From assembly GCF_963675165.1 (NCBI RefSeq), contig NC_087381.1:1674001-1738000 (forward strand): a stretch of DNA of 64,000 nucleotides. Reading direction: 5' to 3'. This DNA is from Halichondria panicea (lineage: Eukaryota; Porifera; Demospongiae; Suberitida; Halichondriidae). Both the position numbers and the translations under genes were made by a program. This document shows, in pieces, positions 1 through 64,000 of the stretch (the stretch's first letter is position 1; each line of letters opens with the position of its first letter). The notes beneath the pieces are model-generated. The model was given only the letters and a program-made list of their open reading frames with translations, was not told the DNA's origin and ran no database searches.

Positions 1-474
1 CTGCAAGAGTGAGCAGAGAGCTGCAAGGCTCTGCTGACTTGTAGCCATTAATTTTAGACTTGGAATTTTTGGCATCGATCGTTTTTAACAACAATCATGG
101 TTGATCATTACCCACTATTCGGTTGATTGCATGCAGCAAATTTATATCAACCGAGGGCATCAGCACCTGCGGTGTTTTCATTAAAAGAACTTTTTAGAAA
201 AGTATTGTATTACTAAGTAAAAGTTTTACAAAAATATCTGCTATATCCGGGCTAGCTTAGTCAGTGAGCGGTTGTCGGCTTTGGTTTAGCTCTATGGCCT
301 TGAGTCGGGCCTCCCTGACTGCATGGGAAATAATAAATTATTCGCATATATATATATATACCCCCATGACTAACCCTGCGTAACGTTCTCTGAGGCACTT
401 GAACTAGTTGTAGTAGGTGTAGCTCCTACGAGAAGTGAGAAGTACATAGCAAAATGAAGAAAACACTATCATAC
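1..474. other. Non-coding stretch, probably intron
   Basis: No exon could be supported here. It contains a short TA run near 345-360. It lies downstream, on the minus strand, of the 51-bp exon at 475-525, so it is probably the next intron of that gene, whose remaining exons would lie before the window. Confidence 0.4.
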
Positions 475-525
475 CTGATTCAGCAGTCAAGGGCAGAGGT
501 GTCTCGTAAGCAGGATCTCCCTCAC
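475..525 (-). CDS. 51-bp phase-1 exon, copy 2 (EGDPAYETPLPLTAES)
   Basis: Minus-strand exon with acceptor tgtag and donor gtatga, 17 codons with both flanking introns in phase 1. It encodes EGDPAYETPLPLTAES. It is nearly identical to the exon at 4581-4631, and the similarity extends into the flanking intron sequence. It can follow that exon in frame, giving a tandem repeat in the protein, or it may be a mutually exclusive or dead duplicate. The DPAYxTPLP core is Pro-rich and carries a Tyr. No function is recognised. Confidence 0.55.
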
Positions 526-2139
526 CTACATTGTATATGGCATGAAAATTAAGACTATAGACTCTACAGTGCTAGCAGCCTAGAGAGTAAAATACCACAA
601 TAGGTAGTTGTACTTAAATGTATCTCAAGATTGGAAAATTTCTAAGAAATTGTGCTGATACCATTTTAGTGAATAAATAAGCTACAACATTATTTGAAAA
701 TATTTCCTCAAAAGTTGTTGTAGTGGAAAATCATTTTAGGTGAAAATGGGGGTGATCGTAAAGAAAATAATGTGTGTAACATCAAATATCTCCGGAACTA
801 AAGTATTTTTGGACAACTTTGTTGTATCAAAAAATAGAAAATTTATTAACAATTAATGTGCAAAAACAATTAGACCTTAGCCAACAAATTTGCTTGAGTT
901 CCGTCGCTAAGCGAAAAGGCACCCAAAAAACACGATAATTGAGTAGTAATCAGTGTGTAATCAGTGTGTGTACATAACAAAACCATGCATAATTATGTTA
1001 GATAAACTATTCAGGAATGTTGTGCCAGAGTTCCCTTACCTTAGCCAACAACGATTGGTCTTTTCCATCGCTAAGTGATTGTCCACTATAAAACATTTTT
1101 ACTTTTATATAAACCACCACATACCCACCACCTTTGGTTTCCATGAAAACAATTTAAGGTATATTCTTTTATCTACACATGCAATGGTATCAGCAAAATT
1201 TCTTAGAAATGTTCCCATCACAAGATATTCACACTTATGTACCAATACAATACCAGCAAAATTTGGGTTTTTCTACTCTCTACATCTACACTAAGATTAC
1301 CGGAAGTGTGTATTATTGACTTCATATCACAATTTATATGGGCCCTTATGGGCGTTAATGATATTCATAGACAGCGGTATTAGCACAAAATGGTACAGTC
1401 TATTTTTTAAAGAATAACTCTGCAACAATATAATTATAACAAGAAGTAATGAATGATAGAGAGTTGATGCGAAAATAAATAAGCTGATATAAAAATCAAG
1501 CTCTATTATAGAATGATGATTGAGAGAAACAAAATAAACAACTTCTTTGTTTACAGCAACTTTGATTTCTGGGCAAAATAGTTCTGAGGGTGCTGGACAA
1601 GTATAGACAGGCTAGACTATAAGACAACACTGGTAACTACTAGTGCAGCTCTTAAAAACACCTTTGACTCAGGCTTACATCAGATACAACAAAATAAACA
1701 TTGACAAAAATAAGTAACTTCAATTCTTGCCTGTCTGCCACTTGAGTATCCAAAGTTTCTTGAAAGTACATAGATAGCTAATAGCATACACTTGAAGTTA
1801 GTATTTCCAAAAAACTAAGCAGCTATAGCACTTGCTAATTTTTTTTTATAGATGGTCTTGTGCACTTACATCAGTACTTTTATTGGATATTGTCTGTTTG
1901 GTCCAACTTTGATTTCTGGGCAAATTAGTTCTGTTCTGTTCTGGATCCTGATGTTGCTTTAGTCAGCTCATGATCACTATAGCTACTATTACAATGACTC
2001 TGGAACCTGGCTTGCACTCCTGGGCCTGGGTATAGATGCTGGAAATACTGAAGAACTTGTTCAATTCTGATAGTAAACAGTGACGTCACAGAAACCATAA
2101 TTAAGTTTACGGAGCATTTCTGTAGTAGAGTAAGGCATC
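526..2139. other. Intron-like sequence with short local repeats
   Basis: No gene is supported. Two similar stretches containing 'ttagccaacaa' and 'tcgctaag' lie at about 886-925 and 1038-1085. A 27-base stretch around 'ctttgatttctgggcaaa' occurs at about 1558-1586 and again at 1905-1930. Short ORFs here look like chance. Confidence 0.4.
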
Positions 2140-3190
2140 TATAATCAGACACAATGTATGTTCAGACACTCAAACAAGCAGTGATAAACATTTTTCTTTT
2201 GCACCATCTGATCAAGCATGTGTTACTATGAATGTATGCAAAAAAGAAATCAACTACTAAGTCTTCAAGAGCTGAAAATGTGCTAGTAAGTGTTTGATAA
2301 ACGGTAAGAACGGACAAAAAAATCGATCATCAGACACAACCTACCGTTTCTTCTGTAGGGGGATATGCTGAGAGTCACAGAGTAATTATGTAAGGACAAT
2401 AACTAAACAATAAAACCCCCAAAGTTGGAGTTGCAAACGCTTGTATGTCCATGCAGCAATTATTTCTGCTGAGTCATTCGCGTATCAATGATCAGACAGC
2501 AATGGGGTCAAAGATCAAAGGTTATTGGCATCTCACGTACAACTACCCAAAAACCTTTGACATTTGGCCCCGCAGTTACACATGGGATGCTAAGAACATT
2601 TGACGTTTGACCCAGTGGTGGATCCAGGAAATATGAAAGGGGGGTTCCAAACTACGAGCGCGCAGTGCGAGTAGTGAAAGTCGCGCGTAGCGTGAAATTT
2701 TTGGGGTTACGCCCACTTCCGGTCACACATGACTAGGTAAAATCCCAGGGGAAGTCCCATAATAAACTTGCGTAGAGCTAGCTAGCTCTGCCACGAACAG
2801 TCAACTAGCTAACCTAGGCTAGCCTGAACACTCCTTTGGCAGTTGATGCATCAGAACAACAGGTACAATCATTGAATCAAGCTACAATACTGATAAATAG
2901 CTACAATACTGATCGATAAATAGCTAGCTGGTAGCTGTAGTAAAGCCACAATAGCTTAGTCTGAAAGGGGGGATCCATGGCACCCTGGGATCCCCCCCCT
3001 GGATCCGCCACTGTGACCCCATTACTGTCTGATCATTGACATGCGAGTGACTCAGCAGAAATAATTGCATGGACATACAAGCGTTTTGTATTACACATGC
3101 TTGATCAGATGGTGCAAAAGAAACATTTTAATCACTGCTTGTTTCCTTAGAATGAGTGTTGTCTGAACATACATTGTGTCTGAATATTAC
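2140..3190. mobile_element. Inverted-repeat element with long arms
   Basis: The left arm (about 2143-2240 and 2430-2525) is the reverse complement of the right arm (about 3012-3190). The ends read TAATCAGACACAATG and CATTGTGTCTGAATATTA. No coding capacity is seen. A second element with its own target duplication sits in the loop at 2613-3013, so this is a nested insertion. Confidence 0.65.
2613..3013. mobile_element. MITE with CAGTGG ends, 5-bp target duplication TGACC
   Basis: Ends are CAGTGGTGGATCCAGG and CCTGGATCCGCCACTG. TGACC is duplicated at 2608-2612 and 3014-3018. The opposite arm of the host element (about 2505-2520) carries the matching uninterrupted target in reverse complement. 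About 400 bp, no ORF. A shorter relative lies at 42465-42640. Superfamily is uncertain. Confidence 0.8.
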
Positions 3191-3196
3191 GGTGGT

Positions 3197-3990
3197 CCAG
3201 AGAGTTCACAAGAGTACGATTGACCTTCGCTAGTGGACAGTATGATTGGCCTTCGCTAGTGGGCAGTACGATAAACCTTCGCTAGTAGAGAGTACGATTA
3301 ACCTTCGCTAGTGGAGAGTTCATTTTTTTCTAGTAAAAGCTCACCTTGTAGCTAAAAACCTTTACCTAGGTACATAGAGGGGTGCTGACCTTATATTTGA
3401 CCTTTGCTACACACAGATGCTATTTACTACTATAATATTAAAGAGCCATGCATAGCCTGCTTTGGACAGCAGGCACAACACTAGCCTATAGTAGGTTACA
3501 GTTGAACAGTAAGTTGAGCTTGTTTGTGTGCTGTTGTTTGTACCTCTACATGTACGTTGATCTAATACAGTCATTCCTACAGGCTACATGTTCTACTCTG
3601 GACTTCAATCTGGCAAAAGAAAAATAGTCCACTCAACACTGAACAGTCCTAGTATTAACTACAACAAATCAACATGTACTAGAAACAACAGCACACAAAT
3701 AAGCAACCATGCAGCTTAATTGCTTACTGTTCAACTGTAGCCTACTAGGCTAGTGAGTCACTAGGACATCTAGTGTTGTGCCTGCTGTCCAAAGCAGGCC
3801 ACGCATGGCTCTTTAATAATTATAGATAGCATCTGTGTGTAGCAAAGGTCAAATATAAGGTCAGCACCCCCCTACGTACATAGGTAAAGGTCTCTAGCTA
3901 GAAGGTGAGCTTTTACTAGAACTGTCCACTAGCGAAGGTTAATCGTACTCTCTACTAGCGAAGGTTAATCGTACTCTGTGAACTCTCTGG
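3197..3990. mobile_element. Foldback element with iterated subterminal repeats
   Basis: Nearly the whole length is an inverted repeat. The ends are CCAGAGAGTTCACA and TGTGAACTCTCTGG. The left arm carries four copies of a unit of about 35 bp containing 'ccttcgctagtgg'; the right arm carries two in opposite orientation. Inner arms containing 'aaaggtcaaatataaggtcagc' and its complement also pair. No ORF. This is the architecture of foldback transposons, with tandem repeats inside long inverted arms. Confidence 0.75.
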
Positions 3991-4048
3991 GCCGTTGAAT
4001 GCCTTACTCTATTTACACTAGTGAACAAACCACAATCATGATTGTTAC

Positions 4049-4135
4049 TAGCCTCGATCCCAGGCCGATCCGTCTCTAATTGAACGCTAGGTCGTAGCGT
4101 TCAATTGGAGACGGATCGGCCTGGGATCGAGGCTA
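4049..4135. mobile_element. Hairpin MITE, 9-bp target duplication GATTGTTAC
   Basis: A near-perfect 87-bp palindrome beginning TAGCCTCGATCCCAGGC and ending with its complement, flanked by GATTGTTAC at 4040-4048 and 4136-4144. Related short palindromes with 'agcctcgattccaggc' ends lie at about 43424-43464 and 55317-55362. Confidence 0.85.
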
Positions 4136-4252
4136 GATTGTTACATAACAACAAGGAAATACTACTCACTATGACACATAACCACAAGTACATGATTTGA
4201 AGCCAAATTTGGAGTCTTAGTGTAGACTGTACTGTCTAGGCTGCGCTGCAAG

Positions 4253-4532
4253 TAGTTGGGCAGAGCCCAACCGTCCCTGACGGGAGGTCGGGTTTCAAGC
4301 CTATGCCAGGATTTGTCTTGTAACACGCTGATAAAAGCAGCTATGAATAATCATTTTATTCTTATTATTCTGAAGTGGGTGTTAACCAATTTTACCTTGC
4401 TTGAGGTTGCGCAACCGGACGTGACACAGACCACAGTAGAAATGCTGCAATCTGATTGGGCTGCAACTACAAATCCTGACATAGGCTTGAAACTCTACCT
4501 CCCGTCAGGGACGGTCGGGCTCCGCCCAACTA
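4253..4532. mobile_element. MITE with TAGTTGGGC ends
   Basis: Inverted ends TAGTTGGGCAGAGCCCAACC and GGGCTCCGCCCAACTA, with longer subterminal pairing around 'cgtccctgacgggaggt'. It is flanked by GCTGCAAG (4245-4252 and 4534-4541, with one extra base at the right junction). The open frame inside is incidental. Confidence 0.75.
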
Positions 4533-4580
4533 GGCTGCAAGCACTGTACATGTCGAAGGCATGTATATTTACTATCATAC

Positions 4581-4631
4581 CTGATTCAGTAGACAAGGGC
4601 AGAGGTGTCTTGTAAGCAGGATCTCCCTCAC
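4581..4631 (-). CDS. 51-bp phase-1 exon, copy 1 (EGDPAYKTPLPLSTES)
   Basis: Minus-strand exon, acceptor tgtag, donor gtatga, 17 codons, phase 1 on both sides, so it joins in frame to the preceding exon at 4716-5043. It encodes a short Pro-rich peptide with a Tyr. See 475-525 for the duplicate. Confidence 0.6.
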
Positions 4632-4715
4632 CTACATTGTATATGGCATGAAAATTAAGACTATAGAATCTACATGTCAAAGACATGTATATTTCCACAT
4701 TGACACATAGCGTAC

Positions 4716-5043
4716 CTCTATGTTTGACAAGCTGCTGTGCCAGATCTTCGAGACCTAGCGGATCATTGTACAGAATGAGTACCAACGTATTGAATATCAA
4801 GGTAGCCTTTTCTTGACTAATAACCGTTTGCACATGCGAATACACGGCCGACATCAGTTTACTGGCTTTAGTGTAATCATCGATTCCAGTTGGGCTGAGA
4901 ATATTCCTTGCTGCCATTTCTCCCACTAACTTATTCTGAACCAGTAGATCAGCAAACACTTTGGGCACAGGAAGTGTGGACAGGGCCATGTTCAGTGTAG
5001 CAGTGAATGCGCGCAGTGTATCCAACTCTTTGTACTGGGCCAT
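4716..5043 (-). CDS. First coding exon of an all-helical, possibly Death-fold protein
   Basis: Starts at ATG 5043 (MAQYKELDTLRAF) and runs 109 codons to a donor, CATAGAG|gtacgc, in phase 1. The peptide is predicted mostly helical with regularly spaced Leu/Val, for example LPVPKVFADLLVQNKLVGEM and SKLMSAVYSHVQTVISQEKA. Length and pattern resemble a CARD- or DED-type Death-fold module, but no diagnostic residue settles this. The next exon in frame is at 4581-4631. Later exons lie at 475-525 and probably beyond the left edge. A role in Death-fold signalling is an inference only. Confidence 0.6.
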
Positions 5044-6612
5044 CTTCTAATTTCTAATCTAAAATACAATCAAGGCTGTAGGTTTGCAGGGGTGGCAAAT
5101 AACAACTGTTTACTAAAAAAAGGTCAACTGTTATTTCACATCCTCCGAGTACAGCTGTTTATGGCAACTTGTAACTTGCTGTGGCACCAACTCAGCTATT
5201 CATGAGCAGCTGAAACAAGCCAGAGGCGTATCAGAGCAAAGATATAGGAAGGGAAGGATTGGCAATGGTAGAAAATTTGAAGCGTGACACGTACTACGTC
5301 ATTGGAATGCATCACTTTGCCTCTACTTTTGTTGCCTCCAAACTATGGCAATAAAAATAACAGAGAGAACAAGTCATTATTAACTCTGAAAGAAGTCATT
5401 GATGACAGATGCAAGTTGACATCCCAAGAATCTGCCTCATGTTAAATACTGAGAGGGATTCTCAAAGTCAACAAGAAAGAGAGAAGCTCAGAAACAACAC
5501 TTTAATACTTAGACAATACTGCTTGTGTTCATGTCCATTCTCACATTTGATACAAGCTCTGGGCTTGTATGCACAAGAACTAGATAACATAGATAGACTG
5601 ATAGTACTGTAGCCATTATCAATATTCTCTGTAACATGTTCTGTACGACATTTTATCAATACCAAATTTTAATAAATTATCAACATTTCACAAGTCATAT
5701 AAAGTTAAAAAGTTAAACTGCCATAATAAGCTGCATAATGAACTGCTACTGCTGCTACTGCATGAGGTAGAGCTGGTGCTATACAACTGTACAGGTCTTT
5801 TGCATGTAACAAAGTCTTTCATTTCGTTTTTTAATATGTAGCCCAAAACAGTCAATCAACTCTTCCTTCTTCAGCTTCATAAATTTCTTCCAGCATACTG
5901 ATAGTACGATGAAGATCTAATAGTATGACTGTGTATGTGGGGACGGGGGGGGCATATGAATGAGTTAGTAAAACACTGTGGCACTGACCTGGAGCTTTCT
6001 ATCCCAGTTCTGTTTCTTACTATATAAGCCGATAATCAGGCCTTACACCTCCAGTCATATTTTCTGCAACAGACAAAAATTTAAAGCACAAAACCTGTGC
6101 CAGTTGATGGACCTGACATTGATGAACACTCTCATGAAGTCAGTATAATTTTAAAAGCATGTGTGTTTCTTAAAAAGGGAGCATAAAACGTCAGATGAAA
6201 TAAGCCATACGCAACACTACAACATGCAACACATTCTAAATGGTATGAATAGGCGATTTTTGCCTTTCAGTAGATCAACCTACATACATACAACCAGGAA
6301 AACTTGAAGAATAGTAATATGGATGAGTACTGTTTCTTAAAAAGGGATCAAACCTTGTAAATTGTAGTTTTTCTGTAGTAAAAAGTCTTTGTTTCTTTAG
6401 TTTTACAAACTGGCGAGATAATCTAACTCTAAATAAAGCACAACATCAGTGTAACACCATGAGAGGTCATGAGGCACTAAAGGAAGACCACAAACAGACT
6501 TTTTTTGCTTTTCGCGGGCATTCTGGCAGGAAAACAGGCGAGTCACGGATGGTTTCATTACAAAACTGCAGAAACACATGTAAAATGATCACGTGAACCA
6601 CTTCCGTTGCCA
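5044..6612. other. Spacer upstream of the 5043 gene; no gene seen
   Basis: Upstream region of the minus-strand gene that starts at 5043, so its promoter should lie here, but no clear core motif was identified. Short open frames at 5409-5665 on both strands overlap each other and look like chance. A poly-G run occurs near 5940-5950. Confidence 0.4.
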
Positions 6613-8797
6613 ATAGAGCGGTTGCATCGACGTCATCGCATTACGTCATAAAAAGTTTTTGGAGGACAACCTCCCGAAAATTTACATGGCGGCTGCACAG
6701 AACTCTCAGTTTAGCTTTACTCTCTTAGCAGAGAAAGCGAATTAAGCAACGTTAATAGCTATAGACGATCAAAGGACCCCTACCTGAACTGCTGCAGAGG
6801 AAATGAGTTTGATGTAAGCTCTCATGCTTATAAATTATCATATGAATCAGGAGTGCATCATATCATATGGATAGATCTATGTCAATATCTGCTGGCTGCC
6901 TTTTAGATCTAGTCAGCAGCAGCTTTATATGAAGTACATACACAGTACATCTAAATGATCATAATGGCAGGGGAGCATAATTTATAGCGTACTTTTGTTC
7001 GGATTACCTTCTGATGTATGCACACACAACACATACAGGGTGTGCTCCTCCTCTCGATGATATGGTACAAAGATTTGGATGCTTGCTTCTGTCATCTTCT
7101 AAGCTCAATAATTAACAGTGTTGTTTTTTGTTGTCTTTTTTTGTCAATCTTGAGTCAACCAACATTCATTATTGCTCGACCCATATTAAAATTACTATTA
7201 ATGTTTCAGAGACCAGAGACGATGTCGGTAAAGGTATATACACTGAGCACATAATTAATACATGTACTGACACATGATAATCAATGTCAATTTTATCTTG
7301 ACTTTTGTCTCCATCATTCTCTGTGTGGGAGAAATTATGTAATCATGAGCACTCAAAGGAGGTACTGTATAATTATACGAGATGACGTGCGCCTGTGTAA
7401 TTAACAAGGCAACGTAACTTAGGAAAATGATGTGCACTAGCTATAAAGTAGTAGTAGTAGTACAGTGGAACCTCTGTTAACAACCACCTCTGAATAAATG
7501 CCAGTTGCTATATAACGGCCAGTCACTCAGGTCCCAAATGTGTACAAAACAACCTCTCAACAAAGACCACCTCTGTATAAAGGCCAAAACATTGTTCCCA
7601 TAGGTGTCCGTTATAGAGGGGTTCCACTGTATATTACCACTCAAATACATTTGCGATAAAATTACATTACATTGCATGCCATACGTTCAATTGACTGATG
7701 ACACATGTGCATGTCCTATCTCCTCCATAGTCAGCGCCTTGCACAGCACACATAATTTAGTTCAGACATAATAATAATCATAGCTTTAGAATTAACCACG
7801 AACGAATGATGAACAAGCAAAGGTCACAGCTAGCTTGAACTCAACTGTGTTTTATACTTAAGACAAAAAAATACTTGAGATAGAAAAATACTTGAGATAC
7901 GTATATATAGCTAAGTGTAGCAGGTAAATAATGGCCCCCGCACCACTCTATCAAAGGAAACTGTCACACTTATTTTTTCACCTCAAACTGAGTGTGCAGT
8001 GAGCTCGAGCATAGTTTTACACAAACTTCCCAAAAATATTATGGTGGCGCTTAAGTGCACAGCTATTATAGTGTTGAGTGCAATCTTTTAGTATATAGTA
8101 TGCAGTGGATCTACTGTACGGTTTGATTTTTTGTCTCTGTATTTTACAGCAGCTCTACAGTACGAATCAAATGCATGTGCATAATAAAAGAAAAGCCTAC
8201 TGCCTTGCATCTTTTAATTACAGCAACCGTTGGAGGACTTAAATAATGGAATTCAGTCAGAGTTGGCGCTGTAATTACAGCATAGTAACACAAAGAGCAC
8301 TTACATTAATTTAATACTGTGGTGATCGTGTCCCACACAATCCTCCCAGCCAGCAATGATCGATCGATGCCTGACACATGATGATCAGGGCACTCCTACC
8401 TTCACTTGAACATAATTATGGTAGCCATCTTCACACAGAGCTCAGCTTGTTCAGCTAGTACACTGTCAAGAAACAAGCAAAGGAAAACCTGAAAATTTTG
8501 TACTGAGATATAAATGTGTGAGAATAAAGTGAGAATAAAGCTAGTGAATTTCAGTGGATTTCCTTAGCTTGTACATTATGATGCATGCAAGTTTCTCACC
8601 TCAGCCTTCTCTGTAAGCTAAGGTAGACTTACAGTTACAATACTAGAGCACTCTGTATCCTGGATCATAGTTCTACTGTGCCAAATGGTGTCGAGTTCTT
8701 TGTGTACTTTTACATTGTTTACACCTGTGTTTTTGGAGGTTGTCCTCCAAAAACTTTTGTGCGTGGGTGGATGACGCGCGATGCAACCGCTCTATCC
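6613..8797. repeat. Inverted-repeat pair flanking about 2 kb
   Basis: The stretch 6613-6675 (from 'agagcggttgcatcg' to 'tttttggaggacaacctcc') returns in reverse complement at about 8735-8797. This could be the two ends of a 2.2-kb non-autonomous element, but no target duplication or transposase was found. A separate MITE lies inside at 7463-7629. No gene is supported in between. Confidence 0.5.
7463..7629. mobile_element. Tc1/mariner-pogo type MITE, TA target
   Basis: Inverted ends CAGTGGAACCTCTGT and GGGGTTCCACTG, flanked by TA (7461-7462 and 7630-7631). 167 bp, non-coding. The end sequence and TA target fit the Tc1/mariner (pogo) superfamily. Confidence 0.8.
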
Positions 8798-8954
8798 TTC
8801 CCTCCTATATCTATGATCAGAGCAAAGGTCATCACTTTTTCTCAACAGTCAGCATGCGCATGCGCATCAGATAGCTCTGCCCACATTTAAAAACCATGCA
8901 TGGGGCCAGACCTTTTTCTCAAAGGGGGGAGGGGGAAGAGAGACAGCACTCCGT

Positions 8955-9566
8955 CAGAGGACAGAGGAGGTACGACATAGGTTGACCTTTTTGCTAATGA
9001 GTTACTCCCGTATTGCATTCCTGCAGCATGACAGGATGTCACGCCCACATTTACCTAGAGGAGGTGTGGCCTTGCGTCATAATTTATCATCAAGTTTCAC
9101 GGAGGAATTGTGAGTGTACGGAGAAAGAAGAGAATATACGGAAGCACAACACCAAAACTTGCTCTCCTAGCTAGCTAAAAGACTACAAACAATCATAGTA
9201 CTCTACAGTAGTTATAAATAATGCCTAGCTATATCCTGTGACATAAGATAAGAAAATGAATAGCATAGTCATTGTTGAAGAAATAAGCTATTAACTTACA
9301 GTGTAAGAGTTTGTTGTGCTTTCTATGGCTCCTGTGTTAATGTAACACTTATAGTAGATACTAAGATTGATAAACTAGTAGAAAATGCCTCTTGGAGAGA
9401 CTCCAGAAGAGATAAACACAAAGAACAGTAAAATAGCGCTGACGGTGCATAAAATACCTGCTGAGTCAACACAAATATCATGTGGGCGTGACACTTGTCA
9501 TGCTGCAGGAATGCAATACAGGAGTAACTCATTAGCAAAAGGTCAACCTATGTCGTACCTCCTCTG
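8955..9566. mobile_element. CAGAGG-family element, 612 bp, 8-bp target duplication
   Basis: Flanked by perfect CACTCCGT repeats at 8947-8954 and 9567-9574. The inverted ends contain CAGAGGAGGTACGACATAGG, followed by subterminal arms of roughly 100 bp that also pair ('gagttactcc', 'gcattcctgcag'). The left end carries a short extra CAGAGGA. No transposase is seen. It belongs with the 46613, 48068 and 55670 elements by its CAGAGGAGG ends. Confidence 0.85.
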
Positions 9567-9646
9567 CACTCCGTGTGCTCTTGGAATGTCAATAGGGAGG
9601 AGACTGTGATATTGGAGGTTATAAAAAAGGAGTAGATGTAGCAATA

Positions 9647-10238
9647 GAGTACAAGGGGGTATTATGAGACCTCTAAATGTGTCTGGCCCCCCTGTCTTGC
9701 AGTAATCTTGAGGGAGCTAAATAGCCTGTTCACTAACTATTATGGTCAATATGCTTTGCATGTAAGCAAAAAAAATTAGTGACAGTGCTTTGTTTGCAGC
9801 TAATGCTAGCATTTTAGTGTTCAAAGTGGTTTGGGTATTATGAGACAGGGGGGGTATTTACGAGACACCGTTGTAATTAATTAATTTTAACGCTAATTGG
9901 TTGTTCTAACATATCCTGGAACTTTTTGATATTAAAATATAGTGATTATTTTGACTATAAAAACAGTTACTCCTGTTTTAACTGATACCTAGTGAATTTT
10001 ACTACAAACATTTGGCACCCACTTAAATTTGGTCAATTAAAAATGTTTTTTCCAATTAAATTATGTACTTAAACAAACTATTGTGGTATCTCTGTCAACA
10101 CAAGCATACAACTCCAAATTTCTTTTGGAAAAAATACTAGAGTGGTAGTGCTATTAACTGCAGACAGAATAGCTGAAGCACTCCTGTTTTAAACAGCTGT
10201 CTCATAACCATCTCATAATACCCTCTTCTACTCTACTC
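9647..10238. mobile_element. Probable inverted-repeat element with GTATTATGAGAC ends
   Basis: The left end around 'gagtacaagggggtatta' and the right end around 'cataataccctcttctactc' are imperfect inverted repeats. 'gggtattatgagac' recurs at about 9835. Borders are approximate and no clear target duplication was found. No coding capacity. Confidence 0.5.
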
Positions 10239-10277
10239 GGCTGTAATCCAAATTTTATCATAGATTGAAAAGGAAGG

Positions 10278-10570
10278 GGATTGGAAACGACCAGGCCTCC
10301 CTGTGTAAATGGTTGAAACACTCCGTGTTATGATTTCGCGATCGCGATTATTTTTGTTTTGACCGTACTCTGGTTGTATTTCAACTGTTTCTAGCTCTCC
10401 TATCCACTAGCGATCACTCAGAGGCTGGGAGGTTACTCTAGAGAAGTAAGTTTACACCACTGACAAGCTCTAACTTGTCTAAGTCCGCTGTCTTTACTCT
10501 GTTTTTAGTTTTTGTTGAGTATAGCTTGAATTACTCCATGTCAACTTTTCTCTTTCCCTGCTGCGAAGCC
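10278..10570. repeat. Dispersed repeat, inverted copy at 33906-34186
   Basis: About 290 bp, including 'ttggaaacgaccaggcc', 'gcgatcactcagaggctgg' and 'catgtcaacttttctctttc', recur in reverse complement at 33906-34186 with moderate divergence. Function unknown. Confidence 0.75.
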
Positions 10571-10669
10571 TAAACCATAGATAGTAGAGGGGAGGGATTG
10601 GAAACATCACCGGTGACAAATGTATTTCCCTAGAGAATTCTGACACCATATGCGTGTTGCATTCCGCAA

Positions 10670-11209
10670 GTGATGATTGCGATTGATTGCGAGCCAGATT
10701 GGATCAATCGAAGACAGAGTAATATTGAACATTTATACTTTATACCACCTGCAATAATGATGATAAGCTTGATAGGAAACATTATTCTAATTATCTGGTT
10801 TTGTACTTTATGGAGAAGGCAAATCACAAGGAGAAGAGATGTACTAAAAGAAATTGGATTGTTTATCACTCTATTCCTCATTACTATGCTTGTGTTTTTG
10901 ATGGGTTTTCTCCCTATCTTTTCATCTCGGTGGTTTACAGCCTTACAACAAACAGTTATTGCAACTTTTATATCGTTTTTCCCACTCCTAGTTTTTGGCT
11001 ACTTGTGCTACTGTAACAGCTTTCGTAGCCGAACAAGACATGTGAGGTTTGCCAATAACAGAGCAGATATCGAGACCGCTGGTCCAGGACTACGAAATGC
11101 TCCACCCTCCACTAGAGTCAGCCTACCTACGGACACAGCCGATCATGCTCCCAACTTCCTGAGCCCAAGCACAGCTGAGCCTTCAGAGGTGACGCCATTG
11201 ATAACATGA
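10670..11209 (+). pseudogene. 5'-truncated copy of the 7TM family
   Basis: The 3' half matches the intact genes at 40324 and 51926 from the fifth transmembrane segment onward (IMMISLIGNIILIIWFCTL, then WRRQITRR) through the last segment to the conserved tail HAPNFLSPSTAEPSEVTPLI and the stop at 11207. Segments 1-4 and the N-terminus are missing, and the first residues do not match the family. The frame is open for 179 codons, so the copy is either recent or still under some constraint. The 3' flank, including 'aatgaacccacacagtcatt', also matches the other two copies. Probably a dead duplicate; a shorter expressed protein cannot be excluded. Confidence 0.7.
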
Positions 11210-12496
11210 AGGACTGATTACAACGGTATAGTATAGCATTAGCTATAATTATAATATAATGTCTACAAAATTAATATGTACCTTTTAACTTGTATGATGG
11301 CTTTGCAATTTCATCCATTACAAATAATACGAGTGATGCAAGCTGCGCTGTGCTAATGCCTCTCGCTATGTTTTACTTCGCTTAGAGTGTATAATTATAT
11401 AGAAGAGGTAAATAAAGTTTGCTTTGTATAATGTTCTGTTATAACATAACATTATAAGAATTAACATTATAAGGGTTCATGTCACAAACAATGTTTGTGA
11501 CAATGAACCCACACAGTCATTATAGAAGAGGAGCTTAATGGAAACAGGCTGTACAGTATAGGTTAGCCTCCTTCACAGGCCTTGGATTGAAGAGAAGGGG
11601 CTAGAAACCTTTAATCATAATTATACCGGTATCTACTAACAGTGTCTATATAGATACTAGTGCGCATGCGCAACCTTGCCCTTGAATAATAATAATTATA
11701 TTTATATATACCTTGCTTGGGTCTTTCACAGGAGTATACTCGTCAAAAGAGGGTTAAACTTATTGAGAGATTCATCCTGATGGTTGTCTGATCCTTCCGA
11801 AATAGGATCCAAAGAGATGGCCTACTGGTGAGGAAAGGCGATCGCTTGGCGTTCCCTCTATGATGCTCCGCAAGGCTGGTTGACCCGTAAACAGAAGGTC
11901 CAGCAGCAGTGGATCACTAGGTAACAAGGACAAGCGAGTGGCTAGTAGGGATCAAAACGGGATCACTTTTAGTTATATAGTGTAGATGGTGACATTCAGA
12001 TTAAAACTGTAACACCCTTCCTATCGCAGTGATCAATGTGTTTTGATACAAGTTCAGTAATTTTCATGCTTGTGTGCTGAAACAGGTGGGCGTACGTTTA
12101 TCTAATAAAACATGAGCTCTGTGACGCTTGGAAAGCGCCACACATGCACAGCACATTAATCCACAGGTCCAAAGCATGCAGAATGAAATTGTACGAGAAG
12201 ATATTTCACAAAGACCGGAGATTTGGAGTATTGGAGATAGTTGAGAGAACGTTGATAATCAGTTTTCACAGTCAATTCGGTGGTAGATTCTACTTAACAA
12301 ATACAAATTTAACTCAATACTTAAATGCTAAACCCTGTTTCTAGAACGTTCTACTAACAAACTAGCTACATCATCTAGAATGTTCTTGCAATCTAACTAG
12401 AATAGTCTTACAGTGCATGCAATGTGTTTAAGTCTGAGAGAGGAACTATAATTATACAAATAAAACAAGACAGTTATTTTTTGGACAATTCATGTG
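11210..12496. other. 3' flank of the truncated 7TM copy; nothing else seen
   Basis: Up to about 11600 this is homologous to the 3' flanks of the other 7TM genes. An AATAAA at 11411-11416 could be the old polyadenylation signal. Nothing recognisable lies between 11600 and the stop codon of the minus-strand gene at 12497. Confidence 0.45.
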
Positions 12497-12688
12497 TCAC
12501 TTGTCTCTAGCGATCCTAATCTCAATCTCATTGGCAATGTCCCCCTGACCAAGAGCACGGGATCTGAGAGCCTCAATGAGAGCAGACCAGGAGGGGGGAG
12601 GGTCGGTCTGGGTCAACCAGTGCTCCAGCATGCCAGTTAAACAAGCTCCAGCTACATCATGATGGTTGTGATGGTTGTACTGAATCTC
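12497..12688 (-). CDS. Last exon: second half of the C-terminal Death domain and stop
   Basis: Acceptor ctacag at 12689, 63 codons, TGA at 12497. It contains CLTGMLEHWLTQ, PPPSWSALIEAL and the ending ANEIEIRIARDK, the typical second half of a Death domain (helices 4-6: hydrophobic, Trp-Leu, Ser-Trp-x-x-Leu). The first half is in the exon at 12895-13029, joined in phase 0. Confidence 0.8.
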   Translation of the reverse strand, partial: EIQYNHHNHHDVAGACLTGMLEHWLTQTDPPPSWSALIEALRSRALGQGDIANEIEIRIARDK

Positions 12689-15600
12689 CTGTAGGAAGAA
12701 AATCACAGCATGATAACTTACTTCGTCTAATTGACTCCACTAATAAAACTATTTTGTGAGGGGCCATTACCTATTACTTGAAGAAGTAGGTACAGTACAG
12801 TACAGCATAGGATACATAAACCTTTACATCAATTGAAGGAAAGTCTAGAAATTCTGAGGCTATTTAATAGTATATCATAATTATATATCCTCACCTCTAA
12901 TTTCTCCATGGTTATAACTCCCAACTGTTCTCCCAGACACTTCCATTTGGCTCTTGCTTCCCAGGTGGTCTCTCTCACCACCTTCAAGTGCTGGTCTACA
13001 CTGAGTGGCTCTGTAGCAAGCAAGTCAAGCTGAAATCAATGCTAATAGATTATGACAAACCTTTCTGGACAAATACGTTTTGCTGACCCTGAGAGGGAAT
13101 GGATGATTCACCATCTCTAGATACTCCCAAATCCTGCACATAGGAGTTAGTTAATGCAATATACTGTACGATGGCCGAGAAGGGTCACCCGCCTCCGCCA
13201 ACTGCCACAAGGAACCACGCGCGGAGGTTTTGTTACTGATCGCGCATGCTATGTGTATATAAGTGTTATGATGCAAATTTAAGCACTCGCGGCGTAGGCA
13301 CATTAAACGCGCGCGATTCTTCCTATTGCCTGCGGGCGGTTAAACAAAGAACCGCCAACAATTTTCCAGTCCGTTTGCACAAGGTCAAAGGTCAAATAAT
13401 CATGTATGCATTCTAATTAACGCACGTATTACTTTGTTTGAAATGGCCATGGTCTCACTATAATAATATATACGTACTATAATTATATGCTAGTGATCTG
13501 CAAGAGTAGCTTTAGGACCAAATCCAACTCACTGCATTGATAGCCAAAGAATACCTTGCGTTAATTAGAATGCTGACATGATTCATTGACCGTTGACCTT
13601 GTGCAGACTGACCGGAACATTGTTGGCGGTTCTTTGTTTAACCGCGCGCAGTTCATTATGGCGGTAGGCGGAGGCGGGTGACCCTTCTCGGCCACCATAG
13701 CACTGTATACACACAATTGTACAACATACAGTAGCCCTCATATAAAAGTTCCCGTTGCGTTTCAGTTGCACGTAACGTTCCCGTTTTTACGGAGTCAGAA
13801 AACGCTAACTAAACGGTAGCGTATTATTCATAAACGCACCGTAATTACCTACACCGTTCTAGGAGAAAAAACGGGTGGAATTTGCTGAGTTAGCAATAAT
13901 AATTTTTATTTATTCTGTATGTACTAAGCAAGCTACAAATGTACTAACTTCTCTAGTGTAATCCAGGGGCATACAAATAGCACTGGGAATACTGCAGAAC
14001 TTACATGCAAGGCTGGAAGAAAATGAGAAAGTTGGTAGTAGCAAGTCAACCGGATCTCTCAGTCTGGAATCTTAGATACAGCTACATTATTATTATGATC
14101 TGATTGTACTATTACTTTTGTTGAACACTTCATTATAAATTATACACTATCGTATACAATGTCCTGTATCATTAAAACATCATGTCAAATGAAGAATAAC
14201 AAATTCATGTACAGTGCTATAAATATAAATATAAATGTTCAAACTGAATGTCAGTAATTATTCTAACTAGATCTAGCTCGCCTTGACCTTGCTTCTTAGG
14301 GATTCTGTACTTGCTCCGTAGCTGTTTGTGAAGGATGAGGATTCTTTGTTTAGTAGAACAGTTCACCAGCTTGATTTCTTGGAACACTAGCCAGCTAGCT
14401 ACGGAGCAAATCATGCAGCTACACGTGCGAACGTTATTTCAGAATTAAAACGGTTATTTCCGTACCGTATTAAATTTTAATGAGCTGGCTTCCGTTTTCA
14501 TTCCGTTTCTACGCGAACCGTTGTACGCAAATTGAACGGTACGGAACGGGAACTTTTATATGAGGGCTACTGTACCTGATGTTTCTCCAAGTCTGCTGCA
14601 ATGTCTGCTGCAATGTCTGCTCGACTGATGACGGGGCACTTTAGTGCTCTAATGAGGACCGACCAGGAGGGGGGAGGGGAGGGTCTCCTCACCCAGTCCT
14701 GCAACATGGCATGGAACCTAGCTGCTGCCGATGGGTGGTCACACTCAATGACCTGGTCATGACAACAATGATGAATATTCGCTCATGCATTACATGATTG
14801 TCACTCTGATACATGTATCAATAATGAGGTTTCATACCTTTCTAGCTTTGTAGTCGATATCCAGCTGTATTGCCAGACTGTACCAGTCAGCAGTGATTGC
14901 AATGACGGCTTTCTTCACTTTATCTAGTGGTAGCAAGTCTTCTCCTGCATGTGGTGATGAACCATGAGGTCACAATTTGTAATCTCCACAAAATTTAAGT
15001 GCCTCGAAAATTTCGCGCTATACGGTATTTGAAGTCAACAGAGTATAGTTATATACACAAACCTCTCTGTGTGCATGTGGCTGAGTCATTCTTTCCGGAA
15101 ATCTGAGATACTGAGAAAAAAAAATCTTTTTAACACTATAATATCAAGAGAGTTATGTTCACACTGGGAGTATCATAATGCCTGAGCTGCATGAATCATG
15201 TGTGTAGGCTCAGGTTTTAGTGGTCCATGTATGTATTAGGTATTATTATACAACCTGTAGAACACAATCATGCATGCACTTAATAATTATGAGACCCAAT
15301 TTTAAGTAAAGTGAATATAATGTTTATAGCGTGACTGATAGTGTTCCCATATTTACCTTGCACCAGGTGCTCCTCTCCGAATGTGTCATGGTCCTGTAAA
15401 GAGCATTATAATAGTTACACATTCTACACATTGTTTTACAAGCACTGTATGCAAACAGGCACCGAAGTGTGCATTTTGAAATGCTGCATGCAGTAACATA
15501 ATACTGTACACACAGTGCAAAGTAAACACCTTTTTTTCCAAGTACTGACAAATGTTGGTAACAATTTTTTCCTTCCTCAGATCCCATAAGATCCTAATCA

Positions 15601-18600
15601 GTGCTCTGAAGGTTGCTTCGCTGGGTTTGTGTCCCCTCCAGATTGACAAACAGTTAATCACTGCTACTTGATTACTGCTACTAACATGACCGGAAGTCCT
15701 CACATCAACTTGTTCGTTTCCATTCAACTTCAGTGGGTTGAGGTAGAGCTCCACAGTATCAAAGTGCATAGCTACTGGAGCAAGGTCCTCTTGTGTAATC
15801 TCTCGATTCAACTGTTTGTCAGTGACTCCATACTTGACCATCAACTCACAGAGACTGGTAGTCCGTGGATCCTATACACATAATTATAGGACATGTAATT
15901 TATATTGGATCTGCATGCATGTCTATAATTACACTGTTCTGGGAACATTTAAAAGAGTAAAAGTTTCAGAATAAGTGCGAGTTCTATTGCATTCGGGGTT
16001 ACTAAATTACAAATTCACCTGTTGATCATCATCACTAATATCATCATGAGCTAGGTCCTGCATGTGCATAGGGGAAATGGGAGTAGTAAAGTAACGTTAC
16101 AGTGGGTATATTTCAAGGGTATAAATGTTTTCACTGAAAGCAAGCATTTTATACTTACGAATTTTATCACATGCATATATGCATGCATGCATGCTGCAAA
16201 GCGGTTATTATTCTGCCAAAATTAAATCTTCGGCTAACATGCCGTCTTTCCACAAAAATGTATTATACCCACATAATACATCCACTATACAGTATAGGTC
16301 CTGCTATGCATGTGTGCATGCGTAAAAAAAATAAGAGCTAAGGTGCACGGTATATATTTTTAAAACTCCTGTTTTTGCTGGCCATACATATACACTATAT
16401 ATTACAGCTGCATTCATGCTTAGAGGTACATTATTATATACAACTCACCTTTGTGAACCATGTCTTCATTTGAAGGGTTACATCTATAGCAATCTTGCAG
16501 CTCTCGCAAGTCATGCTTTTAAGGTGCTGGTCTTCTGGATTAATTACTAGTAATGATGATCCGCTACCCATTGTTTTCTTACAGTTGCTTTGAGGGCATT
16601 TAAAAGCAAAATCATAGCCATGTGACGGCTGGAATAGAGAACTCTGTCGCATTCTGTCGATTACATCCTTGATTGATTTCTGTAACATGTCTTTAAGCAG
16701 TGGGCAAAATTTGCTGAACTCTTCATCTTTAGCAGCACCTAGGGGTCGAGATACTCGAAATTCACAATACTTGGCCCGGGAAATCAGCACAATATTGTAA
16801 CGGCCTCGAAATCGAAATGTGATTTTGTTTTTGTACACCACTTCTTCTTGCTCGTTCCCAAGTAAAAGCAGATCCTTGTTGTTATTATTTAATAAATTAG
16901 CCACAAGGGCAGAAACAAATCCCAATGGTACAAAACCAGTTTTAAAACGGACACAAAGGGGCTCTGGATCTCGAACAGTATCTGCTCCATCGAGAGACAT
17001 GTTCAATACCTCACTGGTGGCTGTTTGAAGAACTGCTGGAAGAAAGTACCCATTGATCGAATCCACAACCATCGGAACAGCTATGTTTAGATACTCCAAC
17101 AACGGTATTAGGTCTTCAATGGGTAATTGGTTTTTTTTAGCAGCGATAGCCTCCATGCTGTGATCTTCAGGAGAAAAGAAACCCTTTTGTGTGAAGCGAT
17201 CGAACACAGGTGGTTCTACATCTGGATCATAAATATTAAAAATAAGGTCACTAATAGAAGTGAAAACTGCTTGAGGACCACAGATGACGATATCCTTTGA
17301 AAGTTTGAGCTTTTCATCCTTCTGAAAGTACATCACTAACCCGATGTATTTGTGAAGGAATCTTAGAGCAACTTTGACTGTCTTTTCATCATTGATACCA
17401 AAACGCCTAGCAACTTCAACACAGTCCAGAAATTCTATGACACTCTTCTTTTTTTTCTGAGCAAGAATTTTCAAGCAAATACTAAACATCAACCACCTTG
17501 CAGGGATTTTATACTGTCGGAATTTGCTTTCAATAAGATTTTTAATAAGTTTTCTATAGTTATCAACTTCAGGTTTGCCCCCAGACTTATTATTAATTTG
17601 AAAGAGAACTTCTTTTTTGCATAGACTAGAATATTTGATAAGGCCATCCTTATAGAAAGGGGTAGTGGCCAGCGTTGCACGAAGTCGCTTATTGGTGTCT
17701 TCTACTTTTTTTGTAGCTGCTAGATCCTCAGATTTGAGGTCATCTGCATAGGTGCCCATAATCAATGCAAGTGAGTTGATTTTCTTCTTATTTACATCTG
17801 AGTTAGCATCCTGGTCAGAATATACATACTTCTCTACTTCCTGATCAGAGTGACCAAAGCATGCAATACTTGAGAGAGCAGTGAAAATAACTTCTTCTGG
17901 TGTATATGTGTAGTTTTTACAGATTAATGCTTCCATCTCGTTTTCGCCTTTGTATCTTGTCTCCTGTGGAGTATCCAATTCCCATAGAAGTTTCATGAAT
18001 ACAAGGTACATTGCTGGTCCAATTGTCAAAGAAGGTAGCAATTCTAAGAAAGCTGGTTGACCACCAACATCAGCGATGTTGATTAAGGCATGTATTGACT
18101 TTATATCATCATCGGGGGAATCACTCGATGTGGAAGAACGTAGCTTCTCAAACTCTTCATAGACTTCATCAATCTCGCTTTTTTGAACTTTTGTTTGAGC
18201 TTTTAGAGTGTCGGAAGATGGACAAGTATTATTTGTTAAAGCAACAGAGTTTTTTTCAGATTCTCTTTCATTTACTGTTGGGATCACTTTAGAATCAGAT
18301 AAATCACTAGGAGGTGAATCACTTTGTTGAAGAGATGCTTGAGGAGTCACCTTTGTTTCTTCTGAAGCAACCGTTTCACTAAGTGTTTCGGCTTCAGTCT
18401 GAATATTTAATAGGGAAATGAGTGCTCTCAATTCCTTACCTACGTCTGATTCATCAAGTACATGCCAGCTTTGTTCAGTTGACAGAGCTACTGATTCGTG
18501 ACTATAGCGTAAGAATACTTCTCTATATTCAGAAAGGCTAGTGCTTCTTGTTGGTCCATTTTCGGGATCTTCATCGATATCCCATTCCATGATTCCAAGA

Positions 18601-21600
18601 AGTCTACGGATAAACGTTGACTTTCCTATTTGTCCTGGTCCAAGAGCAAGCATTTTGAGACAGAACAATTTAATCTTTTTATCATTTTTTATTGCTTCAT
18701 CATAGATTTTATCCTCCTGTATCCCTGAAAACATATAAATGAATAGCAAAAATAAATAACTTTATGAGGTGTACAACTTAGCGTACAATCAGGAGTACAT
18801 TAAGGCAAGTTGTAGTGTAAACCAGGTTACGGTACGAGTATGTCATACCACATCACTATCAGACCGCATCTTAAGAGGGTGCATAGGTGTAGTGGTTAAT
18901 TAGGTCAAAATGATATCAGCATACACACGTGTGGTTTGTACCTCCAGCCCACATTTACACAACTACAAGTGTTAGTGATGGATTCAGTCCTAGATGTAGA
19001 ATGGAATGTGCGTGGGAGTTGAATACTCCTCTTTATGTACTCTTGGTACAGAGTGCAGGATGAATGATATTGTATTGCTTACGTGTTGTCAACTTCTGTT
19101 CCAGATCAGTTGATAAATATGATGTCTGTGTGGTCCGATCAAGGACTATTTGTAGCTCCTCATAAGTCAGATTACTTGTTCCACTGAGTAGCTCCGTAAT
19201 ATTTAAATCCAGTTCACCATCTTGCAGTGAAGTCACCTTCTGTAAAATTATTCCAAGGAGTTTAGACTCCTCGTCTTCAATTTTGGTTCCATCTGTACAT
19301 TCAATGAGAATTCTAATTAGGGTTAACTATTTTTTTATGCAAATTTCGTATGAACCATAACTGTTCAGAATGGTGACCTAGAACCTATAGCATAATAATA
19401 TGTTCGTTTAATTAATGGACCATACATAATCATGAAAAAACTCTGCATAATAATAATATAACATTTATATCTACCAATTTCAAGGACAGCCGAAAATGAA
19501 GGGACTTGCACATCCGATAAAAGTTGATCTGTGACAATACACTTGTAGCTACCACAGTGCTTGGACAAGGACTTCAAAACAACCAGTTCACTTGTTGTTG
19601 CTCCCTTGTAGTTAGCGTTGTCATCTGATATACTCTGATTGTTAAAGCACCAGTTGTAAGAGACCTGCCCAGGAGAAGACGCGGTCACAGCAATGAAGAA
19701 TTTGGCATCCTCACCAACTTTAATAAGCACATCCTGGGGATGTTGTTTAATGTTCCATTGAACTGAAAGTGGAAAAAAGTTAATGGAACAAATTAAGAGG
19801 GGCGTTTTGTGGTTAGTGCATTATGCTGTGTGTTGCACTTGGCAACAACGTATAGCAACGGGATAAAAGCTATCCAACACACTGGATTGATCTATAAGCA
19901 CTATGCAAACATATAATTATGCATGCACTTAATTATTTGTTCCCCATGCAGGTATATATTCCTCATAATTAATTGGGCTAGGTTTTATCCCCACATTGCG
20001 CTTAATTTTGAATCTCAGTATGTTGCTGGTGTAACAGATTGGAGTTATGCTCTCGTCTGATTTCTTGTTTCCACGCTTTTTTGTGGTTCCTCTGGCTAAT
20101 CCTAGCAATTTTTCACATTGCAAATGTTTTTCTAGTCGGATTATAATTATGCATGGTAACCATTGAGGCTCAGCCACTATTATATATACCCTTCAACATA
20201 ATTATATGTTAAATGAATGTCTCAAACGTTTCAGGTATGATCATAGCAAGTATTTTATCAGTACGTAACACTGATGTAAATTGTTATAGTATGTGTACCT
20301 CGAAGAGAAGCAAGGAGTGGTCTTATCCTTTCCTTCTCACCCATGTTAAAGTCTAGCGTGTTAAGCTGGAGACGTTTCAGTTCTCTGATACTTGTAAATC
20401 CATTTCCTTTACAATAAAATGAAAAAATAGTGGAATAGTTTGTGCATGTTTACTCACTCTTTAATTTATTGATTTCTGATTTTTTTAATTTCCAAGTTCT
20501 TCTGAGCTTATCTTCAAAGAGATCTGTTGAAACAGGGATCATTATTGCCGCATATACGAACTTATAATGCTTACCAAGCTCATTAGATTCAACACAGTTG
20601 CCGAATCTGTCCTTTACTTGGCATTTGAAAAAAACTTCTGACAATAAATCGCTATCTTTAATGATAAGACTGTCTGTTGCATAGCCGTCATAGTCGTGGT
20701 CATCACCATCACAGAGCTTTATCCCACCTACAAGCCATTCATATGTTAGTGGTCGTACTCCATCAGCACGTATGCTTATGACATTCCCTTTTCGAGCAGG
20801 CTGCTCGCAAATTCTTAGAGGAGTGCTTGGAACCTGTAAAACATAGGAATCATCTGTATACGGGTACTGTTTTTAGGTATTGCGTTTTACCTACCTTACC
20901 AAACCATACCATCATTTCTGGAGTTAGTGGAATAGCAGTTTTACATTTTGTACATATAACCTTCTCCGGAATATTTTTTTCTACGTCAATCTCTTTATCG
21001 GAATCATTATAGTCAAGTTTAGCGAGACATTCCTGTCCAAAGTCAGTATCGGAATTCCTTTGGCAATGCGCATGGAAAGCAAAATCATATATTTCAGAAT
21101 CATTGTTTACTGAACGCAAGCCATGCTGCAAAGATTGAATAACTTTATTGGCAACTGTACGTACAGTTTCCATGATCAGAGGACAACCATCCTCACTCCA
21201 AAACTCAATGCTATCATTATCTGGGAGCTGCCTAGTGACACGGAACTCACAATATCGTGGCAAAGAAATTACAGTGAGATTAATCATACCCTGAAATCGA
21301 AATTGAATCATATTCTTGTAGAGCTTGTTGCTTTCGTCAAAAAGTAGATCACATTTTTTTTCAGCAGTAAGATTTGCAATTAAAGCACACACAAATCCTA
21401 AAGGTATATATCCGGTTTTGAATCGAATGCAGATTGGTTCTGGAAGTAATTGATCATTTCCTCCCTTTTGCTTTCTTTTAATAGCATCTGTTTCAGCAGT
21501 TTGAAGAACCGCAGGTAGAAAATACAACACCTCGCCCTTACTAGAAGATACGGGAACTTTAGCAGCAATATTTAAGTGCGTTAGTAGATCAACTACGGTG

Positions 21601-24600
21601 GTAATAGAAAGAAGTTTCTTCTTATCTTCTTTCACGTGTGTTAGCATGATATCTTGAGGTGAAAAGCAGCCAGTTTCCACAAAGCGGTCATACTGTGCCT
21701 CGCTAACTTGATTCTTGTTGTGATCGTAAATATTAAAGATTAGTTCACTGATAGTTGAAAATACTACTTGGGGATCACATATTACAATTTTCTTAAGGCT
21801 TTCATGATGAGGAAAATACATCACAAGCCCGATGTATTTGTGGAGAAATTGCAAAGCAACACTCACCATGTCTTCGTCCATGTTCAAATACTTCCCCAAC
21901 TTGACACAATCAGCAAAGGAAACATGATACTTGTTTTGATTTCTAGCAAGAAGCTTAAGACAGATGCTGAGCATTAACCATTGTGTTGGAATTTCATACT
22001 TTCTAAACTTTTCAGTAAGTATTGTTTCTAGTTTTTTTCTGTGAGCTTCTATTTCACTATCTTCTGCACTCATATTGTTCACTAGTAAACTGAAACTTTT
22101 TCTGTGAAGAAGCCCTTCTTTATAAAATGCTGTGCCTTTAAGTCGTTCATTTAGCTGCTGGTTAGTTAATTCTATTTCTTCTTTATTTTTAACTTCATCA
22201 AAGAACGTTCCCACAAGTAATGCAAGAGAATCTTTCCGCTCTTTATCACCTGATGCTGGTTTCTGAACATATTGTTCAACTTGCTCATCTGGGTGTCCAA
22301 AGCAAGCAATACTTGAAAGTGCTGAAAATAAGACTTCTTCTGAAGTATAGGAGTAATCTTTACAAAGACTTGTTTTTGAGTCCTTACATTTGAATGGCAC
22401 ACTGTATCTTGAACTTAGATCTTGTTTAAGGTTCATAAATAAAAGGTAGAGAGCTGGCCCTATAGTTAAGGCTGGTAGCATTTCTAGAAACGCTGGTTGG
22501 CCACCAACATCAGCTACATTAAACAACATTTCAAATTCGACCGTTTCTAGCCTATGACTGCATTCATGTTTTAGTTCATCAAATTCTCTAATTGTTTTAT
22601 CAATATCTGATTCCCTAGGCATCAATGCACTTTGTCTGGTAACAATTGGCTCTTGAATAGTAACTGGCAACAATTTCAGAATATGTCTGCCAGCAGTAAC
22701 TAGCAATGATTTTATTCCAGTGCCTTCATTACCAGGGGATAAATCTGTAGTTACTTGAATACCACGATCATTAACCAGTGATTCAACAGTTTCAATCTTG
22801 CTTGCTCTTTGACTATTATTTTTAGATGTTTCATGCTGTGGGCCTTGTTGAGATTGCTTCACTATTAGTGACATTAGGCCACTTAGTTGATTGTGTAGCT
22901 CATCTTGCAAAACATGCCACTTTCTTTCATTAGTAATAGCACAAGTTAATCTTCCATATTGTATACAAGCTTCTCTCGACTCCGAAATACCTGTACTAGA
23001 TCGAGGCTGTGTTTCTGGAGGAGAAGTTTGGATGTTTCCTACCATTATTCCCAACAATCTGCTAACAAAAGTAGACTTTCCAACCTGGCCTGGACCAAGG
23101 GCAACGATTTTGGTGTAGGTAAGGGAGATCTTCTTTTTTATGGCTTTGGCATAGAGTTGCTCCTCTTTCAGTCCTGCATATAAAAGAATGTAATAGCACT
23201 GTTTTTGAGGTGTCTAGCCCAAAGGTACTGATTTAGTATCCCAAGCATAGTTAGGGTGCTATATACAAGTGGCTGAGGGCTTTTAAATCACATGGACACA
23301 TGTCTAACTCATTTAGATACTAGTGCGCATGAGCAAACCTTAATTAATTGCCTCAAGGTTTGATTACAATACAACAAGTTTACTTTACTTGACAACAGGA
23401 CACTAGGTAAGTTGCAGGTATATACCGGCTGAGTCCCATATATATAGTATACCTCCTCTGAGGCACATTTACCAGGTACTTCCCATGCATATACCGTATA
23501 CATGTATGCTACTAATTACCCGAGTCACGTGTGGGCGGCCACGGGTATAGTAATCGGTTGGTTTGTTTGTTTGTGATAGCCTTTTCTACTCACCTGGATA
23601 CCACAGCACTGCGTTTACAGCATGGATAGCCAGAGGAGGTTGGACACATGTCATAATGTTTTACAGAGGAAATGTGTGTGCATGCATGGAGAGATATACG
23701 GAAAAAAACGGAAACTTGCAGAGAACAGTAGCTATTCAGCCAAGTCAAAAGCCTGCAAGCGATTTTAGCACTCCATACTAGTAGTAAATAATGCTAAAAA
23801 TACCCAGTGAAACTAGAAACTGAGTAGCATAATTATAGTCATACTAGAAGCAATGAGCCAGAAACTTAGATTAGTCACAAACATCGAGTTGTTGCTGCAC
23901 TTGCCTTGGTTTTTTTTACTCCTGTCATGATGTATATAGCAGGTATAACAATCATATTGTTAAACTACTACGACTCATTAACTAACAGGAGATATAATAC
24001 AAGAGAGATAGACAAGCAAGAATGGAAGAGTTAAGTAAAAGCTGACTCAGCAGGATCGAAAAGGATCAATTTTAAGCGTATTCCTGAGATTATTGATGTC
24101 TATTAATGAGTAATAATGCTACCGGATGACACATGTCCAGCCTACTCTGATGGATAGCCTTCACACAGCAATATATTGATTTAAATAGTGGCAGATTTTG
24201 ATGTGTTAAAGCTTCTTTGTCAAGCAAAAGCTAAGAAGTTTGAACTTGCACGTTGGCAGTTACACGTGGCAGACGACGTATTTGCAGCTGAAGTGATCCC
24301 GTATATACCGGAATTGGGTCACTAAAGTAGAAAGCTAGAATTGTGACTGATTGTTGACTGACTCTGGATCCAGTTTAGCTCTTTTGTCTATATGAAACAG
24401 CCTGGCAGGAGCCATATTTCTCTAAGACTGTATGGCCAATTTTCCACAATGCATGCCTCATGTACTACCACTGCTCTCAGCATGCATGTGCCTCTCCAGT
24501 CTGGTTTAGTCGAGTTGCTACATGCATGCACTGCATTATAACTATACTCTTATAATCATGGCACCAGCCGAGGGTTTGCACTTCAGTGATCTAGTTGTTT

Positions 24601-27479
24601 CATTTTGCTGGAAGAGGAGGCTACAATTCGAGAGAGGCCACTGTTCAAGAGCGGCGTTTATTAGCTCCAGCTAATTCAACAACCTTTAGCTTGTTAACAA
24701 AAGTTATTTTCACCTGCATAAACTTAAACTCTGCCATGAAAAATCTTTGTGAAGCACTAACAAGCTGCTACCTGTACCTAGTAGCTACGTACATGTAGCT
24801 AGCTACGCTGTAAAAAATGGTTTTCACACAAGTGCGTGACTATTGTGGCAACTACCAGGAAAAAACGCACGTTTGCTACAATAGTCTGCGTGAAAAATAC
24901 ATCATTTTTTACAGTACTAGTGTAGCTGCTAGTATTAATAATTTGTTTGGCTGCCACGTGCAGAAATGCTAGAGTTAAAGTTCACTGAGGCTACTATTTG
25001 AGAGCAACTACTAAATGTTTCGCAAAGGAGGCTATAATTATACTATTTGAGAGCGGCCTCTGATCGAGCATATACGGTAGATCTTATCAACTGAGTGTCT
25101 AAGAATAGACTATCTAGATATAAGAGTAAAATATAGGTCCATTTAATCTCCGCAGTTGTGGTTAGCCCGAGGCAAAGCCAAGGGAATCAAATCGTAACCG
25201 CATATTCTACGAATGAGTGTGGTCTATCTAACTTAGACTTCATTGCATATGCGTTAGGAGTGGTTACAAAAGGCCAGGTTTGAATGCATAGCAACAGAAA
25301 TCAAATGTGTGTGACTGGAAAGCACCAGTTGACCCTTCAAAACAATGAAAGACGACAGTGTAGAGCTTGTAAAATGCTTCTTGAAGATACTGGAAAGAAC
25401 AGACAAGTAAAAAACTAGAACAAGGTATTTTGACTCGATTATACGCCCACCCAGAATTAAGAGTTTGACAGTAGCTGAATGCCACATGTTCACTATTAAT
25501 TTTAGTGAAGAAAGTAAGCTTTAGTTAGACTATACTCCTTGCTGGACCAAGATCAGTTATTATGTGTGGATCTGTTTGCCCTTGAAGAGTTTGCCTTTAA
25601 AGATGTATGCAGGGAACAACTAGTCCTATGTGCAGAGAAAAGGAACAATTAACACAAATCTGAGAACAAAGTCATCACCCAGGCCAATTTTGCAAGTTAC
25701 CTAGCCTTGATTTTGAAACAAAGTACCTGATAGCTTTGTTGGAGTATGATCTTACCATCCTTCGGGAAATTCCTGCTACTACATCTGACGAGCAACGAAT
25801 AGCACTTCTTCATGTTCATTCTCATGTCATGCTTCAATCATACTCATGCATTAGTTTATAACATTGTTGTTGTCAATAAAATGTTCATACTATATGCACT
25901 GAAATAAAAATAATAAACATAGAGCTAAGTGTATGCTTCAATTTGAGGCCGCTGGTGGGCGTATATTCGAATGAAAACTCGCCGTTTGCGATTAAACGCC
26001 CAGTCCCCTAATAAGTCCAAACTTCTTACAGAAAAGGGTGGGTGTATTTTCGCGAGGGTACGGTATTCAAAAAATGTATACCGTACAGTGGGTTATTTTT
26101 GTATCGTGGACATTTTCATTTATTTCGTATTGTAGAGCATCATACAAATTAGTTGTAACTATCCTGAGCTATACTTAGGCAGTTCATATGAATCTGCACC
26201 AACGAGAATTACCCGCTGTACGGTAATGAGTTTTAAGGACAGACATAATTATGCTTACTTGATGTGACTTCCTGTTTTAGGTTGATGGACAGCACTTGTG
26301 TCCTTAGATTCAAATTCATTACAAACTCCATTTCTTCGTAAGTCACATCACTCGAGCCATTGAGTAGGTGCCCCTTCTCAATCCCGTAGTTGCCAAAGTC
26401 AATTGCAGATTTTTCCAACATTTTCCCTATGAATTGTAATTCTTGCTTTTCAATATTCTCTCCCTCTGTGTTAAAATCAGTAACTAAAAAAATTTTTTTT
26501 TATGAAAGCACCGCAGGGTGGGTGCACGCCTCGATAGAGGCACCAAACAAATGAAGCTACTAGATCCGTAGCTATTAAATTTACATTGGTGCAAAAAGTG
26601 GGACCATGTCGTTTCTTAAAAGGCTGTCAAAGTTTAAAAGTCCATAAAATTAATGGCTGCATGACACAGCTAAGTACAGTGCATCCATGCAGCTTTGCAG
26701 CTCTTTTTTCCCTCCTGCAGCTACCAATAACTATATTACGTCTAGTGCAGAGCTAACTACAGTAGCAACACTCTATATGGACAAGTTTTGCTACGCACTG
26801 TTCTGAAAGGCTACAATGTCAATGGCATGCAAACCTATATATATAGCGAGGACGAATCATCATGAATTATGGTGAGTAATAAAGGCAAATAAGTTACCTG
26901 CAGTGAGTGTTGCATGACGTGAGGTGGTCCGTGTTCCTGATGCATCTTCAGCAACACACCAGTAAACACCTTTATGCTTAGGAAGGAATTTTAATATCAG
27001 GAGACGTTCAGATGTTTGTCCTTTGTAGTCAGGATTTGATATTATTTGATTTTTAAAATACCACTGATATGTAGTAGCAGGTGGTGATGTCAATATCGTT
27101 AGTTTAGCTTGCTCTCCAGGCTTACAGCAAATATCGTTGGGTTGGGTTGTAATGTTAAATGGTGACCCTGCAGTATATGAATGACTATGATGATAATGAC
27201 TGACTTTAACACCAGCCAAAAGAAAGCGTATAATTATATATACATGCATGGGGGGAGGCAAGGGGGGTAAGTTGTTCCCCCCCCCCCCAAGAATCTAGCC
27301 ATAAGCATTTGTATACTGCTTGACTTGTGAGCTGAAATTGCACCAGAATCAATCTAAGGCCCTCAAATATTCAAAAGAGCCGGCATGCACTTTTGGTGTA
27401 TGCATACGCTGCAAGGGATTTGCCCCTCCCCTACATCAAACACAGTGCTATCGCATCCAGGTAAGTAGACTCAGAATAC

Positions 27480-27518
<39 letters not shown>

Positions 27519-30500
27519 GCAGTCTTCAGTCATAAACCATAGATAGTAAAGGAAAGGGATTGGAAACGCATCACGTGCACCAATGTTTTCAACAGAGTCT
27601 GGATGGCACAATCCTAATTACGATTTTCATTGCTAGTCAAAAGGTCATTTGTTGTTTTGGACCTCAAGATCATTCTTTCAGCGTTCAAGCCAATCAAGTG
27701 AGCTATTTGGGTACATAAAACATAAGCTTTCCAATGGCAATGGTAGTGGTACCATAAAGTTTGGATGTATATTGTACCCAAAAAAGTGTTTTTCTACCTT
27801 GAAAGTTAGGGTGAGTTTTTGCAGGCGCTTTATTACTCAATAGGAGGTAACAAGGATTGATTGCACGAAAGAATCTTTTTCTGGCTGATTGAACTATAAG
27901 GTGGTATGTGATATAAGAGGCATGTTACATGGATTAGTGAGTTATACTTGGTTTTAATCAAAATTATTCTCGTTGTAGTGACAATTTTGTGGGCGCCTTT
28001 TCTCAATAATGCTTTGGCAGATTATTTTTTATGTTGTAGTACCTATGCTAGTAAATGAGGTGCAAATGATTTTGGAGTGATTAAGACACCCACTATTGAT
28101 TTACAACAACTTTTATGTACAATGTGATTTATATAATTGAATGTGAAGCAAAAAGCTCGTAAGAAAAAATTCAAGCCATTCTCGACCTCAACCAGATCCT
28201 ACCCTCTCTCAACAAAACAAAAGCATCTAGGAAGATATGAATTCAACCATAAGACACTTAGTAACCTCACCTGTCACCTCATTATTAAGTATACATAATT
28301 ATAATTCATATATACATGTTTATTTTTGCTTGTGTGTATACACTGTAGTTTTTGCAACCACTTACTTTAAACATTATAAAATTATTATTGGCATCCCTTA
28401 GAGTGGATCTACAATATACACTTATGATTAGTGTCAAGACTCACAAAGGGAGTTTAGTAAGATAATAAATACATTGTTGTCGTGTTTATAATTATGTAAC
28501 TAAAATACACAGATCATCTGGGTTAACCCTTTAACCGTCACGGGATCGTGGCCCGCAATAGTGACTTTTTTTGCGAAATTCTAATTCTGCGATACTTAGG
28601 AAGTAGCTCGAACTACGCACATCCCTGTATACAGGAAGAGCTGTAGAATCACGTGCAATTTAGTCTAGAATTTTCCAAGCCACGTTGCTATGTTAAAATT
28701 TCAGTAGCATCTTACCGCACGAAGTTTATAGCTATGGCTAGGTTGTTTACTTGTGCCGATGTGCTTGAACAGCTTGAGGACAGCAATGGTGATGTCTCCT
28801 CTGGTGATGACAGTGCCTATGAAGGAGAGGGGATAGTAGGATACCTCCCAAAGGCTACCAGCTTTATGCCAGACGCTGATGAACTGTCTGGGACTGAGGA
28901 CATGCATGACATGGACCTAGACGCTAGAGCTATGGACCAGGACGGTGAAAGACCAGGAGAGGGCTCACTGTGTGACTCTGGCAAGTAGTATAGTATAGCT
29001 AGAATATCAGTAGTAAGTATAGTATAGCTAAAATAGAATTAGCAGTAATGAACAGTCTTTATGTGAGCTTGTAAATTTCATAGATCGTTCACCGATATAG
29101 TAATACATGTACGTATTGTACTTCAAATTGATATATCTTAGCACTGTTACATTCATATGATGTGAAAATCAAGCTTAGTCAAGCCTTTATACCATATGAT
29201 AGGCTGATCCATAAAAAAAAAATTTTGGATTTTATCTCACCGCTGGCCGAGCATTTAAAATGATAAAAACGGGTGAGCGTAATAACCGTGGTTGTTATGG
29301 CAACACATGTTGCACCATTTTATTCCTTGTTGTATGGACATTCTATTGGTATATGGTTGCTAGGCATTTTATTGCTCTGGAAACCCGATAGAGAATTTAC
29401 AGACATTTCACTTCACTGTTAATTAAGAATCCGACGGTTAAAGGGTTAATGATGTAAAAACAAAGTACATCTTTACCGTAATTGATTGGCCACAGTTTGC
29501 CTGTAGCCACTTGAGCACGAGCACAAGTAGCATCACTTTCCTCTGAATATCGAGTCTTTATCGTAGTAGAAGGTAGTTCACAGAATGCTTTTGGCACATC
29601 GTTAGGCAGTTCATCCTCCTTGGATGGCTTTTGTTCTAGAAGGAAGTACATACGATTATAATTATAGTTCAGCCTATAATACCTGTTTCTCTTCCTCTCT
29701 CTGGGCTTGGTTTATCAGCCTTTACAGGTTGTGGTTTATCAGCTTGTTTGTAAGGGCTTGGGAAGATTCCGGGGACAACATGATCACTGCCAGCTTTGTC
29801 ATCTGTTGGCAACAAAAATTTAATATGAAACAAGACCATCATGCAGATGCAGATGCTACGCATACTCTCGCCATTGAGTAGGTGCACCGTCTTAATCCCA
29901 TATTGGCCAAAGTCTATTGCAGATTTTTTCAAAAATGTCCTTATTTCTTGCCTTTTAATAATCTCCCCCTCTGCATGTATATATAGCCACAAAATTAAAT
30001 GAGGCATAATTATTGTTCTACATCATGGGCTAGTAATTAGATCATAAATACTGCAATCTGATTGGTTAGTAGTCTCGCGAGCGGACTTGTCCTAGAAGGA
30101 ACGTCTGGTCACTTATATTGCAGCAATTCCATGGCACTGAGGAATGTAGTCACGTGCAAGATATTTGTTAATTAACCAAATCACATGTAGACAAATATTT
30201 TCATTCGCAGCTAGCTAGCTCTTGCTTGGTCTGAGCTCCTTGTAACCGAGTTCCTTCGCAACCAGGTATGGTTCAACACTAAAATTAGCCTTGCTAGAGT
30301 CAATAATCCTTCTTTTCACGTTCATTTTATGCTATAATAGGAAATATACCGCCCACTAACACGTAGTCAAATCTAATTAGCACTGCCAACATTCCGGCAG
30401 GGGCCACGGAATTGCTGCAATAGTGACCAGACGTTCCCTCTAGGACAAGTCTGCTCGCGAGACTAATTGTTAGAGGAAGTGTTCTATCCAACTTAGACAA

Positions 30501-33500
30501 TCACTTAGACAACACTTATATAGAGAATCATGTAGCAAAGATAGATCAAATCTGATTGGCTAGAGACTCATGGTTGCTATGATCTAAAATACTTAGACAC
30601 TGTTTAGGACATTTCTACATGATTTAGAAGCCCTCAGGGCTAGTAGAACCCTCACTACGTTCGGGATACTACAACCAGCCCTTTGGGTTTGCATGATTGT
30701 GTTTTTTATGACAATTCCAGGGGCTTCTTAGCCATACTATATACTCCAGTGCTTAGGATGAAACCCATATGCACTCTAATATAGATGCAAAAGCACGGAT
30801 ATGCTATTCAATATAGTAAACCCCGTTAAAAGTATCACCTAAGGTCGGTGTAGAAGATATCAAGTGCTCTTCTCTTAATGTATTATGGTCCTGTGAAGAG
30901 TAAGTCTTGCCTTCTTTGTCAGTCACATTCCGATCGCTATGGAATTCTGCCTTGGCTCTGTATTTCAAGAGTAGCTTTTTGATCTTAGGGTCGTTGACTA
31001 AATCGAGAGGTGTCTTGCCTTCTTTATCAGTCACATTCGGATCACAACGGCATTCTTCCAGTAGAAACTCCACTGTTGAATCTTGCTCATGCTTTACTGC
31101 TAGCAAGAGGATACCTGAATATACATGCAAATGTAATAATGGTAATTAAAATGTCGCTGTACTCCATAGGACACTAGTATAATAATACATGCATTCTTGG
31201 TAAACGACCCTATATAATAAATATCCCAGCACATAATTATACTAAGGTATTGGCTGCTGCTATATATAACTCTACATGACCTCCATTGTAACTTTCAATA
31301 AAGTTCTCATGTTGATTTAAGTATCAAATTAATACAAGGGGGAAGAGTATGGAAAAAACGCAAATAGAATATAAATTCTAGGTTAATTGAATGGTCCAAT
31401 GCAAAGAATCATCGGAAGGATTCACGCAATTGTGAACGTTAATAATAATAAGCAATTAAGAAGCTAAAAAGGAGTCAACTCATCCATAACTGGCCTAGCC
31501 TATAGCTTTTATACTTTTAGCTTATGCCATGCATGGCTTGCTGAATCGTTGTTAAAACATTCTATGGGTCATATTTTAAGTGAGCAACAATCCTCTGATG
31601 CAAAGAAAACCAAATCAAACCATTACATGCATGGGCTAATTTTCTCAAATTGATGCAAATCATTAGTATTCTGAATCATAAGACAATTGACCAGTGTATA
31701 ATGCTATACAACAAGCATTGAATTTAAAGTGGCTGAGATCCAGAACAGGGGCACTTTCTCCTCAACGGCCTAATTTATACTATCATGCTCCTGATGTTCA
31801 GTCATACCGTAGACTTTCGTTAATCTGGTCACCCTTAGGACAGTGCAGTTTGGCCGCAATACCGAAGTGGCTGCATTTTAGAAATTAGCCCCAGCTAAAT
31901 ATACTAAAGCCAGTCCTATACCTCTGTGTCTGAATCTACGCTTCTATTTCATTGTTCATCTGCCAAACCACACCTTAAACTTCACATCCAGCCGTACAAA
32001 ATTATTACTGGTTTGAGGAAGTCAGAATTGAACAGTATATACGGAATAGCAAGGTGGCTGCATTTCAGGGCGAGTTTTGCCTTGCGAACCAGAAATTAAA
32101 TGGGAATTACTTGTTGTATCACAGTGGTGAGTGATGGCGAGATACTTGACCACTTCCCAGTGTCCACCTTTGTAGGCCAGAGAGAGTGGGGTGTCACCAG
32201 CCTTGTTGACTGGCTCTGTGAAAAACCACCATCACAACTTAACAGCACTGATCATTGATCATGATGAACACTTACTTTTTGGATCAACATGCTTGTTGAT
32301 AAGAGCCTTGACCATCTCCAGGTTACCACGGGAACACTCAAGGGAGAGAGGAGTGTCTCCAGCCTCGTTCACTGCAACTGTGGATACAAGCAAATTGTGG
32401 ACACTAGAAAGGTAACGGTTTGCAGTACACACATTTTGGGTCGCACTGATGTTTTTGAGCAAGATATTTGATCGTTTCCAAATGTCTGTTTTTGTACGCC
32501 AGAGAGAGTGGAGTGTCTCCAGCCTCATTCACTGCCACTGTGGATACAAGCAAATTGTGGACACTATAAAAAAATTAACAGTGACGTTTTACCCTCGCGA
32601 AAATTACTCCCCCCCTTTTCTGTAAGAACATTTCTAACAATTGAAGCAGGGGGTGCTCAAGGATACAGGTGAGTAACGGGGCCGTGTGAACGAAACTGTA
32701 TCTTACACAAAAGTACTAGTTAATGCACGGTTGCGAGTGCTCTATGTTCTTGCGGAAGTTCTCGAAGCATTATGTAGCACTCGGTGTCGCCTCGAGCTAC
32801 ATGAGCTTCTCGAACTTCCGCGAGGCCAATAATATCCATAGAGCACGAGCGTAAAACAGTGCATTGACTGGTTTGTAGTTATTAGCTTCTTGCAGCTACC
32901 AATCTATCGGCTCTAGTATAGAGCTAACTACTAAGTAGAATAGCAACCTTCTACGAAAAGATTTTGATATTCCTGATTCTGGAGAGACTGAAATGGCCTT
33001 CAACGTACTGGTAAGCAAAACTAGCCTTTACTCGAGAATAAAGCCTTTGTTGGCAACAAAAATTTAATATGAAACAAGACCATCATGCAGATGCAGATGC
33101 TACGCATACTCTCGCCATTGAGTAGGTGCACCGTCTTAATCCCATATCAACCGTGCTCTATAACTACCCCAGCTGTGCTCTAACTACCAAACTGTTCCAA
33201 AAATGCCAAACAGAATAATAGAGCACGGTCTGTGGTTACTACAGTTGTAGATCTTAGTCTATGGCATTTGTTAGCATAGTTTTTCCTTTGATCTTTGCTA
33301 CAAACGTTATTGCTAGTATTCATTTTGTCAATGTTTTCGTAATTGTCCCGGCCTCTATTTTGCAATCATTTTCATTCTGTGATACACTTGTTTCTTTTGT
33401 TTAGTCGATATTACTACGTATTTGTATGAACGTTTCGGTGAATGTAAAACATTTTTGCATGGTTACGGGCTGGTGCATGACAACACGCTAATGAAGTGTG

Positions 33501-36500
33501 TCCAACACACTAGTACTTATAGACCAGCACACTCCTTGAAAAGTGTCTACAACACAAATGTGACAGTACGTATGCTCGACACAGCGTGCTATAATTATGA
33601 TCCCTGTCCAGCACAACTCCGGAATATTTGGCACAGGCCTAATGGTCAGGGGATACCACCAGTACAAAACAATCTGGGCATAGACGTAGAGCAAGCTAGC
33701 TGGCTATACCGGCGTCCTTGTCTCTTGATTCCTTTTTTCTTTTCTCTTATTGTCGATAGGTGTGATCAATAATACTGTACACGCCTAACATATAAATTTT
33801 CGCGGTGCAGGCTCAATCCGCGAAAACGCGAACATTTTATACCCTCGAAATATACCCACTATACGGTACATAATATCCAAGTAAAGCGATGTCTTTTGCT
33901 GTTTCGGCTTCACAGCAGGGAAAGAGAAAAGTTGACATGGAGTAATTCAAGCTAAACTCAACAAAACTTAAAAACTGAGTAAAGACAACGGACTTAGAGC
34001 TTGTCAATGGTGTAACTTACTTCTCTAGAGTATCTCGTAGCCCCTGAGTGATCGCTAGCGGATAGGAGAGCTAGAAACAGTTGAAATACCATCAGAGTAC
34101 GGTCAAAACTAAAATATTCGCGAGCGCGAAATCATAACGCAGAGTGTTTCACCCATTTACACAGGGCGGCCTGGTCGTTTCCAATCCCTATAGCTATAGC
34201 TCTTACTGTTATATCTATGGGCTACAAGTATAATATAGGATATCTGACTTATACCACGTGACCGCAGCACTATAAAAGGACCTCCCCTTAGCAATAATTC
34301 AATCCACAATGCAGACTGCAAAAGAGTAAGACTGTATGCCGGATTTTGCAGCCGTTAAAAAGCTAGCTGAGCAACACATTGACTCCTCCTATAGATACTC
34401 AAGACTTTCCTTGGTCCAAGCGTTCGCCATGCATTTAACGTCCCTTACTGGAGTTGCAAGCTCTTCTTGAGCTAAACCACGCCCATGGACTTAAATCTAT
34501 AATAGATATTGTAATCTATAATTATTGTGGGCTCAGGCAGGCAAATAAGTAGAGCTTCGGCCTTGTGTATAGGATTGAAAGAAAACCTGAAACGTTTTCT
34601 TGAGGTACTATTATATAGTTCACCTTTTGGATCGAGGCCAAAAGTTTCCACAAGACGCTTGACACAGTCCAGCCAGCCATAGAATGCACTCACTGACAGC
34701 GCACTCTCACCTTCCCCTGTATTGTTAGTACAATTTAGAATACTTATAATTATCATTGTACTATGGAACGTGAATACATACAGACGGATGGCAAAAGAGA
34801 AAAAGAGGCTATCCTACACAAGCTTATAGTACTGGACAGAGTTTCCCAAATAACAAACGCTAGTAGTTTAACAGCAGTTACTAACCTTGCTGACTGCAAA
34901 CACTCTCTGCCAACTTGTACTCTCCAATGCTCATTAGAGCTTCCACAATATCCTTCCACTGCATGTCAATATTCTTGAGTTTGGCTGCCTGAAGAGTTTC
35001 TGTTGTGGGATGTTGGCTTTTCTTTATGGTGTCCAGTTGGTCATTGCCCAATCCCAAGCGAACACCAAGTTGAAGCCATTGGTCACATTTCAGCTGACTC
35101 AGCTGTTCCAGTGTTGGGTACGAGGACAGTGGATCTACACAATGATTAGAAAATCTTCAGGAGGTATATCTATGAGATTTAGAAGCCAAACAGACTCCCG
35201 AGTGTACTGAGGGGGCACTGCATACAAATAGTCCCTAAGGCATTCATTGTCTATCTGTGGTATTGCACAGTACACAAGGCTGTAGACAGTGTTGATAGGC
35301 AAGTTTTATATGTATCACAAAAATTTGACGGATCCTGTGGCCAACAAATTAATACGTTCCAAACATCTTCAGAGAAAAATGATCACGAGATTCACCACTT
35401 GTAATCCAATATATGCGGACTGTGCATAACAAAGAAACCTATAGCTGTATACTGACATGCAACTCACTATATAGATACCTACTGACTATACTGTGTACAA
35501 CAGCTGATGGACAATTCACCTCTAGGTCGAGGCTGGAAACCCTCCACATAATCAGCCAAGGCACTGTACCCCTTCTCTCTGGCCACATCAGCAGCAGTCT
35601 GTCCACTACTGTCCTTGATATCTGCATGGTTGGTTGAACACTGACGTTTAATGTGTGCTAGCACTCACCCGACGTAACATACGAAAGTTAAAAACAAATG
35701 CTTTGGCAAATCTATAAGTTAAGGTAAGGGCGCTTTAGATTCACCAATTCTACTGTGAATTTTATGGCTTGCCTATAACTATCAAACTAAAAAAACATTT
35801 GCAATGTGAACGTTGCTAGGATTGCCAGGAAAAGAAAAGCGCGAAAAAGCGAAGAAACAAGAAATTCGGCGAGTGCATAACTCCAATCCGTTACAACTTC
35901 ATTCACATGTACTGTTTCAATTTTTTGTTCGTTTTGTGCTTTTCCTGGCCAATCCTTCAGCAATTTTTATCATATAATTATAGTGCATTTTTTGCAAGCT
36001 ATATAATGTTTTTGATGTTTTCCCTTACAGTGTTGAGCAAACATGCAAGTGTTGGATGTGTGGGTGGATGATTCAGTTATTCGCGGTTCATTTTTACCCA
36101 ACCTGTATTTTGATTCTAAAATCATTATCAACAGTAGGCCACTCGGCTGTACATGTTCATGGCGTTGTAACGGATTGGAGTTATGCACTCGCCGAATTTC
36201 TTGTTTCTTCGCTTTTTCGCGCTTTTCTTTTCCTGGCAATCCTAGCAACGTTCACATTGCAAATGTTTTTTTAGTTTGATTCCCTTTCTTTTTCAGTACA
36301 GTAGTATTTTTATACTCTTCAATTATAATGAAATGTGGTTCAAGAAGAGAAGAGAAGACAGGCCATGCAGACTGGAACACATAATTCTTATTACAGTGTT
36401 CATTTACCTATGCATGTTAAATACTAGAGTGTATACTTCAAAGTGCAAAAGCCTATGGTAGATCAAACTAAAAAAACATTTGCAATGTGAACGTTGCTAG

Positions 36501-38490
36501 GATTGCCAGGAAAAGAAAAGCGCGAAAAAGCGAAGAAACAAGAAATTCGGCGAGTGCATAACTCCAATCCGTTACAACTTCATTCACATGTACTGTTTCA
36601 ATTTTTTGTTCGTGTTGTGCTTTTCCTGGCCAATCCTTCAGTAATTTTTATCATATAATTATAGTGAATTTTTTGCAAGCTATATAATGTTTGTGATGTT
36701 TTCCCTTACAGCGTTGAGCAAACATGCAAGTGTTGGATGTGTGGGTGGATGATTGTGAATTCAGTTATTCACGGTTCATTTTTACCCAACTTGTATTTTG
36801 ATTCTAAAATCATTATCAACAGTAGGCCACTCGGCTGTACATGTTCATGGCGTTGTAACGGATTGGAGTTATGCACTCGCCGAATTTCTTGTTTCTTCGC
36901 TTTTTCGCGCTTTTCTTTTCCTGGCAATCCTAGCAACGTTCACATTGCAAATGTTTTTTTAGTTTGATTCCCTTTCTTTTTCAGTACAGCAGTATTTTTA
37001 TACTCTTCAATAATGAAATGTGAAATGCCTAAGAGGAATGTCAAGAAGCAAGAGAAGTTCAAGAAGAGAAGAGAAGACAGGCCATGCAGACTGGAATAAT
37101 TATATGAACACATAATTCTTATTACAGTGTTCATTTACCTATGCATGTTAAATACTAGAGTGTATACTTCAAAGTGCAAAAGCATGGAGGCCTATGGTAG
37201 ATCTAGCCAGTAGCATACCTGAGTTGAGAATGGAGAGAAGTTGGAGAAAAGGACTATACTAGGGACTGTTTGTGTACCGATCGATGTCACAGCCGGTTAA
37301 CCAGCCACGCCCATCTCATAAGTTGCCATGTGCGTTGCTGTGGCAGTCATTTAAACGGAATTGCGTAGGTAAGAAAAGTGGAGCCTGAGAGGTCATCTGC
37401 CTCTTGGAAGCGGACGCAATTCTGAGAAAAACGCCCATGGTCCGGGTTCTAGTCGACTAGAGGCTGTATCTAGAATCTTCTGAACATGTCTGTACAAGGA
37501 GGAAATGCTTTCCAAGAATGTTACTTACTAACTTACTTACTTACTTACTTAGTCAGTCAGACAAAACGCGGTGAAATATGAAAATAGTGCAATTTTTCAA
37601 ATATCAATATTAATGCATAAGAATATTCATTGACTATAATTTCACACATTTAGACAGATAAAAGGCTAACTAAGCTATCTGTCCACTCAGTTTCTTGCTG
37701 TGGCCCTTCCCTGCAGAAATAGAGCAATCTAAACACGAGTCAAAATTTGTGCAATAATTGAAAACACACACTACTGCACTGTCAATCCTATGTACAACCT
37801 ACTGGTTGTACTAATAAGAGTAATAATTATAGTATAGGTAAACGTGATCACAAAAGTAATATCAGTAAATTTACAATCTCCATGTGTCTATATAAGTCAC
37901 CAAACTTCCGCTGTGTTACAGTACAATAACCGGTATTTCCATAATGGGATAACCTACTACCATGGCAGACCGTGAAACATGCTAAACAGTATTTGTAAGT
38001 GTGTTACATAGTGGCCACCAGAAGATGAAATTCGTATGCCTATATATACGCACGTATGCTTACTGACTACTCAAATGTACCTACTGTGAAGCTTTGCTAT
38101 ATATAGCTACAATGGCGGTCACTGCCACACACCTGGACAAGATGACAGACACCTATATTGACACAGCTGGACTAATACCCAGGCTCACCTGTAGGACAGT
38201 GGTGCTCCAGTAACAGCTTAGCAGTGTCCTTATTGTTGTGAAGACATGCCCAGTGTAAAGGGGTACTGCCATAGTTATTTGTTGTAGCTGCAATGGCTCC
38301 GAACTTCATGAGTAGTTCGGCATTGCGGAGATGATTGTTAGCACATGCCCAGTGTAGTGGAGTGTGTCCATCCTGCTCTCTAGTGTAGTAGTGACTGTTG
38401 TTGGGTGGAGCTCCTCTCTGTAGCAGCTCAAATATATTTTGGTCAGGGCCATTCTGACTATCCCAGTAGAGTTGTTTAGCAAGGTTGTCA
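12497..38490 (-). CDS. Candidate giant multi-domain gene: Ank-Death-Ank-(Ig-RocCOR)x2-Death
   Basis: About 29 minus-strand exons from 38490 down to the stop at 12497 form a frame-compatible chain; most introns are phase 1 and the rest phase 0. Order: ankyrin repeats, Death domain, four ankyrin exons, Pro/Lys-rich linker, Ig-like, helical linker, Roc-COR GTPase, Ig-like, SAM-like, Ig-like, helical linker, Roc-COR GTPase, three Death-domain regions. No start codon or signal peptide was found, so the 5' end is open. Known family facts: Roc-COR proteins are GTP-regulated scaffolds, and Death domains recruit partners. The inference is an intracellular signalling or immune scaffold. It could instead be two or three neighbouring genes, since phase-1 module borders are common. 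The individual exons are listed separately. Confidence 0.55.
12895..13029 (-). CDS. First half of the C-terminal Death domain
   Basis: 45 codons, acceptor ttcag, donor gtgagg, phase 0 on both sides. LSVDQHLKVVRET and AKWKCLGEQLGVITMEKLE give the first three helices, with the usual Trp...Leu-Gly...Leu-Gly spacing. Splicing to 12497-12688 yields a complete Death domain. Confidence 0.8.
13094..13137 (-). CDS. Short linker exon (tentative)
   Basis: After acceptor tgcag the frame reads DLGVSRDGESSIPSQ. The donor is uncertain: an AAC|gtatt site would keep phase 0 into the next exon, so the exon may run a few bases past the listed left border. It resembles the short linker at 15063-15110 (VSQISGKNDSATCTQR), consistent with a repeated linker-Death unit. 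Confidence 0.4.
13173..13693. mobile_element. Intronic inverted-repeat element with GGCCGAGAAGGG ends
   Basis: Ends GGCCGAGAAGGGTCACCC and its complement, extended by 'gcctccgcc'. Further pairing inside involves 'aaccgccaacaat' and 'ccttgtgca'. 521 bp, no ORF. A clear target duplication was not found. Confidence 0.75.
13729..14572. mobile_element. Tc1/mariner-type MITE touching a splice donor
   Basis: Inverted ends CAGTAGCCCTCATATAAAAG, flanked by TA (13727-13728 and 14573-14574). 844 bp; the right arm also pairs well inside. On the minus strand the TA at 14573-14574 overlaps the GT of the donor after the exon ending at 14576, so the intron begins GTA and then transposon sequence. Confidence 0.85.
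14576..14752 (-). CDS. Second half of the middle Death domain
   Basis: 59 codons, phase 0 at both ends. FHAMLQDWVRR, PPPSWSVLIRAL and ADIAADIAADLEKHQ show the second-half Death-domain pattern. It completes the domain begun in 14838-14944. The PPPSW motif is shared with the last exon, so the two domains are recent paralogues. The donor is formed partly by a transposon target site. Confidence 0.8.
14838..14944 (-). CDS. First half of the middle Death domain
   Basis: Acceptor tgcag, donor gtatga; starts phase 1, ends phase 0. It reads LLPLDKVKKAVIAI and TADWYSLAIQLDIDYKARK: the conserved Trp and following Leu pattern of Death-domain helices 1-3. Confidence 0.75.
15063..15110 (-). CDS. Short linker exon before the middle Death domain
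   Basis: 48 bp, phase 1 on both sides, encoding VSQISGKNDSATCTQR in the only open frame that fits its neighbours. Small, so support comes from phase and splice sites alone. Confidence 0.5.
15357..15393 (-). CDS. Short DHDTFGEEHLVQ exon
   Basis: 37 bp, phase 0 to phase 1, acceptor tacag, donor gtaaat. The peptide DHDTFGEEHLVQ resembles DHNTLREEHLIS at 30839-30893 in the ankyrin section, which suggests the two ends of the locus share an origin. Confidence 0.55.
15530..15871 (-). CDS. Death-domain-like exon after the second Roc-COR
   Basis: 114 codons, phase 0 both sides, starting DPRTTSLCELMVKYG. The C-terminal half (INCLSIWRG, then EATFRALIRILWDL and IVTNICQYLEKK) fits Death-domain helices 4-6. 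The N-terminal half (LAPVAMHFDTVELYLNPLKL) fits helices 1-3 less well. It is the first of three such regions after the GTPase. Confidence 0.7.
16019..16057 (-). CDS. Acidic mini-exon
   Basis: 13 codons (DLAHDDISDDDQQ), phase 0 both sides, acceptor tgcag, donor gtgaat. An acidic hinge between the GTPase exon and the Death-domain exon. Confidence 0.5.
16449..18724 (-). CDS. Second Roc-COR GTPase exon with C-terminal Cys cluster
   Basis: A single 2276-bp exon (758 codons). Near its start is the Walker A loop LGPGQIGKSTF, followed by a Ser/Thr/Glu-rich insert and the switch II motif DVGGQPAFLELLP. A GTYADD stretch occupies the guanine-specificity position. The later part (WLMFSICLKIL, then VALRFLHKYIGLVMYF and CGPQAVFTSISDLIF) has the winged-helix COR pattern, followed by LCVRFKTGFVPLGFVSALVA. 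The C-terminus has Cys pairs (CPQSNC and CESC) that could bind zinc. Family knowledge: Roc binds GTP and COR mediates dimerisation. The donor after WFTK is AAAG|gtgagt, phase 0. Its closest relative is the exon at 20895-23173. Confidence 0.85.
19083..19292 (-). CDS. Helical linker exon before the second Roc-COR
   Basis: 210 bp, phase 1 both sides. It includes ELLSGTSNLTYEELQIVLDR and TDLEQKLTT. The same module (LLNGSSDVTYEEMEFVMN) precedes the first Roc-COR at 26259-26483, and a relic lies at 29803-29970. Predicted helical; no named domain recognised. Confidence 0.7.
19475..19762 (-). CDS. Ig-like domain exon
   Basis: 288 bp, phase 1 both sides. It reads VSYNWCFNNQSIS (C strand) and HCGSYKCIVTDQLL (F strand, with the Y-x-C motif), about 95 residues, one Ig domain. 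The B-strand Cys is missing: the expected position reads AKFFIAV. A phase-1-1 exon holding one Ig domain is classic for Ig modules. No signal peptide or membrane segment was found nearby. Confidence 0.75.
19930..20160. repeat. Diverged half copy of the 35.8-kb repeat
   Basis: Contains 'ggattatgctctcg'-like and 'ctagcaatttttcacattgc' stretches that align with the right halves of the repeats at 35781-36461 and 36462-37202. It lies in the intron between the SAM-like and Ig-like exons. Confidence 0.65.
20299..20406 (-). CDS. SAM-like domain, second part
   Basis: 108 bp, phase 1 both sides. NGFTSIRELKRLQLNTLDF and GEKERIRPLLASL follow the KLK end of the preceding exon. Together they give the SAM pattern (helix, GF-S turn, L-x-L-x-L, G-x-R-x-R-I-L). 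SAM domains mediate oligomerisation; that role here is inferred. Confidence 0.65.
20458..20523 (-). CDS. SAM-like domain, first part
   Basis: 66 bp, phase 1 both sides, DLFEDKLRRTWKLKKSEINK; provides the N-terminal helices of the SAM-like domain completed by 20299-20406. Confidence 0.55.
20575..20833 (-). CDS. Ig-like exon directly after the first Roc-COR
   Basis: 259 bp, phase 0 to phase 1. RPLTYEWLVGGIKLCDGDD (C strand Trp) and EVFFKCQVKDRFGN (F strand Cys) support a V/I-set-like Ig fold. The B-strand region (KGNVISIRA) again lacks Cys. It joins WFGK of the GTPase exon in frame. Confidence 0.65.
20895..23173 (-). CDS. First Roc-COR GTPase exon with C-terminal Cys cluster
   Basis: A single 2279-bp exon, acceptor tgcag, donor AAG|gtaggt. 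Walker A reads LGPGQVGKSTF about 30 residues in; switch II reads DVGGQPAFLEMLP; the specificity position reads GTFFDE. COR-like winged-helix part: WLMLSICLKLL, VALQFLHKYIGLVMYF, CDPQVVFSTISELIF, then ICIRFKTGYIPLGFVCALIA. The C-terminal Cys pattern (HCQ...C and CTKC, then WFGK) parallels the second copy. Clear paralogue of 16449-18724, strongest in switch II and COR, weakest in the Ser/Gln-rich insert after the P-loop. Likely a GTP-switched scaffold. Confidence 0.85.
23174..26258. other. Large intron with repeat fragments
   Basis: A 3.1-kb intron of the candidate giant gene. About 23210-23440 is a dispersed repeat also found at 44690-44900, including 'actgatttagtatcccaagc'. Solo CAGAGGAGG-type ends occur near 23456 and 23631. 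A hairpin element lies at 24808-24914. Short open frames look like chance. Confidence 0.5.
24808..24914. mobile_element. Short hairpin MITE with CTGTAAAAAATG ends
   Basis: 107 bp with inverted ends CTGTAAAAAATG and CATTTTTTACAG; inner stretches such as 'gactattgt' also pair. No convincing target duplication. Confidence 0.6.
26259..26483 (-). CDS. Helical linker exon before the first Roc-COR
   Basis: 225 bp, phase 1 both sides. It includes EKQELQFIGKMLEKSAIDFG and SSDVTYEEMEFVMNLNLR. Homologous to 19083-19292 and to the relic at 29803-29970. Joins the first GTPase exon with an AGA codon split 1/2. Confidence 0.7.
26898..27167 (-). CDS. Ig-like domain exon
   Basis: 270 bp, phase 1 both sides, 90 residues. 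TTYQWYFKNQIISNPDYKGQ and KGVYWCVAEDASGTRT show the C-strand Trp and the F-strand Y-x-C. The B strand reads AKLTILT with no Cys; two adjacent Cys precede it (ICCKPG). It matches 19475-19762 in the DYKG/NYKG region. Confidence 0.8.
27481..27519. repeat. (CAGA)n microsatellite
   Basis: About ten perfect tetranucleotide copies in an intron. Confidence 0.95.
27520..28522. other. Intron; nothing clear
   Basis: The stretch 'accatagatagtaaagg' near 27535 resembles one at about 10574, so a fragment of the same dispersed family may start here. No exon supported. Confidence 0.4.
28527..29445 (+). mobile_element. Non-autonomous piggyBac element
   Basis: Ends CCCTTTAACCGTC and GACGGTTAAAGGG, flanked by TTAA at 28523-28526 and 29446-29449: piggyBac ends and target. 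919 bp. The internal ORF (28734-28988) encodes only an acidic N-terminal piece, so the element cannot move by itself. It sits in an intron of the minus-strand gene. Confidence 0.9.
28734..28988 (+). pseudogene. N-terminal remnant of a piggyBac transposase
   Basis: From ATG 28734 the frame begins MARLFTCADVLEQLEDSNGD and continues acidic (SSGDDSAYEGEG) for 84 codons. This acidic leader with CADVLEQL is typical of piggyBac transposases. The catalytic DDD core and the C-terminal Cys domain are absent; internal deletion is the simplest explanation. An upstream in-frame ATG at 28653 is possible. Confidence 0.7.
29477..29635 (-). CDS. Linker exon, second part
   Basis: 159 bp, phase 1 both sides: EQKPSKEDELPNDVPKAF, then KTRYSEESDATCARAQ. 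It continues in frame from 29683-29802. Predicted disordered; no domain recognised. The piggyBac element lies in the next intron. Confidence 0.55.
29683..29802 (-). CDS. Pro/Lys-rich linker exon, first part
   Basis: 120 bp, phase 1 both sides: DDKAGSDHVVPGIFPSPYKQ followed by a Pro/Lys/Asp-rich stretch to SPERGRET. The frame is open without splicing up to 29970, so this exon may be longer and include the relic next to it. Confidence 0.55.
29803..29970 (-). pseudogene. Truncated third copy of the helical linker exon
   Basis: After acceptor tgcag the frame reads IIKRQEIRTFLKKSAIDFGQ and HLLNGE, matching 26259-26483, then diverges where TYEE would follow. Part of it (29811-29906) is repeated at 33053-33148. 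It may be a relic or the start of a longer exon running into 29683. Confidence 0.55.
30070..30464. mobile_element. Inverted-repeat element with TAGTCTCGCGAGC ends
   Basis: TIRs of about 60 bp, starting TAGTCTCGCGAGCGGACTTG and paired on the right. Flanks ATTGGTTAG and ATTGTTAG look like a 9-bp target duplication with one base lost. No ORF. Confidence 0.8.
30839..31114 (-). CDS. Last ankyrin exon plus linker
   Basis: 276 bp, phase 1 at both ends if the donor TTAG|gtgata is used. ILLLAVKHEQDSTVEFLLEE then DKEGKTPLDLVNDPKIKKLL is an ankyrin repeat pair. The exon ends DHNTLREEHLISSTPTL, like the exon at 15357-15393. Without splicing, the frame reaches a stop at 30804 after GDTFNGVYYIE; in that case an ankyrin gene would end here rather than continue into the Ig-Roc part. 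Confidence 0.65.
31115..32110. other. Intron; nothing recognised
   Basis: No exon, inverted repeat or conserved stretch could be supported. Confidence 0.4.
32111..32215 (-). CDS. Ankyrin repeat exon
   Basis: 105 bp, phase 1 both sides, one repeat: VNKAGDTPLSLAYKGGHWEV then VKYLAITHHCD. Acceptor tcacag, donor gtaatt. Confidence 0.85.
32276..32377 (-). CDS. Ankyrin repeat exon
   Basis: 102 bp, phase 1 both sides: VNEAGDTPLSLECSRGNLEM then VKALINKHVDPK. Donor gtaagt. Similar to its neighbours, so these exons arose by exon duplication. Confidence 0.85.
32433..32537 (-). CDS. Ankyrin repeat exon
   Basis: 105 bp, phase 1 both sides: VNEAGDTPLSLAYKNRHLET then IKYLAQKHQCDPK. Intron sequence before it ('gtatccacag') matches that before the next repeat, showing a recent exon duplication. 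Confidence 0.8.
32711..32868. mobile_element. Hairpin element with GAGTGCTCTATG arms
   Basis: 'gagtgctctatg' and 'cttgcggaagttctcgaa' pair with 'ttcgagaacttccgcgagg'-like and 'catagagcacgagc' sequences on the right, in an intron. Borders approximate; no target duplication seen. Confidence 0.55.
33053..33148. repeat. Duplicate of 29811-29906
   Basis: About 96 bp, from 'ttggcaacaaaaatttaat' to 'cgtcttaatcccatat', is identical or nearly so to 29811-29906, in the same orientation. It carries part of the helical-linker exon. Confidence 0.9.
33906..34186. repeat. Inverted copy of the 10278-10570 dispersed repeat
   Basis: Reverse-complement relative of 10278-10570; contains 'gaaagagaaaagttgacatg' and 'ggtcgtttccaatccc'. 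Lies in the intron between ankyrin exons. Confidence 0.75.
34624..34716 (-). CDS. Ankyrin repeat exon after the Death domain
   Basis: 93 bp, phase 1 both sides: EGESALSVSAFYGWLDCVKR then LVETFGLDPK, one ankyrin repeat. Acceptor atacag, donor gtgaac. Confidence 0.8.
34886..35134 (-). CDS. Death domain exon between ankyrin repeats
   Basis: 249 bp, phase 1 both sides. PTLEQLSQLKCDQWLQLG, VRLGLGNDQLDTIKK and QWKDIVEALMSIGEYKLAES give the Death-domain pattern (Trp-x-x-Leu-Gly, Leu-Gly, then W-x-x-I-V-x-A-L). Slightly short between helices 3 and 5. Unlike the C-terminal Death domains, it is in a single exon. Confidence 0.8.
35520..35621 (-). CDS. Ankyrin-like exon
   Basis: 102 bp, phase 1 both sides: DSSGQTAADVAREKGYSALA then DYVEGFQPRP. 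It fits a final or capping ankyrin repeat. Confidence 0.75.
35781..36461. repeat. Tandem repeat unit 1 with long inverted arms
   Basis: The first part (35781-36280) has terminal inverted arms of about 117 bp, starting ATCAAACTAAAAAAACATTT. The unit continues to 36461 and is repeated directly next to it. Confidence 0.85.
36462..37202. repeat. Tandem repeat unit 2
   Basis: A near-identical second copy of 35781-36461, with the same inverted arms and the same tail ('gccatgcagactggaa', 'gcctatggtagatc') and a few small insertions. The small open frames in both units are incidental. Confidence 0.85.
37203..38188. other. Intron; short ACTT repeat only
   Basis: Tandem 'acttactt' copies at about 37524-37552. 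No exon supported. Confidence 0.4.
38189..38490 (-). CDS. Ankyrin repeats, most 5' exon found
   Basis: 302 bp, starts phase 2, ends phase 1. NIFELLQRGAPPNNSHYY, DGHTPLHWACANNHLRNAEL and YGSTPLHWACLHNNKDTAKL are canonical ankyrin repeats with TPLHWA. Acceptor catag. The exon before it was not found with confidence. Confidence 0.85.
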
Positions 38491-39524
38491 CTATGGGGAG
38501 TGTAGTATTTGGGCTTGCATGTGTGTTACAATAATTGTATTTTGACCTCTAAGATCAGTAGAAACAGTGTGCTATCTTGCCATATGGTGTAGTTAGATAC
38601 TGGCACAGTAAGGCTTAAGCTTCTTAAAGCTCACCCACCTACCCAACACCCGTTTTATAGTATTATAAGATTGGAGAAAATCACCATTTCGAAATTTTTA
38701 CCCCACGAAAATTACCCATGGCACTATACGGTATATTGGCTCAGTAGTGCTCGGATGGAAAAGAATGCGTTGTTACACAGCTTCACTCGTGGGATATAAT
38801 TATTGGCTCAGTAGTGCCGTTTGCCCTCGGGCCGCACTTGCGTGATGTAAAATACACAATAAGCTATAATAGACATTAGTGTCATGCCCACTGATAATTA
38901 TAGCTGACATAAAAGCAGTGAAACAACAGCAAACCATGCACTAACCTCATTTTTCAGGCAGTGACTTGCCTTCCTATGTCTCTGTAACCTCACTATATAG
39001 CTTACTCACTGGCTTGCATACAATCAGTAGCAGCCACAGCTTTAGTGATAGTAACAACACTCTCAACTTCTGCAAGTCTGTACAATAAGAAACTGGTTAT
39101 ACGGATTATCTGAACCCACTGGTGGTCATCTAGCAGAATGATAACACAAGATAGTATTAAACCATGATTGATTGAGTATACTTGGACATAATTACATGTA
39201 TTAGCAATTTACCTGATTCTTGTATAAAGTAGCTTTTCACCAACTGGATCTACACACACTCATGCAGACAGATAGCAACAGAAATTATGATTGGTCAAAT
39301 CATCGTTGGTCACTATACACTACCAAACATGGTCACGTCAGTACACCATACAGGAAAGAAGGATGCCATATATTTACAATGGGAAACCACAAACCAACCA
39401 CCTACATCGACAACAATGCACATGCACACCTGCAATCCAAACCAGCTCACAATATACAATATTTGTGTGGGAATCAATGTATTTAACAATGCATGAACTA
39501 AATTCATGTTCGATGGATGTCTCG
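38491..39524. other. Upstream region of the ankyrin exon; possible weak exon
   Basis: A minus-strand candidate at about 39013-39080 (acceptor acag, donor gtgagt; LAEVESVVTITKAVAATDCM) has good splice sites, but its phase does not join the ankyrin exon at 38490. The true 5' end of the gene may lie here or further right. Confidence 0.35.
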
Positions 39525-40323
39525 CAGCCCATACTTTGAATATTGACAGTCAGTTGAGCCTTGGTGTCCCCACCTCATCCAGATTGGCATGGCTTAAAAT
39601 TATTATTATAACTTTACAGTCACTATGTGTGAGGTAATGATATAAGAAAGGGGTGGCTTGGTAAATTGTGACTGACAGCAGGCATCACTAACATATGATG
39701 CCCCTAGCTGAGTATAAAATACATAACCTTAATGGGAACAAATATATAATTATGTTATATATATACATGCATACGAACCATTTGTGCCAGACCACCAGAC
39801 CATCCCACACATGCCCATTTTTGGCCTGGCCATCGTGAATTATTGTCATGATAATTAAGCTATTACCTTTCAGTTTGAGACACAATATTCATTTGTCACA
39901 TGCCTCATCAGTGGACCAGAAACCTCACAATTAAAGGATATAATTATAGCTATAGCCACTGAATATTCATAATCACTAAACGATATCCGTTAATCCGGAA
40001 ATTTCAAGCCAGTACTCAGATGGAGTTTAGTCCCGCTCTATTCAGATTAGCGAGGGTCTATATACTGTAGTTCGATTTACACAACACAGTTGTGTGCATC
40101 ATAGACGAGTGACCTGATGCGTGGGGTAGATCTATAATAAGAAAATGAATCTAATTATAACCACAATGAAAGTCACATGTGCACTGTGGGTGCATGTGTA
40201 TAGATAATAGATTATAAGTTTCTTTATATCTAAAGATAGTAGCTTTGCTTTGACTAGCCAACGACCTTTAAGAACCTATAGGTTTGACTCGCTGATATAC
40301 ATTTGACTTGGGAGTCTGTGAGA

Positions 40324-41295
40324 ATGAACTGCTATCTTGTTAATGATTCGAATCCGGATTCCATGCCAGATGTCTACATTGCTCAAGCAGTAGTTTTTTC
40401 ATTGGCGTTTCCATTGAGCTTTATTGGGATGGTGTTGAATATTGTCTTTATCTGTCTAAAGAAGACTAACTTTCTCGTAAGAAGGATAGTCTACACGACT
40501 GTCCCCACTACACTACAGCTTGGAGCGTTGTGGCTTTGGAGCATTCCTGCATTCAAACGAGACGATTCATGGTACCAATTTTGTGTTGACGGTGGAAAAT
40601 TGTATTTGAGTGCCACAACTAGTGCTCTATGGATGACGAGTATGTTGTTCTGCTCTATCAGTTTTACCCTGGTAACACAACTGTGTGGTTGTTCATGCTG
40701 TAGGCTTCCGTGGAGTGATCGATCTTGTTTCCGTTTGGAAGCTTTTCTTGTCACGATGACATTGTTTATTGGGTTGGTGTTCGGTGTGCTTACATATAAT
40801 ATTATAACAATTAGAATGATCACAGATATAGATACAGTAGCATTATATTTTTTCCTATTACCATTTGCAATACTGATGATAAGCTTGATAGGAAACATTA
40901 TAATTCTATATATCTGGTTTTGTACTCTACGGAGAAGGCAAATCACAAGGAGACAAACTGAGGCTGCACTAGTAGTGAGCGAAATTAAATTCCTCAAATT
41001 TCTTAAACCATTGTTATTGATACATGTAGGGTATTTTATTTCATCTCCATGGTTTACACCCTTAGGGCGAACAATTACTGCAACTTTTATATCGCCTCTC
41101 CCACTCCTATTTTTTGGTGGCTTGTTGTACATCTTTTGTAGCAGAAGAAATATCGAGACAACACCTGGTCCAGGACTACAAACTGCTCCACCCTCCAATA
41201 GAGTCAGCCTACCTACGGACACAGCCGCTCATGCTCCCAACTTCCTGAGCCCAAGTACAAATGAGCCTTCAGAGGTGACGCCATTGATGACATAA
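40324..41295 (+). CDS. Seven-transmembrane receptor-like protein, copy A
   Basis: A single uninterrupted exon, 323 codons, from ATG 40324 (MNCYLVNDSN) to TAA. The in-frame start-like codons upstream are not ATG. Seven hydrophobic segments lie at about residues 19-44, 55-77, 93-120, 138-162, 172-201, 222-241 and 250-272. The N-terminus is short with a possible N-glycosylation site. A Cys sits before segment 3 (YQFCVDGG) and a Cys cluster follows it (CGCSCC). The cytoplasmic tail is Pro/Ser/Thr-rich and ends SEVTPLMT. No DRY or NPxxY motif is obvious, so the GPCR class is unknown; a non-GPCR 7TM protein is possible. Its paralogue is at 51926. Confidence 0.8.
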   Translation: MNCYLVNDSNPDSMPDVYIAQAVVFSLAFPLSFIGMVLNIVFICLKKTNFLVRRIVYTTVPTTLQLGALWLWSIPAFKRDDSWYQFCVDGGKLYLSATTSALWMTSMLFCSISFTLVTQLCGCSCCRLPWSDRSCFRLEAFLVTMTLFIGLVFGVLTYNIITIRMITDIDTVALYFFLLPFAILMISLIGNIIILYIWFCTLRRRQITRRQTEAALVVSEIKFLKFLKPLLLIHVGYFISSPWFTPLGRTITATFISPLPLLFFGGLLYIFCSRRNIETTPGPGLQTAPPSNRVSLPTDTAAHAPNFLSPSTNEPSEVTPLMT

Positions 41296-42464
41296 AGGAC
41301 TGTATATATATTATAGCCTAAATAGCTTTACAATTAGTTTCTGTAATGACTTTGCTAGCTTTAATAGTTAATTACTTAGTCATTTCCTGCTGTTCTTTCT
41401 ATTTCCTGTGTTGTAATATTTACTGTACCTGCATGAGTTCTTATTCCTAGTTAACACTTTTGTATAGGTCTATCTTATTGCTTTGTGCTCTAGCCCGGCG
41501 GTCTGCTCCTAGCGGCGCCCTTTAATTGTGTATGGGAGCATCTGCTCCACTGTTTTTGTTGTCTTAGTATTTACTATCTATGCATACTGTCGGTTGATCT
41601 ATAATTATGGTTGATCATTAATATTAACTGAACAGTTTCAATTTCGAGTACCTTTTATTTTAATTTAGGCTTTGTAATTTCATCCCTTACAAATATAAAT
41701 AGTACGAGTGATGCAAGCTACGCTGCAAGTGCTAATTCCTCTCGCTATGTTTTGCTTCGCTCAAAAGTACATGTAGAAGAGGAATATATATTAGTTCATG
41801 CTTTGTGTAATGTTGTGCTATAAGCAATATATTGTTGACAATGAACCCACTCAGTCATTATAGAATAGGAGCTTAATAGAAACAGATTCTGAGAATTCTA
41901 TCTGATGGCTTGATGAATGCATGATCTTCAAGGATAGAAGTATGATAGAAGTACGTAGATCTACAATGTAGAAGTTTTAAAAGTACTGAGGGGGTGGATC
42001 TGCAATGAGAGCATAGTTTACAAGGGCTGCTTCTGGCAGTACAGTGCATGTAGGCTAGCCTCCTTCACAGGCCTTGGATTGAAGAGAATACATATAGCAG
42101 TCGATACCAGGCCCACTCTCAGAGAAAATGCGGCCTGGGATCAAGGCTAAGTGTAGGCATGCAGCTTTGCAGCTCTTTCCTGGCTCTCTTGTATATAACT
42201 AACAAACAGCTAGCAGCTTTATTGCACGGCTAACTCATTAGAAAGTTTGTGGGAACAGAGATGATGCTATAAAAGAATTTGAAAGACTGCAACAGCCTTC
42301 ACTGTGATATTAAACTATATAGAGTAAGAAATTTTAGTTTGCTAATCCACGAATAATATATCCAAGAGAACGTTGCTATAGAGAAACTGTTTTTTCCCCA
42401 TCGCATTGCAACCATTGACAGACACACACTCAACTTTACCGTATATCCTTTGTATGGATACGCC

Positions 42465-42640
42465 CAGTGGCGGATCCAGACAAGTTCTATGGGTTCCATG
42501 AAACCCCCTTTCACCTTTTCACACAAGAACACACTGGAGATCAATTTACTAGCTAGAGCAACTCAGTGTGATCTGTAGTTACTACAAGTGATGACCTTTT
42601 TTTGGAACCCCCCTCTCAAAATTCATGGATCCGCCCACTG
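42465..42640. mobile_element. CAGTGG-end MITE inserted in copy A
   Basis: Ends CAGTGGCGGATCCAGA and GGATCCGCCCACTG, flanked by ACGCC (42460-42464 and 42641-42645). Copy B (about 54490) and the related repeat at about 50300 have the site without insertion ('tacgcctcgagg'). Same family as 2613-3013. Confidence 0.85.
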
Positions 42641-43423
42641 ACGCCTCGAGGTATAATAACAGTACATGCCGTGTAGACAGTAAAACTGTGCAACAACATG
42701 CAGTGAATTTGTCATGCATGCATGTGTGCTGACAAATTACCTTTTTTCAAGTATTCTGGCAGACCTTTGTGACAATCTATTCTTTCCTCACATTCAATAG
42801 CAGTACTCTGAAGGTTGTTTCGCTGCATGGGTTTGTAATCCTTCCAGATCGACAAACATGCAGTTTATCACTGCCATATATTGCCTTTAACAAAAGTGTC
42901 TCTCTTTACATCAGTGTTTGTTTCTAGTCAACTTCAGTGGGTTGAAGTAGAGCTTCGCATCATCAAAGTGCATAGCTATACTGGAGCAAGGTTGTTTTGT
43001 TCAATCTCTTGATCCAGTTAACTGCTTGTCCTGCTTGACCATCAACTGTGGATCCTACACATGATGGCAGTGTATGGGTCCACATTAAAAAAATTGGAAA
43101 TTTTAAAGCACATGAGGCACCTGATTAAAGCAGTAAATATAAAGTACTAGAGTGTCACAAATTAAGAGAAAGTCGACTCAATATCGATAGTTCAGTTTAT
43201 AGCAAAGGATAAAGATAAAAACATGTATATATAGTAATAATTATACCAACTCTCCCACTGCTGCATGCTGCTGGTGGAACATCAAACAGCAACTAGACCT
43301 GTCACTTTGTATTCCAATTGTCCAGTGAATGTAGTGTCTACACTATTCTTTATATAGCAGACAATTCTCAGCTGCATGACTGTTGAACATTTTTGCAAGA
43401 GAATGCACTGTTGAAGCTAGCCT

Positions 43424-43464
43424 CGATTCCAGGCCTTTCTCTTCGCGGCCTAGAATCGAGGCTT
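43424..43464. mobile_element. Short AGCCTCGATTCCAGGC palindrome
   Basis: A 41-bp inverted repeat also present at 55317-55362 in copy B, so it predates the duplication. Related to 4049-4135. Confidence 0.6.
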
Positions 43465-43569
43465 GTTGAAGTATGACAAGTTGTCACAAGTCTAGTTAAC
43501 GATTCTTACCAGACAAACACATGCCTCTAGTGTATGCATGTACATGTAGTAGTTTGGGGAGCAGCAAAC

Positions 43570-43937
43570 ATGACTACATTAGAGATAGAATCCACAGAGT
43601 AAGTTATAGCAATAAATACCTTTATAATTATAACTTCCCCCTCAGTATAATTCGGCTGGTTGAGCAATATCTGAAAGAGAACCATTTGCTCAAAACTTTG
43701 GCAACAATTCAGGTATGCCCTGCCCCTTTTTATATATGTATCTATAATTTGATGGTGTTGTGTTGCTTCGTAACCTATTCTTGTTGCCCATGACGACAGG
43801 ATGAGACGGGGTAACTCTAAATACGGAGAGTACTGATGGGTTTGTGTCAGAGATCAACCACGGTCACTGGGACACTGCTGCAGGTGATCCAGAGCCTCAA
43901 GTTACCAAACAAGACACTCATAGATCTGTACGAACAG
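43570..43937 (+). pseudogene. SMU1: SMU1 exons 1-3, broken copy
   Basis: Exon 1 (43570-43598), exon 2 (43646-43712) and exon 3 (43800-43937) match copy B and keep their splice sites. In exon 3, one G is missing from the G run after GATGAGAC, so the frame stops at once (D-E-T-G-stop). Two further small deletions follow, around 43829 and 43882. Exons 4-8 are absent downstream. Certainly non-functional as SMU1. Confidence 0.9.
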
Positions 43938-44033
43938 GTGTGTACTCTGTGACAGTGTGGGTGTGTGTGCGGGTGGGGGTAGCTTGTCTTGCAGGTCTCC
44001 CTCTATAATACAACCAGGTTAATGGCCCCAAAG

Positions 44034-44433
44034 CAGAGGTATAAATAACACATCTGACAAGTTTTCTACATTTTGTTCTGCCATCAAGTGATACTGATCG
44101 GACACTAAATTACCCATGCAATGTCCTTAGTAAAAAGGAGGGTTTATGGAAGGTAAAGTAATGCTTAGATCATAAAATAGAAGCTTACCTAGTCGTCTTG
44201 TCACTCTGCTACATAGCTATATAAATATCTAGGCCTCCTCTTGTGCAATGAACAAAGACACGTGGCTGTTATGAGATCATTATTTTAGTGCGCATGCGCA
44301 TTATAACTATGACCTTTGGCCTTCAATATTTGCATGCTAGGACACTATGACTGCGAGCAAGTAGCTAAATGGTTGGTCAAATAGGCTAATTGCTCGGAAA
44401 TTGACCAATGACCGACTGTTATTTATACCTCTG
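44034..44433. mobile_element. 400-bp element with CAGAGGTATAAATAACA ends, copy A only
   Basis: Inverted ends CAGAGGTATAAATAACA and TGTTATTTATACCTCTG. Copy B runs directly from 'ggttaatggtccctaaag' to 'tctccatagcatgtg' without it (about 56263-56288). No ORF. Its first six bases equal the CAGAGG family, but the rest of the TIR differs. Confidence 0.8.
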
Positions 44434-44689
44434 CAAATTCTCCATAGCATGTGTTTGGACCTGTGTTAGTAGGCCACCTCTTTATTGGAGTTGAGACATT
44501 AACTTGTGTGTGTCAGGATGCACGCTTGTGGGTCTATGAATTATGATCAATGTATTCTTTGTTGATTGAGTGGTCTCTATGCTTAAACTATCTGTTAAAA
44601 GTAGGGCAATACATGCGTATTGCATATTGGATCAATCAGAATCAAATAAATTATCTTGTTTGTAAACAATAAATAATAGTTAGACACTG

Positions 44690-44900
44690 TTTTGGAGGGT
44701 AGATTTAGAAGCCCAAAGGCACTGACTTAGTATCCCGAGCGTAGTTGTGACTGAGGGCTTTTAAATCACATGGACATTGACAAAACAGTGTCTAACTCAT
44801 TTAGATACTAGTGCGCATGCGCAAACCTTGCCCTCGAGGCTTGACTACAATACAATTACTTGACAACAGGATACTAAGTAAATTGCAGGTATACTAAGTC
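44690..44900. repeat. Dispersed repeat also at 23210-23440
   Basis: Shares 'gagggcttttaaatcacatg', 'catttagatactagtgcgca' and 'acttgacaacaggacact'-like sequence with the intron copy at 23210-23440, in the same order. Confidence 0.8.
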
Positions 44901-45069
44901 ACCTGTTCCAGAGGAGGTCGGACACCACTTGACCTTTCTGCTAATTATGACCTATAATTAAATTCTTTGTCACTACCCACGCTCTGCTAGATCTGCCCAT
45001 AGAACCGCCCAACTAGTACAATAGTAGCCGTGGCAACACTCGAGGCAACAATAGATCAAGACTCTAGAG

Positions 45070-45402
45070 TTAGACTGGCGGCGATAGCTGCCCGAGCGCG
45101 TAGCGCGAGCGACTGGCAAACTGCCTATCAGTCACTCGTCTCAGCGGAAGTGTAATAGATCGTACGACACTACTAAACATGAATATCGTTATAGATAATG
45201 TGGTTAAATTTTGCTATGAGATTCAGCTACTATGGAATGCACTGAATCCCCTGAAGTGTAAGTGCGGTTACAATTACAGGGCTAATATGACGTTGAGCAA
45301 TCTGATAGGCTGCAATGCTCGTTGCAGCTGAGACGAGTGACTGATAGACAGTTTGCCAGTCCCTCGCGCTACGCACGCGAGGGACTGTCGCCGCCAGTCT
45401 AA
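45070..45402. mobile_element. Inverted-repeat element with TTAGACTGGCGGCGA ends
   Basis: Arms of about 75 bp pair from TTAGACTGGCGGCGA and its complement inward, including 'gactggcaaactg' and 'tcagtcactcgtctcagc'. GC-rich arms contain 'gcgcgtagcgcgagcg'. No ORF and no clear target duplication. Confidence 0.75.
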
Positions 45403-46293
45403 ACCTAGTAACCTATTATAATTATAGCCTCTCGATCTTCTAGCTTAAGAGGCTCAGAGTCTCTGTTCATCGGTACTTTTCAAGCCAGAGTTTATTTTCT
45501 GTCTGTTTGTTTATCTGTTTCTAAACAATGGCCTGTTGTGTGCTGTATTCTGACTAGAGACTAGTGAGGATAGTGAGGACCAGGTTAACAGGTGATTAGA
45601 GGAACTGGCAGAGCTATAAGATCTATAAGCCATCGCGGTGCAGCTCAAGCAATTACTACACTTAGTAATTATGTTTGAAAATGGTATTTCAGCTCGAGGA
45701 TTTGCTACCGCCATTATAGTGCAAGAAGTGATACTTAACCTGTAGCTGCTGTTAGTTGGTAAGCTGTTGCTTTTGCAATGCTTGGTTGTGATTACCATAA
45801 TAGCCGTTCATTTTCAGGGGGGAGTTAAATTATTCATGGTTGAGCAATATTTAGTCACTTCCTGGATAATAGTTGCTGCTTGCACTACAGGTAAAGATAG
45901 GCAAGGTCGCTTCAATTTGTGTGCAAACAACCAACCATCTTTTGTATGGGAGTGATTAATTCTCAGCCATTTACTCAAACTGTAGGAAAGCGCAAACTAA
46001 TAATAATAGTAATGTTAATGGAAGAATCTGAGATATTGTTTGGTCAGAATCCCATACAGTACATTTAGTCTAACGAGTAAAAACGCAAATTTGCTCCTAT
46101 TAGTGAATATTTTGTGATGTTAGTTTGGGCATGTTAATTTGGGCAATCTTCAAATCCTCCAAAATGTAGTGCCTCAAAAATAACCTGCTATAAGGTATGT
46201 CTGGTTGATACAGGTCAAAAACCATCTAGGTAAGGCTGCCTCAGGCTCCCTATATACCACAAGTATATGGAAGTAGTCTACAGTCAAGTGGTT

Positions 46294-46612
46294 CCAGTCT
46301 TCTCTGGTGGTGGCCTGATGAATTGTGGTGATAATTAAATGAGGGTATTTTCCCTGGGAAGGTCCTGTAGTAGTTGGTTATGTAGTTCAGTCCCTGGGAG
46401 AATCCCCAGTAGCTACATGATTATGTTAGTTGGTTCAATGGTCTTGTTGTAGTTCAGTCCCTGGGTAGCCAGTCTTCTCTGGTGGTGGCCTGATGAATTG
46501 TGGTGATAATTAAATGAGGGTATTTTCCCTGGGAAGGTCCTGAGGTGGTTATGTAGTTCAGTCCCTGGGAGAATCCCCAGTAGCTACATAATTATTTTAG
46601 TTGGTTCAGTGG
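46294..46612. repeat. Tandem duplication, period about 175 bp
   Basis: Two copies starting 'ccagtcttctctggtggtgg' at 46294 and 46469, each with 'ttttccctgggaaggtcctg' and 'gggagaatccccagtagc'. A diverged third piece is at about 47575-47690. A MITE interrupts the end of the second copy. Confidence 0.85.
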
Positions 46613-46739
46613 CAGAGGAGGACAGGCAGGTGCAGCTCAAGTAATTAGCCTCTGATTACTCTCAGCAAAAACATACATGTGGGCTGATAATTAAGGCTAA
46701 TTGCCTGAGCTGCACCTGCCTGCATGTGTACCTCCTCTG
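46613..46739. mobile_element. CAGAGG-family MITE, 9-bp target duplication GTTCAGTGG
   Basis: Ends CAGAGGAGG and CCTCCTCTG with long arms ('gcaggtgcagctcaagtaat'); GTTCAGTGG repeats at 46604-46612 and 46740-46748. 127 bp. Confidence 0.9.
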
Positions 46740-46748
46740 GTTCAGTGG

Positions 46749-48052
46749 TGGTTATAGTGATATAGACTGCTAGGTTTGATGGTAAATCCCCACTGGGATG
46801 CTGATCCATATAAGTTAGTATCACCCTTTCACTAAAATGATGATCAATCGTAATTTAGAGAAATGAGGGTGGGATCCTGCTGTTTTCCATATACTGTCCT
46901 TAAATTACTGTATGAGTATTGGTGCACGTGACCCGTCTCTTGTATCTACGTGTATGTGTAGACTCAGCTAGGTTGGTCACATAGCATAATTGAAAATCTG
47001 CACTTTTCATGCACAAATCCTAGTCTAAATCTCTTTGCTAATTACTGAGGCGCACAGGCGTGTGTCCTATATACCTTCTCGGGCATGGCCTGGGAATGCT
47101 TCCATAACATTTAATCACTTTTAGAGGTCATTCTACGAAATTTAAGTGCCTCGAAAATTTTGCGCTATACAACAGTATATACGGTGTGTTGGCTACAGTG
47201 GGATTGCAAATTCGTGGTTGAGCAGTCACAGACCACATTCATTATAAACATGCACGTATTAATTTAATTGTGCAGGCAACCGGAACTAGGGCCTTGGCAT
47301 ACATGTATACGTATGCTAGTTTCTGTAAACTGTAAAGTTGTATTGATTTGCACGTTGTAATATACAACTATAGTTATACTGTATATCTATCCTTGAATAG
47401 CTGGTGAACATGAGTCGAGTTGTAGCTGTACATCCTGCATGTGCATGAGTAATCTATACACATGTACATGACTATATACTGAATGTTTGCCTTTGCTTAA
47501 TCTTCTAAAGTAAGAGACTAAGTACATGTATAATTGGATTACTGCAGCTGCAAGAGGTGGTTAGGCTTCTTCCTCTTGGTGGACTCCTGTTTGTGTAATT
47601 ATAATGGGATTTTCCCTGGGAAGGACCCATATATTGTTTTAAAGGGGCTGTCCCTGGGAAGATCCTTGTCAGTGGTCTTGTAGTGATACCCACCACCCAA
47701 CTTTAGAAGAGGATACAGAGTACCTCATTAGGCTAAAATTGAGGTGATTAGTCACATGCAACAATGACTTTACTGTTGAATTTGCACGTGACCAAACCTA
47801 ATCATATAGAGCATCATTCAACCTCCTCTGCCTCAACTTTATAGCGCACAGGCAATCTTACATAATATTTTAATGCTCTTATATTTCCTAGCAGTACAAG
47901 AAAATTATGTTCATGTATAAATTGTGCATGTGGGTACCTGTAAAACTTGTCATGGCCTTAAGAACACTCGTAAAACTTTTTCATTGCCTTGGGAATATGA
48001 GACTATAGATTTCCCCTTAGCAATCTAGCTAATGAATATTTCTTACCTCTAT
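46749..48052. other. Spacer; repeat fragments only
   Basis: Contains a diverged 'ccctgggaagg' repeat piece (about 47575-47690), a palindromic stretch at 47706-47835 ending 'acctcctctg', and a stretch at 47050-47110 similar to 63107-63160. In copy B the corresponding place holds SMU1 exons 4-8 and SRCR exons. Confidence 0.5.
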
Positions 48053-48067
48053 AGGGAGACCTCCAAC

Positions 48068-48197
48068 CAGAGGAGGTACGACATCCGCAAGTCAAAGGAA
48101 ACGTTTTAGACACATTCCTTAGGTCAAAGTTCGGAATGTGTGTGTTAAAGACACGCGGATGACACGCGGATGACACGCGGATGTCGTACCTCCTCTG
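48068..48197. mobile_element. CAGAGG-family MITE inside the SRCR pseudogene
   Basis: Ends CAGAGGAGGTACGACATCCGC-like and its complement; ACCTCCAAC repeats at 48059-48067 and 48198-48206. The intact paralogue at 61521-61540 has the target once ('gggagacctccaactatg'). Internal triplicate 'gacacgcggat'. 130 bp. Confidence 0.95.
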
Positions 48198-48589
48198 ACC
48201 TCCAACTATGAATACCCCACCATCACCACACCCACTGCTGCCATGGTAACAGCGAACGCTATTCCTAACCCTACGGTTTCTACTATCATCCCTGGCCTGA
48301 GTGATACATATTTCTACATTATCGTGGGCGTGGGTGGGTCGGCAGTGTGTGTGTTGCTGATCGGATTTCTGGTGTGCTGCATCTGCTGTGTTGCTAGGAG
48401 ACGTGAAAAGAGGCATGGCATTTGGCGATCATCCGTACACAATGGTAAGTCCTATATAATTATATATGTATTCAGTACAGTCAAGTGTTTATTCGTCGAG
48501 TCTGTTGATAGTTACCTCTAACTTACAATGTAGCATACCCTAATTGTAGTGCAATTTCAGAACTGTCCATTTTAAAGTTCAGTGTAACA

Positions 48590-48627
48590 CACCACACACA
48601 CACCACACGTACATACACACACACTCA

Positions 48628-48658
<31 letters not shown>

Positions 48659-48718
48659 CCCACGCACACACACACACACAACACACACACAACACACACA
48701 CACACACACACACACATA
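48590..48718. repeat. (CA)n microsatellite in an intron
   Basis: Interrupted CA repeat immediately before the tail exon of the SRCR pseudogene; the functional copy has a shorter CA tract at the same place (61888-61938). Confidence 0.95.
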
Positions 48719-49514
48719 GGAACTCATCAAAATGGCCCTAGGCTAAGCAACGGTAATTCTCGATGGTCACACAAAAGAAACTCCAAACTAGTGATGGAGA
48801 AACGGTCAGCGATTTTGCCGACCCCCTGAACCCTGCTGAAATGAATGGTTTCACTCACACACCGAGCTCTGTCTCTGACAGTGATCCTAACTTGGACTAC
48901 AAACCAGAAATGTTGCTGGAATTTAAACCAGGACATTTCGATCCACACTACGAGAATTTACCGCAAAGGCCTAATGTTACTGTGAGCAATACGATCTCCA
49001 GCCCAGCGAGCCCATCCCCTGGTCACGACGAACTAGAGTTTCTGCCTCACAACTACAACAATTATAAGTGTATGGATGGTCACATGACTGGCAAACAATT
49101 TTCAAATAAGCAGTAATTATATTGTATCATATCATTTTTTGCTCCAACAAGTCTCTTAATGATTAATTTCTCTCCACCCCATTCTGCACGTACTGTACAC
49201 ATATAATTATTGTAGTCACGTGTTGACAATCTGAAATAACGAATTCACATGACTTATATTACAAAGTGTACGGTCGTGTATAACATTAATTATCCATGCA
49301 TGCATGGGGCAGTATTGTGTTGAGCTGGGACTTTCATACTATCCCCAATGGGATCGACCTATATACATGCTATATAAAACCGCTCCGCCGCTAGGTGCTG
49401 CTAACATTATTCATTGTCAGTGACTTAATTACTGCTAAGTACGTGACTTAGCACATTAATTAGTGACATTACAAACAATTAAGTAAATGTGGTATAGAGG
49501 ATAACACAATATAC

Positions 49515-49930
49515 AACTAGTGTTCAAGCTGGCGCTGTGCTAATGCCTCTCGCCATGTTTTTGCTTTCGCTGAAAAGTTATATTAGTTTCTATAATGAAT
49601 TTTATATAAAGTTAGCTTATCTATATAAAGTCACTGAGAAGAAAAGACTTATTTACATGCATCTATTGTTGTATTATGTGGACCTCAAGAAAGAAGAAAA
49701 TTGATTTGTAGTTCAGCATATATAATATCTAAGAAGAAAAGACCTGTGTACATGCATAATTATTGTTATCTATAATATTATTGTTATATGGTAGTGTGTT
49801 TTGTGGCTTACCAGGCCTTCAGCCAGGAGGATCTGGATCTGGATCTTGGAGTCTTACACATGGGGAATGAGCACGCATGCGCATTACATCCACAGGAATA
49901 ATTAAAGGGTGTGTCCAAAGAGATCAATTT
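49515..49930. repeat. Segment present in inverted orientation at 62695-63105
   Basis: 'gtgctaatgcctctcgcc', 'gagaagaaaagacttattta' and 'ggaataattaaagggtgtgt' all occur in reverse complement and reverse order at 62695-63105. It lies 3' of the SRCR tail in both copies. Confidence 0.9.
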
Positions 49931-49934
49931 CACA

Positions 49935-50320
49935 AATGGCTACTGCTAGCTAGCTGTTTTAACAGATATTTTCTGAGTATTGTAGCTAACAAAAAGCTAG
50001 CGCTTTAGTGCAAGGCTAACTCATATGTTGAATAGAAAGTTTGTGCGGACAGATGATGCTATGAAATATTCTGAAGAGACTGCAACAGCCTTCAATGTGA
50101 GTCAAACTAGCCATAACTCGAGAAAGAAGCTTTAGTTTGCTAATCCACGAATCAAAATCCAAGAGAACGTGGCTAGAAGCCTATAGAAGCTGTTAGCTTT
50201 CGTCGCATTGCAACCGTTGAGCAGTTATAGCTGGAATACACACACACACACACAGACAGACACACACACAGTCAGCTTTACCGTATCCCTCGTGCGGCTA
50301 CGCCTCGAGGCATAACTAGT
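49935..50320. repeat. Dispersed repeat with 'gtcgcattgcaaccgttga'
   Basis: Also found at about 42190-42470 and 54190-54510 (in copies A and B) and, diverged, at about 32920-33050. Includes 'agaaagtttgtgcg' and 'gactgcaacagccttca'. It contains a CA tract here. Confidence 0.8.
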
Positions 50321-50470
50321 GAGTCACAATATAGGGTAGTGTGTTTGTGTGTCTGTGTGTGTAGAGTCATCCTTGAGCAGCTGTAGTTTTTTTTTGTTTT
50401 TTTGTGAAAACACACATGTAATGGCAGAAATTTGTAATGTATAAATAAATGAGAAAAAGTTTAAAAAAGT

Positions 50471-51277
50471 TTATTCTTCGCCGCTGCTGGCCTGGGGAAC
50501 ATTGCCCTCAGAGCAGGCTAGGTTTATGTCCATGTGGTCTTTGATTGGGTGGTTCTTTGAGGATCGACTTCCCCTAATACACATTATTGCACTTCTCAGG
50601 ATAGCAAAGGAGAGTTTGCATCTCAGCCAGCCCATTAGTATGCTGTATTGCATTTCTTTTTTTTGAGCTAGCTTATCTGCAAGTCTTTTGTAAAAAGTCT
50701 GTGCTTCTCTACCCATGCCTCCGGAGGTTGACATCACCAGCGGGGTGAACACACCATGTTTGATTTCTAGAATTCTTTGGCCATAAGTTCGTTTTTTCTC
50801 GTCTTCATGCCTTTTATAGACTGCAGAGAGCCTTCCCGACCTGTTGCTTCGAGCGTTTGGGTGGAACACTCTTACATCGAAAAAAGTGTCCTGTCCTGCG
50901 GTCCAGAAGCTTCTTGCACGTATATCCAGTCTTGCACCGTCATTTATGTTTGTTGAGGCTAAGCGGAAGGATTCACCTGTGAATGGTTGAAGGTGAGGTT
51001 CTGTGGCCACGTTTGGGCATACTTCGGTGAGCAATTGTGCCGTTATGTCTCTGATTTCATTGTGGCGTAAGGTGGGGTATCCTCCCATGGGGCAGGTCAT
51101 TACATGGTCAATTTGAAATGCCTTACCACAGTTGCACAGCCTTGGTGTATTTGGTAGTACCCATCCATATCTTAGGCACACTGCATCTCTAAATTCCCCC
51201 TTGTGTAGGTGGAACCCCTGCTCTGATAGAGGTAGGACGGATATAGCCAGGAGAATGACCCTCGTTCTTTGGCTCAA
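50471..51277 (-). CDS. Retroelement C-terminal region (CCHC plus restriction-like nuclease)
   Basis: 268 codons from ATG 51277 to TAA. Cys48-x-Cys50, His58 and Cys62 form a CCHC knuckle, followed by RHNEI (71-75), Asp118 in GARLDI and Asp134 in FFDVRV, with Lys-rich helices after it. This order (CCHC, RHxxI, D...D) resembles the C-terminus of R2/R4-type non-LTR retrotransposons with a restriction-like endonuclease. Family knowledge: there the domain nicks target DNA for target-primed reverse transcription. The reverse transcriptase part is missing upstream, so this is a 5'-truncated insertion. Similar ORFs in other invertebrates are often left unnamed. Confidence 0.65.
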   Translation of the reverse strand: MSQRTRVILLAISVLPLSEQGFHLHKGEFRDAVCLRYGWVLPNTPRLCNCGKAFQIDHVMTCPMGGYPTLRHNEIRDITAQLLTEVCPNVATEPHLQPFTGESFRLASTNINDGARLDIRARSFWTAGQDTFFDVRVFHPNARSNRSGRLSAVYKRHEDEKKRTYGQRILEIKHGVFTPLVMSTSGGMGREAQTFYKRLADKLAQKKEMQYSILMGWLRCKLSFAILRSAIMCIRGSRSSKNHPIKDHMDINLACSEGNVPQASSGEE

Positions 51278-51925
51278 GTTAGACTGCTACAGCTGCTCAA
51301 TGATCAATGAAGTAAGAGTTTCTATAGGCTTCTAGTCATGTTTTCTTGGATTTTAATTCGTAGATTTGCAAAATAACGCTTGGCTCTCGAGCAAGTTATG
51401 CTTAGTTTTGCTTGGTCTCGCGGGCCATATATTATACTTTGAATATTGATACAGTTGAGCCTTGATTAACCGAACACCTGGTGTCCCCACCTCATCCGGA
51501 TGGCTGAAATATTCGGATACTGGCATGCATAATTATATACATGCATGTACATTTTTCGCGCTCGGGCCACAGAGGCACACCAACCATTTGTGCCAGACCA
51601 CCACACCATCCCATACACATGCTTATTTTTAGCCTGCATGGCCATAATTATAGAGAATGCTTGTCATAATGCCCATAATTATATTACCTTTGAGACACAA
51701 ACACCCAGGCCACATATCTCTTTGTCACATGCAGTGGACCAGAAACCTTCCTAAGCCACGGTGAAGTCACATATGTGCACTACTGTGGGTGCATGCCGTG
51801 TAGGATATAAGGAAGAATCTATTATCATAATGACTTTATCCAAAGATAGTAGCTTTGCTTTAACTAGCCAACGACCTTTAAGAACTTGACTCGCTGATAT
51901 GTATTTAACTTGGGAGTCTGAGAGA

Positions 51926-52885
51926 ATGAACTGCAGCTATCTTGCTAATGATTCCACCACAACCCTGCCAGGTGTCTACATTGCTCAAGTGGCAGTTCTC
52001 TCAGTTGCGTTTCCATTGAGCTTTATTGGGATGGTGTTGAATATTGTCTTTATCTGTCAAAAGAAAACTAACTTTCTAGCAAGAAGGATAGTCTACCTAA
52101 CTGTCGTCACTACACTACAGCTTGGAACGTTGTGGTTTTCAAGCATTCCTACATTCAAACGAGATCCTCCCATTTCACGGTACCAATTTTGTGTTGACGG
52201 TGCAACCTTGTATTTGAGTGCAACAGTTGGTTCAGTATGGATGATGGCTATACTGGTCTGCTCTACCTGCTTTAGTCTGGTAACACAACTGTGTGGTTGT
52301 TCATGTTGTTTCTCAAGAAGGCTTTGTTTTCGAAATTACTGTTTGGAACTTTTGCTTGTCATGATAACATTGCTTATTGGGTTGGTGTTCAGTATGTTTA
52401 CATATAAAACTATTAGATTGATCATAGATATAGACACAGCATCACTATATTTTTTCCTATTACCGCTTGCAATAGTGATGATAAGCTCGATAGGAAACAT
52501 TATTCTAATTATCTGGTTTTGTACTAGACTATGTATATGGAGAAGGCAAATCACAAGGAAAAAAGCCGCGGCTGCACTAATACTGAAAGAAATTGGATTG
52601 TTTAAAGCTCTATTGGTATTGATATTGTGTTTCATGCCATCTCCATGGTTTTCAGTCATAGGGCAAACAATCGTTGCACCTTTTATATCGTATTTCCCAC
52701 TCCTAATTTTTGGCAGCTTGTACTACAGCTTTCGTAGCAGAACCAGTGCAGATATTGAGACGGCTGGTCCAGGACTACAAACTAGTCCACCCTCCACTAT
52801 ACCTACGAACACAGCCGAGCATGCTCCCAACTTCCTGAGCCCAAGTACAAATGAGCCTTCAGAGGTGACGCCATTGATAACATGA
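51926..52885 (+). CDS. Seven-transmembrane receptor-like protein, copy B
   Basis: A single exon, 319 codons, ATG 51926 (MNCSYLANDS) to TGA; an in-frame ATG at 51899 is also possible, but copy A lacks it. Same seven hydrophobic segments, Cys before segment 3 (QFCVDGATLYL), the Cys-rich loop CGCSCC, and the tail HAPNFLSPSTNEPSEVTPLI. Segments 1 and 2 (SFIGMVLNIVFIC) are almost identical to copy A, while the loops differ by small in-frame indels, which suggests both genes are under coding constraint. AATAAA at 53317-53322 may be its polyadenylation signal. Confidence 0.8.
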   Translation: MNCSYLANDSTTTLPGVYIAQVAVLSVAFPLSFIGMVLNIVFICQKKTNFLARRIVYLTVVTTLQLGTLWFSSIPTFKRDPPISRYQFCVDGATLYLSATVGSVWMMAILVCSTCFSLVTQLCGCSCCFSRRLCFRNYCLELLLVMITLLIGLVFSMFTYKTIRLIIDIDTASLYFFLLPLAIVMISSIGNIILIIWFCTRLCIWRRQITRKKAAAALILKEIGLFKALLVLILCFMPSPWFSVIGQTIVAPFISYFPLLIFGSLYYSFRSRTSADIETAGPGLQTSPPSTIPTNTAEHAPNFLSPSTNEPSEVTPLIT

Positions 52886-53316
52886 AGGACTGATTATAAC
52901 GGTATAGTCATTTCCTGTTCTTTCTATTTCCTGTGTAACAGTTGTATAATGTTAATTGTACCTGCATAAGTTCTTATTACTAGTTAACACTTCTTTTGTA
53001 TAGGTCTATCTTATTGCTTTATGCTCTAGCCCGGCGGCCTGCTCCTATAGCGGCGCCCTTTGTGTATGGGAGCATCTGTACCATGTTTCACTGTCTTTGT
53101 TGTCTTAGCATTTACCGTCTATGTTTTGCATACTGTCAGTTGATCTATGGTTGAATGTTATTAATCTTAATCTTAAACTGCCGCACGCTACTCGGTGCAC
53201 GGACTCAATTTCGAAGAAAATGTACCTTTTAATTACCCTTACAAATAAAAATAATACGAGTGATGCAAGCTATACGCTGCATGTGGTAATGCCGTTTTGC
53301 TTCGCTCAAAAGTGTC

Positions 53317-53322
53317 AATAAA
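53317..53322 (+). promoter_or_regulatory. Possible polyadenylation signal AATAAA
   Basis: About 430 bp after the stop of the copy B 7TM gene, in a stretch homologous to the 3' flanks of the other copies. Confidence 0.4.
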
Positions 53323-55316
53323 ATTTATTTATGTAGAAGAGGTATATATATTAGTTCATACTTTGTGTAATGTTGTGCTATAAGCAATTGTTGACAATGA
53401 ACCCACACAGTCATTATAGAATAGGAGCTCAGATTCTGAGAAGTCTGTCTGATGGCTTGATGAATGATCTTCAAGGATAGAAGTATATAGAAGTACGTAG
53501 ATCTACAATGTAGAAGTTTATTTTAAAAAGGGGGTTGATCTGCAATGAGAGCATAGTTCACAAGGGCTGCTTCTGGCAGTACAGTGCATGTATAGGCTAG
53601 CCTCCTTCACAGGCCTTGGATTGAAGAGAAGGCTTGCTACTGACTGCTTGCACATGCATGCGTAAATTTATTCTCGTAAATAATTTCCCATAATCCTGAA
53701 TATACAGACTAAGAATACACACGTGCAGACCTAGTATAGCTAATGACAGAGCTGTATAGGTTTGTTACAACTTGGAGTCAATAGCAGTAGTAAAATTATA
53801 GTAAATTTCACCGAAGGTAGTATTAGATGGGGCATGCATGGCCTGTCCATATATATAGGCTATAGTGTCAGCTTTCATGCACTTCCTTCAGATGTTTGTG
53901 AACTCATCTATGCACACTGTTGCAGGCTTTGTTGGCATAGCAATTGCAAGCTAGGGGCAGCTATCGGAATGCTATCAGATGGGCTAGAAACCTTCAATCC
54001 TCATTGTGACTTCATTTTGTACTGAGTATTATATACGTTGTTATCTTGCGTTAGCCGGTATCTAGCTAATGGTTAGCGCATGCGCAAGCAGTCGATACCA
54101 TGCAGGCTCATTCTCAGAGGGAAGTGCATGCAGCCTGGGATCGAGACTAAGTGTACACGTGGGCATGCAGCTTTGATTCCTGGCTCTTGTATATATTTAG
54201 CTAACAAACAGCTAGCTAGCTAGCTATAGTGTATGGCTAACTCATTAAAGTTGAATAGAAAGTTTGTGCGAACAAATGATGCTATAAAAGATTTTGAAGA
54301 GACTGCAACAGCCTTCACTGTGAGTAAACTAGCCATAACTCAAGAAAGAAGCTTTAGTTGGCTAATCCACAAATCAATATCCAAGAGAACGTGGCTAGAG
54401 AAGCTGTTTTTTTTTCCGTCGCATTGCAACCGTTGACACACATGCACATGCACACACAGTCAGCTTTATACCGTATATCCTTCGTATAGATACGCAGCGC
54501 CTCAAGGTATAATATATAAGTACATGCCGTCTAGACAGTAAAACAGTGCAGCATGCAGTGAATTTGTCATGTATGTGCTGACAGATAAATTAAATTACCT
54601 TTTCTTTCAAGTATATTCTGGCAGATCTTGGTAACAATCTCTTAATCTTTCCTAATATTCAATAGGATCTTAATCAGTGCTCTGAAGGTTGCTTCGCTGC
54701 ATGCATGGGTTTGTGATCCCTCCAGATTGACAAACAGTTGATCACTGCCATAGATCAATTGCTTTTAACAAAAGCATCTCTCTTTACATCAGTTTGTTTG
54801 TTTCCAGTCAACTTCAGTAGAGCTCCACATCATCAAAGTGCATAGCCACTGCGGGGAGCAAGCTTAAGGTTGTTTTGTTCAATATTTTGATCCAATTAAC
54901 TGCTTGTCCTGCTCGACTATCAACTTGTGTAGTCTGTGGATCCTACATATGATGATAGTGGGTCCACCGGTACGAGGTCCTAACAGCCTCTGCTCTGATT
55001 AGCAAACTGATCAATTTAAGGAGCACATGACTGAGGCACCTGATGTAAACCAGTAAATATAAAGTACTAGAGTGTCACAAATTAAGAGAAGGTCGACTCA
55101 ATATCGATAGTTTAGTTTATAGCAAAGGATGAAGTTAAAACATGTATAGTTATAATTATATACCAACTCCCGGGCCACTAGACCTGTATAATTATGATCA
55201 TACTTCACTTTGTATTCCAGTTGTCCAGTGAATGTAGTGTCTACACTATTCTTTATAGCAGAGCTGTATGACTGTTGAACATTCATTACATTTAGGCATG
55301 CACACTGTTGAAGCTA

Positions 55317-55362
55317 GCCTCGATTCCAGGCCTTTCTCTTCGCGGCCTGGAATCGAGGCTTG
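55317..55362. mobile_element. Short AGCCTCGATTCCAGGC palindrome
   Basis: Orthologous position to 43424-43464 in copy A, so inserted before the duplication. Confidence 0.6.
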
Positions 55363-55453
55363 TGGAAGTATGACAAGTTGTCACAAGTCTAGTTAACGAT
55401 TCTTACCAGACAAACACGTGCCTCTAGTGCTAGTAGTTTGGGGAGCAGCAAAC

Positions 55454-58601
<3,148 letters not shown>

Positions 58602-59070
58602 GTGAGAGAGTTATGTAGTTCAATATTACTTTGTGCTACCTTTGAGTGGTGCATTTAATGCTTATCATTGATTTAGCTCAAGAACTGTGGAGTTATTATG
58701 AAACTCGCTTGCTGTTACAGGGGTGGCCCTTAGATACCTCATGCCCATGATACCTGCCACGGATGCAGGGCTCTCTCCTCTGATGACACGGCAGTTAGTG
58801 TAATAGAGTGGAGACTGATGTCAGAGACTGCACCACCACTGTCCTCAACTCCTCACAGTACAGTTCACAAGGCGGAGCAGACTGTAAGTCATAAAGAGTG
58901 GAATTGTGAACTTGTAACATTTCATCATTGGACCACCAATTCTAGCTTTGCCTTTGGCAATTAAATGACCTGCACTACAAATCTTTACCTTCATTTCGTT
59001 GTCCAAGTTTAACTGTTAAGTACTTGAACCTATACACAAGCACACGCACACGCACACACACACGCACGCG

Positions 59071-59141
<71 letters not shown>

Positions 59142-59525
59142 CCCTTACTCCTATCCATACTCTGAGATCTTCCTACTAGACGGTGCTGGACCAGCTGGTA
59201 ACTTGTCTTAAAATTTAAATAATGCACTTTCATACTCATTTGTACCGTATAACCGTACACCGGGACATTTTCTAGGCGCTTAGTTTTCAATTTTTCATGG
59301 GTTAGCAATCCTCTACAAAAAATAAGCTAACGGTGGACGTAACGTGCATACATGTCAGTTTTGAAGCAATTCCACAAAAGCTAAAATTCCGCGCTGTACA
59401 ATATTATGCGTGTACTGTAGCTGCATGCATTGACTAACTAACTATGGTAACACATGCTCTGTAATTCCATGTATGAGTTTTTCATCCCAACTGCTCATGA
59501 CTTCTCTCACCTCATGCTCCTGCAG
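58602..59525. other. Junction between SMU1 and SRCR genes
   Basis: The missing SMU1 exon 9 would be expected here but no WD repeat is readable. Two stretches have splice-like borders (58733-58885; 59138-59197, APYSYPYSEIFLLDGAGPAG) but do not fit either gene in phase. A long CA microsatellite occupies 59037-59137. Confidence 0.5.
59037..59137. repeat. (CA)n microsatellite
   Basis: About 100 bp of CA/CG-type dinucleotide repeat. Confidence 0.95.
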
Positions 59526-62303
59526 CTATGGAGATGACCTGTTTACAATGGACGGTCAGTGTCTTGGTTCTGAGACTCACCTACTCAACTGTGTACAGCC
59601 TCCAGCAAACAGCAGTCAGTGCAACTCACTGGTCAGACTTCAGTGTGGTGAGTCCCCTAACTCTCTCTCGTATAGTACAGCATTAGCCATGATCTTTACC
59701 TCTACTGTACTTGTACTACTACTGCTGTTTTACTATTGCTGCGATAGATCAGTTTGCAAGTTACATAATTATACTGTTGGTAGGACCCAGTTATTGCAGT
59801 ATCCTTGTAAAGTTTTAGTTAAAAGCAAGCAAATTTCTTGATCAGCTGGGAAACATTTTTTTTACTGCTCTCCTTGTATACATAATATTCTAACTACAAC
59901 CCCCCCCCACACACACACACACACACACAGCCACAAGCCTGTCCTACTCCCCCTCCCTACGACTGGTGGGTGGTCCCATTTCCTCGCTAACCAATCAACC
60001 ACTCTCTGGCAGACTTGAGGTAAACTTTGACGGTGTCTGGGGGGCTATAGGAAGTACTGGCTTTGACCATCTTTCGGCTCATGTGATCTGCACTCAACTA
60101 GGCTATGCCTCTGCAAGACAAGTATTCAACAGTTCTCGGTATGTGATTTTGGGGAGCATAAAAACGTTGGTACACAGCAACTGTATATGTACAGTATGTA
60201 TTTGCACCATATCCTCCATTTCTGCATGAGGATACTCGACAGTGTTTAACCTATACAATGTACAATGTATATGGGATAACGCGGTGTGTTTATATACATT
60301 TAGTACTTGTCAGTTGTTGAATGCCCGTAATGTGAATTTGGAGCATTCAATATTTCAGTCGTGGCCCACTCTAGGAATATTTTTTGTAGTTTCCTATAAT
60401 GACATGATTTGATGTCATTCTTTATTCCAGGTTTGGTACTGGAATGGGACCCACTATTCTGGACCAAGTCCAATGCCAAGGCTCCGAGTCGTCTCTATTC
60501 CAATGTCCCTATTCCGTGGAGGTGGGAGAGACTCACGTCAGCAACAGTGTGGGCATTGAGTGCAGTAAGTCTCAGTGTGTACAACTACATGTACATGTAC
60601 AAACTGCTGCATTTGAATTTGGCTTGAAAGAAAATAATAAAACACATTTTAGCTCTCAACAACTTCCTCTCTCTTACCAGAACCCTACAAATACTATATA
60701 TACTACATTGTAGGTCTATGTATTGAATGGAGACATTATTTAGTACAAGAATCGTTTTTTTCCCTATCACGCTAATCGTTCACCCCCCTCGTATAGGTGA
60801 ACAGTTGGAGTTTGTCGATGGATCCCTAAGACTACTAAACAATAATAACACTGACGACACTTCGTCTGGTTCATTGGAGGTGTACACGTATGGAGTGTGG
60901 ATGAGTGTGTGTGGTGTGGGCTTCACCATGGAGACGGCTACCGTGGCTTGCTCACAGCTCGGCTTCATAGACGCTCTCAGTTACTGCACCGACTCATGGT
61001 GAGTTAAATAACCAATTCAATGTCATTATTCGAAATAAACTGTTGCAATCTGCACGCAATTTAATTTCTTATCAAGTGGTATTTTAGATCTTGCTCAATA
61101 TTTTACAGCCATTTTAAATAATTAGCTATAGAGAACGGCAACTCAAACCTGAGAAATGAAAGTTCTGATTCTTTCTTGCCCATCAGTGTGTTTCTAGTTT
61201 TGAATGCAGCTGCAATGTTCTTACTACATTTCCTGCTCTTCCCTCTGCAGTTTTGGTGAAGGTGGTGAATACGTGCACCCTGTTGAGTACCAGTGTGGGG
61301 GGTCCGAGGGTTCGTTACAGGAGTGTGGGGGGTCAGTCCGTGTCAATACCCCCTGCAATGACTCAAGCAACATCGGCCTTGTCTGCAGTAAGTGCTACTT
61401 GCTGGAATCATGCATGGTGGCTGTACATTTGCCTTTAAATTGGGAAACATTTTTGTAGTTTTGAGGGCTATATAGATTTCCTCTTAGCAATCTAACTAAT
61501 GAATATTCATCACCTCTATAGGGAGACCTCCAACTATGAAAACCCCCATCATGACCACACCCACTGCTGCTATGGTAACACCGGACGCTATTCCTACCCC
61601 TACGGTTTCTACTATCATCCCTGGCCTGAGTGATACGTATTTCTATATTATCGTGGGTGTTGGAGGTTCGGCAGTGTGTGTGTTACTGATCGGATTTCTG
61701 GTGTGTTGCATCTGCTGTGTTGCTAGGAGACGTCAAAAGAGGCGTGGCACTTGGCGGTCATCCGTACACAATAATGGTAAGTCCTATACGATTACAAGCT
61801 AGGTTATAATATTATTCGTCAAGTGTATTATCTTAGTGTGCCCTAAATTGAGCGTGTAGTGCAATTTCATAACTTTCAGTGTCAAGCCACACCCACGCAC
61901 ACACACACACACACACACACACCCACACACACACACAGGAACTCATCAAAATGGCCCTAGGCTAAGCAACAGTAATTCTCGATGGTCACACGAAAGAAAC
62001 TCCAAACTAGCGATGGAGAAAGTCAGCGATTTTAACGATCCCCTGAACCCTGCTGAAATGAATGGCTTCACTCACACACCGAGCTCTGCCTCTGACAGTG
62101 ACCCTAACTTGGACTACAAACCAGAAATGTCGCTGGAATTGAAACCGGAACATTTCGATCCACACTACGAGAATTTACCGCAGAGGCCACCTAATGTTAC
62201 TGTAAGCAATACGATATATTTAAGTGAAGGCTCCAGCCCAGCGAGCCCACCCCCTGGTTACGACGAACTCGAGTTTTTACCTCATACTGCAACAAATGTA
62301 TGA
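59526..62303 (+). CDS. SRCR-domain transmembrane receptor (5' part missing)
   Basis: Exons 59526-59647, 59931-60138, 60431-60564, 60797-60998, 61251-61387, 61522-61776 and 61939-62303, joined in frame. They give half an SRCR domain (DGQCLGSETHLLNCVQP), two full SRCR domains each split over two exons (LEVNFDGVWGAIGSTGF ... VQCQGSESSLFQCPY; LEVYTYGVWMSVCGVGFTME ... YQCGGSEGSLQECGGS), a Thr/Pro-rich stem (PTAAMVTPDAIPTPTVSTI), a membrane helix (YFYIIVGVGGSAVCVLLIGF, then CCICC), basic RRRQKRR, and a tail of about 130 residues. The tail has HYENL and PPPGYDEL; PPxY binds WW domains of NEDD4-type ligases in known families. A cell-surface scavenger-like receptor is likely. The first half-domain lacks its partner exon, so the gene is 5'-truncated or begins with exons not recognised. 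Confidence 0.85.
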
Positions 62304-62694
62304 TGGTCACATGACTAATAGACTTCAAAAACCACCATTAAATATACGAACAATTTCATAATAATTATTATTCTATAATAATTTATTTGCAGTAATTATT
62401 TTATCATGTCATTTTTTTGCTCCAACAAGTCTCTTAATGATTAATTTCTCTCCACCCCATTCTGCACGTATTGTACACATAATTATTGTAGTCACGTGTT
62501 AACAATCTGATCATTTGAAATAACGAATTCACATATTCCATGCATGCATCGGGTGCAAGGCTAATTATAAAATATAGGATTCTCTTATAATTATAATAGA
62601 GTATTCTGCATAATTCTAGTTCCTTTCTAGTATAATAACTAGCTTACTATAATTATAAACCAAAGTAAATACCGGCCTGTAATTAGCTAGCAGT
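62304..62694. other. 3' flank of the SRCR gene
   Basis: Homologous to 49117-49270 ('ctccaacaagtctcttaatg', 'ctccaccccattctgcacgt'). No gene seen. Confidence 0.6.
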
Positions 62695-63105
62695 AGCCAT
62701 TGATCTCTTTGGACACACCCTTTAATTATTCCTGTGGATGTAATGCGCATGCGCGCTCATTCCGATCCAATCATCGATCTTTGTCTGAAGGCTGGTAAGC
62801 CACAAAACACTACCATAATTATAACAATATAGATAACAATATGCATGTACACAAGTGTTTTCTTCTTAGATATTATATACACTGAACTACAGATCCTGGA
62901 AGAATCAATTTTCTTCTTTCTTGAGGTCCTGGTAAGCCACATAATACAACAATAGATGCATGTAAATAAGTCTTTTCTTCTCATATAGATAAGCTAACTT
63001 TAATATAAAATTCATTATAGAAACTAATATAACACTCTAATACTTTTCAGCGAAAGCAAAAACATGGCGAGAGGCATTAGCACAGCGCCTGCTTGAACAC
63101 TAGTT
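62695..63105. repeat. Inverted copy of 49515-49930
   Basis: Runs in the opposite direction relative to the SRCR gene compared with copy A; it ends 'gccatgtttttgctttcgct' in complement near 63050-63075. Confidence 0.9.
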
Positions 63106-63162
63106 ACTGAAGCGCACGGATGCGTGTCTTATACCTTCTCTGGGTATGGCTTGGGAGAGCTT

Positions 63163-63230
63163 CAGCTGTGTTGCTAGGAGATATCAAAAGAGGCGTGGCA
63201 CTTGGCGATCGTCCGTACACAATAATGGTA
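63163..63230 (+). pseudogene. Third fragment of the SRCR membrane exon
   Basis: Matches the 3' end of exon 61522-61776, including the basic stretch (YQKRRGTWRSSVHNN) and donor AATG|gtaagt. Isolated, with no membrane helix or tail exon in the window. Confidence 0.8.
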
Positions 63231-64000
63231 AGTCCTATATATATACAATGTAATGCTAGGTTATAAGGCTGTCTGTAATCAGTGGACTGGACTACTGGAC
63301 TGGACTGGACTGGACTTTGACCTGACTATTGCAACACCAATTACCGTTGATTCCTTTTCCTAATAACAAGACCACAATACTGAACAAATTAATGATTGTA
63401 AAAACTTAACACATGTACATCTAGCTACATTACAAAACACCTACTGTGGCAAGAACAAAAATTAATGCTTGTCTTTAGGTTTGCATGATGGAAGACAAGA
63501 GCATGTTTAGCTTTCTGTATAGGAGGACAGGTAACTGGCCTAGCTGGTTGAGACTATGATGCATTCTTGCTTAATTGAACTACAATTGGAGCATCTATAT
63601 ATAGAACTGTTGTTTTTAGGCTCAAACGTAGGTTAAATTAAAAATGGTACATTGATTGTAAACACTTTCGATAAAGCGTGTCTGCTTCTCTGTTGAGCCG
63701 TGGAGAGTGAATATTTGCCATCTTTCATAGTGTACGAAGATCGAGTCTATGTGCATGCTCTGTGTGCATACTCCTGTCGTACTTTCCATGAAGCCGTTGC
63801 ACATACACACTTATCTTTTCTAGTAAACTATAAACCACAAACAAGACGGATGAGCATCCCCTCCCTGCTATTTGTATCAGATCCGGTCGTAGTAGATACA
63901 AAGGATGTTATCCTGTACAAGGAAAATCACTTGAAAAAGGTGCTGTTTCAGGAGGGATTTGAAAAAAGGGCATAAATGTGACAGGGCCTAGGAAAACAAC
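63231..64000. other. Right edge; no gene supported
   Basis: A short 'ggactggact' repeat lies at about 63286-63316. An open frame at 63700-63975 (plus strand, 91 codons) matches nothing recognised and has no clear splice or start context. Confidence 0.4.

Follow-up and report, generated by a model that had tools for sequence, protein, structure and literature searches.

Does a long run of minus-strand exons in the sponge Halichondria panicea encode one protein with two Roc-COR GTPases, or does it comprise two or three neighbouring genes? The exons lie in a stretch of 64,000 nucleotides (C5:1674001-1738000, the window) of a genome of 131 Mb in 39 contigs. An initial annotation had read them as a single chain of about 29 exons; in our reconstruction the chain itself held and the count did not, and 26 exons were placed on the minus strand between 38490 and a stop codon at 12497 (Table 1). 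GT-AG is found at every internal exon border. The borders were checked by hand, a splice/coding DP trained on Roc-COR only having missed several exons, and those of the A block, the exons around the first Roc-COR, are backed by paralogues, in which conservation follows exon by exon and drops off at the borders.

Joined, the exons give 2,864 codons, of which the first is incomplete, in a reading frame that stays open, as had been noted, until its sole stop at 12497, and the phases, which had been said to agree at nearly all junctions, match at 25 of 25. As evidence for one gene this match is weak, because 18 of the 25 introns are in phase 1 and 7 in phase 0; the match expected between two unrelated exons is about 60%. 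Phase compatibility as proof of a single gene was rejected on this ground, and the original caveat that two or three genes may be present stands. The first recognisable exon has no ATG and begins in phase 2, so that at least one further 5' exon with a start codon is expected. Polyadenylation signals are not diagnostic, since the true stop at 12497 is followed by no AATAAA or ATTAAA within 497 bp; a hexamer is present in about 10% of the 100-nt stretches here, and 2 of the 26 exons show one.

Table 1. Features of the exon chain in window coordinates, listed in the direction of the reading frame
Feature	Position	Strand	Phase, match or remark
Ankyrin exon, first recognisable	38189..38490	-	phase 2 to 1; Pfam Ank_2 2.2e-17 on ORF
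Ankyrin exon 35621-35520 and Death exon 35134-34886	34886..35621	-	both phase 1-1; Pfam Death 4.5e-4, 20.7 bits against gathering 22.6
Five ankyrin exons 34716-34624, 32531-32433, 32371-32276, 32215-32111, 31114-30839	30839..34716	-	Pfam Ank_2 4.3e-28, joined exons
Two low-complexity linker exons 29802-29683, 29635-29477	29477..29802	-	may be where a separate ankyrin gene ends
Ig domain 1 (module A)	26898..27167	-	phase 1-1; Pfam Ig_3 6.3e-9
link1, ~70-aa module before Roc-COR A	26259..26465	-	73.6-79.4% in 7 A copies with full-length match
Roc-COR A, single exon	20895..23173	-	phase 1 to 0; G1 GPGQVGKST, G3 DVGGQP, G4 GTFFD
Ig-like domain 2 (module A)	20575..20833	-	phase 0 to 1; Pfam I-set 0.057; 12-copy alignment; best fold match Ig, E 0.01
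SAM-like exon pair 20523-20458, 20406-20299	20299..20523	-	phase 1-1; conserved in A copies
A-B junction, 536 bp	19763..20298	-	separated pieces of neighbour's ~4.6 kb spacer and ~220 bp repeat-like; blastn
Ig domain 3 (module B)	19475..19762	-	phase 1-1; Pfam I-set 3.1e-6
link2, module-B version of ~70-aa module	19083..19292	-	comparison with paralogue loci
Roc-COR B, single exon	16449..18724	-	phase 1 to 0; alignment; COR-A 4.9e-6
Small exon 16057-16019 and Death exon B1 15871-15530	15530..16057	-	both phase 0-0; Pfam Death 2.1e-3; 61-95% in L014, L024, L027, L029
C-terminal exons 15393-15357, 14944-14838, 14752-14576 (Death B2), 13029-12895 and 12688-12497 (Death B3, stop)	12497..15393	-	Pfam Death 2.3e-6 and 1.3e-3

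Roc-COR units and accompanying domains

The Roc-COR of unit A is genuine and its fold is clear: all 29 PDB matches with E<=0.001 fall on LRRK1/2 or on Roco proteins of prokaryotes, at an identity of 10-17% to these structural matches (LRRK1/2, bacterial and archaeal Roco). Both units carry the G motifs G1 GPGQ(V/I)GKST, G3 DVGGQP and G4 GT(F/Y)xD, and across 23 aligned copies GGQP of G3 and GT..D of G4 are invariant. The two features of Roco proteins, the G motifs of Roc and a COR following Roc, are thus both present, and the two Roc-COR GTPases of the initial annotation are borne out by the fold of unit A and by the motifs in both units. The profile-HMM search over the spliced product that had been proposed as a check gave a mixed outcome. 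Ankyrin, Ig and Death were recovered; COR-A was matched at 8.9e-7 and 4.9e-6, both below gathering; the Roc model fell below the cut-off for unit A and was absent from the matches of unit B; and SAM was not found.

Ankyrin repeats and two of the Ig domains, Ig1 and Ig3, are firm by Pfam. The third Ig domain that had been proposed, Ig2, is weak by sequence: in an AlphaFold model built from 12 copies (pLDDT 66.6) the best matches are Ig structures, all above E 0.001, and a profile search of the PDB gave no significant match. The window holds four Death groups, one above Pfam gathering (28.1 bits, E 2.3e-6) and three at 18.6-20.7 bits against 22.6. The annotated ankyrin repeats and Death inside the ankyrin block were recovered, this Death below gathering; the C-terminal Death, taken to be one, is present as three groups. 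The exon pair that had been called SAM did not fare as well, having no match to a SAM family in Pfam, either in the correctly joined window copy or in a second copy. In a PDB profile search p73-type SAM entries appear at E 0.67-0.98 among 14 PDB matches, with LRR proteins ranked above them. The SAM identity of the pair is unproven, and we refer to it as SAM-like. A conserved exon of about 70 aa that precedes each Roc-COR, here called link1 and link2, had been overlooked; link1 matches no Pfam family. In the Pfam scans of exons, which begin downstream of the expected 5' start exon, no protein kinase family, no NACHT or NB-ARC and no LRR was matched.

Modules A and B and their paralogues

A search of the sponge's own genome with unit A gave at least 64 matches at E<=1e-10; 57 of 354 candidates were scored, so that the counts are lower bounds. 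In a tree of 24 copies, 13 form an A group and 7 a B group, with one copy from the window in each, while L030 and three more distant copies stand apart; L010 and L012 are close relatives of the window's A. The A-B order is repeated in tandem next door, at C5:1756394 and C5:1747802. Copies of B on C8 and C22 have no A nearby among the matches listed, which suggests that B can work from other upstream exons. From these comparisons the two halves of the window can be assigned to separate paralogue groups, A and B, that are also found apart, and the locus is best described as a local array in which modules A and B of an expanded family of animal Roco proteins (Roc-COR GTPases) stand head to tail. 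The order and frame of the proposed single gene hold, and its single-gene status holds only in part.

Module A can be written as Ig - 70-aa link - Roc-COR - Ig - SAM-like, followed in several copies by Death, and module B as Ig - link - Roc-COR - Death, Death, Death. Among the 12 other A copies, Ig1 and link1 lie within 1.5 kb upstream of Roc-COR A in seven (L013, L014, L015, L018-L021); link1 alone, truncated at the end of the locus, is present in L010 and L011, and neither was found in this interval in L012, L016 and L017. Ig2 follows Roc-COR A in all 12. SAM-like exons, whole or partial, were found by search in all but L021, where they are readable by eye. Past them, at 0.3-0.75 kb, a related Death exon is present in four copies (L010/L040, L012/L039, L013/L041 and L014, that of L014 being nearer to Death B1). 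In two copies the Death is of another type and lies at a distance of about 1.3 kb in L042 (1.2e-8) and about 4 kb in L046 (2.1e-7), possibly as part of another gene, and in six (L011, L015, L017, L018, L019, L021) no Death was found in 0.7-0.9 kb. The window has none between its SAM-like exons and Ig3. On the B side, Ig3 and link2 are present in all four contexts whose upstream flank was examined (L039, L043, L044, L045). Downstream of Roc-COR B, Death B1 is present in L024, L027 and L029 and had no match in the flanks examined of L023, L025, L030 and L031; downstream of the Roc-COR B of L031, relatives of the window's later Death exons, not of Death B1, occur at three places.

The flanks of two A copies contain further modules. 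In L040 (C6:3582272-3588271) a third type of Roc-COR lies on the plus strand at 4156-5999, about 2.5 kb downstream of the A copy's Death exon and preceded by an ORF without Pfam match (3653-4228); it is 62% identical to L036, itself 28% identical to A. In L042 (C12:1178256-1184255) the plus-strand segment 2832-4640, downstream of the A-type gene and in the same orientation, has ankyrin repeats (2.7e-54) together with an exon whose P-loop matches are weak.

The modules compared, namely Roc-COR A and B, Ig1-3, link1-2 and Death B1, have dN/dS below 1 on average, and their divergence may largely predate the deletion discussed below. The ratios are 0.28-0.43 for Roc-COR A and 0.37-0.52 for Roc-COR B, and the medians for Ig1-3, link1-2 and Death B1 are 0.34-0.51, single pairs of Ig2 reaching 1.60. 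Diversifying selection on link1 was considered and rejected (median 0.34; 9 copies, 35 pairs).

Elsewhere in the window, the Death B1 exon recurs on the minus strand in two disrupted copies, with stops and frame changes, at 54563-54858 and 42741-43048 within a tandem duplication (42642-43763 and 54498-55647, 79%); the plus-strand ORFs beside them, 40288-41292 and 51890-52882, are likewise duplicated. A minus-strand ORF of 271 codons at 50474-51286 has no Pfam match and presumably resembles the C-terminal part of a retrotransposon protein. WD40-repeat exons on the plus strand at 57151-58655 (WD40 2.6e-7) resemble, we assume, SMU1, and the exons near them at 59.4-61 kb are taken by us to be SRCR-like.

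Junctions between the blocks

In a blastn comparison of the window with its neighbour, similarity is continuous over 23176-20162 (87.5%), window 20267-20140 matches at 95.3% a position 1.8 kb further along the neighbour's spacer, and 19919-15000 resumes at 94-95% about 2.4 kb further on. Relative to the neighbour, two segments of about 1.8 and 2.4 kb are thus absent from the window, and the first of them holds the neighbour's Death exon, which is 42% identical to Death B1. The neighbour keeps this exon and has about 4.6 kb from its SAM-like exons to Ig3, against 536 bp in the window. The roughly 220 bp between 20140 and 19919 are repeat-like, and 20030-20142 matches the repeats at 35.8-37 kb, where, inside the first ankyrin intron, a 0.7-kb repeat whose ends are inverted stands twice side by side (35781-37203, 91%).

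The 536-bp interval contains no AATAAA or ATTAAA. The Ig3 splice acceptor is conserved in four of the five copies read, window included, and the window's Ig3 frame has no in-frame upstream ATG, which together suggest that Ig3 needs an upstream exon. Since the nearest minus-strand exons upstream are those of A, an A-B fusion is likely. In the C8 copy of B (L043) there is an in-frame ATG near the start of Ig3, and B may start there; similarity between this copy and the window runs at 84-89% through exons and introns and ends at 19906, 144 bp upstream of the Ig3 acceptor. B blocks thus stand behind differing upstream sequence, which would fit their having been moved as the 3' parts of genes. We consider it on balance probable that splicing joins A and B of the window into a single double Roc-COR protein with three Deaths at its end, after DNA loss in the tandem array: the loss of A's Death exon and of most of the A-B spacer would have put A's phase-1 donor 536 bp from B's phase-1 acceptor. 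The junction from the SAM-like exons to Ig (20299 to 19762) that had been proposed is accordingly plausible as a real junction, given its length, the lack of a polyadenylation hexamer, the lost sequence and the Ig3 acceptor, and is not a settled architecture.

Loss in the window appears the simpler polarity, since a related Death persists in the neighbour, in L010 and in two further A copies. This polarity rests mainly on the neighbour and L010, as Death after A is not universal, and the six A copies without Death in reach leave doubt. The same copies bear on the possibility that the chain is three adjacent genes, an Ank-Death-Ank gene ending near 29.4 kb, Roc-COR A and Roc-COR B, phase-compatible through the phase-1 introns of the family. 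Several A copies have no Death close past their SAM-like exons, so that the A of the window may be intact at its end; elsewhere the two modules are found separately, and phase 1 predominates among the introns. We nevertheless find three genes unlikely, given so short an A-B gap, an Ig3 without start and with a conserved acceptor, and the absence from the window of segments present in the neighbour.

The A-B join seems to have come about by the secondary fusion of two members of the family or by the loss of a symmetric internal exon. The A-type Death exon is in phase 1 at both ends and has a clear GTRAGT donor (L039, L040), so A-B may be one gene even where Death is kept. A-B could then have been a single gene from the outset, with Death inside it, and the window would have lost no more than this symmetric exon; the solo B locus L045 does keep an A-type Death 3.3 kb upstream of Ig3. 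However, no Roc-COR A is near L045 among the matches listed, in L043 and L044 the sequence read upstream of Ig3, 5.2 and 3.9 kb respectively, is free of such a Death, and what follows the A copy in L040 is an ORF without Pfam match and then a different Roc-COR. This history of the locus seems quite improbable.

The border between the ankyrin block and module A is less clear. The Ig1 acceptor is present in all nine A copies read, window included, which suggests that Ig1 needs upstream exons, with the ankyrin block as the nearest candidate; this much would fit the ankyrin/linker to Ig border of the initial annotation. On the other side, the second linker exon, which has no match in the paralogue loci compared, can be read on to a stop at 29399, with AATAAA beyond it at 29373 and 29324, and the ankyrin block may end there. 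A connection of the ankyrin block to A-B is weaker than the A-B join, and we consider it rather unlikely. Two genes, a separate Ank-Death-Ank gene and a single double Roc-COR gene beginning with an exon somewhere between 29.4 and 27.2 kb, are possible, if on the unlikely side; this arrangement has the A-B fusion, and the evidence for it, in common with the fused A-B reading preferred above. The signals at 29.37 kb fit it, as does an open frame ahead of Ig1 that contains an ATG at 27249, but DNA similarity among the A paralogues ends at 27176-27172, so that the stretch with this ATG is unconserved and behaves as an intron. The stop and the two AATAAA also speak for three genes, as does a disrupted link-exon copy at 29864-29973, within what would be the ankyrin-to-linker intron, but in number the signals are unremarkable against their frequency in the window.

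The link relic is 77% identical to 26350-26468. A 100-bp stretch, 29804-29903, recurs with 100% identity at 33048-33147, its first copy overlapping the relic, and relic and recurring stretch together suggest recent reshuffling at the ankyrin border.

Were one transcript to run over all groups, which we consider rather unlikely, the product would have about 2,900 residues or more, with two Roc-COR in cis, ankyrin and Ig surfaces and four Deaths, born by DNA loss that fused two Roco genes.

A possible function and its relation to known proteins

Death domains usually recruit adaptors, and ankyrin and Ig surfaces bind partners. Roc-COR proteins are described as GTP-dependent switches that can form dimers through COR (PMC6337361). 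We speculate that the protein, with the Ank-Death-Ank block as its N-terminus unless this block is a separate gene ending near 29.4 kb, would be a cytosolic sensor that contacts a ligand or partner through its ankyrin and Ig surfaces. Its Roc-COR units would switch with GTP and dimerise through COR, possibly with each other within one chain, and the GTPase pair would control the exposure or clustering of the Deaths, which may recruit a cell-death or NF-kB-type adaptor.

In DAPK1 the order is ankyrin repeats, Roc-COR and C-terminal Death, and with these three in one protein it is nearest in content. It differs in having a kinase, of which none was seen in the exons scanned here, and the sponge locus adds Ig, SAM-like and link modules, two Roc-COR and a Death inside the ankyrin block. 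A passage on Roco proteins gives Death as a component of the DAPK1 group (PMC6337361). With LRRK1/LRRK2 and the bacterial and archaeal Roco proteins Roc-COR is in common, and here no LRR or kinase is among the Pfam matches of the scanned exons. Roco genes are likewise many and varied in another non-bilaterian animal, the placozoan Trichoplax, for which a passage lists at least 17 with varied architectures including LRR, TPR, CARD and Death and names no Ig, SAM or double Roc-COR (PMC11378527). The same source describes expanded LRR-ROCO candidate immune receptors in brown algae, in which LRR exons are shuffled and under diversifying selection, whereas here whole modules appear to move and dN/dS is below 1 on average (PMC11378527). 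Sponges are described as having expanded Death-containing families of varied architecture, NLRs included (PMC12909245), and in Amphimedon large TRADD-N families mix Death with other domains, up to half of them in unique architectures (PMC8195603), so an odd Death architecture in a sponge is in itself unsurprising. In contrast to these proteins, the present family has Roc-COR rather than NACHT or TRADD-N, and no LRR was found in its scanned exons.

The family itself is Roco and known. In titles and abstract beginnings of the open-licence literature we found no description of Ig with Roc-COR or of a double Roc-COR, and within that scope the arrangement appears to be new. Roco proteins such as LRRK2 and DAPK1 have been studied mostly as single dimerising Roc-COR units. 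A natural two-unit chain, with a tandem sister about 60 kb off that has more spacer, would allow a direct test of whether dimerisation in cis is tolerated or useful, and if there is a single transcript that arose by fusion, the fusion would be datable against the unfused next-door copy. That whole blocks of Ig, Death and Roc-COR modules appear to move in an animal that probably branched early would bear on the diversification of cytosolic death and immune sensors other than NACHT NLRs.
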